42,208 nt of DNA, taken from the NCBI RefSeq assembly GCF_003703475.1, contig NZ_RDQM01000018.1, positions 1 through 42,208 on the forward strand, read 5' to 3'. The notes under the pieces were generated by a model, which saw nothing but the letters and a program-made list of their open reading frames with translations, was not told where the DNA came from and searched no databases. Positions 1 to 42,208 of this stretch are shown one piece after another (the first letter of the stretch is position 1; each line of letters begins with the position of its first letter). Both the position numbers and the translations under genes were made by a program. This stretch comes from Allofranklinella schreckenbergeri (GTDB lineage Bacteria; Pseudomonadota; Gammaproteobacteria; Burkholderiales; Burkholderiaceae_C).

Positions 1-70
1 AGATCAGATAAGGGGCGACAAAGCTCCATTCTTCATCGCTGACATCACTGGGGTAAGGCTTGCGAGACAT
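1..70 (-). CDS. IS5-family transposase, N-terminal 23 residues only
   Basis: Reading leftward from an ATG at 70 gives a frame open to the window edge that begins MSRKPYPSDVSDEEW, followed by FVAPYL. This is the characteristic start of the DUF4096 domain of IS5/IS427 transposases (typical pattern: SDxxDxEWxxxxPxLP). The catalytic DDE residues lie outside the window, so it cannot be judged whether the gene is intact or, as in many IS427 members, split into two frames joined by frameshifting. Confidence 0.8.
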   Translation of the reverse strand, partial: MSRKPYPSDVSDEEWSFVAPYLI

Positions 71-127
71 GCTGGCACTGTATCCAAGCTCAGCACCACC
101 TCTCGGAAAAGTGCATAACACGCTCTA
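1..127 (-). mobile_element. 5' end of an IS5-family (IS427-like) insertion sequence, cut by the window edge
   Basis: The element runs leftward out of the window. Its outer end is at about 125-127, where the sequence read on the minus strand starts TA-GAGCGTGTTATGCACTTT, followed by about 35 bp of leader and the transposase start codon at 70. The same terminal sequence bounds the 242-bp MITE at 919-1160, which supports the end assignment. The bordering TA dinucleotide fits the TA target known for the IS427 subgroup of IS5. The subgroup is an inference from the short transposase start and the TA; the other end of the element is not visible. Confidence 0.75.
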
Positions 128-138
128 GAGCGTGTGAT
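119..138. repeat. Two IS ends back to back around a shared TA (palindrome)
   Basis: The sequence ACACGCTCTAGAGCGTGT is a perfect palindrome centred between 126 and 127. The left half is the outer end of the IS at 1-127. The right half begins a second copy of the same terminal repeat (TAGAGCGTGTGATG), which diverges after about 14 bp. This looks like an IS inserted at the TA of an older solo end, or a scar left by two adjoining elements. Confidence 0.65.
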
Positions 139-200
139 GACGCTCATCGAGAAACAGGCCCTGTGCCACACTACCGCCTCTACTCAAACAGGAGCGCGCC

Positions 201-812
201 ATGTCTCTGACCTTTTACACCCACCCCATGTCCCGCGGACGCGTCGTGCGCTGGATGCTGGAAGAAACCGGCCTGCCCTACGACACCGTGCTGCTGGAGT
301 ACGGCGGCAGCATGAAAGCGCCCGAATACCGCGCCATCAACCCGATGGGCAAGGTGCCCGCCATCCGGCACGGCGACACCGTGGTCACCGAAGTGGCGGC
401 GATTTGCCTGTATCTGGCCGATCTTGTGCCCGAGAAACAACTTGCCCCGCCGGTGGGCGCGCCTGAGCGCGGCAGCTATTACCGCTGGATCAGCTTCATG
501 GCGCCGCTGGAGCAGTTGATGATGGCCAAAGCCAACGGCGGCAACCTGCCCAAGCCGGAATCGGCCGGTTTCGGCACCGAGCAAGACCTGCTCGACACCC
601 TGGAAGCCGCCCTCAAAGATCGCACCCATCTGGTCGGCAAGACCTTCACCGCCGCCGACCTGCTGGTATCCGCCTACGTGGGTTGGTATTTGCAATTCCA
701 ACTGCTGGAGCCGCGCCCGACCTTTCTCGCCTTTGTAGAAGCGCACAGTCAGCGCCCCGCCCGCCTGCGCGCCGATGCCATTGACGATGCCCTGCTGGCC
801 GGGCAGAAATGA
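201..812 (+). CDS. Glutathione S-transferase family protein
   Basis: 203 residues, normal length for a soluble bacterial GST. The N-terminal thioredoxin-like half (about 1-80) contains the family's cis-proline segment (NPMGKVPAI) and the glutathione gamma-glutamyl contact motif TEVAAI, where an E/S-S/A pair is usual. The C-terminal half is the all-alpha domain, with the capping-box type stretch FTAADLLVSAY near 153. The start is supported by AGGAG eight bases upstream. GSTs conjugate glutathione to electrophiles or act as glutathione-dependent isomerases or dehalogenases; the substrate cannot be read from the sequence. The catalytic residue is probably one of the early Ser/Thr/Tyr (SLTFYTHPMSRG), which matches beta- or theta-like bacterial classes. 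No operon partner: an IS lies upstream and a MITE downstream. Confidence 0.9.
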   Translation: MSLTFYTHPMSRGRVVRWMLEETGLPYDTVLLEYGGSMKAPEYRAINPMGKVPAIRHGDTVVTEVAAICLYLADLVPEKQLAPPVGAPERGSYYRWISFMAPLEQLMMAKANGGNLPKPESAGFGTEQDLLDTLEAALKDRTHLVGKTFTAADLLVSAYVGWYLQFQLLEPRPTFLAFVEAHSQRPARLRADAIDDALLAGQK

Positions 813-889
813 TCGAACCGCGCACGTCCAGCCCCATCGAAATCCGCCCCAAGCCCCGACGGCCAAACGCTGGGGCAAGTGCGCTTTGA
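809..889 (+). CDS. Possible 26-residue ORF overlapping the GST stop codon
   Basis: An ATG overlaps the GST stop as ATGA, the arrangement used for translational coupling, and opens a 26-codon frame (begins MIEPRTSSPIEIRPKP, very basic and proline-rich) that ends before the MITE. I recognise no family. It could be a chance frame or the beginning of a gene disrupted by the MITE that starts 30 bp further on. Confidence 0.2.
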   Translation: MIEPRTSSPIEIRPKPRRPNAGASAL

Positions 890-918
890 CGGCGACACGG
901 TGTAGCTGCAAGCGGGCG

Positions 919-1160
919 TTAGAGCGTGTTATGCACTTTGCGCTCCCCCGCGCTGGCCCCAAAACCGTGTAATCGCAAGGCGGCGCGCGCCGCCAAGGCT
1001 GGCTGCCTTGGCAAGCGAGAGGGCGCAGCGAGTGCATGGTTTTGGGGCCAGCCCGAAGGCAGAAGCGCCCCGGCATGCGCATTGCGGCGTTGCCGTCCTC
1101 TTGCACTGCACACGCCGGGGCGCTCTCGCGGGGGGGCGGAAAGTGCATCACACGCTCTAA
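919..1160. mobile_element. 242-bp MITE with IS427-type terminal inverted repeats
   Basis: The left end reads TTAGAGCGTGTTATGCACTT and the right end, on the other strand, reads TTAGAGCGTGTGATGCACTT. The match continues for about 34 bp with only a few mismatches. The element is too short to encode a transposase and has no convincing gene. It shares its ends with the IS at 1-127, the obvious source of transposase. The interior holds further inverted repeats: GGCCCCAAAACC near 954 against GGTTTTGGGGCC near 1037, and AGCGCCCCGGC near 1069 against GCCGGGGCGCT near 1112. The single strand could therefore fold extensively. The TA at each border is the likely target duplication. The right end supplies the TAG stop codon of the neighbouring NUDIX gene. 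Confidence 0.85.
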
Positions 1161-1705
1161 TCAATCCGCAAATCGTGCAGGCCGAAAGCCCCGGCGCGGC
1201 GGTCGGCGAAGAAGCGCTCCAGCGTGCGCTGGGTGGTTTGGAAAGCCAGCTCGTCCCAGGGGATGTCGGCCTCGGCGTACAGGCGCGCTTGCTGGGTTTC
1301 GGGGCCGGGGGCGAATTCGGGGCTGCGCATGGCGGCGCGGTAAAACAGGTGGACCTGGCCTACGCGCGGCACGCTGATGATGGAGAACAGCGGCCCCATG
1401 TCCACGTGGATGCCGGCCTCCTCCCAGGTTTCGCGCGCGGCGCCTTCGGCGGTGGTTTCGTCCAGCTCCATGAAGCCTGCGGGCAGCGTCCACTTGCCCA
1501 TGCGCGGCTCGATGTTGCGCTTGCACAGCAGCACTTTGTCTTCCCACACGGGGATGGTGCCCACGACGTTGAGCGGGTTGAGGTAGTGCACGAGGTGGCA
1601 GGCGGGGCAGATGGCGCGCACGCGGGTGTCGCCATCGTCGGGCACGCGTTGCTCGACGGCATGGCCGCAGCGGCGGCAGTGGTGGATGAGGTGGCGCGAT
1701 TGCAT
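1157..1705 (-). CDS. NUDIX hydrolase with N-terminal zinc ribbon
   Basis: 182 residues. The first about 45 residues carry a C4 zinc ribbon (CRRC near 10 and CPAC near 34), followed by the Nudix fold with the complete Nudix box: G-x5-E-x7-REXWEEAG, seen as GFMELDETTAEG then ARETWEEAGI near 85-107. The glutamates of REXWEE bind Mg2+ and position the attacked diphosphate. Zinc-ribbon Nudix proteins of this size (NudC-like or ADP-ribose pyrophosphatase-like) hydrolyse nucleoside diphosphate derivatives; the substrate cannot be fixed from sequence. It lies downstream of thiL on the same strand, separated by a 75-bp repeat. Its stop codon TAG sits inside the terminal repeat of the adjoining MITE, so the original C-terminus may have been altered by the insertion. 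Confidence 0.9.
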   Translation of the reverse strand: MQSRHLIHHCRRCGHAVEQRVPDDGDTRVRAICPACHLVHYLNPLNVVGTIPVWEDKVLLCKRNIEPRMGKWTLPAGFMELDETTAEGAARETWEEAGIHVDMGPLFSIISVPRVGQVHLFYRAAMRSPEFAPGPETQQARLYAEADIPWDELAFQTTQRTLERFFADRRAGAFGLHDLRID

Positions 1706-1743
1706 GGCAGAGGCGGGACTGGCAAAGGAAAATACAAGGATTT

Positions 1744-1818
1744 TTCTATATCAATAGGAAATAAAAATACCCTGTTTCGGCAATTCTATACTTAAATCGA
1801 ATTTACTTTGATTTGACA
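1744..1818 (+). repeat. 75-bp AT-rich dispersed repeat, copy A
   Basis: First of seven copies in the window. The core CCCTGTTTCGGCA is on the plus strand; the outer arms are TTCTATATCAATAGGAAAT and CTTTGATTTGACAA. This is the most diverged copy in its left arm. It lies between NUDIX and thiL and overlaps the last codons of thiL, supplying its TAA stop. Confidence 0.8.
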
Positions 1819-2885
1819 ATCTGGGCAAAGTGATCGAACGAGGCCGACGTGAGCGCCATGGGCGCATCGGCTTCGTCCAGCACCGTCAGGCCCGGCGTTG
1901 CGGTGATGTGGCCGATGGGGTGGATGGGCAGGTCGCCACCCCGGCCATCGGCGCCTTGACCGAGCGCCAGCACTTGCGCATGCCGCTCGGGCGGGGCGGT
2001 AAACAGCAGCTCGTAATCGTCGCCGCCCGCCAGGGCAAAGGCCACGCTCTGGGCGGTGCTCCAGCCTGCCAACGCGGGGGCGCGCCACAGCTTGGGGGCG
2101 GTGGCCAGCAAGGCCGGGCCGCTGAGGCGCGCACCCACGCCGCTGGCGCGCAGGATATGGCCCAGGTCGCCTTGCAAGCCGTCGCTCAAATCAATTGCGC
2201 TGCTGGCTACGCCCCGCAGGCGCTGGCCCAGCACCAGGCGCGGGGTGGGGGCTTCGAGGCGCTCGATCAGGCGTGCCTTGCAGGCGGCAACTGGTTCGGC
2301 AGCCGATGCGGTGATCGATGCCTTGATTGCTGCGACGGGCGCTTCGGCTTCGTCCCAGGGCGGCGTGTTTTGCAACACATGCAGCCCGGCACGGGCCTCG
2401 CCAATGGCGCCGGTGACGTACACCCGATCCCCCGGCCGCGCGCCGCTGCGCAGCAGTGCCTGGCCTTGCGGCACTTGGCCAAACACGGTGATGTGCAAGG
2501 CCAGCGGGCCGCGGGTGGTGTCGCCGCCCACCAGCGGGCAGGCGCTGGCGCGCGCCAGTTGCTGCATACCCTGGGCAAATGCGCTCAGCCAGCTTTCGTC
2601 GATGGCAGGCAGGCTGAGCCCCAGCGTAAAGCCCAACGGCGCAGCGCCGCAGGCGGCCAGATCGCTCAAGTTGACGGCCAGGGCTTTGTGCCCCAGGCGG
2701 GCTGGGTCGGTGCCGGGCACAAAATGGCGCCCTTCGTTCAAGGTATCGCAGGAGATGGCCAATTGCATGCCCGCCGCCGGTTGCAGCAGGGCACAGTCAT
2801 CGCCCACACCCTGCACCACAGCGGGGCTGCGCATCTGCCAGTCAGGGCCACTGAAATAGCGGCGGATCAGGTCAAACTCGCCCAT
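1803..2885 (-). CDS. thiL: Thiamine-monophosphate kinase
   Basis: 360 residues beginning MGEFDLIRRYF, the typical ThiL start. An upstream in-frame ATG at 3071 would add 62 arginine- and alanine-rich residues overlapping apaG and is unlikely. ThiL phosphorylates thiamine monophosphate to the cofactor thiamine diphosphate in the cytosol. Visible PurM-like kinase signatures are GVGDDCALL (about 26-35, ATP and Mg2+ site), DTLNEGRHF (about 49-58), NLSDLAACGA (about 72-82), GGDTTRGP (about 118) and SDGLQGDLGH (about 228, Mg2+-binding). The family average is 320-350 residues; a slightly long segment around 165-190 (VAAIKASITASAAEP) accounts for the excess. The last four codons fall inside 75-bp repeat A. 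It follows apaG on the same strand after about 50 bp. Confidence 0.95.
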   Translation of the reverse strand: MGEFDLIRRYFSGPDWQMRSPAVVQGVGDDCALLQPAAGMQLAISCDTLNEGRHFVPGTDPARLGHKALAVNLSDLAACGAAPLGFTLGLSLPAIDESWLSAFAQGMQQLARASACPLVGGDTTRGPLALHITVFGQVPQGQALLRSGARPGDRVYVTGAIGEARAGLHVLQNTPPWDEAEAPVAAIKASITASAAEPVAACKARLIERLEAPTPRLVLGQRLRGVASSAIDLSDGLQGDLGHILRASGVGARLSGPALLATAPKLWRAPALAGWSTAQSVAFALAGGDDYELLFTAPPERHAQVLALGQGADGRGGDLPIHPIGHITATPGLTVLDEADAPMALTSASFDHFAQIVKSK

Positions 2886-2935
2886 AGGCAATGCGGATGG
2901 CAATACGGGGGCAATGCGTAGGCAAGCGCATGGCG

Positions 2936-3370
2936 TCAGTGCAGCACGCGCGGGCCGGGCGGCAACGACAGCTCGCGGGCCAGGGCCGCATCCGGGCGCT
3001 CGCGCGCGTAGGCGTCCAGCGTGAACTCGGCGATGGGCGATTCGAAAACTTGGCCTTCTTCTGTCACGCACAGGTAATAACCGCGCATGGCACCCGTGGG
3101 TGTGCGCAGTTGACAGGCGCTGGTGTACTCAAACGTCTCGCCCGGCTTGAGCAAGGGCTGCGCGCCCACAACACCCAGGCCGCGCACCTGCTCGGTCTGC
3201 CCATCGCCGTGGCGAATCCACCAATGGCGGGCAATGACTTGCCCGGCCTGCGGGCCGGAGTTGGTGATGCGAATGGTGTAGGCAAAGCGGTACAGCCCCT
3301 GCGCGGGGCGGGATTGCTCGGGCAGGTACTGCGTGCGCACGTCAACGTGAAAGGGGATGCTGCTGGCCAT
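2936..3370 (-). CDS. apaG: ApaG family protein
   Basis: 144 residues, a single fibronectin-III-like domain. Recognisable features are the N-terminal VDVRTQYLPEQS, the motif RHWWIRHGDG and the C-terminal segment TGAMRGYY(L)C typical of ApaG. The family is linked genetically to Co2+ resistance and Mg2+ efflux in enterobacteria and is often next to apaH or ksgA, but its biochemical function is unsettled; neither partner is present here. It lies upstream of thiL on the same strand. The C-terminus is about 15 residues longer than the E. coli protein (125 residues). Confidence 0.93.
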   Translation of the reverse strand: MASSIPFHVDVRTQYLPEQSRPAQGLYRFAYTIRITNSGPQAGQVIARHWWIRHGDGQTEQVRGLGVVGAQPLLKPGETFEYTSACQLRTPTGAMRGYYLCVTEEGQVFESPIAEFTLDAYARERPDAALARELSLPPGPRVLH

Positions 3371-3474
3371 GGACGTGATGGTAGAGCGTTTTGGGCGGGC
3401 GACTGCCTACTGGCCCCACTGCCCCACAAGCCTTTGCACGGGCACAGATGGCGCAAGGCATCACCCCGGGAGAA

Positions 3475-4374
3475 TCATTTGCGGGCCGAAATCACGATGC
3501 CCGCCACGATCAGCGCGAACGCCAATGCGTGGTAGGCCTGCGGCGTTTCGCCCAGCAAAGCGGCCGAAAGAATGGCCGCAAACAGGGGGGTGAGGTTGGA
3601 AAAAAACGCCGCCACCGTCGGCCCTGCGCGCTGCACGCCCAGGCCCCAACAACGATAGGCGATCAGCGACGGCCCCACCGCCAGATACACCAGGCCCAGC
3701 AGCAAAGGCCAACCCCAAACGATATGCGTCTGCCCCACCTGCCACTCCACAGCAGTGGACAGGCCCGACCACACCAGCCCGCACAGGATTTGCGCCAACA
3801 AAAAAGCGGCCCAGTCGCCACGCAGATCGGCGGGCAGTTGCGCGCGCATCAGCAACCAGCTATAGCCTGCCCAGCACACAGCGGCAGCCAACATCAGCAC
3901 ATCGCCAGGCACCAGATGCAGCGCGGCCAGCCGCTGCCATTGCCCACCGGAGAGCACCACCAGCACGCCCGATATGGAGCACAGCGCCGCCACGCCCTGA
4001 CGCAGCCCGGGACGCTCGCCAAAAAACAGTGCGCCAACCAGCATCATCCAAAGCGGCATGCTCGCCGCTACCAGCGTGACGTTCAGCGGCGTGGAGGTTT
4101 TCAGCGCCATGTACTGAAAAGCGTTGTAGCAACCCACGCCCAACAAGCCCATGAGCGCCAATGGCTTGAGCGAACCCGCCAACTGGGCACGCATCCCCCA
4201 CAAGCGCCAGCCCAGCGGCAGCAGCAACACGACCGCCAGTGTCCAACGCAGCAAGTTCAGCGTCAGCGGCGGCACCAGTGGCGCCAGGACGCGGCCTACC
4301 ACCGCATTGCCTGCCCACATCAGGGTTGGCAGGGTCAACAAAAACGCAGTAGCAGGCGAGAGAGTGGTACGCAT
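3475..4374 (-). CDS. DMT-superfamily transporter, EamA family
   Basis: 299 residues with about ten hydrophobic segments arranged as two EamA repeats (roughly 5-140 and 155-295). Typical features are the N-terminal PTLMWAGNAVVGR (helix 1 with the W-x2-N signature) and the paired ALFFGERP and ALLGETP motifs at the end of each repeat. EamA proteins export small metabolites, often amino acids or purines, across the inner membrane; the substrate here is unknown. The start was set at the ATG at 4374 because it gives a normal first helix, whereas the upstream 58 codons are non-hydrophobic and run into the ybeD promoter region. Divergent from ybeD-lipB. Confidence 0.9.
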   Translation of the reverse strand: MRTTLSPATAFLLTLPTLMWAGNAVVGRVLAPLVPPLTLNLLRWTLAVVLLLPLGWRLWGMRAQLAGSLKPLALMGLLGVGCYNAFQYMALKTSTPLNVTLVAASMPLWMMLVGALFFGERPGLRQGVAALCSISGVLVVLSGGQWQRLAALHLVPGDVLMLAAAVCWAGYSWLLMRAQLPADLRGDWAAFLLAQILCGLVWSGLSTAVEWQVGQTHIVWGWPLLLGLVYLAVGPSLIAYRCWGLGVQRAGPTVAAFFSNLTPLFAAILSAALLGETPQAYHALAFALIVAGIVISARK

Positions 4375-4553
4375 AACAGGCAATGAAGGCAGACAAAAAG
4401 CGCGGGGCTGCGAGTGTAGAGCGTCCGGCGCGCAGGCCGCCTTCGCAAAATCCCCAGCCCAGCAACCGATCTGATCGAACCACGGCACAATGGAATGCTT
4501 TGCGCCGCACCGAAAAGCGGCCTTTTTCTCTCCCCGCTTTTTACGCAAACGCC

Positions 4554-4823
4554 ATGAGCAACGCCCAAGAATCCATCATCGAATACCCACTGGAGTTCCC
4601 CATCAAAGTGATGGGTCTCAAGTCCGAAGCATTCATCGACGCCGTCAAGGCTATCGCTGCGCGCCACGACACCGGCTTTGACCCGACCACGGTCGAGCTG
4701 CGCGAGAGCCGCGAGGGCAAATACCTCAGCGTCACCATCACCATCACCGCCACCAGCCGCGAACACCTGGACGGCATCTATCAGGAATTGACGGCGCACC
4801 CACTCTCCAAAATGGTGTTCTAA
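4554..4823 (+). CDS. ybeD: YbeD family (DUF493) small protein
   Basis: 89 residues starting MSNAQESIIEYP. It has the DUF493 features IEYPLEFPIKVMG, the central ESREGKYLSVT and the C-terminal TAHPLSKMVF. The fold is an ACT-like alpha/beta domain and the molecular role is unproven. A position directly upstream of lipB (29 bp) is conserved in many proteobacteria and supports both calls, suggesting co-transcription and a link to lipoate metabolism. Confidence 0.93.
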   Translation: MSNAQESIIEYPLEFPIKVMGLKSEAFIDAVKAIAARHDTGFDPTTVELRESREGKYLSVTITITATSREHLDGIYQELTAHPLSKMVF

Positions 4824-4852
4824 GCCAACGCCACGCGCGCCACTTGCCCGTC

Positions 4853-5533
4853 ATGAAAATCCGCCACTTGGGGCTAGCCGACTACCAACGCACTGTGGCT
4901 GCCATGCAGGCTTGGAGCCAGGCGCGCCACGCCCACACCGAGGACGAACTGTGGCTATGCCAACACCCCAGCGTCTATACCCTGGGCACCGCAGGCGACG
5001 CGCGGCACATCCTCGGCACAAACGCCATCCCCGTTGTGCAGTCCACACGCGGCGGCCAGGTCACTTACCACGGCCCGGGCCAAGTCGTGGCCTATCCCCT
5101 GCTGGATTTGCGGCGACGCGGTTTGTTCGTTCGCGATTACGTCACCCGACTGGAGGCCGCCGTCATCGAAACGCTGCGCACCTTTGGCTTGCAAGGCCAG
5201 CGTGTGGCTGGTGCGCCCGGCGTGTATGTGGCACTGGCCACCGCTTCACCCACGTTGCCCCCCTCACAGGCAGAGCCTGATGCGGACAAAGCAGCGCCAT
5301 CGTTTGCAGGCTTGGCCAAAATCGCCGCGCTGGGCATCAAGGTCAGCCGTGGCTGCGCCTACCACGGCTTGGCGCTGAATGTGGCCATGGACTTACAGCC
5401 TTACCAGCGCATCAATCCCTGCGGCTACGCCCATCTAACCACTTGCGACATGCGCTCGCTGGGCGTGAACGCCGATTGGCATGCCGTGGCCGCTTGCCTG
5501 GCCGATCAGCTACAGGCGCAACTGCCGCCATAA
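4853..5533 (+). CDS. lipB: Octanoyltransferase LipB
   Basis: 226 residues. LipB moves octanoyl from acyl carrier protein to the lipoyl domains of ketoacid dehydrogenases, the first step of lipoate synthesis in the cytosol. Signatures are STRGGQVTYHGPGQVVAYP (substrate pocket), the catalytic lysine region KIAALGIKVSRG, and the catalytic cysteine in RINPCGY with TTCDM following. The ATG at 4853 matches the family start; a TTG at 4844 is the only alternative. Between the first half and the catalytic Lys there is an insertion of about 20 low-complexity residues (around ATASPTLPPSQAEPD). lipA, the usual next gene, is not here: the following gene is convergent. Confidence 0.93.
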   Translation: MKIRHLGLADYQRTVAAMQAWSQARHAHTEDELWLCQHPSVYTLGTAGDARHILGTNAIPVVQSTRGGQVTYHGPGQVVAYPLLDLRRRGLFVRDYVTRLEAAVIETLRTFGLQGQRVAGAPGVYVALATASPTLPPSQAEPDADKAAPSFAGLAKIAALGIKVSRGCAYHGLALNVAMDLQPYQRINPCGYAHLTTCDMRSLGVNADWHAVAACLADQLQAQLPP

Positions 5534-5562
5534 CAAGCGCTCGGCACTCGCCCTCGCCTGGC

Positions 5563-5600
5563 AAAAAAAGAGCCATACGGTCGTCCGTATGGCTCTTTTT
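5563..5600. terminator. Bidirectional intrinsic terminator
   Basis: AGCCATACGG-TCG-TCCGTATGGCT is a stem of 10-11 bp flanked by A7 on the left and T5 on the right. It can therefore stop transcripts from lipB (plus) and function for the other strand as well. It lies between the convergent lipB and the large surface-protein gene. Confidence 0.85.
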
Positions 5601-5654
5601 ATTTCAGAACCAAGCCATCCACATTTGGACGGCTTGGCCTTTCACGCCTTGCGA

Positions 5655-8600
5655 TCAGGCAACGCGGCGGCGCAAACCCGCCACACCCAATGCCAAGGCC
5701 AGCAGCAGCAAGCCACCGAAGCCCAAGGTGGGTACGGGCACGACCGACGACGCTCCACCGCCAATCAGCGCACGTGTGCCGTTATTACCTGCGCTCAGTG
5801 CGGGGCCACCATTGCTGTCGTTAGCCGCCCCAACGCCGCCCTGCAACTCCAGCGGAGTGGACGGGATCTGGAACGCGCTGGTGGTGCACACGATCGTGCC
5901 GCCCTCCGCCAATGTGGCTTGCGGCGAACCAGGCGTGCAGCTCACAGTCGCTCCCGCAGGCAAGCCAGAGGTAAAGCCGCAGGCCACATTGCGCGCCACA
6001 CCCGGCCCATTGTTGGTGCAAGTCAGCTCACAAGTTGCCATAGCGCCCGAAGCCGTGCAGACCATGGAGGAGGTCAGGTCAGGCATCTGCTGCTCTTGCT
6101 CGGCAAAGTTGTTGCCTGCCGAACCACCCGCTTGCAGCTTGGCGATGGTGATCACGCTGTCGCTGGTGGTACCAGGGTTGTTGCCGCCATTGACCGCACC
6201 ACTGCCACCAGCAGTGTTGTAGGCATTGGTGTGACCAGCAGGCTGCTTCTCGGTAATGGTCAGCCCAGTTGCACCCACAGGGATGTTGCTGAACTCGTAG
6301 CTGCCGTCAGCCTTGGTGGTGGTGCTCACCGTCACGGGTGCACCGCCGCCAGGAGGCGTGTACGTCAGCGTCACGGTCACGCCGCCAATGCCGGGATCGG
6401 TGGCGTTGCCGTTGTCGGCCGTGTTGCCATTGCCTTCCACATACACGCGGCCAGAGACCGTGGTGACGGTGGCGGGCTTTTGCTCGGCAAAGTTGTTGCC
6501 TGCCGAACCACCCGCTTGCAGCTTGGCAATGGTGATCACGCTGTCGCTGGTGGTGCCAGGGTTGTTTCCGCCATTGACCGCACCACTGCCACCAGCAGTG
6601 TTGTAGGCATTGGTGTGACCAGCAGGCTGCTTCTCGGTAATGGTCAGCCCAGTTGCACCCACAGGGATGTTGCTGAACTCGTAGCTGCCGTCAGCCTTGG
6701 TGGTGGTGCTCACCGTCACGGGTGCACCGCCGCCAGGAGGCGTGTACGTCAGCGTCACGGTCACGCCGCCAATGCCGGGATCGGTGGCGTTGCCGTTGTC
6801 GGCCGTGTTGCCATTGCCTTCCACATACACGCGGCCAGAGACCGTGGTGACGGTGGCGGGCTTTTGCTCGGCAAAGTTGTTGCCTGCCGAACCACCCGCT
6901 TGCAGCTTGGCAATGGTGATCACGCTGTCGCTGGTGGTGCCAGGGTTGTTGCCACCATTGGCCGCACCGCTGCTGCCAGGGGTGTTGTAGACGTTCTCAT
7001 AGCCCGAGGGCTGGGTCTCGGTAATGCTCAAGTTCGTTGCACCTACAGGAACGTTGGTGAACTCGTAGCTGCCATCGGCCGTGGTGGTGGTAGTTGCCGT
7101 CACGGGTGCACCGCCGCCAGGAGGCGTGTACGTCAGCGTCACGGTCACCCCGCCAATGCCGGGATCGGTGGCGTTGCCGTTATCGGCCGTGTTGCCATTG
7201 CCTTCCACATACACGCGGCCAGAGACCGTGGTAACGGTGGGTGGGGGCGGGGGCGGCGTGCCGCCAGCTTGCTTCTCAGCAAAGTTGTTGCCCGTCGAAC
7301 CGGCTGCCGCCAGCGTCGCGATGGTGATCACGCTGTCGCTGGTGGTGCCAGGGTTGTTGCCACCATTGGCCGCACCGCTGCTGCCAGGGGTGTTGTAGAC
7401 GTTCTCATAGCCCGAGGGCTGGGTCTCGGTAATGCTCAAGTTCGTTGCACCTACAGGAACGTTGGTGAACTCGTAGCTGCCATCGGCCGTGGTGGTGGTA
7501 GTTGCCGTCACGGGTGCACCGCCGCCAGGAGGCGTGTACGTCAGCGTCACGGTCACCCCGCCAATGCCGGGATCGGTGGCGTTGCCGTTATCGGCCGTGT
7601 TGCCATTGCCTTCCACATACACGCGGCCAGAGACCTTGGTAACGGTGGCCTGCTGGCGCTCACCGAAGTCATAACCGGTGGCTTTGGTATTGGCTGCCAG
7701 ATTGATAGCGCTGATAGTGTCGCCAGCGACCGTGCCGCCCGCCGTGCCGGCCCGGTTGCCGGTGGTGGTGTAGTTTGCAGGCTGGGTTTCGACCAGCGAG
7801 TATTCGCCCGCTTCCAGATCGCAGAACAGATACTGCCCCGCGGCCAGACCAGAGGCAGGCACCGGGCACAGGCCGGGGCCGACCGCGTTGGCGGCTTCGC
7901 CATTGGTCGGGTTGTAGAACTTGTCAGCCGCAATGGCGGCGGTAGCTGTCACCGCAGTGCGATCGGGCATGCCCGTGCGCCGCAAGGTCACCGTCTGGCC
8001 ACCCAAGCCGGTGTCGCCGCCTGCCGGGTCAAAGCCTGTGGTGGCACCATTGGCATCCGGATCGACGAAGACCGTGCCCTGGATGCTCGATGCGTACACG
8101 CGCACCTGCACGTTGTTCGAGGTCACATCAAAGCGTGCGCCCGTGCCTTCCTGCGCTGCAGTGCCTGCGCTGCCGTGGGCACCGCTGAAGTTGTTGGCGT
8201 ACACATCGTCATGGCGCGAGCCGGGCGTATTGAAGTCGAACCGGAACGCACGGCTGGGCGCACCCGAGGTGAAGGGCTCGGTGTCTTTCATCAGCAGCGC
8301 CGTGGTGTTCTCAGGCACCGTCCAGTTTGCGCCAGCCTGGGTCGCCAGTATCCAGTTGGTGCTGCCGCTGTTGTTGGCACAGCCTGCCGCTGCTGGCACG
8401 CCCGGCGCGAACGCGGGCCAGTCGCCAGTGACGGCGGTGATGTTGCTGGAGCACTTGGGGTTGGTGTTGATGGTGGTCGGCAGGTCGGTCGTGTAATAGA
8501 CCTGATAGCCGGTAGCCGCAGGCGCGCGCACCTGGGTCACTGGGCGCTGGCCACTGAAGCTGGTGTCACCACGCGGCGGCTCACCGTTGTAGGGCAGCAC

Positions 8601-11354
8601 GTCGATCAGGCGGTGCTCTTCCACCTTCTCGTTGCCCACGTTCTGGTAGCGCAACTCCATGGTGAAGCCCGAGCCGATTTGTTTGACGGCATCGCCAATC
8701 ACCGCCTTCTGCACCACGAGACCGTCGATGGCGCCCAGGCGCACGGTGCGCGTGGCTTGCCGCTCGACCAGACGCTGGCCTCTCGTTTGATCGGTACAAG
8801 TCAGGGCACCGCCCGTGAAGCTGGCCCCTGGGGCGCAACCACGGATCTCTACCTGGTTGATCAGCGAAGCATTGGGGATGTTGCCCGGCGCATTAAGCAT
8901 GATTTGCGCTTGGAACTCCACCACGTCAATGTCCGCAGCCGGGCTGCTGGCGTTCACATTCGGCAAACGAATCTGCAGCGTGGAAGCGGCGAAAGTGGCC
9001 GATTGGTCGTCCAGATGGAAGTCTCCCGCCGGCACGGGCGCGCCGCCCCACTTGAGCGAGCCGCTGACAAAGCTCATACCCGCAGGGATGGTGTCGATCA
9101 GGATCAGGTCGTTCGGGATCGTCACGTTCGGCTGGTTTGACACCAGGCGCGGCCACAACTGGTAAGTCACGATCTGACCCTTGGTCTTGGGCACGACCGG
9201 GTTGTCGGCTGCGGGGCCGCCGGCAGGGTCAACGCCCTCAATGCCTTTGCGGATGCTGACGGACTGTGTGGACAGGCGCAGGCGGTCGCTGTAGGCATCG
9301 TCGCAGTAGCGGGCCGGGTTGGTGCTGGTCTTGCACGATGAACTGCCCGAACCCAAGAGCGTGGCATTGTGGTCGTTGCCCATGAAGGCGTGTTCAGAAT
9401 GCTTCCAGTTGAGGGTTCCGGGCTCGAAGCCGGACTCGACGGAGGTCTGATACAGACCGTAGTTGGGAATGATGCTGCCATCAGGCCAGGTAGCGCCGTC
9501 CTGCGGGTTGGCGGGCAGCGTGTTCAGGTGCACGAACATCTGGACACGACCACTCACGGGGATGTTCACATTCACCAGGCGGGCCGAGTTGATGAACGGC
9601 ACCAAGGCCGGGTTGGCCTCCAGCGCGCTTTGGGTGATCCAGCCGGAGGCCATGATGCCTGTGGTCGGCACACCGGCGGCAGCGGCAACGGCGCTCAGCG
9701 TGGAATCAGCGTTGTTGCAGCTGGCATCGCGCAGCAGGGTTTCATCGCCGTTGCCAAAGGCAGTAAAGCCGAACTGGACTTCCGCGTCCTCAGGCTGCCC
9801 ACTGGCCGAGCTGGCGCCGCCCGCATCGCCCGAATTCCTGTAGAAGTGGGCATAGCCGGGGCTGTGGTCCCTGTTGGCTGTCGTTGCCGGAAGCTTCTTC
9901 CATTGGTAGGGACTGTTGGCGCCCAGCTGGGGGGTGCCCGGCGGCGCAGTCCAGATCCCGTGGGTGGAGGGGTCGAACAGGTCAAGCTTGAGCTTGCGGT
10001 TGTCCCAGTGGTCGCACAGCGAAACCTGGGCGGCGTTGACGCCTTTGTTCTCCCAATACACATAGGAGTCGACGAAGTCGTTCGGCCCGATCAGGTCGTT
10101 GCTCATGCGGTTGGGGCTGTTGACCAGCGGCGCGGAGCGGCCCTTGCTCGTGGCGTAGAACAACTTCTGGAACTCGCCCGAGCAGACGCTCATGTTGTTG
10201 GTCGTCACCACGTTGTTGGCCGGATCGTCGCTGGCGTTGGGCACGCCCGACAGACCCGGGGCGGTGAGTTCCTCGATCCGGTTCTGCGGCGAGTACTGGC
10301 AGCTGGTGCCATTGTTGGTCGCCGTATCCTTGGGGATCCAGACGCGGATGTAATGCAGGGCCGTGGCATTGGCCGCGCCAGGCCATGTTCCGGTGACTTC
10401 GCCCGAGGTCAGCGGCGGGTTGGTGGTGGAGGCAGTGACGGTGACCGTGCTGCCCGCCTGGACAAAGCTGTAGGAGCCGGTGCCAGCGTCTACCGGCACA
10501 TTGGCTGGCACGCCGCCTGCGGGGAACGTGCGGTTGTTGCGCTCGCGGTAGCTTTCCACCCTGTACACGCAGGCGTCCGCGCCCAGGTTGCCGAGCGCGT
10601 CGGTATAGGTCCAGCCCTGCTGCAGCGACTCATGGCCCTTGGTCTGCGGGATGTTCAGGGCCACGCTGTAGAGCAGCGCCAGGCCCGTGCCAGTGGCCGC
10701 AGAGCTGCAACCGGCCGGCTTGTTGATCGCCCCGAGGTTGGCAATGTAGCGCTTGACGAGGTCGATTTGCGGCTTGGCCACCACGGTCACCCCGGGCGCG
10801 GTGGAGGTTGCGCCAGCGGTGTCTTGATCGGAAACGATCTTGCCGGTGACGCTGCCTAGCACGCTGCCGTTTTGAGCTTCGCTTCTGGTGCTGACATCAA
10901 AAAACAGCGTGCCGGACTGATTGGCGATAGGGCCATTGGGCGGGTTGGCACCGCTGCCAACCAGCAGACAGTCCACCGTGCGGCCATCGGCGCTGATGGC
11001 GGTGGCGGCATTGCGGCAGGTGCTCAGGCCGGCACTGGTGGGGGCAAAGCGAAACGGCTCCGTGGCGGGCAGGCTCACCGTGATACGAACGTTGTCTTGC
11101 TTCACAGGCGGCGGCGTGACTTGGTAGTCCACCTTGTAGCGCGCTTCGTCATTGGTGCACAGCACATCGTTGTTGGTATCCGCATCGAGCGTACAGGTAC
11201 CAGTGCCATCGTGTACCTTGGCCACGGTGATATTGAGTGCGGCCAGGGCCTGACTTGACCACACGCTACCCAACAGCAATAGCGACAACGCCGCCAGCCG
11301 CTGTCCATTGCGCCGTAATGAAACGGCGCTTCGTTTTCTTGGTTGAACCCTCAT
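5655..11354 (-). CDS. Large secreted/surface protein: DUF11, SdrD_B-like repeats, PTL-type C-terminal sorting tail
   Basis: 1899 residues from the ATG at 11354, preceded by a good ribosome site (AAGGAG). A Sec signal peptide is evident: basic residues 6-19, hydrophobic core 20-37, probable cleavage after ALA near 39. Residues about 40-870 are a DUF11/adhesin-type beta-rich region with many Asn, Gly and paired Cys. A DUF11 domain follows near 876 (VVQKAVIGDAV). SdrD_B/Cna_B-like domains come next: one diverged copy near 1086-1235 and four near-identical copies near 1236-1750, each starting SGRVYVEGNGNTADNG. A further DUF11-like domain lies at about 1753-1860, and the C-terminus reads VPVPTLGFGG, then a hydrophobic helix and RRR. 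The tail resembles IPTL-CTERM sorting signals handled by an exosortase, though the usual W is absent. Probably an adhesin or stalk displayed at the cell surface; the ligand is unknown. Confidence 0.85.
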   Translation of the reverse strand: MRVQPRKRSAVSLRRNGQRLAALSLLLLGSVWSSQALAALNITVAKVHDGTGTCTLDADTNNDVLCTNDEARYKVDYQVTPPPVKQDNVRITVSLPATEPFRFAPTSAGLSTCRNAATAISADGRTVDCLLVGSGANPPNGPIANQSGTLFFDVSTRSEAQNGSVLGSVTGKIVSDQDTAGATSTAPGVTVVAKPQIDLVKRYIANLGAINKPAGCSSAATGTGLALLYSVALNIPQTKGHESLQQGWTYTDALGNLGADACVYRVESYRERNNRTFPAGGVPANVPVDAGTGSYSFVQAGSTVTVTASTTNPPLTSGEVTGTWPGAANATALHYIRVWIPKDTATNNGTSCQYSPQNRIEELTAPGLSGVPNASDDPANNVVTTNNMSVCSGEFQKLFYATSKGRSAPLVNSPNRMSNDLIGPNDFVDSYVYWENKGVNAAQVSLCDHWDNRKLKLDLFDPSTHGIWTAPPGTPQLGANSPYQWKKLPATTANRDHSPGYAHFYRNSGDAGGASSASGQPEDAEVQFGFTAFGNGDETLLRDASCNNADSTLSAVAAAAGVPTTGIMASGWITQSALEANPALVPFINSARLVNVNIPVSGRVQMFVHLNTLPANPQDGATWPDGSIIPNYGLYQTSVESGFEPGTLNWKHSEHAFMGNDHNATLLGSGSSSCKTSTNPARYCDDAYSDRLRLSTQSVSIRKGIEGVDPAGGPAADNPVVPKTKGQIVTYQLWPRLVSNQPNVTIPNDLILIDTIPAGMSFVSGSLKWGGAPVPAGDFHLDDQSATFAASTLQIRLPNVNASSPAADIDVVEFQAQIMLNAPGNIPNASLINQVEIRGCAPGASFTGGALTCTDQTRGQRLVERQATRTVRLGAIDGLVVQKAVIGDAVKQIGSGFTMELRYQNVGNEKVEEHRLIDVLPYNGEPPRGDTSFSGQRPVTQVRAPAATGYQVYYTTDLPTTINTNPKCSSNITAVTGDWPAFAPGVPAAAGCANNSGSTNWILATQAGANWTVPENTTALLMKDTEPFTSGAPSRAFRFDFNTPGSRHDDVYANNFSGAHGSAGTAAQEGTGARFDVTSNNVQVRVYASSIQGTVFVDPDANGATTGFDPAGGDTGLGGQTVTLRRTGMPDRTAVTATAAIAADKFYNPTNGEAANAVGPGLCPVPASGLAAGQYLFCDLEAGEYSLVETQPANYTTTGNRAGTAGGTVAGDTISAINLAANTKATGYDFGERQQATVTKVSGRVYVEGNGNTADNGNATDPGIGGVTVTLTYTPPGGGAPVTATTTTTADGSYEFTNVPVGATNLSITETQPSGYENVYNTPGSSGAANGGNNPGTTSDSVITIATLAAAGSTGNNFAEKQAGGTPPPPPPTVTTVSGRVYVEGNGNTADNGNATDPGIGGVTVTLTYTPPGGGAPVTATTTTTADGSYEFTNVPVGATNLSITETQPSGYENVYNTPGSSGAANGGNNPGTTSDSVITIAKLQAGGSAGNNFAEQKPATVTTVSGRVYVEGNGNTADNGNATDPGIGGVTVTLTYTPPGGGAPVTVSTTTKADGSYEFSNIPVGATGLTITEKQPAGHTNAYNTAGGSGAVNGGNNPGTTSDSVITIAKLQAGGSAGNNFAEQKPATVTTVSGRVYVEGNGNTADNGNATDPGIGGVTVTLTYTPPGGGAPVTVSTTTKADGSYEFSNIPVGATGLTITEKQPAGHTNAYNTAGGSGAVNGGNNPGTTSDSVITIAKLQAGGSAGNNFAEQEQQMPDLTSSMVCTASGAMATCELTCTNNGPGVARNVACGFTSGLPAGATVSCTPGSPQATLAEGGTIVCTTSAFQIPSTPLELQGGVGAANDSNGGPALSAGNNGTRALIGGGASSVVPVPTLGFGGLLLLALALGVAGLRRRVA
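6096..7655. repeat. Four tandem ~384-bp coding repeats (SdrD_B-like domains)
   Basis: Units begin at 6096, 6480, 6864 and about 7272. The first three are spaced by exactly 384 bp (128 codons). The third spacing is 408 bp because of an inserted poly-proline linker (codons for PPPPPP near 7245). Units 1 and 2 are nearly identical to each other, and so are units 3 and 4. The two pairs differ mainly in one internal block (for example 6190-6310 against 6960-7090), while the rest is the same in all four. Confidence 0.9.
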
Positions 11355-11555
11355 AACAAAGAATCTCCTTTCGCAAGTACGTGGGTTTCTTGCACCGGCC
11401 CCATTGTGGAGCTCGGGCAATGGGGTATCCATGACCTCGATCAAAACCGAAGGCCTGCAGCACTGCGCCCCACTCTCGCTGTGCGATCTGGCGATTGTTC
11501 CATTAATGCGAGGTCAATCACCCCTTTTCTCCTATGGTTTGGGGCAATTACCCCA

Positions 11556-11592
11556 CAAAAAAGGGCGAAAGAGCGCCCAGCCCTTTCGCCCC
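11556..11592 (-). terminator. Intrinsic terminator of the ttr operon
   Basis: On the minus strand, just after the ttrA stop codon at 11617, GGGCGAAAGG pairs with CTTTCGCCC across a GC-rich loop and is followed by six T residues. A second small hairpin (GGGG-CAATTA-CCCC) lies right behind it. Confidence 0.85.
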
Positions 11593-11616
11593 ACGGAGGT
11601 TTTTCCTGTCCCTGGC

Positions 11617-14600
11617 TTACGCCACCTTCTCCACCCGCACTGGCAGGCCCTGGCGTACGACGGCGCCGGAGACCCAATCGATCCAGACGTTGTCGTGCGC
11701 CGGGCGGGTCGGGTCGGTAAAGCCCAGGCGGTTGAGGTTCACGCCCCGGCCATGCTGCGGGTTGTGCGCCGTGGGCTTGCCATCCACCAAGTGCGCCACT
11801 GTGCCCAGTTGGGTGTGGCCGTAGCCGTACTCGATGGCGATGGCGCCTTTGGCGATGCCGCCGCGCACCAGCGCCACGCCTTGCAGCGAGCCGCCGGGGG
11901 TGGTGACGCGGATGTGGTCGCCATTGGCAATGCCCAGGGCCTGCGCATCCTCGCGGTTGATGGAGATGGGGTTGTGCGGGTGCACCTGGCGCAGGCGCGA
12001 GGCGGCGATCGACATGGAGCTCATCAGGTTGGATTTGTAGGAGCTCATGGTCAGCGGCCAGTCCTTTTCCGGGTAGTGCTCGCGCATGGCGCTGCCGTCG
12101 GCAAAGCGGGTGGGGTACCAGGTGGGGCAGCCGCTGTAGCGCTCGCCGGTCATGGAGTGGCGCATCTTGGCCAGCGGCTCGTGCCAGATTTGCACCGGCT
12201 TGGCGTAGGCGGCCTTGATGTGGTCGCCCTTCCAGGCTGCGTCGATGCTGTCAAAGCGCCCGCCACGGCTCATGACCATGGCCACGCGGCGCACTTCCTC
12301 GGGCGCCAGGCTTTGCTCCAGCTCGGGCATCCAGCGCGTCAGGCCGGTGATGGCGATGTCGTCGTCGCTGGCCTCGGGCACGGGCTTGCCGGCCTGGTAG
12401 GCGATGTTGCCCATGCCGCGCAGGAAGAATTGCTCGGGCGTGTCCAGATCCAGCGGCTGACCGTCCTTGGTGGACATGCCGTTTTTGCCAAAACCGGGCA
12501 GGCCGAGCTTTTTCGCCACGGCAAAGAGGAAGGTTTCGCAGTTGATGGGGCGGCCTTCAGCGGTTTTGGCGGTGGCCGGCTCGACCACGGGCCAGCGCAC
12601 GGTGGAGGTTTTGGCGATCACGTCGGCCCAGGGCGCGCCGATGCCCCAGCTTTCGTAGGTGACGGTGTCGGGCACGATGTAGTCGGCCAGCGCAGTGGTT
12701 TCGTTGATGAAGGGGTCGATGGAGATGAACAGCGGCAGTTTTTTGGTGTCTTTGACGCCTTCGACCAGGGCCTGCTCGAAGCCGCAGATCGAGTACACCG
12801 GGTTGCTCATGTGGTTGATCCAGGCCTTGATGCCGTAGGGGTAGCCCATCAGGCCGGCGGCCAGCATTTCGCTGCTCATGGGGCCGGGCGCGGGATACCA
12901 GGGGGCCTTGGCCGGATAGGGGTTTTCGCCCGCTTCTTTTTTGCGCTTGAATTCGCTGGTTTTCTCGTACGGAAAGCGCGTGCGCGAGAGGGTTACGCCC
13001 TTGGCGGCGACCATGCCGTCGAACTTGGCGAAGTTGTAGCGCGGGCCGGGGCCGAAGGGGCCAAACGGGCCTGCATCGAGCACCCAGCCGCCTTTGACGT
13101 TGAGGTTGCCGATCAGGTTGTTGAGCATGGCAATGGCGTAGGCGGTGTAAAAGCCCGCGCCGCTCATGGTGCCGCCGTGGGAGTTGGCGACAGCGCGCTT
13201 GCCGTGGCTGGTGAATTCGCGCGCCAGGTCTTCGATCTCCTTGACGGGCACGCCGCACAGGTCGGAATACTCCTGCAAGGTTTTGAGCCGGGCCTGTTCG
13301 CGCAGTTTGAACAGCGAGCTGCACACGGCCACTGGCACGGGCGGCAGGGGCGCGGCGGCTTGTTGTGTTGCTGCAGGTGCGGCGGCCTGCCCCTCGGCGG
13401 CAGGGGCTGGCGCGGGTGCGGGCGGCAGGATTTCCACCATGCGCTCGACGAACAGCTCGGCAGCTTGGGCCACGGTGTGTGGCGCCAGCGTGCCATCGGC
13501 CAGTTGCACGACGTACACGTCCTCTGCCGGGGTTTTCTCGTCCTTGGGCGCAGGCATGGGCCAGCCCATGTCGGCGCCGCGCAGGAACTGGCCGTAGCGC
13601 GGGTGCTTGGGGTCGTTGATGAGCAAGTGCGTGGCATTGCTCCACGAGGCTTCGCCCGCCGCAGTCATGGCCGCAGGGCCGGGCTGGGCAAGGAATGGGG
13701 CGTCGTAGCGCTCGTTGTCGATGATCCAGCGGATCAGGCCCATGGCAAAAGCCAAATCGGTGGCGGGCTTGATGGGCAGCCAGCGGTTGTTGTCGCCTGC
13801 GGCGTGGCTGGAGGAGGTGGGCAGCAACGGCGAGACGACCACGTACTGGTAGGTCTTCTCATCGCGCGAGCGCGCCTCGGCCAGCTCTCGGCCCATGCGC
13901 TGGAAGGGGTTGCCTGCCTGCGCGGGCGCGGTGCCCAGAAACAGGCCAAAGCGCGAGTTTTTCCAATCGGGCTTGCCGTGCTTCATGGCCGGGATGTCGC
14001 CCAGCGCCGCGGCCGTGCCCACGCGGTAGGACTGGCCGCAGTAAGCGCCGTGGTTGGCCACGTTGTTGGTGCCAAAGGATTGTTTGGCAAAGCGGTTGAT
14101 CAGCGGCTTGCGGCCTTCGTTGGAGGCGTCGGTGAACAACAACTGGTTGGCCTTGGGGCCGTATTCGGGGTTGTCGGGGTCGATGGGCGTTTGCACATCG
14201 CGGATGGCGCGCAGGCCTTCCACGTGGCCTTCGCCGAACAGGTCGCCGCCTTCGCAGACTTCTTCAATCAGTTGCTCAAAGGAGATGGTCTGCCACTGGC
14301 CCGAGCCGCGCGGCCCCACGCGCTTGAGCGGCGCGAGCACGCGGTGCGCTGCGGTTTGGTGCTCGAACATGGACGAGCCGCGCGCGCAGGAGGTGGCGCG
14401 CCCCTCCAGGCCGTTGTCGCCGCCCAGCATGGCGTAGACCTCGCGCACGGGCGTTTCCATCGGCGCGTGGTGGGTGGTGGCCAGCGGGTGGTAGGGGTTG
14501 CCGGCCACGCGCAGGATTTTGTTGTTCTCTGTATCCACGCGCACGCGGATACCGCACTGCGTCCAGCAGCCCAGGCAGCTCGAGGGGCTGACGACTTGGC

Positions 14601-14898
14601 CGGGCTGTGTGTCCAGCAGGCCGGTGGCGGGGTTGATGCGGAACTCTGGTTGCAGCGAGTTGCCGCGCGTGGCATTGGCCGTGGGCACGCCCGAGGTGCC
14701 GGTCAGCAGGCCCTTGGCGCCCTTCATCAGGGTTTCGCCATAGCCTGCGGCAAAGGCCGCCGCACCGCCTGCCACCAAGCCGCCGCGCAGCAAGTTGCGG
14801 CGCGTGGCGTTGGGCTGGGCCGATGGCGCAGGGCTGGCCGCCGGGGCCGCATTGGCGGGGGGGACAGGGGCAATAGGCCGTTGGGGTTTGTCTGTCAT
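11617..14898 (-). CDS. ttrA: Tetrathionate reductase catalytic subunit A (molybdopterin)
   Basis: 1093 residues. A Tat signal is visible at 32-54 (TRRNLLRGGLVAGG), so the enzyme is exported folded to the periplasm. A [4Fe-4S] site is formed by C108, C111, C115 and C171 (SSCLGCWTQC and SCARG). The likely Mo ligand is C287 in NHGAYCGQSYR, and the C-terminal molybdopterin dinucleotide-binding domain spans about 970-1090. TtrA reduces tetrathionate to thiosulfate with electrons from the quinol-oxidising TtrC via TtrB. I set the start at 14898 (AGAGGA upstream) rather than the ATG at 14934, which lacks such a site. Residues about 488-524 are an unusual Pro/Ala-rich insertion. The close relatives ArrA/ArxA are possible, but the TtrB and TtrC partners favour tetrathionate. 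Last gene of ttrBCA; a 75-bp repeat separates it from ttrC. Confidence 0.85.
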   Translation of the reverse strand: MTDKPQRPIAPVPPANAAPAASPAPSAQPNATRRNLLRGGLVAGGAAAFAAGYGETLMKGAKGLLTGTSGVPTANATRGNSLQPEFRINPATGLLDTQPGQVVSPSSCLGCWTQCGIRVRVDTENNKILRVAGNPYHPLATTHHAPMETPVREVYAMLGGDNGLEGRATSCARGSSMFEHQTAAHRVLAPLKRVGPRGSGQWQTISFEQLIEEVCEGGDLFGEGHVEGLRAIRDVQTPIDPDNPEYGPKANQLLFTDASNEGRKPLINRFAKQSFGTNNVANHGAYCGQSYRVGTAAALGDIPAMKHGKPDWKNSRFGLFLGTAPAQAGNPFQRMGRELAEARSRDEKTYQYVVVSPLLPTSSSHAAGDNNRWLPIKPATDLAFAMGLIRWIIDNERYDAPFLAQPGPAAMTAAGEASWSNATHLLINDPKHPRYGQFLRGADMGWPMPAPKDEKTPAEDVYVVQLADGTLAPHTVAQAAELFVERMVEILPPAPAPAPAAEGQAAAPAATQQAAAPLPPVPVAVCSSLFKLREQARLKTLQEYSDLCGVPVKEIEDLAREFTSHGKRAVANSHGGTMSGAGFYTAYAIAMLNNLIGNLNVKGGWVLDAGPFGPFGPGPRYNFAKFDGMVAAKGVTLSRTRFPYEKTSEFKRKKEAGENPYPAKAPWYPAPGPMSSEMLAAGLMGYPYGIKAWINHMSNPVYSICGFEQALVEGVKDTKKLPLFISIDPFINETTALADYIVPDTVTYESWGIGAPWADVIAKTSTVRWPVVEPATAKTAEGRPINCETFLFAVAKKLGLPGFGKNGMSTKDGQPLDLDTPEQFFLRGMGNIAYQAGKPVPEASDDDIAITGLTRWMPELEQSLAPEEVRRVAMVMSRGGRFDSIDAAWKGDHIKAAYAKPVQIWHEPLAKMRHSMTGERYSGCPTWYPTRFADGSAMREHYPEKDWPLTMSSYKSNLMSSMSIAASRLRQVHPHNPISINREDAQALGIANGDHIRVTTPGGSLQGVALVRGGIAKGAIAIEYGYGHTQLGTVAHLVDGKPTAHNPQHGRGVNLNRLGFTDPTRPAHDNVWIDWVSGAVVRQGLPVRVEKVA

Positions 14899-14944
14899 GG
14901 GGATCGTCCTCTTGTTCTCAGGTGTCTGGTTCATTTTTTTCTAA

Positions 14945-15019
14945 TTACAAATCAGAGGAAATTAAACCTAATTTCTATCATGCCGAAACAAGGTTATTTT
15001 GTTTCCTATGGATTTGTAA
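14945..15019 (-). repeat. 75-bp AT-rich dispersed repeat, copy B
   Basis: Arms TTACAAATCAGAGGAAATTA and GTTTCCTATGGATTTGTAA; core CATGCCGAAACAAGG, so it is inverted relative to copy A. It lies inside the ttr operon, between ttrC and ttrA, starting about 47 bp upstream of the ttrA start codon. Confidence 0.88.
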
Positions 15020-15031
15020 CAATCTTGATTC

Positions 15032-16081
15032 TCAAGGCATGGTAGCCGCCAAGGTCGCGCGGCCATCGCGCTGCGGCCACAGCTCCAGCGCCCACAGCGC
15101 CAGCGTCAGCACCGCAATGCACAGGCCGAACACGCCCAGGATGCCCATCAGCCCTTCACCGCCCAAGGGCATGTGATAGACGTACAGGCCTGCACCGTAC
15201 TTGGGCACGCCTTGCACGCCCATGAACAAGGCCCAGCGAAAACCCCAGGCCGCCGCGCACACCGCCGTGCCCAGCGCCACGATCATGGGGCGCGAATGCA
15301 GCCACCAGGCCGGGCGCAACCACAGCACCATCACGATCACGCCCAGAATGACCGACAGCCACAGGCTGATGCGCCAGATGGGAAAGTACGCATACAACTG
15401 CTGCGCGGCCAGGAAGGAGGGCAGTTGCCACACATAACCGCTCACCGCCCAAGCGCAGGCCACGGCCAGCAGGGCCACGCTCAGGGCCAGGCCCAGTTTG
15501 CCCAGCCAGGCGCGCACGGCCACGTCCCGCCCCGGCGCCATCCACAGCGTCAGTCCCAGCATGCAGCCCACGGCGGCCAACCAGGCGGTCAGCGTCAAAT
15601 TCAGCGGCACCCAGGGGTTGTTCCACAAGGGGCGCGAGCGCACGATGGCCACTTCCGCACCGGTGTACACGGCGATGGTGATGGCCGACACCACCAAAGC
15701 CAGCGAGAGAATGCGCATCCAGCGCTGCCAGCCCAGCCACCAGGTGGCGCACAGCCCCAGCGAGAGGGTGACGAACACGGGCAGCAGCAACGCGCCCAGC
15801 GACATCCACGACCACGGCGTCAGATACGCATAAAAGTGCCAAAAGCGCGCGGGCTGGTGCAAATCGGCCAGCAGGGCCACCGGGGCGCTGATGGCCGTGA
15901 CCGCCAGCAGCACCATCGCCAGCGGCAACGCTTTGGCCGCTGGGCGCTGCTCGGGCGCCCACACGCCCCACGCTGCCAGCATGGCCGCGCCGGTGGCCAT
16001 GCCGATGAGAAAGAAATACTGCACGGCCCAAGGCAACCAGGCCGCTTCGTAATAAGGCGTCAACAACTCGATGATGTCCAT
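15032..16081 (-). CDS. ttrC: Tetrathionate reductase membrane subunit C (NrfD family)
   Basis: 349 residues with about nine hydrophobic helices across the whole length, typical of NrfD/TtrC quinol-oxidising membrane anchors. It begins MDIIELLTPYYEAAWLPWAV, and the first loop has the family-type YFFLIGMATGAA. TtrC takes electrons from menaquinol and passes them to TtrB and then TtrA. The start is supported by AAGGAGAAACACC upstream. It sits about 48 bp after ttrB and 133 bp before the ttrA start; the repeat fills most of that last spacer. Confidence 0.87.
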   Translation of the reverse strand: MDIIELLTPYYEAAWLPWAVQYFFLIGMATGAAMLAAWGVWAPEQRPAAKALPLAMVLLAVTAISAPVALLADLHQPARFWHFYAYLTPWSWMSLGALLLPVFVTLSLGLCATWWLGWQRWMRILSLALVVSAITIAVYTGAEVAIVRSRPLWNNPWVPLNLTLTAWLAAVGCMLGLTLWMAPGRDVAVRAWLGKLGLALSVALLAVACAWAVSGYVWQLPSFLAAQQLYAYFPIWRISLWLSVILGVIVMVLWLRPAWWLHSRPMIVALGTAVCAAAWGFRWALFMGVQGVPKYGAGLYVYHMPLGGEGLMGILGVFGLCIAVLTLALWALELWPQRDGRATLAATMP

Positions 16082-16129
16082 GGTGTTTCTCCTTGCCTAT
16101 TCATGTGTGCTCTGGATCGGGTGGCGCGC

Positions 16130-16951
16130 TCAATGCTCGGCAATCAGGCGCACGCTGGCTTGCCCATCGATGCCATTGACGAACTCATCGGGCAGGCCGA
16201 TGTAGAACACGCGGGGGGCGGTATTCATGCCGGGTTTGAGGACTTTGATCTCCTCCTTGGACTCGGCCATGCGGCGGTTGATCTCGCTGTTCGGGTCCAT
16301 CAAATCGCCAATCACGCGCGCGCCGCCCACGCAGCTCTCCACACAGGCGGGCAGCAGGCCCACCTCCAGGCGATGCTCGCAGAACGTGCACTTGTCGGCC
16401 GTTTGCGTCTCGTGGTTGATGAAGCGCGCGTCGTAGGGGCAGGCCTGCACGCAATAGCCGCAGCCCACGCAGCGAGTGTTGTCCACCAGCACCACGCCAT
16501 CCTCGCGCTGAAAGGTCGCCTGCACGGGGCAGACCGGCACGCAGGGCGGGTTGTCGCAGTGGTTGCACAGGCGCGGCAGGCTCACCATCGCGGGGGCCGT
16601 GCCATCGTTGCGGTCGATCTCGTACTGCAACACCGTGGTGCGGAACTGCCCAATGGGCGGCTGGTTCTCCGCCGAGCAACTGACCGTGCAGGCCTGGCAG
16701 CCGATGCACTTGCGCATGTCGATCAGCATGCCAAAGCGCTTGCCTTCCATGCCGGGGCGGCGCGGCGGCTGGTCGTTAATACCCGCCTGCGCGGGCAGGA
16801 TGGGGATGACCGTGGCCGTGGCGCTCAGCCCCAGCAATTGCTTGAGAAAGCCGCGCTTGCCGCCCGGCGCAGGCGCAGCGGCTGACTTGGCGCAGCCCTC
16901 GCTCTCGGGGGCATTACCACAGCGACGGAAAGGGTTGGGGATGTAGGGCAT
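16130..16951 (-). CDS. ttrB: Tetrathionate reductase iron-sulfur subunit B
   Basis: 273 residues. Four ferredoxin-type cysteine clusters are visible: CIGCQACTVSC, CNHCDNPPCVPVC, CVGCGYCVQAC and CTFC with CVESC, giving four [4Fe-4S] centres. The stretch NPPCVPVCPVQATFQREDG and the following blocks match what I know of Salmonella TtrB very closely. The signal KRGFLKQLLG near 30 is a Tat signal with Lys-Arg in place of Arg-Arg; the same deviation is known in Salmonella TtrB. The start MPYIPNPF at 16951 is preferred. An ATG at 16987 would add 12 polar residues and cannot be excluded. First gene of ttrBCA. No ttrSR two-component genes are adjacent. Confidence 0.92.
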   Translation of the reverse strand: MPYIPNPFRRCGNAPESEGCAKSAAAPAPGGKRGFLKQLLGLSATATVIPILPAQAGINDQPPRRPGMEGKRFGMLIDMRKCIGCQACTVSCSAENQPPIGQFRTTVLQYEIDRNDGTAPAMVSLPRLCNHCDNPPCVPVCPVQATFQREDGVVLVDNTRCVGCGYCVQACPYDARFINHETQTADKCTFCEHRLEVGLLPACVESCVGGARVIGDLMDPNSEINRRMAESKEEIKVLKPGMNTAPRVFYIGLPDEFVNGIDGQASVRLIAEH

Positions 16952-16990
16952 AGGGGTCTTCTCTGTTTCTTTTTGCTTTGTACGCATCGC

Positions 16991-17000
16991 CCCAATTGGG
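16991..17000. promoter_or_regulatory. Palindrome upstream of ttrB
   Basis: CCCAATTGGG is a perfect 10-bp palindrome 40 bp upstream of the ttrB start, in the 155-bp spacer that must hold the ttr promoter. It may be a regulator site; nothing else in the sequence ties it to a known factor. Confidence 0.3.
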
Positions 17001-17082
17001 ACGACACACGAAGCGTAGAGAGCCGCTCGCCCGTTGAAAATCAGAACATCGGCAGTCGGAATAGATGAAATTACCTATTGGC

Positions 17083-17108
17083 TTAGAGCGCGTGATGCAC
17101 TTTGCGCT
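17083..17108 (+). repeat. Solo IS427-type terminal repeat
   Basis: TTAGAGCGCGTGATGCACTT followed by TGCGC matches the left end of the MITE at 919 over about 25 bp with two mismatches. No partner end is found nearby. It abuts the 3' end of the IclR-family gene, whose stop codon lies at its inner edge. Either an element was lost here or the end belongs to a rearranged copy. Confidence 0.7.
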
Positions 17109-17907
17109 ACAGCACCGCGCGCAGCTCGTGCGCTGCCTCTTGCAACAGCGGCAAATACACGCGCTGCAACTGCGCGGCGCTATCGCCCGCGGTGCGCACC
17201 ACCACATTGAGCGCGGCATGGGTGCGGCCTTGCATATCCAGCAGCGGCACGGCCAGGGCGCACACGCCGCATTCGTGCTGTTCGCTGGCCAAGGCGTAGC
17301 CCTGGCTGCGCGCCTGGGCAATGGCGGCATGCAGCGCGTCCGCCTGGGTGTGGGTGTTGGCCGTCAACCGCGCCAGCCCAGCAGGCAATAGCGCCTGCTG
17401 TGCCAGCCAGGCATGCAGCTCACCCTGCGGCAAGGCGGCCAGCAGCACCTGCCCGGTGGAAGTGGCATGCAGTGGCAGGCGCGCGCCCAAATGCAGGCCA
17501 TGCGGCAGCATGGGGCCAACGCGCTCCAGCGGCCCGCTGCGCGCGACGATGACGCCCTCGTGCTGGTCGCGCACCACCACGGAATGGGCCGCTTGCGAGC
17601 GCAAGCTGAGCCGATTAAGCACCGGCTGCACCAGCCTCGGCAGCCGCGCCGACGCCAGATAGCTGCCGGAAAAGCGCAGCACTTTGGGCGCCAGCCAAAA
17701 GGCGCCGCTGCCATCGGTTTCCAGATAGCCCAGCGCTGCCAGGGTCAACAAATGCCGACGTGCGGCGGCGCGGGTCAGGCCCGCACGCTCGGCTGCCTGG
17801 GTGGCGTTGAGGCGTTGGCGCTGGGTGTCGAAGCTCTCCAGAATCGCCAGGCCGCGCGCCAGGGCGTCGATGAAATCCTGTGTTTTGACAACCGGCTCCT
17901 GGCTCAT
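17107..17907 (-). CDS. IclR-family regulator (PobR/PcaU type)
   Basis: 266 residues. The N-terminal winged helix-turn-helix (about 11-75) contains ARGLAILESF and LTRAAARRHLLTL; the C-terminal IclR effector domain (about 85-260) has LPLHATSTGQVLLAAL and the late Cys-containing segment EHECGVCALAVPL usual for the family. IclR proteins of the PcaR/PobR/PcaU branch bind aromatic acids and activate pca/pob genes. It is divergent from pobA with 149 bp between the start codons and a perfect 18-bp inverted repeat in the middle, so it is most likely the pobA activator responding to 4-hydroxybenzoate. A solo IS end abuts its 3' end. Confidence 0.85.
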   Translation of the reverse strand: MSQEPVVKTQDFIDALARGLAILESFDTQRQRLNATQAAERAGLTRAAARRHLLTLAALGYLETDGSGAFWLAPKVLRFSGSYLASARLPRLVQPVLNRLSLRSQAAHSVVVRDQHEGVIVARSGPLERVGPMLPHGLHLGARLPLHATSTGQVLLAALPQGELHAWLAQQALLPAGLARLTANTHTQADALHAAIAQARSQGYALASEQHECGVCALAVPLLDMQGRTHAALNVVVRTAGDSAAQLQRVYLPLLQEAAHELRAVL

Positions 17908-17933
17908 GCCGCCTCCCTTGCCAATGGGGTGTT

Positions 17934-17972
17934 TTGCGCGCTATGCGCGCAGGCTGCGCGCATAGCGCGCAA
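17934..17972. promoter_or_regulatory. Perfect 18-bp inverted repeat in the pobA/IclR intergenic region
   Basis: The arm TTGCGCGCTATGCGCGCA (17934-17951) and its exact reverse complement (17955-17972) are separated by GGC. It is in the centre of the divergent spacer, 27 bp from the regulator start and 84 bp from the pobA start. This fits the operator of the adjacent IclR regulator, whose relatives bind long palindromic sites. It could also be a cruciform-forming repeat unrelated to regulation. Confidence 0.6.
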
Positions 17973-18014
17973 CGACCGCCGCCGCCCGTGGAACCTGACG
18001 CTGCTGCGCCCTAA

Positions 18015-19232
<1,218 letters not shown>

Positions 19233-19251
19233 ATCTCGGCAACAGCATCCG

Positions 19252-20295
19252 TCAAGCGACGGGTGCCATGCCTGCCGCTTCGATCACTTTGCGCCAGCGC
19301 AAAGTGTCGCTCTCCAGCAGTTGCGCCAGCCCCTCAGCCGTGCTGGCCGCCGGGCGCACCCCCAGGCGGGTGAGTTGCTGCTGCACTTCGTCCTGGGCCA
19401 GCGCGTGATGCACAGCGGCATTGAGCCGCTGCACGACAGCGGGCGGCGTGCGCTGAGGCACGGCCAAGCCGTTCCAGGAGCTGACCAGAAAATCCGCCAG
19501 CCCAGCCTCTGCGGCCGTAGGCGTATCCGGCAACAGCGGATGGCGCGCGGCCGCCGTCACAGCCAGCGCGCGAATGCTGCCAGCCGTCACATGCGCCAGC
19601 AGCGGGCTGAGGATATCCACCGCCACATCGATCTGGCCGCTGCGCAAGGCCGTGACGACTTCTGGCGAGCTTTTGTACGGCACCACCAAAGCGTCCACAC
19701 CGGCCTGAGCCTTGAGCATTTGCGCAGTCAGATTTTGCGTTGAACCTACAGCAATCGTGCCGATGCTGAGCTTGCCAGGCTGATCCTTGGCAAAGCGCAG
19801 CATTTGGGCCAGGTTTTGCCAGGGGGCGTCCTGGCGCACACACACGGCCAGGTCGAAATGCCCCAACGTGCTCACCGCCTGCAAATCGCGCCGCGCATCG
19901 AACGGCTGTTTGGGGAACAAGGTGGCACTGATGGCGGTGGCGTTGCTGATAAGCAGCAGCGTGTGCCCGTCAGGCTGCGCGCGCACCGCCGCACTGGTGG
20001 CGGTGATGCCGCCTGCGCCGGGGCGGTTGTCGATCACCAGCGGCTGGCCCAGGTCGGCCTCCATCGCCCGCGCCACGGTGCGCGCCGTCACATCGGCCAC
20101 GCCGCCCGCGCCAAAGGGCACGATCAAGCTCAAGGGCTTGTGCGGCCAGGCTGCACGTCCTTGCCCTGCTGGGGCGGTTTGCGCGAGCGCGCCCGGCCAG
20201 GCAGCGCACAGGCACGCAGACGCTCCGACCAGCAGCAGCGCCCTCCGGCCTAATACGGGTGTGGCTTCATCCTCAGTGGCACAAACATCAAGCAT
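19252..20295 (-). CDS. Bug/TctC-family periplasmic binding protein
   Basis: 347 residues. The N-terminus has a signal-peptide-like hydrophobic stretch at about 19-38 (LLLVGASACLCAAWPGALAQ) after a Arg-Arg pair. The mature part shows the Bug hallmarks PLSLIVPFGAGGVADVTAR, VIDNRPGAGG and FLVSSWNGLAVP. Bug proteins bind small carboxylates, including aromatic acids, either for a tripartite tricarboxylate transporter (TctAB) or as sensors. No TctA or TctB gene is near. It starts 2 bp after the stop of the TRAP large permease, so translation is coupled and it is the last gene of the pmd operon. Confidence 0.9.
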   Translation of the reverse strand: MLDVCATEDEATPVLGRRALLLVGASACLCAAWPGALAQTAPAGQGRAAWPHKPLSLIVPFGAGGVADVTARTVARAMEADLGQPLVIDNRPGAGGITATSAAVRAQPDGHTLLLISNATAISATLFPKQPFDARRDLQAVSTLGHFDLAVCVRQDAPWQNLAQMLRFAKDQPGKLSIGTIAVGSTQNLTAQMLKAQAGVDALVVPYKSSPEVVTALRSGQIDVAVDILSPLLAHVTAGSIRALAVTAAARHPLLPDTPTAAEAGLADFLVSSWNGLAVPQRTPPAVVQRLNAAVHHALAQDEVQQQLTRLGVRPAASTAEGLAQLLESDTLRWRKVIEAAGMAPVA

Positions 20296-20297
20296 GG

Positions 20298-21614
20298 CTA
20301 CAGCCTCAAAACAAACAACGACAGCGCCGGGAACGCCACCAGAATCAGCACGCGCACCAGATCACTGATGACAAAAGGGATGACCCCCCGGTAGGCTTGG
20401 CTGATGGTGATGTCCTCCGACATGGACTGGATGACAAACAAATTCATGCCCACCGGCGGCGTAATCAGACCCACTTCGGCCACCACCAGCACCAGGATGC
20501 CGAACCAGATGCCCAGCTCCTCGGGCGTGAGGCCGAAATCCAGCCCGGAGATCATCGGGTAAAAGATGGGAATGGTCAGCAAAATCATGGACATGGAGTC
20601 CATCACGCAGCCAAAGACAACGTAGAACAGCAAGATCGCCCAGAGGATTTCATAGGGCGAGAGGCCCAGCGTGCCAACCCATGCCGCCAGCTCTTGCGGC
20701 AGCATGGATAGGGCCAGAAAGGTGTTGTAGGCGGCCGCGCCCAGCACGATCATGAACAGCATGCCGGTGCTGGCGGCGGTGCTCTCGAAAATGCCTTTGA
20801 GGTTGGCCGCGCGCAGGCCGCCGCGCCACCAGGCCACCAAAGCGGTGCCCACGACCCCTACGGCTGCCCCTTCGGTGGGAGTGAACAGGCCGCTGTACAT
20901 GCCGCCGAGCACCAAGGCGAAAATCAGCAGCACGGGCCAGACTTGGCCTAGCGCGCGCCAGCGCTCAGCCCAGGGCAGCGGCTGCACCGTGCCTGCCAGG
21001 CTGGGCTTGATGCGCACCATGATGGCGATGGTGAGCATATAGCCCAGCGCCGCCACCACGCCCGGGACGAAGGCGGCGGCAAACATCTTGGCCACGTTTT
21101 GCTCGGCCAGGATGGCGTAGATGACCAGCACGATGGAGGGCGGAATCAATATCCCCAACGTGCCGCCCGCCGCCAGCGCGCCTACGGAGATGCTGTTGGC
21201 GTAGCCCGCACGGCGCAGCTCGGGAAGGGCCACCTGCCCCATGGTGGCAGCGGTGGCCAGCGAGGAGCCGCAAATGGCGCCAAAGCCCGCGCAAGCGCCC
21301 ACCGCTGCCATCGCCGCGCCGCCTTTGCGGTGGCCGATAAAGGCTTCCGCCGCCTTGAACAGCGCGCGCGACATGCCGCCTTGGCTGGCAAATTGCCCCA
21401 TGAGCAAAAACAGCGGAATGATGGACAGCGAATGGCTGGAGAACTGCCCGTAGGCCAGGGTTTGCATCTGGCTGAGCAAGGGCGCGAGGCTGCCGAAAAT
21501 CCACCACGAGCCGCCCAACCCCATCAGCAGCATGGACAGGCCAATGGGCACGCGCAAAAAAATCAGCAGCATCAATACGGGCAGCGACCACGCCGCCAAC
21601 ATCAACGGATCCAT
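20298..21614 (-). CDS. dctM: TRAP transporter large permease (DctM family)
   Basis: 438 residues, nearly all hydrophobic helices (about 12 segments), normal for DctM. It begins MDPLMLAAWSLPVLM; typical stretches are GLSMLLMGLGGSW, CAGFGAICGSSLATAATM, GTLGILIPPSIVLVIYAI, FTPTEGAAVGVVG and LITPPVGMNLFV. It forms the Na+-driven channel of a tripartite transporter with DctQ and the binding protein DctP. The start codon overlaps the dctQ stop (TGATG). Dct names denote the family only; the substrate is inferred to be an aromatic acid from the operon. Confidence 0.93.
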   Translation of the reverse strand: MDPLMLAAWSLPVLMLLIFLRVPIGLSMLLMGLGGSWWIFGSLAPLLSQMQTLAYGQFSSHSLSIIPLFLLMGQFASQGGMSRALFKAAEAFIGHRKGGAAMAAVGACAGFGAICGSSLATAATMGQVALPELRRAGYANSISVGALAAGGTLGILIPPSIVLVIYAILAEQNVAKMFAAAFVPGVVAALGYMLTIAIMVRIKPSLAGTVQPLPWAERWRALGQVWPVLLIFALVLGGMYSGLFTPTEGAAVGVVGTALVAWWRGGLRAANLKGIFESTAASTGMLFMIVLGAAAYNTFLALSMLPQELAAWVGTLGLSPYEILWAILLFYVVFGCVMDSMSMILLTIPIFYPMISGLDFGLTPEELGIWFGILVLVVAEVGLITPPVGMNLFVIQSMSEDITISQAYRGVIPFVISDLVRVLILVAFPALSLFVLRL

Positions 21615-22132
21615 CAGTGCCCTCCTTGCGGTGCGGTAAAGCGCAATGGCGGGCGCGCCAGGCCCACGTCTTCCAGCAAGCGCCACAGGTACACCAGGCA
21701 GCCAAACACGCCTGGCAGCAGGCAGGCGGCGTAGCCCCACCAGACGGGAAACTGGAGGATGAAGGTCAGCTCCTGCGTGGCGCGATAGTCCTGCATGCCA
21801 GCCGCCAGCCGCCAGGTCAGCAGCACCCATAGCAGCAGCATCACGGCATCACTGACGACGATAAGCAGCTTTTTCATCAACGGCGGATACAGGCCCCAGA
21901 ACAAATCCACCACGGCATGGCTGCGCGTGAGGTGCGTCCAGGGCAGAAAGCAGAAAACGGCAAAGGCGGTGCCCGCCTCCACCAGCTCGAAATCCCCGGG
22001 CACTGGCCCCAGGCCCCACTGGCTGAGGGCGCGGCCGCTGATGCTGACCACACTCAGCACGGCCAGCACGATCAGCACGGCCGCGCCCAGCCAGGCCAGC
22101 GCGCGGCTGATGCCATAAATCAGGTGTTGCAC
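21614..22132 (-). CDS. dctQ: TRAP transporter small permease (DctQ family)
   Basis: 172 residues with four hydrophobic helices and the DctQ-type segment FCFLPWTHLTRSHAVVDLFW. I place the start at the GTG at 22132 because AAGGAGG stands 8 bases upstream; the in-frame ATG at 22156 lies upstream of that site and has none of its own. It overlaps dctM by one base. The spacer to dctP upstream holds a 75-bp repeat. Confidence 0.88.
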   Translation of the reverse strand: MQHLIYGISRALAWLGAAVLIVLAVLSVVSISGRALSQWGLGPVPGDFELVEAGTAFAVFCFLPWTHLTRSHAVVDLFWGLYPPLMKKLLIVVSDAVMLLLWVLLTWRLAAGMQDYRATQELTFILQFPVWWGYAACLLPGVFGCLVYLWRLLEDVGLARPPLRFTAPQGGH

Positions 22133-22189
22133 GGTGTTGCCTCCTTTTTGGGTCAACGCGTTGGGAGCGATGGATGGCAGGAGGACTTA

Positions 22190-22264
22190 TTGCAAATCAA
22201 TAGGAAAATAAATCGCATTTTTTCGGCATGTTATGCCTACAGTTGATTTTTCATTGATCTGCAA
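22190..22264 (+). repeat. 75-bp AT-rich dispersed repeat, copy C
   Basis: Outer ends TTGCAAATCAATAGGAAAAT and CATTGATCTGCAA; core TTTTTTCGGCATG. It occupies the spacer between dctP and dctQ in the pmd operon, 37 bp before the dctP stop codon in window coordinates, that is just downstream of dctP in transcription. Confidence 0.88.
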
Positions 22265-22301
22265 CACTCCGAAGCCATCCAGGCGACACGTCGTGGGCCG
22301 C

Positions 22302-23357
22302 TTATTGCGCCGCGCCGCTGTGCTTGTCGAGCAGGCGCTGGGCTTCTTCGGCCAGTTTGGGGCCGTCGATGCCGCGCTGCTGCACCTCCTTGAACCAGCT
22401 CTGGCGCGTGGCCTGGGCGGCGTCTTTCCAGCGCTGGGTTTCGGCCTCGTCCAGCGTCACGATGTGGTTGCGCGCTTTTTGCGCCAAGTCGATGCCGGTT
22501 TGATCGGCAGCATCCATCACCAGACCAAACGCGCGTGCCACCTCAATGCCGGAGTTGGCATCGATCACGCGCTTGAGGTCATCGGGCAGCTTGTCGTAGC
22601 TGGCCTGGTTCATCAGCAGCCCAAAGGTCTGGGTGTACAAGCCCTTGGGGCCGCTAAAACCCGTGTGGTTTTTGACGATTTGCTGCACACGCAACGCGGG
22701 CACCACCTCCCAGGGCACGGTGGTGCCGTCGAGCACGCCCTTGGAGATGGCTTCGCTCACTTGCGGCACCGGCATGCCCACCGGCACGGCGCCAAGCTGC
22801 TCGAGCATGATGTTGATGATGCGCGAGCCGCCACGGATCTTCATGCCTCGCAAATCCTCCAGCTTGGCAATGGGCTTGCGGGTGTGGAACAGGCCGGGGC
22901 CGTGGGTGTGCACGGTGATGAGCTTGACGTCCTTGAACTCATCAGCGGCGTGGTTTTGCACGTATTCGTAAATGGCAGGCGAGGCCTGGGCTGCCGAGCC
23001 GATGGAAAAGGGCAGCTCGAACACTTCCGTCTTGGGGAAGCGCCCCGGGGTGTAGCCCAGCACCGTCCAGGAAAAATCCACCACGCCGTTGCGCGCCTGA
23101 TCGAACAAATCCGTGGGCTTGCCGCCCAGTTGCATGGCGGGGAAAAGCTGGATGCGCAGACGGCCATCGCTGTCTTTCTGGATTTTCTCGGCCCACTTGG
23201 CCAGCCCGTCTTTGGGGATGGGCGCCTGGGGCGGCAGAAAGTGGTGCAGGCGCAGGGTGTAGCGCTCCTGCGCGTGCGCGGCGCCGCTGGTCAGTGCGGC
23301 AATGGCCAGCGTGGCGGCGCTCAGGGCGCCGAGAAATTGCTTGCGATTCAAACGCAT
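22302..23357 (-). CDS. dctP: TRAP transporter periplasmic binding protein (DctP family)
   Basis: 351 residues beginning MRLNRKQFLGALSAATLAIA; the signal peptide ends near AHAQ at 26-29. DctP features include YTLRLHHFLPPQAPIP, FDQARNGVVDFSWTVLGY and the conserved arginine region DLRGMKIRGGSR, which carries the Arg that clamps the substrate carboxylate. Such proteins bind carboxylates in the periplasm and hand them to DctQM. In the context of pmd genes the ligand is probably an aromatic acid. AAGGAGACACACC upstream supports the start. Confidence 0.93.
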   Translation of the reverse strand: MRLNRKQFLGALSAATLAIAALTSGAAHAQERYTLRLHHFLPPQAPIPKDGLAKWAEKIQKDSDGRLRIQLFPAMQLGGKPTDLFDQARNGVVDFSWTVLGYTPGRFPKTEVFELPFSIGSAAQASPAIYEYVQNHAADEFKDVKLITVHTHGPGLFHTRKPIAKLEDLRGMKIRGGSRIINIMLEQLGAVPVGMPVPQVSEAISKGVLDGTTVPWEVVPALRVQQIVKNHTGFSGPKGLYTQTFGLLMNQASYDKLPDDLKRVIDANSGIEVARAFGLVMDAADQTGIDLAQKARNHIVTLDEAETQRWKDAAQATRQSWFKEVQQRGIDGPKLAEEAQRLLDKHSGAAQ

Positions 23358-23396
23358 GGTGTGTCTCCTTGTCGGTGTGTTGTTGTAGTGAGGGGG

Positions 23397-23426
23397 CCGC
23401 GCCGCCGCTTGCGGGCGGCGGCGCGG
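23397..23426. promoter_or_regulatory. GC-rich 12-bp hairpin between pmdC and dctP
   Basis: CCGCGCCGCCGC (23397-23408) is the exact reverse complement of GCGGCGGCGCGG (23415-23426), with a 6-base loop. There is no T-run, so it is not a standard terminator. It lies in the 104-bp spacer at the junction of the catabolic and transport halves of the operon, about 40 bp ahead of dctP in transcription, where it may affect RNA processing or partial termination. Confidence 0.6.
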
Positions 23427-23461
23427 GGCATTGCGCGGGCTGTGCGCAAGCTGTGCGCGAT

Positions 23462-24418
23462 TTATGCGGACTGTTGCTGCAATTGCTGCTCCAACTGGTG
23501 CAGTACGCGATAGCAGGGCAGCACCTGGTGCACGCTGGCATTGGGTTCGCGGCCCTCGCGGATGGCGGCGAAGAACTCGCGGTCTTGCAGCTCGATGCCG
23601 TTCATGGAGACATCGACTTGGGACACATCGATAGGCTCCTCCTTGCCGTTGACCAAATCGTCGTAGCGCGCGATGTAGGTGGCGCTGTCGCCGATGTAGC
23701 GGAAGAACGTGCCCAGCGGGCCGTCGTTGTTGAAGCTCAGCGAGAGCGTGCAAATGGCGCCGCTGGCGCTTTTGAGCTGGATGGACATATCCATGGCAAT
23801 GCCCAGCGTGGGGTGGATAGGCCCTTGCATGGCGTGCGCCTGCACGATTTCACCAGCCTGGTAGGCAAACAAATCCACCGTGTGCGCGGCGTGGTGCCAG
23901 AGCAGGTGATCGGTCCAGCTACGCGGCTGGCCCAGCGCGTTGGTGTTGGTGCGGCGGAAGAAATAGGTCTGCACATCCATTTGCTGGATGTTGAATTGCC
24001 CGGCCTTGATTTGCCGGTGCACGAACTGGTGGCTGGGGTTGAAGCGGCGGGTATGGCCGCACATGGCCACCAGCCCGGTTTGCTTTTGCAGCGCGGCCAC
24101 GGCCTCGGCGTCGGCCAGGCTGTCGGCCAGGGGGATTTCCACCTGCACATGCTTGCCTGCCTTGAGCGCGGCCTGCGCCTGCGCGGCGTGCATTTGCGTG
24201 GGCGTGCAGAGGATGACGGCATCCAGCCCCGGCAGGGCCAGGGCTTCGTCCAGATCGGTGGTGACGTGGCCGATGCCGTATTTCTGGGCCACGGCCTGGG
24301 TTTTCTCCAGCTCGCGGCCGATGAGGGACACCACTTGCACATCGGGGATGTTTTTGATGCCATCCAGATGCTTGATGCCAAAAGCGCCTGCGCCTGCCAG
24401 CGCGACTTTGATCGTCAT
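23462..24418 (-). CDS. pmdC: 4-Carboxy-2-hydroxymuconate-6-semialdehyde dehydrogenase
   Basis: 318 residues of the Gfo/Idh/MocA fold. The N-terminal Rossmann motif is GAGAFG (residues 9-14); HVQVEIPLADS corresponds to the E-x-P motif at the nicotinamide/substrate interface. CGHTRRFNPSH and FFRRTNTNALGQPRSW resemble LigC. The enzyme oxidises the hemiacetal of the ring-cleavage product, with NAD(P)+, to 2-pyrone-4,6-dicarboxylate. AAGGAG is 9 bp upstream of the ATG at 24418. It follows pmdB directly (35 bp), as in Comamonas pmd operons. Confidence 0.94.
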   Translation of the reverse strand: MTIKVALAGAGAFGIKHLDGIKNIPDVQVVSLIGRELEKTQAVAQKYGIGHVTTDLDEALALPGLDAVILCTPTQMHAAQAQAALKAGKHVQVEIPLADSLADAEAVAALQKQTGLVAMCGHTRRFNPSHQFVHRQIKAGQFNIQQMDVQTYFFRRTNTNALGQPRSWTDHLLWHHAAHTVDLFAYQAGEIVQAHAMQGPIHPTLGIAMDMSIQLKSASGAICTLSLSFNNDGPLGTFFRYIGDSATYIARYDDLVNGKEEPIDVSQVDVSMNGIELQDREFFAAIREGREPNASVHQVLPCYRVLHQLEQQLQQQSA

Positions 24419-24453
24419 GGTTTTGAACTCCTTGCGGTTGTTTGTCGGGTTGC

Positions 24454-25778
<1,325 letters not shown>

Positions 25779-25859
25779 GGGGTTGTCTCCTTTCTCCTGA
25801 AATGGCTGGGCGGCGGTGCATCAGACCTCTTGTGCCAGGCCTCTTTTTCAAGCCTGTTT

Positions 25860-26777
25860 TCAGACTTCTTCGGGCCAGTACAGGCGCATGGGGTTGTCCA
25901 CCAGCAGCTTGCGCTGCAGCTCGGGCGTGGGGGCGATGTGGGCGATGAAGTCCACCAGCAGGCCGTCGTCGGGCATGTGGTGCTTGAGGTTGGGGTGGGG
26001 CCAGTCGGTGCCCCAGAGCACGCGGTCGGGGAAGCGCTCGACCACCCGGCGGGCAAAGGGCACCACGTCGCGATAGGGCGCGGCCTCACCCGCCAGCGCT
26101 GGCGGGCCGCTGATGGAGAGGCGCTCGGGGCAGCTGACTTTGCTCCAGACGTTGCCGTGCTCTTGCATGAAGCGCAGAAACAGGCCGAATTCGGGGCCGT
26201 CCACGCTTTGGCTGACGTCGGGGCGGCCCATGTGATCGACCACCACCGTGGTGGGCAGGCGGGTGAAGAAGTCCCACAGCTCGGGCAGATCGGCGGCCTC
26301 GAAGTAAATCACCACATGCCAGCCCAGCGGGGCGATGCGCTGGGCGATCTCCATCAGCTCGTCCTGCGGCGTGAAGTCCACCAGCCGTTTGACGAAGTTG
26401 AAGCGCACGCCGCGCACGCCGGCGTCGTGCAAGGCTTGCAACTGGGCGTCGCTGATGTCGCGGCGCACCGTGGCCACGCCGCGCGCCGCGCCGCCAGCAG
26501 CTTGCAGGGCATCGACCAGGGCGCGGTTGTCCGCGCCGTGGCAAGTGGCCTGCACGATGACGTTGCGCGCCAGGCCCAGATGGTCGCGCAGGGCGAAAAG
26601 CTGCGCCTTGCTGGCATCGCACGGGGTGTATTTGCGCTCGGGCGCGTAGGGGAATTCGTCGCCGGGGCCAAAGACGTGGCAGTGCGCATCGACGCTGCCG
26701 GGCGGCAGTGACAAACGGGGCTTGCTGGGGTTGGGGTGCCAATCCAGCCAGCCGGGGGTTTTTTCAAAGGTGCTCAT
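25860..26777 (-). CDS. pmdD: 2-Pyrone-4,6-dicarboxylate hydrolase
   Basis: 305 residues of the amidohydrolase superfamily (LigI type). The motif SVDAHCHVFGPGDEF carries H32 and H34 of the barrel. VLWGTDWPHPN holds the catalytic Asp near 255, and QATCHGADNRA and VVVDHMGRPD are shared with LigI. LigI works without a bound metal, unlike most of the superfamily. It opens the lactone to the oxalomesaconate/carboxy-hydroxymuconate pair. The ATG at 26777 is the family start; an in-frame extension further upstream lies within the previous gene. It lies 81 bp before pmdA. Confidence 0.95.
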   Translation of the reverse strand: MSTFEKTPGWLDWHPNPSKPRLSLPPGSVDAHCHVFGPGDEFPYAPERKYTPCDASKAQLFALRDHLGLARNVIVQATCHGADNRALVDALQAAGGAARGVATVRRDISDAQLQALHDAGVRGVRFNFVKRLVDFTPQDELMEIAQRIAPLGWHVVIYFEAADLPELWDFFTRLPTTVVVDHMGRPDVSQSVDGPEFGLFLRFMQEHGNVWSKVSCPERLSISGPPALAGEAAPYRDVVPFARRVVERFPDRVLWGTDWPHPNLKHHMPDDGLLVDFIAHIAPTPELQRKLLVDNPMRLYWPEEV

Positions 26778-26802
26778 AGCGGCGTGTTGGGGGCGTTGGG
26801 GA

Positions 26803-27786
26803 TCACGGGGTGGGGTTTGGGGTGGAGTGCGCGGGCTGCTCCAGCGCGGCCAGCAGGCGGTCGGCCTCGGTGCGCCAGTCGTCGCTGCGGGCAAAGCCGG
26901 GGGCATCGGGCGCGCCAAAGACGCCTGCGGCCGCTTGCTGCGCCAGCCAGCCCTGGGCATGGGAAGCTGCCTGGGCCATGCCGGTGGCCAATCCAGCTTC
27001 GGCCACGGTGCGGGCCGATTCGGCCATTTCTTCGCTGCGGCGTTGGCCGTGGGCGATGACGCGCTGGAAGAAGTAGCTGGCCTGCGCCTGCCAGTCCACG
27101 CCGGGGAAGGTGTCTTGCAGTGAGGCCAGCACGGCGTCCTCCACGCCGAAGTGGCGCGCGGCGCTCAGGCTTTCGATGCACAGCGCCTCCAGCCCTTTGA
27201 TGAGAACGCTGCGGCACATTTTGGTGGCCGAGGCCACGCCCAATTGCGCGCTGACGGCCCGGCAGGCAAAGCCCAGCGGGGCCAGCAAGGCGGCCAGCTC
27301 GGCGGCGCCCGGCCCGCCCAGCAGCATGGGAGTGCGGATGCGCTGCGGTGGCACGCTGTTCATGACGGCGGCCTCCACATACCGCGCGCCCTGGGCATGC
27401 GCGATGGCGGCGGCGGCCTGCTTGGTGCCGGGCGAGGCGGAGTTGAGATCCAGCACCCACGCGCCGGGGCGCAGGCCAGGCGCGGCGGCCTCGATGGCTG
27501 CTTGCGTCTGGCTGGCGGTGACGGCGCTGATGAGGCAGTCACAGCCTGCGGCCAGGGCTGCGGCGCTGTCTACCAGCTCGACGCCTTGCGCATAAGCATG
27601 TACGCGCAGGGTTTGGGCCTGCGCTTGGGTGCGCGGGTGGTGGAGCTGGCGGTCGTAGGCGCTGACGGCGATGCCCTGGGCGCGCAGGTCTTCGGCCAGG
27701 ATGCGGCCCACTTCGCCATAGCCGAGCAAGCCGATGCGCCAGCGCCGGGCTTCGGCAGGGATGGTGGGGGTGGCGGGGGCTTGCAT
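26803..27786 (-). CDS. NAD(P)-binding dehydrogenase with DUF1932 domain, role unassigned
   Basis: 327 residues. An N-terminal Rossmann domain with GLLGYGEVGRI (G-x-G-x2-G, near 19-27) is followed by a 6-phosphogluconate-dehydrogenase-like C-terminal DUF1932 region (about 195-270: SATKMCRSVLIKGLEALCIE, with a Lys in the position of the catalytic Lys of beta-hydroxyacid dehydrogenases). The glycine-rich LNSASPGTKQAA segment near 117-128 corresponds to the family's substrate loop. It lies inside the pmd operon between pmdF and pmdD (6 bp and 25 bp spacers), where the described Comamonas operon has no gene. It may reduce or oxidise a hydroxyacid of the pathway; no step of the known route needs it. 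Confidence 0.85.
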   Translation of the reverse strand: MQAPATPTIPAEARRWRIGLLGYGEVGRILAEDLRAQGIAVSAYDRQLHHPRTQAQAQTLRVHAYAQGVELVDSAAALAAGCDCLISAVTASQTQAAIEAAAPGLRPGAWVLDLNSASPGTKQAAAAIAHAQGARYVEAAVMNSVPPQRIRTPMLLGGPGAAELAALLAPLGFACRAVSAQLGVASATKMCRSVLIKGLEALCIESLSAARHFGVEDAVLASLQDTFPGVDWQAQASYFFQRVIAHGQRRSEEMAESARTVAEAGLATGMAQAASHAQGWLAQQAAAGVFGAPDAPGFARSDDWRTEADRLLAALEQPAHSTPNPTP

Positions 27787-27792
27787 GGCGGC

Positions 27793-28476
27793 TTAGTCGA
27801 TGTAGCGCAAGCCAGCCTTGGCCAGCGGCTCGCGCATTTGGTACATATCCAGTCCCAGCACGCCGCTGGCGAGCTTGGCGCGTTTTTCGCCTTCCAGGCT
27901 TTCGCGTTTGGCGGCCGCTTGCAAGGTGGCGGCCGCTTGCGCGCGCGGCACGCAGACGACGCCGTCGTCATCGGCCACGATGACATCGCCGGGGGTGACC
28001 AGCATGCCCGCGCAGACCACGGGGATGTTGACCGAGCCGAGCGTGGCCTTGATGGTGCCTTTGGCGGAGATGGCGCGGCTCCAGACGGGAAAGCCCATGT
28101 CCTGCAAGGTGCGCACGTCGCGCACGCCTGCATCAATGACCAATGCGCGCGCGCCACGGGCCTGGAAGCTGGTGGCGAGCAAGTCGCCGAAAAAGCCGTC
28201 GGTGCATTCGGCGGTGACGGCGGCCACGACGATGTCGCCGGGCTGAATCTGCTCGGCCACGACGTGCATCATCCAGTTGTCGCCGGGCTGCAGCAGCACG
28301 GTCACCGCCGTGCCGCTGACTTGCGCGCCGGGGTAGATGGGGCGCATGTAGGGCTTGAGCAGGCCCACGCGGCCCATGGCTTCGTGCACGGTGGCGCTGC
28401 CGTAGCGGGCCAGTTGATCGGCCACCTCGCGCTCGGCGCGCGCGATGTTGCGATAGACGACTCCCAGTTCAAACAT
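27793..28476 (-). CDS. pmdF: 4-Carboxy-4-hydroxy-2-oxoadipate (CHA/HMG) aldolase
   Basis: 227 residues, the length of PmdF/LigK. The RraA-like fold is marked by [13 protein letters not shown], the [17 protein letters not shown] region and the metal/substrate site [17 protein letters not shown], whose Arg-Asp pair corresponds to R123-D124 in characterised aldolases. This divalent-metal class II aldolase splits CHA to pyruvate and oxaloacetate and can decarboxylate oxaloacetate. The start at 28476 ([10 protein letters not shown]) has AGAAAGAAG upstream; the ATG at 28506 would fall at the edge of the 75-bp repeat. It is 102 bp from pmdE, and copy D of the repeat fills that gap. Confidence 0.95.
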
Positions 28477-28496
28477 GGCTGCTTCTTTCTGCTTTT

Positions 28497-28571
28497 TATA
28501 AATCAAAAGGAAATAAAATAACCCTGTTTCGGCATGATGGTATTCAGATCAAATTTCCCTTGATTGAACAA
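28497..28571 (+). repeat. 75-bp AT-rich dispersed repeat, copy D
   Basis: Arms TATAAATCAAAAGGAAATAA and AAATTTCCCTTGATTGAACA; core CCCTGTTTCGGCATGATGG, almost the consensus. It fills the spacer between pmdE and pmdF in the middle of the operon. Confidence 0.88.
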
Positions 28572-28578
28572 TCATCCT

Positions 28579-29655
28579 TCAGAGCCCGCGTGCGCGCAGC
28601 GCCGCATCCAGGCGCGGGAAGACGCGGCGGGCGTTGCCTTCATAGACGGCAAAACGCTCTTCGGGCGTGAGGTGGGGCGTGGCTTCGATGTAGCGGCGCG
28701 TGTCGTCGTAGTAGTGGCCGCTGTAGGGGTCGATGCCGCGCACGGCGCCAATCATTTCGCTGGCGAACAGGATGTTCTTGACCGGCACCACCTGCGCCAG
28801 CAAGTCGATGCCCGGCTGGTGGTACACGCAGGTGTCGAAAAAGATGTTGTTCAGCAAATGCTCGTCCAGCGTGGGCTTTTTCAGCTCCTGCGCCAGCCCG
28901 CGAAAACGCCCCCAGTGGTAGGGCACGGCGCCGCCGCCGTGGGGGATGAGAAAGCGCAGGGTGGGAAAGCGCGTGAACAAATCGCTGGTCAGGCACTGCA
29001 TGAAGGCCGTGGTGTCGGCGTTGAGGTAGTGCGCGCCCGTGGTGTGAAAGCACGCGTTGCACGAGGTGCTGACGTGGATCATGGCGGGGATGTCGTATTC
29101 CACCATCTTCTCGTAGATGGGGAACCAGTACGGGTCGGACAGCGGCGGGCTGTTCCAGTGGCCGCCAGAAGGATCGGGGTTGAGGTTGATGCCCACGGCG
29201 CCGTATTCCTTCACGCAGCGCTCCAGCTCGGGGATGCAAGTCTCGATCGGCACGCCGGGCGATTGCGGCAGCATGGCCGCAGGGATGAAGTGCTCGGGGA
29301 ACAACTGGCTGACGCGATAGCACAGCGTGTTGCAAATGGCCGCCCAGGTCGAGGAGGTCTGGAAATCGCCGATGTGGTGCGCCATGAAGCTGGCGCGCGG
29401 GCTGAAGATGGTCAGGTCCGAGCCGCGCTCGCGCATCAGGCGCAACTGGTTGGCTTCGATGCTCTCGCGGATGGCGTCATCGCTGATGTGCAGCTCGCTG
29501 GCCGCCGGGCTGGGGCCACCTTGCAAGGCGGCAATTTGCCGCTCGCGCCACTGGCCCAGCGCGGCGGGGGCCGTGGTGTAGTGGCCGTGAACGTCGATCA
29601 CCAGCGGCGCGCGCTGGGTGTGCTGGGCGGGGCTGTCCTGGGGCGTGCCTGTCAT
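28579..29655 (-). CDS. pmdE: 4-Oxalomesaconate / CHM hydratase (LigJ type)
   Basis: 358 residues, amidohydrolase superfamily. The zinc-binding HxH is in VIDVHGHYTTAP (H23, H25); further expected ligands are the His of IPAMIHVS and the His of FLIPHGGGAVPYHWGRF. LFASEMIGAVRGID near 300 carries the conserved Glu of LigJ. The enzyme adds water to the pathway's unsaturated tricarboxylate, giving CHA for PmdF. It is the first gene of the pmd operon and divergent from the LysR regulator. Confidence 0.94.
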   Translation of the reverse strand: MTGTPQDSPAQHTQRAPLVIDVHGHYTTAPAALGQWRERQIAALQGGPSPAASELHISDDAIRESIEANQLRLMRERGSDLTIFSPRASFMAHHIGDFQTSSTWAAICNTLCYRVSQLFPEHFIPAAMLPQSPGVPIETCIPELERCVKEYGAVGINLNPDPSGGHWNSPPLSDPYWFPIYEKMVEYDIPAMIHVSTSCNACFHTTGAHYLNADTTAFMQCLTSDLFTRFPTLRFLIPHGGGAVPYHWGRFRGLAQELKKPTLDEHLLNNIFFDTCVYHQPGIDLLAQVVPVKNILFASEMIGAVRGIDPYSGHYYDDTRRYIEATPHLTPEERFAVYEGNARRVFPRLDAALRARGL

Positions 29656-29824
29656 GCCAAGTCTCCATGCCTGGGTGTTCTGGGAAATGCTCTGCGCAAA
29701 GCGCCTTTGGCGGCATTCTCACGGCGCGCACACATGCCGTCCATGTTCTAACCTGGCTAACTGCTATTGCAAAATGGCATAGCTCGTCGCCCCATTGGCC
29801 CATTGACCTGCTGGCCTGTGCTTT
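29656..29824. promoter_or_regulatory. Divergent promoter region of pmdE and the LysR gene, with candidate LysR site
   Basis: The 169-bp spacer contains GCTATTGCAAAATGGCATAGC at 29763-29783 (shown here as its two arms GCTATTGC and GGCATAGC around AAAAT). This is an imperfect dyad holding T-N11-A, the LysR-type binding pattern, 41 bp before the regulator start. A second T-N11-A (TTCTAACCTGGCTAA) stands just left of it. These are the likely sites for autoregulation and control of pmdE. Confidence 0.5.
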
Positions 29825-30727
29825 ATGAACCTCAAGCAAATCGAAATCTTCGTCACCGTTGCCGAACTGGGCAGCTTCAGCAAAGCCGCACAGGTGCTGG
29901 GCACAGCGCAGCCTGCGCTCAGCCGCCAGGTGCGGCAATTGGAGGTAGCGCTGCACGAGCACCTGTTCGCGCGCAATGGCCGTGGCGTGGAGCTGACCGA
30001 GGCGGGCCAGCGCATGCTTTTGCACGGCCGCACCATCTTGCAAACGGTGGCAAACGCCCGCGCCGATTTCGGCGCCCACCGCCAGGAGCCTGTAGGCCGC
30101 GCCACCATCGGCCTGCCGCCCAGCATCGCGCGGCGCATCACCGTGCCGCTGATCCAGCGCTTCAAGTCGCACCTGCCCAAGGCCCGGCTGGAGGTGGTGG
30201 AGGGCCTGTCCAGCCACATGACGGGCTGGCTGATTGACGGCCAGATGGATATGGCCCTGCTCTACAACCCGCAGCCGCATTTAAGCCTGTCCATCACGCC
30301 GCTGGCGCGCGAGCGCCTGTGCCTGATTGGCCGCCAGGACAGCCTACCGCCCGGCCCGGTGGCCTTTGGCGATTTGCCCCGCTACCCGTTGGTGATGGCG
30401 CAAAAAGGGCAAATCTTTCGCAGCCTGATGGAGGCGCAAGCCCTGCTGCACGGCACGCCATTGAACGTGGCCTGGGAAGTGGCCAGCCTGCCGGTGATTT
30501 TCGATTTGCTCAAAGCCGGGCACGGCTTTGCGGTGCTGACGGAAACGGCGCTGGACAGCCACCAGGAACGCGGCGACAGCACGCTGGACGCGCGCCTGAT
30601 CCACACACCCGAAATCCCCTGCACACTCTGCCTGGCCCAGCGCGCGCACTACCGCGAAAGCCTGCTGATCCAACGCACCAAGGCCGAGCTGGTGGCGCTG
30701 GTGGAGCGGGTCATGGGCCGGGCATGA
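29825..30727 (+). CDS. LysR-family regulator, probable controller of the pmd operon
   Basis: 300 residues, standard LysR length. The helix-turn-helix is at about 15-45 (LGSFSKAAQVLGTAQPALSR), and the effector-binding domain runs about 90-295. VGRATIGLPPSIARRI marks its beginning. The divergent position next to pmdE matches PmdR of Comamonas pmd operons, and the usual inducer would be protocatechuate or a ring-cleavage product; both are inference from context. It ends 9 bp from the convergent MarR gene. Confidence 0.9.
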   Translation: MNLKQIEIFVTVAELGSFSKAAQVLGTAQPALSRQVRQLEVALHEHLFARNGRGVELTEAGQRMLLHGRTILQTVANARADFGAHRQEPVGRATIGLPPSIARRITVPLIQRFKSHLPKARLEVVEGLSSHMTGWLIDGQMDMALLYNPQPHLSLSITPLARERLCLIGRQDSLPPGPVAFGDLPRYPLVMAQKGQIFRSLMEAQALLHGTPLNVAWEVASLPVIFDLLKAGHGFAVLTETALDSHQERGDSTLDARLIHTPEIPCTLCLAQRAHYRESLLIQRTKAELVALVERVMGRA

Positions 30728-30736
30728 TGCCCTCCA

Positions 30737-31198
30737 TCACCCATCCTGGGCGCGCTCGCCCAGGCGCGCTTGCAGCTTATCCAGCGCCACGCTCAGGCAT
30801 TGGCGCTCGGCGGCGCTGAGGGCCTGCTCCAAATCACGCTCGAAACACTCCACCGCTTGCTCGGCCCGGATTTGCAGGCGCTTGCCCGCCGGGGTGAGCA
30901 CGAGCTGCTGCAAGCGCCGATCCTCGGCGCTGGCGCGCCGCTCGATCAAGCCGCGCTCCACCAGCCGCTCGACCAGCGGCACCAAATTGGGCGGAGAAAT
31001 ATCCAGCGCCTGGCTGATCTGGCGCTGAAAAATGCCCGGGTTGGCATCCACCAACACCAACAGCGAAAACTCGCTGGGGCCTAGCTCCCAATCCGCCAGG
31101 GCCTGAAGAAATCGCTTGTGAACGCTGAGCTTGATACGGGTGAGGCGGTAGCCCATGAAGCGCTGAAGCCGGGTTTGATCAATAGGTTGATTGCGCAC
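30737..31198 (-). CDS. MarR-family transcriptional regulator
   Basis: 153 residues with the winged-helix core at about 40-110: LGPSEFSLLVLVDANPG, SQALDISPPNLVPLVERL (recognition helix) and the wing RRASAEDRRLQQLVLTPAG with the usual D-R-R. A GTG at 31198 is the probable start; an ATG at 31156 would remove the first helix used for dimerisation. MarR regulators often sense aromatic acids, so it may belong to the aromatic block to its right on the minus strand, but it is not in an operon and its targets are unknown. Confidence 0.88.
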   Translation of the reverse strand: MRNQPIDQTRLQRFMGYRLTRIKLSVHKRFLQALADWELGPSEFSLLVLVDANPGIFQRQISQALDISPPNLVPLVERLVERGLIERRASAEDRRLQQLVLTPAGKRLQIRAEQAVECFERDLEQALSAAERQCLSVALDKLQARLGERAQDG

Positions 31199-31237
31199 GG
31201 TGGGGACAAGGCCGCTGCAAACGGCCCCGGAATTGAT

Positions 31238-31312
31238 TTACAAAACAAAGGATAAAAAATACCCCCATTTCGGCATGATATGCATCAAATCAATTATCCA
31301 TTGATTTGAAAA
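31238..31312 (+). repeat. 75-bp AT-rich dispersed repeat, copy E
   Basis: Left end TTACAAAACAAAGGATAAAA, right end TATCCATTGATTTGAAAA, core CCCATTTCGGCATGATA. The only copy lying between divergently transcribed genes (MarR and glyS). Confidence 0.85.
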
Positions 31313-31362
31313 TAACCAGCAAAACCACGCCATCAAGGGCATGGTGGGGGAGTGTGCGCATG

Positions 31363-31380
31363 TTAGAGCGTGTTCTGAGC
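31363..31380 (+). repeat. Partial IS427-like terminal repeat
   Basis: TTAGAGCGTGTT agrees with the first 12 bases of the MITE/IS end. After that the sequence departs (CTGAGCC in place of ATGCACT), though a run of C follows as in the MITE. A relic or a related end; no partner was found. Confidence 0.4.
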
Positions 31381-31540
31381 CGGCCGCCCCCCGCTGCGGC
31401 TGTCTGCGGCCCATCCACAGCGACCGCCATGCCCTCAAATTGCCAGACAATAGCCGCTTTGCCAGCGTTTTGCCTGCACTCCCCCTTCCAACCTCACGCA
31501 CACGCCGCGCAGCCCTTGGCGCAGCGCGGCCCGAGTCGCC

Positions 31541-33673
31541 ATGACTGTTAACCAGAATCTGCTCGTCGAACTCTTTGTTGAAGAACTCCCGCCCAAAGCC
31601 CTGCGCAAGCTCGGCGACGCCTTTGCCCAAGGCATTGCCAGCAGCTTGCAGCAGCAAGGCCTGCTGGCCGATGCCAGCGCGGGCGTGACGGCCTACGCCA
31701 CGCCGCGCCGCCTGGCCGTGCATCTCCAAGACGTCGCCGCCAAAGCCGCCGACAAGCCCGTGACGCAAAAGCTCATGCCCGTCTCCGTCGGCCTGCAAGA
31801 AGGCGCGCCCACACCCGCGCTGCTGAAAAAGCTCGCCAGCCTGGGGCTGGACGCGCAAGCCGCAAACCAACTGCGCCGCCAAGGCGAAGGCAAAAACGAA
31901 GCGCTGTACCTGGACAGCGTGCAACCGGGCGCCACGCTGGCGCAAGGCCTGCAAAAAGCGCTGGACGACACCATCCGCCACCTGCCCATCCCCAAAGTCA
32001 TGGCCTACCAGTTGGAAACCGGCGTGGACTTGCCCGGCTGGGACAGCGTGCACTTCGTGCGCCCCGCGCATGGCCTGGTGGCCTTGCATGGCAGCGAGGT
32101 GGTGCCCGTGGCCGCGCTGGGCCTGCAAAGCGGCCGCAGCACGCGCGGCCACCGCTTCGAGGCCCAGGCCGATCCCATCGAACTGCGCAGCGCCGACAGC
32201 TACGCCGAGCAATTGCGCGATGAGGGCGCCGTCATCGCCAGCTACGCCCAGCGCCGCCAAGCCATTGCCGAGCAATTGCAGGCCGCTGCCGCGCGCATCG
32301 GCCAGGGCAGCCAGCCGGTGCAGGACGAGGCCCTGCTGGACGAAGTCACCGCGCTGGTCGAGCGCCCCAACGTGCTGGTGTGCCAATTTGAAAAAGAGTT
32401 TCTGCAAGTGCCGCAGGAGTGCCTGATCCTGACCATGAAGGCCAACCAGAAATACTTCCCGCTGCTTGATGCCGCAGGCCGCCTGACGCACCAATTCCTG
32501 GTGGTCAGCAACATCAGCCCCGAGGACGCCAGCGCCGTCATCGACGGCAACGAGCGCGTGGTGCGCCCGCGCCTGGCCGATGCCAAATTCTTCTTCAACA
32601 CCGACCGCAAAAAGACGCTGGAAAGCCGCGTGGAGGGGCTGAACAAAGTCGTCTATCACAACCAGCTTGGCAGCCAGGGCGAGCGTATGCAACGCGTGCG
32701 CGCCATCGCCAAAGCCCTGGGCGAACAACTGGGCGGCCCCGCGCTGGCCGCCGCCGCCGACCAGGCCGCCATGCTGGCCAAGGCCGATCTGCTCACCGAC
32801 ATGGTGGGCGAATTCCCCGAGCTGCAAGGCATCATGGGCGGCTACTACGCCCGCCACGACGGCCTGAGCGAAGACATCGCCCAAGCCATTGAAGACCACT
32901 ACAAGCCCCGCTTCGCCGGCGACGAGCTGCCGCGCGGCGAGGTCGGAGCCGTGGTCGCCCTGGCCGACAAGCTGGAAACCCTGGTAGGCATGTTCGGCAT
33001 CGGCAACCTGCCCACGGGCGACAAAGACCCGTTTGCCCTGCGCCGCCACGCGCTGGGCGTGATCCGCATGCTGGTGGAAAAACGCCTGCCGCTGGATTTG
33101 CCCGCCACCGTGGCCAGCGCCGCCCAGGCCTTCGGCCCCCTGCTGCCCGATGCCGCCAAGAGCAACGAACAACTGCTGGCCTTCATTTACGAGCGCATCG
33201 CCGGTTATTTGCGTGAGCTGGGCGCCAGCGCGCAAGAGGCCGATGCCGTCATCGCCGCGCGCCCGATGTGGGGCGAAATCCCCAAAGCCCTGGCCGCCGT
33301 GCGCGCCTTCGCCCAACTGCCCGAAGCCCCCGCGCTGGCCGCCGCCAACAAGCGCATCGGCAACATCCTGAAAAAAGCCCAGGACGAGGCCGATGCGCAA
33401 GTCAACCAAGCCCTGTTGCAAGAGGGCGCCGAGCAAGCCCTTTACGCCGCCATGCAGCAGGTGCTGCCCCAGGCCGAAGCGCAATTTGACGCGGGCGATT
33501 ACACCGCCAGCCTGCAAACCCTGGCCGCGTTGCGCGCGCCCGTGGATGCGTTTTTCGATGGCGTGATGGTCAATGCCGAGCAGCCCGAGCTGCGCCGCAA
33601 CCGCCTGGGCCTGCTCAAAACCCTGCACCAGGCCATGAACCGCGTGGCCGATCTGGCCCGCCTGGCCGCCTGA
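31541..33673 (+). CDS. glyS: Glycyl-tRNA synthetase beta subunit
   Basis: 710 residues, as expected for GlyS. It begins MTVNQNLLVELFVEELPPKA, with the canonical ELPPKAL start. VDSVHFVRPAHGL-type text (GWDSVHFVRPAHGLVAL), VVSNISPEDAS, RVVRPRLADAKFFF and the HD-like block KADLLTDMVGEFPELQGIMG with YYARHDGLSEDIA are typical. The C-terminal anticodon-binding domain is about 580-700. The protein charges tRNA-Gly together with the alpha subunit GlyQ. glyQ normally sits directly upstream, but here the upstream neighbour is a divergent MarR gene. Confidence 0.96.
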   Translation: MTVNQNLLVELFVEELPPKALRKLGDAFAQGIASSLQQQGLLADASAGVTAYATPRRLAVHLQDVAAKAADKPVTQKLMPVSVGLQEGAPTPALLKKLASLGLDAQAANQLRRQGEGKNEALYLDSVQPGATLAQGLQKALDDTIRHLPIPKVMAYQLETGVDLPGWDSVHFVRPAHGLVALHGSEVVPVAALGLQSGRSTRGHRFEAQADPIELRSADSYAEQLRDEGAVIASYAQRRQAIAEQLQAAAARIGQGSQPVQDEALLDEVTALVERPNVLVCQFEKEFLQVPQECLILTMKANQKYFPLLDAAGRLTHQFLVVSNISPEDASAVIDGNERVVRPRLADAKFFFNTDRKKTLESRVEGLNKVVYHNQLGSQGERMQRVRAIAKALGEQLGGPALAAAADQAAMLAKADLLTDMVGEFPELQGIMGGYYARHDGLSEDIAQAIEDHYKPRFAGDELPRGEVGAVVALADKLETLVGMFGIGNLPTGDKDPFALRRHALGVIRMLVEKRLPLDLPATVASAAQAFGPLLPDAAKSNEQLLAFIYERIAGYLRELGASAQEADAVIAARPMWGEIPKALAAVRAFAQLPEAPALAAANKRIGNILKKAQDEADAQVNQALLQEGAEQALYAAMQQVLPQAEAQFDAGDYTASLQTLAALRAPVDAFFDGVMVNAEQPELRRNRLGLLKTLHQAMNRVADLARLAA

Positions 33674-33695
33674 GCGAGAAGGCAGGAACTCCGCC

Positions 33696-34400
33696 ATGAC
33701 CGGCCCCGCCCCACTCTCGCCCACGCCGTTTTTTGCCGCCATGCTGTTCGACTGCGACGGCGTGCTGGTGGATAGCGAAGGCATTACCAACCAAGTGCTG
33801 CGCCAAAAGCTGGAGGAATCGGGCTGGCGCTTGAGCTATGAAGAATGCTTTGCCATCTTCCACGGCAAAGCCGTGCGCGACGAAACCGCCCGCATCGAAG
33901 CCGAAACCGGCCAGCCCCTGACCGACGACTGGATGGCCGATTTCTACGCCCGCCGCAACCTGCGCTTGCAAGCGGAGCTGCTGGCCGAGCCCGGCGCCAT
34001 CGCCACCGTGCAAGGCATGCACGCCCTCTTTGGCGGGCGCATCGCCTGCGCCTCGGGGGCCGACCGCTTCAAGCTCGGGCTGCAATTGCAGAAAGTGGGC
34101 CTGTGGGATTACTTTGAAGGCCGCGTCTTCAGCGGCCAGGAGCTGGCGCGCAACAAGCCCGCGCCCGACGTGTATCTGGCCGCCGCTGCTGCGCTGCAAG
34201 TGCCCACGCAACGCTGCGTGGTGGTGGAAGACTCCATCCCCGGCATTACCGCCGGCGTGGCCGCTGGCGCGGCCGTCATCGCCTACGACAAGCACGGCCA
34301 GGCCACCGACGCCATGCGCGCCGCAGGCGCCGTGTGCGTCATCCGCCACATGCAGGACGTGCCCCAGGCGGTGGCCATGCTGATGCGCGCCTGCCGTTGA
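33696..34400 (+). CDS. HAD-superfamily phosphatase (subfamily IA)
   Basis: 234 residues. HAD motif I is LFDCDGVLVDSEG (about 17-29), motif II ASGADRF near 116, motif III KPAPDVY near 154 and motif IV VEDSIPGI near 176. The helical cap between motifs I and II makes it subfamily IA (phosphoglycolate phosphatase or beta-phosphoglucomutase-like). The physiological substrate is not evident. It is 22 bp downstream of glyS and probably co-transcribed. Confidence 0.9.
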   Translation: MTGPAPLSPTPFFAAMLFDCDGVLVDSEGITNQVLRQKLEESGWRLSYEECFAIFHGKAVRDETARIEAETGQPLTDDWMADFYARRNLRLQAELLAEPGAIATVQGMHALFGGRIACASGADRFKLGLQLQKVGLWDYFEGRVFSGQELARNKPAPDVYLAAAAALQVPTQRCVVVEDSIPGITAGVAAGAAVIAYDKHGQATDAMRAAGAVCVIRHMQDVPQAVAMLMRACR

Positions 34401-34401
34401 A

Positions 34402-34476
34402 TTGCAAATCAAAGCAAAAATCAAATAAATACCAGCACGCCTAAACAAGGTGTTTATTTTTCCTTTTGATTTGCAA
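34402..34476 (-). repeat. 75-bp AT-rich dispersed repeat, copy F
   Basis: It has the most symmetric ends: TTGCAAATCAAAGC at the left and CTTTTGATTTGCAA at the right. The core GCCTAAACAAGG is a variant of GCCGAAACAAGG. It begins 2 bp after the stop codon of the HAD gene and ends 42 bp before the nitroreductase start. Confidence 0.85.
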
Positions 34477-34518
34477 GAATAAGAATTTCTGTTGTATTTT
34501 TCTGAAGAAAGGCCCTCC

Positions 34519-35190
34519 ATGACTGTTCAAACCGCCTTGGCCGAGCGCTACTCCGCGCGCGCCTTTACCGCCCAAGAGCCTGACCCCCAGCTCGTGCAGC
34601 GCATGCTGGAGCAAGCCGCACAAAGCCCCTCGGCAGGCAACCTGCAACCCTGGCAAGTCATCGCCCTGCGCGGCGCGGCGCTGCAAGAACTGATCGACGC
34701 CGTGCGCGGCGACACGCCGCAGGACGACGCCCTCACCGCCTCCTACCCGGCCGATTTGTGGGAGCCCTACCGCACCCGGCGCTTCCAGGTGGGCGAAGGC
34801 ATGTACGGCGCACTGGGCATCGGCCACGACGACGCCCAGGCGCGCCAGGCCCAAGCCGCGCAAAACTTCAGCTTCTTCGGCGCGCCCGTGGGCATCCTCA
34901 TCTGCGCCGACCGGCGCATGCAGCCCGCGCAATGGCTGGATGTGGGCATTTACCTGCAATCGCTCATGCTGCTGGCCACCGAAAACGGCCTGGCCACCTG
35001 CGCACAAGGCTTTTGGCGCCGCATGCAAGCGGGCGTCAAACCCTTTTTGCACCTGCCCGAAAGCTATATGGTCATCTGCGGCGTTGCCCTGGGCTACGCC
35101 GACGCCAGCGCCCCCATCAACCAATGGCGCACCAGCCGCGCAGAGCCGGGCGACTGGCTGCAATTGCGCGGCTTTGAGCCGGGCGCATGA
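34519..35190 (+). CDS. Nitroreductase family protein (FMN-dependent)
   Basis: 223 residues. The FMN-binding start ERYSARAF (the RxSxRxF pattern of the family) is at about 9-17, SPSAGNLQPWQVIAL at 36-50 and LATENGLATCAQGFW near 155-170; the end GVALGYAD is also typical. These dimeric flavoproteins reduce nitroaromatics, quinones or enones with NAD(P)H. The substrate is unknown. The start ATG at 34519 has GAAAGG upstream. A TTG at 34492 is in frame but unlikely. Confidence 0.9.
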   Translation: MTVQTALAERYSARAFTAQEPDPQLVQRMLEQAAQSPSAGNLQPWQVIALRGAALQELIDAVRGDTPQDDALTASYPADLWEPYRTRRFQVGEGMYGALGIGHDDAQARQAQAAQNFSFFGAPVGILICADRRMQPAQWLDVGIYLQSLMLLATENGLATCAQGFWRRMQAGVKPFLHLPESYMVICGVALGYADASAPINQWRTSRAEPGDWLQLRGFEPGA

Positions 35191-35430
35191 CAACGCACAG
35201 AGCGCAAAACACAGGGCAAGGCGCGCGATGCAGCGGGCGCGGCTTTGCAAAAAATGCCATCCTGGCGACTATTCGGGTTTACCCGGGCGCGCTTGCCCAG
35301 AAGGGCATGTCCGCGCGACTAGAATGAAAACTGTTGCAGTTTTTGACGTTTTCAACATGGGGCGGCGCGCGTGTGCAGCCGTCTTGACCAACCCAATGCC
35401 CGGCAGGGCAACTCAAGGAGATACAAGGAA

Positions 35431-36183
35431 ATGACCAAGGTCCTGGTACCCGTCAAGCGCGTGGTGGATAAAGACATGAAGGTGCGCATCAAGGCCGACG
35501 GCAGCGGCGTCGATGTCGCCAACCTCAAGCACAGCATGAACCCCTTTGACGAAATCGCGGTGGAAGAAGCCGTGCGCCTGAAAGAAAAAGGCGCAGCCAC
35601 GGAAGTGGTGGCCGTCTCCGTCGGCGGCGCCAAAGCCCAGGAAATCCTGCGCACTGCCTTGGCCATGGGCGCCGACCGCGCCGTTTTGGTGGAAACCGAG
35701 GACGAAGTGCAGCCGCTGGCCGTCGCCAAAATCCTCAAGGCCCTGCTGGACAAGGAGCAGGCAGCCTTGGTGCTGATGGGCAAGCAAGCCATCGACGACG
35801 ACTCCAACCAAACCGGCCAAATGCTCGCCGCCCTGGCCGATGTGCCCCAGGCCACGTTTGCCTCCAAGGTGGAAATCGCTGGCAATGAAGCCACCGTCAC
35901 GCGCGAAGTCGATAGCGGCCTGGAGACCATCACCGTCACGCTGCCCGCCGTCGTGACCGCCGATTTGCGCCTGAACGAGCCGCGCTTTGTCACGCTGCCC
36001 AACATCATGAAGGCCAAGAAAAAAGAGCTGGAAACGATCAAGCCCGCCGATCTGGGCGTGGACGTCGCCCCGCGCCTGAAAACGCTCAAGGTCAGCGAGC
36101 CGCCCAAGCGCAGCGCAGGCGTGAAAGTCCCTGACGTGGCCACCTTGGTGGACAAGCTCAAAAACGAAGCCAAAGTGATTTGA
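35431..36183 (+). CDS. etfB: Electron transfer flavoprotein beta subunit
   Basis: 250 residues, normal length. It begins [20 protein letters not shown] and contains [20 protein letters not shown], the AMP-binding [14 protein letters not shown] and [13 protein letters not shown], and the C-terminal [13 protein letters not shown], the docking region contacted by partner dehydrogenases. EtfAB carries electrons from acyl-CoA dehydrogenases to ETF:quinone oxidoreductase. An AAGGAG site and a further AAGGAAATG precede the ATG. Upstream 240 bp hold the promoter; TAGAAT at 35320-35325 is a possible -10. etfA follows after 31 bp. Confidence 0.96.
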
Positions 36184-36214
36184 GGCAACCGCTGAACTTC
36201 TGAAAGGAATCCCA

Positions 36215-37144
36215 ATGACCGTACTCGTTATTGCCGAACACGACAACGCCAGCCTCAAAGGCGCCACCCTCAACACCGTCACCGCCGCTGCCGCACTGGG
36301 CGAAGTGCATGTGCTGGTGGCCGGGCACAACGCCGCCGCCGCCGCCCAGGCCGCCGCCCAGGTCACAGGCGTGGCCAAAGTGCTGCACGCCGATGGCCCC
36401 GCGCTGGAAAACGCCCTGGCTGAAAACGTCGCCGCCCAGGTGCTGGCGCTGGCCGATGGCTATGAGCACATCGTCTTCCCCGCCACCGCCTCGGGCAAGA
36501 ACATCGCCCCGCGCGTGGCCGCCAAGCTGGATGTGGCGCAAATCTCCGATATCACCAAAGTCGTCAGCGGCGACACCTTCGAGCGCCCCATCTACGCCGG
36601 CAATGCCATTGCCACCGTGCAAAGCCAGGACGCCAAGAAGGTCATCACCGTGCGCGCCACCGGCTTTGACGCCGCAGCCGACACCGGCGGCAGCGCAGCC
36701 GTGGAAAGCGTGGCAGCCGTGGCCGATTCGGGCAAGAGCCGTTTTGTCAGCCGCGAAGTCAGCAAGAGCGATCGCCCCGAATTGACGGCCGCCAAGGTCA
36801 TCGTCTCCGGCGGCCGCGCGCTGGGCAGCGAAGAAAAGTTCAAGGAAGTCATCACCCCTCTGGCCGACAAGCTCGGCGCCGCCATCGGCGCCAGCCGCGC
36901 TGCCGTCGATGCGGGCTATGCCCCCAACGATTTGCAAGTGGGCCAGACGGGCAAGATCGTCGCCCCCGAGATGTACGTGGCCGTGGGCATCAGCGGCGCC
37001 ATCCAGCACTTGGCAGGCATGAAGGACTCCAAGGTCATCGTCGCCATCAACAAGGATGAGGAAGCGCCCATTTTCTCCGTGGCCGATTACGGCCTGGTGG
37101 CCGACTTGTTCGCCGCCGTGCCCGAGTTGACCGAAAAGCTCTAA
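36215..37144 (+). CDS. etfA: Electron transfer flavoprotein alpha subunit
   Basis: 309 residues. The C-terminal FAD-binding domain is intact: VSGGRALGS near 188-196, [20 protein letters not shown] and [20 protein letters not shown] near 246-265, ending [19 protein letters not shown] lies before the ATG. It forms the heterodimer with EtfB. The N-terminal half is very alanine-rich. Followed by an intrinsic terminator, a 75-bp repeat and an acyl-CoA dehydrogenase gene. Confidence 0.96.
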
Positions 37145-37175
37145 GGCTGCTCAAAGCCTCGGCACGAGCAATCTG

Positions 37176-37207
37176 AAAAATGGCATCCTTGGCGATGCCA
37201 TTTTTTT
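37176..37207 (+). terminator. Intrinsic terminator after etfBA
   Basis: ATGGCATC-CTTG-GCGATGCCAT forms a stem of about 8 bp, preceded by A5 and followed by T7; it starts 32 bp after the etfA stop. Confidence 0.85.
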
Positions 37208-37219
37208 CAGCCAATTAAA

Positions 37220-37294
37220 GCATCAAATCAAAGGAAATTTATCTTTAAGCCCATCATGCCAAAAAAGGCGCATTTCATTTCCTTTGATTTGTAA
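37220..37294 (-). repeat. 75-bp AT-rich dispersed repeat, copy G
   Basis: Left end GCATCAAATCAAAGGAAATT, right end CATTTCCTTTGATTTGTAA; core ATCATGCCAAAAAAGG, inverted orientation. It lies between the etfA terminator and the acyl-CoA dehydrogenase gene. Confidence 0.87.
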
Positions 37295-37351
37295 TTTAAA
37301 GCATTCTATGCCCTTGGGCATGCTTTTTTACCGCAGTACAAGGAGTTCTCC

Positions 37352-39145
37352 ATGAGTTTCAAAGCCCCCGTCAAAGACTTGCTGTTCGACATTGAGCACC
37401 TGGCCAACCTCGCCGCCGTAGCCCAATTGCCCGGTTTTGAGGATGCAGGGCTGGATACCGCCCAGGCCGTGTTGGAGGAATGCGCCAAGTTCACGCAAGA
37501 CGCGGTCGCGCCCCTGAACGTGCCCGGCGACACCAATCCCTCCAGCTTCAAAGATGGCGTTGTCACCGCCACGCCCGGCTTCAAAGAGGCATTCGCCCAG
37601 TTCGCCCAGGGCGGCTGGCAAGGCTTGCAGCACGATGTGAACTACGGCGGCCAGGGCCTGCCCAAAACCATCGGCGCCGCCTGCCAGGAAATGCTGCACA
37701 GCGCCAACCTCAGCTTCGCCCTGTGCCCCATGCTCACCGACGGCGCCATCGAGGCGCTGCTGATGGCAGGCAGCGACGAGCTCAAAGCCACCTATCTGGA
37801 AAAACTCATCTCCGGCCAGTGGACGGGCACCATGAACCTGACCGAGCCGCAAGCGGGCTCCGACCTGTCCCTGGTGCGCTCGCGCGCCGAGCCGCTGCCT
37901 GACGGCACCTACAAAGTCTTCGGCACCAAGATCTTCATCACCTGGGGCGAGCACGACATGGCCGAGAACATCGTGCACCTGGTGCTGGCACGCGTGCAAG
38001 GCGCGCCCGAAGGCATCAAGGGCATCAGCCTGTTCATCGTGCCCAAATTCCTGGTCAACGCCGACGGCTCGCTGGGCGAACGCAACGACGTGCATTGCGT
38101 GAGCATCGAGCACAAGATGGGCATCAAGGCCAGCCCCACGGCCGTGCTGCAATTTGGCGATAACGGCGGCGCCATCGGCTACCTCGTGGGCGAGGAAAAC
38201 CGCGGCCTGGAATACATGTTCATCATGATGAACGCCGCGCGTTACGCCGTGGGCGTGCAGGGCGTGGCCGTCTCCGAGCGCGCCTACCAGCAAGCCGTGG
38301 CTTACGCCCGCGAGCGCGTGCAAAGCCGCCCCGTCGATGGCTCCGTCAAAGGCAGCGCCCCCATCATCCACCACCCCGATGTGCGCCGCATGCTCATGAC
38401 CATGCGCGCCCTCACCGAAGGCACACGCGCCACAGCCATCACCGCCGCCGCCGCCTACGATGCAGCGCACCGCCACCCCGATGCCCAGGCCCGCCAGCAC
38501 AACCAGGCGTTTTACGAATTCCTGGTGCCGCTGGTCAAAGGCTACAGCACCGAAATCAGCCAGGAAGTCACCAGCCTGGGCGTGCAAGTGCATGGCGGCA
38601 TGGGCTTTATTGAGGAAACCGGCGCGGCCCAACACTACCGCGATTGCCGCATCCTGGCCATCTACGAAGGCACCACTGCCATCCAGGCCAACGACTTGGT
38701 GGGCCGCAAAACCGGCCGCGACGGCGGCGCCGTGGCCAAAGCCATCGCTGCGCAAATCGAGCAAACCGAAGCCGCCCTGCAAGCCGCCGGCGATGAACCC
38801 GCCCAAGCCGCCGCCCGCGGCCTGGCAAAAGCGCGCCAAGCGTATCTGGAGGTGGTGGACTTCATCGTTGCCAACAGCCGCGAAAACCCCAACGCCGCCT
38901 ATGCTGGCAGCGTGCCCTACCTGATGCTGGCGGGCAACCTGGTCGCTGGCTGGCAACTGGGCCGCGCCATGCTGGCCGCCAAAGAGCTGCTGGCCAAAGG
39001 CGAAGGCGATGCCGACTTCCTGCGCGCCAAAATCACCACCGCGCATTTCTACGCCGAGCACATCCTGCCGCGCACCGGCGCGCTGCGTGATGCCATCGTG
39101 GAAGGCGCGCACAGCGTGACGGAATTGCCGCTGGACGCTTTCTGA
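37352..39145 (+). CDS. Acyl-CoA dehydrogenase, large DmdC-like type
   Basis: 597 residues, longer than classical acyl-CoA dehydrogenases (about 380) because of an N-terminal extension and a C-terminal four-helix domain. FAD-site motifs are MNLTEPQAGSDLSLV (about 155-170) and KIFITWGEHD, followed by a GLEYMFIMMNAARYAVGVQG helix. YEGTTAIQANDLVGRK near 438-453 is the region that holds the catalytic Glu in this subgroup. The DmdC and FadE5-like families have this architecture, so substrates could be 3-methylmercaptopropionyl-CoA or ordinary fatty acyl-CoA; the sequence does not decide. It lies next to its electron acceptor genes etfBA but behind a terminator. The start is supported by AAGGAG 9 bp upstream. 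Confidence 0.92.
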   Translation: MSFKAPVKDLLFDIEHLANLAAVAQLPGFEDAGLDTAQAVLEECAKFTQDAVAPLNVPGDTNPSSFKDGVVTATPGFKEAFAQFAQGGWQGLQHDVNYGGQGLPKTIGAACQEMLHSANLSFALCPMLTDGAIEALLMAGSDELKATYLEKLISGQWTGTMNLTEPQAGSDLSLVRSRAEPLPDGTYKVFGTKIFITWGEHDMAENIVHLVLARVQGAPEGIKGISLFIVPKFLVNADGSLGERNDVHCVSIEHKMGIKASPTAVLQFGDNGGAIGYLVGEENRGLEYMFIMMNAARYAVGVQGVAVSERAYQQAVAYARERVQSRPVDGSVKGSAPIIHHPDVRRMLMTMRALTEGTRATAITAAAAYDAAHRHPDAQARQHNQAFYEFLVPLVKGYSTEISQEVTSLGVQVHGGMGFIEETGAAQHYRDCRILAIYEGTTAIQANDLVGRKTGRDGGAVAKAIAAQIEQTEAALQAAGDEPAQAAARGLAKARQAYLEVVDFIVANSRENPNAAYAGSVPYLMLAGNLVAGWQLGRAMLAAKELLAKGEGDADFLRAKITTAHFYAEHILPRTGALRDAIVEGAHSVTELPLDAF

Positions 39146-39210
39146 CGCCCACCAAGCTGCGCTGAAAGTGTGGGCCTCTGCGCACGCGGGGCCCACACTG
39201 TCTGCCCATG

Positions 39211-39247
39211 AAAAAGCCGCCATGCGTTTCGTTCATGGCGGCTTTTT
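39211..39247. terminator. Intrinsic terminator after the acyl-CoA dehydrogenase gene
   Basis: AAAAAGCCGCCATG pairs with CATGGCGGCTTTTT around a 9-base loop. The structure is symmetric and could serve both strands, including readthrough from the tRNA-Lys gene. Confidence 0.85.
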
Positions 39248-39334
39248 CATGGGCCTTCTTGTGGGCTTTTCCGGCCGGTTTGAATCGGCAAAAGAAAAAG
39301 GCTTACATCGCACCGATGCAAGCCTTGAAGTTTT

Positions 39335-39410
39335 TGGTGGGCCCTGTAGGGATCGAACCTACGACAAACGGATTAAGAGTCCGCTGCTCTACCAACTGAG
39401 CTAAGAGCCC
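39335..39410 (-). tRNA. tRNA-Lys (anticodon CTT)
   Basis: 76 nt on the minus strand. It starts GGGCTCTTAGCTCAGTTGGT, with the D-loop, the anticodon loop CTCTTAA (anticodon CTT, lysine), the T-arm GTAGGTTCGATCCCTAC, and ends with acceptor strand AGGGCCC, discriminator A and an encoded CCA. All four stems pair. Confidence 0.96.
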
Positions 39411-39448
39411 CGAAACCGAACTTTGCGAGAACGTTTCAAAGGCGGCGA

Positions 39449-40213
39449 TTATAGCGCCCTTTCACGCTCGGGCCGCTCCTGCGGCTGCTTGGCAAACAGC
39501 ACATCCCACACGCCGTGGCCCAGGCGCAAACCACGCTGCTCAAATTTGGTCACGGGGCGGTACCAAGGGCGTTGGGCAAAGCCATCGGGCAATTGCCCTT
39601 GGTTGACCCATGCTGCGTTGGCTTGCAGCACATCACGGATTTGCTCGGCGTATTCCTGCCAGTCGGTAGCGCAATGCAGATAACCGCCAGGTTGCAGGTA
39701 GCTCAAGAGCATTTGCACAAAAGGCGGCTGAATCAAACGGCGCTTATGGTGGCGTTTTTTATGCCAAGGATCGGGGAAAAAGATATGCACGCCTGCCAGG
39801 CTGGCAGCGGGCACCATGTGCTGGAGCACTTCTACCGCGTCGTGCTGGACGATGCGGATATTGGTGATTCCTTCTTCATGCATGCGCTTGAGCAGCGCAC
39901 CAACGCCGGGGGTGTGCACTTCACAACAAAGAAAGTCCTCTTGCGGACGCGCCTTGGCAATGGCAGCAGTGGCGTCGCCCATGCCGAAGCCAATTTCCAT
40001 CACTACAGGGGCCTGGCGGCCAAAGAGGGCAGCGAAGTCGAGCGTTTGCTGGGCAAACGGCACTACATAACGCGGGCCTAAGGCGTCAATGGCATGCTGC
40101 TGAGCCGTCGTGGTGCGGCCTGCGCGCACCACATAGCTGCGGATGCGTTTGAAGTGCGCGGGGAGAGCGGTGGCATCGTCGTGGCTGGGAGGTGTGGGGG
40201 TATCCACAGTCAT
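39449..40213 (-). CDS. trmB: tRNA (guanine-N7-)-methyltransferase
   Basis: 254 residues from the ATG at 40213. TrmB methylates G46 in the variable loop of tRNAs, with S-adenosylmethionine. The SAM site is [12 protein letters not shown] (about 72-83), and the family motif [15 protein letters not shown] (near 150) binds the substrate. The end has [23 protein letters not shown] at 40255 would add 14 residues overlapping gluQRS by 4 bp; I prefer the ATG. It follows gluQRS on the same strand and lies just upstream of tRNA-Lys. Confidence 0.94.
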
Positions 40214-40251
40214 AGCAAAGCAAATCAAGGAAACAGGGGCGGCATTGTCTC

Positions 40252-41196
40252 TCAAGCAGGCGCATCATCATCCGATGCGGATAGGGGATAGAGATCACTC
40301 CAAGCTCGCGTCCAGCTCAACAAAGCATCCGGTACGGTAGAGGCCGTGACGGGCGGCAAGCCCAGAATATGTGCCGCCTGACACAGCACCTCTAACGGCG
40401 GACAGCCATCAATGCTGGGCGCTTGATTGCCTTTGGAAAGTTTCTCGCCCCAAGCATCGCGCGCCAGAGGCAAATGCAAATAAACCGGCCGTGTATAGCC
40501 CAGCGCCTGTTGCAACAAGATTTGCCGCGCAGTGTTGTCGGCCAAATCTTCCCCTCGCACAATGTGGGTGATCCCTTGCTCGGCATCATCCACCACACAG
40601 CCGATTTGGTAGCTCCAGATCCCATCGCCGCGCAGCAAAGCGAAATCCCCAACCTCTTTAGACACATCTTGTTGCTGCCAGCCCAGGCGTCGATCATGCC
40701 AACGCACTGTGTGCGAGGTTTGCTCCCCTTCAGTGAGAAAACGCCAAACCCGCACGGGGTTCACATGCTGCGCAGAACGGCATGTGCCAGGGTAGATCAA
40801 TGTTTGAAAACGCTGACGCTGCACGCCCCGAGCCTGCCAAGCCGCTTCAATGTCACGCCGGGTGCATTGGCAGGGATAAGCCAGTCCATGGGCTTGCAGC
40901 GTCTGCAAAGCATGCCGATAGTGGGGCAGGCGACGTGATTGCCATTGTGGCGAAGCGTCAGGTGTCAAACCCAAGCTTTGCAATTGACGCAGGATAGTGA
41001 TGGCTGCGGCTTCACTGCAGCGCTGCGTATCCAAGTCCTCAATGCGCACCAACCAGCAGCTAGACAGGCCAGCATGCCGGGCTGCATGAGCGTCCAACCA
41101 ACTGGCTAAGGCGGCAACCGCAGATCCAAGGTGCATCGGGCCAGTTGGAGAAGGCGCAAAGCGCCCAACATAAGCGGCGCGAGTGGTGTGGTGCAT
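40252..41196 (-). CDS. gluQ: Glutamyl-Q tRNA(Asp) synthetase
   Basis: 314 residues. It is a truncated relative of glutamyl-tRNA synthetase lacking the anticodon-binding domain. The N-terminal [18 protein letters not shown] carries the HIGH-equivalent, KLSKGNQAP the KMSKS-equivalent, and C-x-C (PCQC) with a later YPGTCR the zinc site. It attaches glutamate to queuosine in tRNA-Asp. GEDLADNT and RIEDLD motifs are family-typical. The ATG at 41196 is preferred to the upstream TTG at 41256, although no clear ribosome site is seen for either. Confidence 0.94.
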
Positions 41197-41340
41197 GGAC
41201 TGTATGGTTGGCACAGGTTGAGCATGGGGGGTGGATGGAGGAAACAGTTGCGGCAAATGCTCGCATGCCCATCATCCGCAGGATATGAAGAAGAACGGGC
41301 TTTCCAGCCATGCCGGGGTCTTCCCTGCAAAATACGGCCC

Positions 41341-42126
41341 ATGTCGTTACAACCCTTGTCCTCTTGCGCAGCCACGGCCACTCCATTCAGCCGCCATATA
41401 CCGTTTAAAGGCATCAGCAATTTTCGCGATTTAGGAGGCTATCGCAGCCGCGATGGCCGCAAGGTACGCTGGCGCGTGCTGTTCCGATCAGACAGATTGT
41501 CTGATTTGCAATACGAAGATCAAGAGCCGTTTGATCGATTGGGTGTACGCCACAGCATAGATTTCCGCAGTGAAGCCGAGCGTCAAAACAGCGATTACGC
41601 CATCAAAAACTTACAACGCACCACTCTTCCCATTGAGCCTTACGTTACACAAACCTTGCACCGCATGATTGAACTAGGCCAAACACTGGATGTGGCGACA
41701 GCACATCGGTTGATGGCGCAAACCTATGAGGCCTTTGTGCAGCGCAATACAAAACAGTACCGCGCATTTTTCGACGTGCTACTCACGCAAGATGCGCCCG
41801 TGGTGTTTCATTGCACGGCGGGTAAGGACCGCACCGGCTTCGCTGCCGCCATGCTATTGGAGGCTTTAGATGTACCTCGAGAAACCATTACGCGGGATTT
41901 TATGCTCACCAACAAGCATTACATCCTCCCCTCGTACTACAGTGCTAATCGACCATTTTCCAAGCAAGCGATGAACGTGCTTTGGCGTGTACACCGAGAT
42001 TTTCTCAATGCTGCATACCAGCAGATTGAAACCAGTTATGGTGATGTATTGGGTTATTTAAGGGCAGGGTTAGGCTTGAATGCTGTGGACTTAGGTTATT
42101 TGCGCGCAATTTATTTGGAGGAATAG
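41341..42126 (+). CDS. Tyrosine/serine protein phosphatase (Y_phosphatase3 family)
   Basis: 261 residues. The P-loop HCTAGKDRTG (near 157-166) has the catalytic Cys and Arg of Cx5R phosphatases. The N-terminal FKGISNFRDLGGYRSRDGR and LFRSDRLSDL are hallmarks of the family that includes MptpB of Mycobacterium and the sulfur/lipid phosphatase-like group. It may act on phosphotyrosine, phosphoserine or phosphoinositides; the target is unknown. GC content and third-position G/C are clearly lower than in the genes to the left, suggesting different ancestry. Divergent from gluQRS. Confidence 0.9.
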   Translation: MSLQPLSSCAATATPFSRHIPFKGISNFRDLGGYRSRDGRKVRWRVLFRSDRLSDLQYEDQEPFDRLGVRHSIDFRSEAERQNSDYAIKNLQRTTLPIEPYVTQTLHRMIELGQTLDVATAHRLMAQTYEAFVQRNTKQYRAFFDVLLTQDAPVVFHCTAGKDRTGFAAAMLLEALDVPRETITRDFMLTNKHYILPSYYSANRPFSKQAMNVLWRVHRDFLNAAYQQIETSYGDVLGYLRAGLGLNAVDLGYLRAIYLEE

Positions 42127-42183
42127 ATTTTTTATGTCTGGATTGATGGGTATTGGGCGATTTTTATTTTTCATAAGTAAAAC

Positions 42184-42208
42184 CCCTCAAGGCTTGATGT
42201 CTTGAGGG
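42184..42208 (+). terminator. Probable terminator, cut by the window edge
   Basis: CCCTCAAG-(9)-CTTGAGGG is a perfect 8-bp stem preceded by A residues, 57 bp after the phosphatase stop. The T-run expected after it would be outside the window. Confidence 0.7.

Follow-up and report, generated by a model that had tools for sequence, protein, structure and literature searches.

A family of interspersed palindromic repeats with helically phased half-sites in Allofranklinella schreckenbergeri

Palindromic repeats in the window

The window is a stretch of 42,208 nt from the 2.82 Mb genome of Allofranklinella schreckenbergeri (G000), and contains seven copies, A to G, of an AT-rich palindromic repeat. 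Comparisons were made with the genome of a sister species (G008) and with other genomes, including congeners. Copy A (1744..1818, plus strand; profile match 1742-1820) shares approximately 17 bp with the 3′-end of a minus-strand gene (predicted from approximate gene calls), and its orthologous site in the sister species is occupied. Copy B (14945..15019, minus strand; profile match 14943-15020) is flanked by two minus-strand genes. The site of copy C (22190..22264, plus strand; profile match 22188-22265) is also occupied in the sister species despite divergence of the surrounding spacer. Copy D (28497..28571, plus strand; profile match 28494-28572) has the best score among the genome matches listed. 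Its left arm (28497..28519; TATAAATCAAAAGGAAATAAAAT) and its right arm, an inverted half-site (28551..28571), are delimited by sequence and conserved columns, and a directional core (28527..28538; TTTCGGCATGAT) lies near the dyad centre. This site is common to the sister species, and congeners G004 and G006 have no recognisable copy there. Copy E (31238..31312, plus strand; profile match 31237-31313), also common to the sister species, lies between a divergent gene pair. Copy F (34402..34476, minus strand; profile match 34400-34477) adjoins the stop codon of the upstream gene. Copy G (37220..37294, minus strand; profile match 37220-37295) is found 3′ of a terminator-like hairpin; the hairpin is common across the genus, and no recognisable copy of the repeat was found at this site in six aligned congeners (G001-G005, G007).

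The positions and orientations given in a preliminary description (A, C, D and E plus; B, F and G inverted) are correct, as is its account of AT-rich repeats in a GC-rich genome (25-33% GC in the copies vs 64% in the window). Its statement that copies lie only between genes holds for most of the family; exceptions include the overlap at copy A and 2 of 191 copies that lie deeper than 25 bp within a predicted gene. At Rfam gathering thresholds, the sole match in the window was a tRNA-Lys, and no family was assigned to the palindromes.

Family size and taxonomic distribution

A profile search yielded 191 matches in the 842 kb of G000 that were examined, which extrapolates to approximately 640 copies in the genome. 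The family thus numbers in the hundreds, as first proposed, and is not confined to a few copies; copies are denser than the proposed one per 6 kb, at about one per 4.4 kb. The 12-mer TTTCGGCATGAT has 51 + 52 occurrences in the genome, and its reversed control has none, which places the repeats far above chance expectation. At E ≤ 0.01, 100 profile matches were found in 442 kb of G000, and at E ≤ 1 there were none in 398 kb from 74 loci of other genomes (40 of 80 loci plus 34 congener loci, none from the sister species). Copy density in the sister species is similar to that in G000. Three congeners have 1-4 matches each, and no profile match was found in the remaining sampled Comamonadaceae. 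In a class-wide pattern search of 369 genomes, a sample that did not include the sister species, G000 alone had more than two matches. Plasmid and phage records, queried with copy D alone, returned fragments at chance level.

No published description of this family was found in the open-access literature, which was searched without the consensus letters. A match to an already catalogued family, which the preliminary description had allowed for, did not emerge: Rfam gave none in the window, and the REP length, REP foot and RAYT gene were sought without success; for ERIC the comparison covered length.

Architecture and helical spacing

Copies, approximately 75-80 bp long, have a directional core set between two inverted arms that resemble each other and span about 20 bp each. 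The half-site consensus is about ACAAATCAAARGAAAnAAAA, the core is TTTYGGCA, and the consensus ends read about TTACAAATC / GATTTGTAA. When each spacer is taken as the distance from one scoring-matrix start to the next (304 of 368 copies used), most copies have 30 or 31 bp from left arm to core and 26 or 27 bp from core to right arm, a difference of about 1 bp among copies; rare copies are longer by 10 or 20 bp.

The same distances recurred when spacers were left free, in a scan of 702 core matches in 1.56 Mb of two genomes with the arm sought within 120 bp. Among 313 cores with a strong left arm, the distance was 29-32 in 294 and 40-41 in three; three others lay elsewhere below 60 (19, 26 and 45) and 13 beyond 70. 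Of 292 cores with a strong right arm, 271 had it at 25-28, 10 at 36-38 and 11 at 70 or more, the intervals 29-35 and 39-69 being empty. About eight loci underlie the +10 class, and the extra turn is confined to the right side in 6 of 9 long copies. Contrary to the earlier claim, the length is therefore not fixed at exactly 75 bp: spacers differ by about 1 bp or gain 10 bp, and almost never change in other ways. Arm spacing at first seemed to have a 5-bp period, which proved to be mostly an artefact of TTGAT/ATCAA repeats within the arms; with longer matrices and a core anchor, the +10 class was all that remained. In a few arm pairs, the core is replaced by a GC-rich hairpin.

Position relative to genes and along the chromosome

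Copies are mostly located just 3′ of stop codons, in either orientation: 53 of those adjoining a stop point in the gene direction, 50 point against it, and eight lie beside two stops. Convergent gene pairs carry a copy in 47/82 and 60/94 cases (57-64%), and divergent pairs in 18/82 and 11/83. Constraint, described below, differs little among spacers between codirectional (22/636), convergent (11/336) and divergent (2/146) genes; as copies in divergent spacers are equally constrained, the 3′-end bias may merely mark places that tolerate insertion.

Close pairs of copies occur occasionally. Along the contigs, copy spacing matches random placement and there is no strand bias, which argues against a regular domain structure. 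Three contig pieces, two of them nearly all of one GC-skew sign, have plus/minus copy counts of 45/38, 19/26 and 26/20. These counts lack the replication strand bias of an oriented motif of the Chi or KOPS type, and this candidate was rejected.

Conservation between sister species

Of 45 sister-species sites that could be tested in G000, 44 are shared and one differs. Orthologous pairs were available for 39 of the 191 copies; the others lacked syntenic flanks in the sister-species stretches compared. Across these pairs, substitutions occur at 36/1118 positions in conserved columns (3%), 205/730 in variable columns (28%) and 195/998 in the flanks (20%). The difference is retained when bases are matched, at 25/883 vs 151/714 in non-coding flank for A/T, and 10/235 vs 145/1159 for G/C. 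The low rate in conserved columns, compared with variable columns and flanks, supports purifying selection on the copies in place. Together with spacer changes of one helical turn, this supports the earlier suggestion of selection on spacing or on a protein-binding site.

Copies are related in a star-like manner with no recent pairs (nearest-neighbour identity 0.769 vs 0.747 after column shuffling), and the family profile holds approximately 81 bits of conservation. Exact empty-site borders were not found: at C3:23197 the whole spacer differs in congeners G002 and G007, with flanking coding sequence 94-98% identical. Blocks of 94-98% identity with these two genomes point to gene exchange.

Alternative candidates: mobile element, RNA element or uptake signal

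The repeats could potentially be plain miniature elements (MITEs), i.e., non-autonomous inverted-end sequences that a transposase, now lost or unseen, amplified once and that have since become neutral debris. Their approximately 20-bp inverted terminal arms within about 80 bp, AT-richness, intergenic position, limitation to one lineage and star-like relationships are all compatible with this, as are the aligned congener sites without a recognisable copy. Neutral debris, however, would not be expected to keep its conserved columns in place since the sister split, and so few sites differ between the two species that the copies are nearly static. Among 368 copies, 210 could be anchored, and these showed no run of excess flank matches indicative of a target-site duplication, although a 2-bp duplication would escape detection. 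Nor was an autonomous parent insertion sequence with the same ends recognised among 24 solo half-site matches listed from 1.56 Mb of two genomes (by inspection of the list, in which some places were scored twice). A tiny mobile unit, as put forward in the preliminary description, is thus possible as the origin of the family but does not describe its static copies, which show neither target-site duplication nor recent pairs. We consider the plain MITE explanation unlikely.

Somewhat less probable still is an RNA element, in which the transcribed palindrome would fold and serve to stabilise 3′-UTRs, to be cut by RNase or to terminate transcription in both directions, functions reported for ERIC and Correia elements. 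The location of copies 3′ of stop codons favours such a role, as do mean folding z-scores of -2.1 and -2.5 on the two strands (183 of 191 copies), the few arm pairs in which a GC-rich hairpin replaces the core, and a modest arm covariation that exceeds shuffles and slid controls (0.139 vs 0.112; 0 of 500). In contrast, RNAalifold found no consensus fold in 37 copies, orientation is random, and conservation is equal in both directions relative to the transcript (83.8 and 83.7 bits; 58 and 63 copies). Wobble-compatible mispairs are not enriched (49 vs 49 the same way, 35 vs 57 the opposite way), and the restriction of the extra turn to the right side in most long copies also speaks against an RNA element. 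Predicted intrinsic terminators were compared in convergent spacers of up to 600 bp, longer or too-short spacers being excluded. They are no rarer beside a copy (17/43 with vs 11/30 without in G000; 26/54 vs 8/28 in the sister species), and copies were rejected as terminator substitutes. The RNA hairpin first suggested is not supported, the weak arm covariation aside.

A long uptake-signal-like sequence, sustained by biased DNA uptake and recombination and not by cellular function, is very improbable. The core and AT tracts at helical distance do resemble the plan of uptake signal sequences described in PMC12616744, and the blocks shared with G002 and G007 are a sign of gene exchange, but copies occur only about once per 4.4 kb, are almost absent from genes (2/191), and at approximately 80 bp exceed the up to 32 nt given there.

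Mobilisation as a REP/BIME family by a RAYT transposase is scarcely credible: the intergenic placement 3′ of genes, preference for convergent pairs and occasional close pairs recall the REPs of PMC3733652, but PF01797 (Y1_Tnp) has no match in either carrier genome (less firmly so in the sister species, the genome of which is about 80% complete), the consensus lacks the GTAG or CGTC foot, and the copies have separated arms instead of a single hairpin and are about twice the REP length or more.

A putative protein-recognition site

The observed copy number, placement, phasing, in-place constraint, static positions and orientation neutrality are best accommodated by lineage-specific, DNA-level compound recognition sites, approximately 640 in number, that are kept by selection and likely bound by a putative multimeric DNA-bending or wrapping protein with a presumed topological role. 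We hold this reading with moderate confidence. Near-immobile copies, retention of key bases and length changes of one helical turn together point to a gripping protein. Two similar inverted half-sites at a set helical phase would flank the directional core TTTYGGCA, and a multimeric protein would most likely grip each site by bending or wrapping the DNA. The family may have spread in an old star-like burst before the two sister species separated, placing copies into spacers, mostly just 3′ of genes, where they are now nearly static and retained by purifying selection. By analogy with REP/BIME, the elements would most likely act at gene borders, on local chromosome structure or on supercoiling.

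Several observations count against this reading. The approximately 81 bits of conservation exceed what ordinary binding sites need. With divergent-spacer copies as constrained as the others, the 3′-end bias may be no more than a mark of tolerated insertion. The weak arm covariation would equally fit an extruded hairpin, the GC-rich hairpins between a few arm pairs could favour a terminator role, copy spacing is random without strand bias, and the +10 class depends on about eight loci.

A bolder version of the recognition-site reading, which we regard as doubtful, is that the approximately 640 compound sites, with their helical phasing, constitute chromosomal landmarks of a new class: they would have arisen in one burst in one lineage and at once have depended on a lineage-specific architectural protein, hence their selection. 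If so, a repeat would have been recruited en masse, in a bacterium, into a system that organises the chromosome. Interspersed repeats of bacteria are commonly interpreted as mobile debris or RNA hairpins; in this family, the copies are frozen between two species with key bases kept. Should a protein bind them, they would offer a clean system for how repeats join chromosome architecture, because near relatives in the same genus lack the repeat or carry decayed relics of it.

Comparison with known repeat families

Correia/NEMIS, RUP and other bacterial MITEs are likewise short, AT-rich and lineage-limited with inverted ends (PMC2229807). The present family differs in that no target-site duplication was seen and no parent insertion sequence recognised among the solo half-sites listed, and in being nearly static and selected in place. 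Pasteurellaceae uptake signal sequences share the combination of a core with AT-rich tracts at helical spacing, but are described with a 9-nt core and a total of up to 32 nt (PMC12616744), whereas the copies here are approximately 80 bp and intergenic.

ERIC/IRU sequences are also longer palindromic intergenic repeats in many copies, and one genome is reported to carry as many as 711 (PMC10969869). Target duplication and TA ends are listed for them, and their RNA-level effect is orientation-dependent (PMC2229807). ERICs are 127 bp long and enterobacterial, and the approximately 80-bp family was compared with their published description. REP/BIME elements, for which a role linked to gyrase or topology has been suggested, resemble the family in their many palindromic copies, intergenic position 3′ of genes, abundance in convergent pairs and occasional pairing (PMC3733652). 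They differ in being hairpins of 20-40 bp with a GTAG/CGTC foot, while the present repeats are about 80 bp with separated arms, a directional core and no foot. By analogy, the best reading is that these elements would work like BIME or ERIC, a resemblance that need not imply membership of either family.

Structure and copy number of the element

The element is an AT-rich intergenic palindrome of about 80 bp, with two inverted arms around a core. The seven copies in the window had been described as all exactly 75 bp long; their positions and orientations are as reported there, but the left arm varies by about one base. In the 2.82-Mb genome of A. schreckenbergeri (G000) there are 103 occurrences of the core 12-mer and none of its reversed control, while a pattern of arm plus core is found 300 times against none for its control. 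A sequence-only profile (R1), built from 37 copies of which 30 were picked by exact core, matches 100 times in 442 kb and 91 times in a further 400 kb (191 in 842 kb), which extrapolates to about 640 copies in the genome. A whole-genome run with 150 of 1672 candidates scored reported at least 151 matches, and at E ≤ 1 the profile has none in 398 kb comprising 74 loci from other genomes. The sister species G008, whose assembly is approximately 80% complete with 4% contamination, carries 177 copies in about 716 kb after merging of overlapping matches, at least two of them residual duplicates. Its density is 247 per Mb, compared with 227 per Mb in G000.

By column over 100 copies, the outline consensus runs from a W-rich border and TT through the half-site ACAAATCAA(A)RGAAAnAAAA to the core TTTYGGCA, and then to TTTTYCTTTGATTTG, the inverted half-site right of the core. 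The 78 columns total about 81 bits (191 copies). The element has a direction because of its core, within which the dyad axis falls. Arm spacing was read from a free-spacer scan of 702 core matches in both species, with matrices drawn from the G000 profile matches. Where the left arm is strong (n = 313), it lies 29–32 bp from the core in 294 cases, at 40–41 bp in three and beyond 70 bp in 13, with single strays at 19, 26 and 45 bp. Strong right arms (n = 292) lie at 25–28 bp in 271 cases, at 36–38 bp in 10 and at 70 bp or more in 11, the last being neighbouring copies or chance; none lies at 29–35 or 39–69 bp. One of the 10 copies at 36–38 bp has an odd left arm and one an internal palindromic core, and a further copy has a spacer of 28 or 36 bp depending on the matrix. 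An extra helical turn is present in 9/304 copies (six on the right side only, three on both sides), corresponding to about eight loci since one orthologous pair was entered twice, and no half-turn class is seen among the copies scanned. Short repeats within the arms largely account for an early hint of 5-bp steps in arm spacing.

Genomic placement

Gene calls were made with a simple, purpose-made hexamer gene finder and are approximate. By these calls, 2/191 copies in G000 are intragenic by more than 25 bp, and the remaining 189 are found in codirectional (121), convergent (50) and divergent (18) settings. Copies occupy 47/82 convergent, 118/476 codirectional and 18/82 divergent spacers in G000, and 60/94, 84/386 and 11/83, respectively, in G008. 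The median distance is 22 bp to a stop codon and 99 bp to a start in G000 (31 and 109 bp in G008). Copies within 25 bp of a stop point along the gene in 53 cases and against it in 50, with eight beside two stops; the corresponding G008 counts are 49, 42 and seven. Spacing along contigs fits random placement in spacers, and strand bias along contigs is absent. There are 15 close pairs (<60 bp) where about five would be expected, including two pairs in which a single element was reported twice.

Copy G (37220–37294) lies downstream of a hairpin with a T-run (37179–37206), 3′ of the ETF-alpha gene. This hairpin is 96% identical over 28 bp in the congeners G002 and G007 and is visible in all the other aligned relatives. 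A very large predicted gene (5655–11279, minus strand) contains four tandem copies of a 384–408 nt unit at 6092–7567, which are 82–99% identical over 300 nt. Another repeat in the window, GC-rich and about 55 bp long, lies at 916–973 (minus strand), with partial matches at 17083–17108 (92%) and 31363–31388 (69%). With up to two mismatches over 30 bp, it has 21 sites in G000, nine in G008, five in G009, two in G002 and none in the other six congeners. It is possibly recently mobile, as its copies are nearly identical across sites and species.

Conservation and age of copies

For 39 of the 191 G000 copies, the flanks could be placed by synteny within the G008 sequence examined, and all 39 sites are occupied; one orientation flag is an artefact of merging both-strand matches. 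In the reverse direction, 44 of 45 testable G008 copies are occupied in G000 and one, whose spacer has diverged, is absent; of three cases flagged here, two come from this merging artefact as well, and the two tests overlap. The shared copies therefore predate the split of the two species. Across the 39 pairs, substitutions number 36/1118 in columns of at least 1.3 bits, 168/1065 in middle columns and 205/730 below 0.6 bits, compared with 195/998 in the flanks (13 of 15 bp each side). Base-matched against a longer non-coding flank, conserved columns show 25/883 versus 151/714 at A/T and 10/235 versus 145/1159 at G/C. Profile selection of the G000 copies lowers divergence somewhat, but alone cannot yield a nine-fold drop, because no G008 copy was discarded for mismatch. 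Paralogues within the family are barely closer to their nearest neighbour than shuffled ones (identity 0.769 versus 0.747; best pair 0.85), and this near-absent family tree suggests an old, star-like burst.

Distribution among genomes

Core matches in the ten-genome genus set number 103 in G000, 73 in G008 and 0 or 1 in each other genome. Scoring 150 candidates per genome with the profile gives, at E ≤ 0.01, four matches in G007, one in G002, one in G009 and none in G001 or G003–G006. At E ≤ 10 there are three in G002, six in G007 (one a second-strand report of one copy) and one in G009; two G007 copies and the single G009 copy look intact by score, and the remaining G002 and G007 matches look decayed or due to chance. 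More widely, G000 alone exceeds six core matches among 299 sampled family genomes and two pattern matches among 369 class genomes, G008 lying outside both samples. Under stricter filters, and with 23 candidates per genome scored, 200 family genomes yield profile matches at E ≤ 1e-4 only in G000 and G007. Among named organisms, Vandammella animalimorsus is the closest by ETF-alpha (89% identity).

Four-fold-site divergence between G000 and G008 is 0.086 (80 genes) or 0.115 (five window genes), and 0.22 to G002, G007 and G009 (one to three genes). A burst later than the divergence of these three would fall in a short interval, and an earlier one would mean that they have lost nearly all copies. 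At the G000 junction C3:21029 (L283:1029–1106), G002 (L280:9777–9820) and G007 (L281:9862–9907) hold a decayed relic adjoining nearly identical coding sequence, and an intact G007 copy at C18:120904 occupies the site of the G000 copy at C3:52108. Blocks of 94–98% identity link G000 (C3:13391–27027; L282–L285) with L280 and L281, although three other genes differ by 22% at four-fold sites; the two spacers examined within it have nonetheless diverged. The blocks look like gene exchange between species. Such exchange may have carried copies between G000 and G002/G007, so that both gain and loss of copies fit these observations.

Mode of action

The arms are phased on the helix, copies are constrained in place at nearly static positions, and conservation is independent of transcript direction, being equal in both orientations among 121 codirectional copies. 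On balance, recognition most likely takes place at the DNA level. A multimeric protein would grip arms and core on one face and would bend or wrap the DNA, and the complex would matter at most copies; by analogy with REP/BIME, it may act at gene borders, on supercoiling or as an insulator. A mutation rate lowered by a protein covering the DNA would produce a similar pattern, and in that case too a DNA-binding factor would be implied.

Covariation across 17 arm pairs in 100 copies (0.139 versus 0.112 shuffled, 0/500, and above slid controls) counts against a pure two-half-site model, although relatedness among copies can produce such a signal; a DNA hairpin is possible. An RNA structure would draw on the same covariation and on the more stable folding of single copies than of their shuffled versions (mean z −2.1 for one strand and −2.5 for the other; n = 183), a property expected of any inverted repeat. 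RNAalifold gives no consensus structure for 37 copies, and RNA-tolerable mispairs are not in excess in 121 codirectional copies (84 tolerable versus 106 not). A few arm pairs flank a GC-rich, terminator-like hairpin in place of the usual core, among them the arm-like half-sites in G008 at L124:4783–4862 (G008_C33:64783–64862), near 23842 in G008_C75 and near 32120 in G008_C84; these pairs could indicate a link with terminators. Function tied to 3′ ends alone is disfavoured, because copies in divergent spacers are equally constrained (2/146 substitutions).

Comparison with known repeat families

No Rfam family matches the element within the window, plasmid and phage records gave chance fragments only with one copy as query, and no published description was found in the open-access literature, searched without the consensus letters as query. 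The element is not assigned to ERIC, from which it is set apart by description rather than by sequence comparison. It is kept apart from REP and MITE because defining features of both were tested and do not hold for it, and it is filed as a form of a known kind, the interspersed intergenic palindromic repeat.
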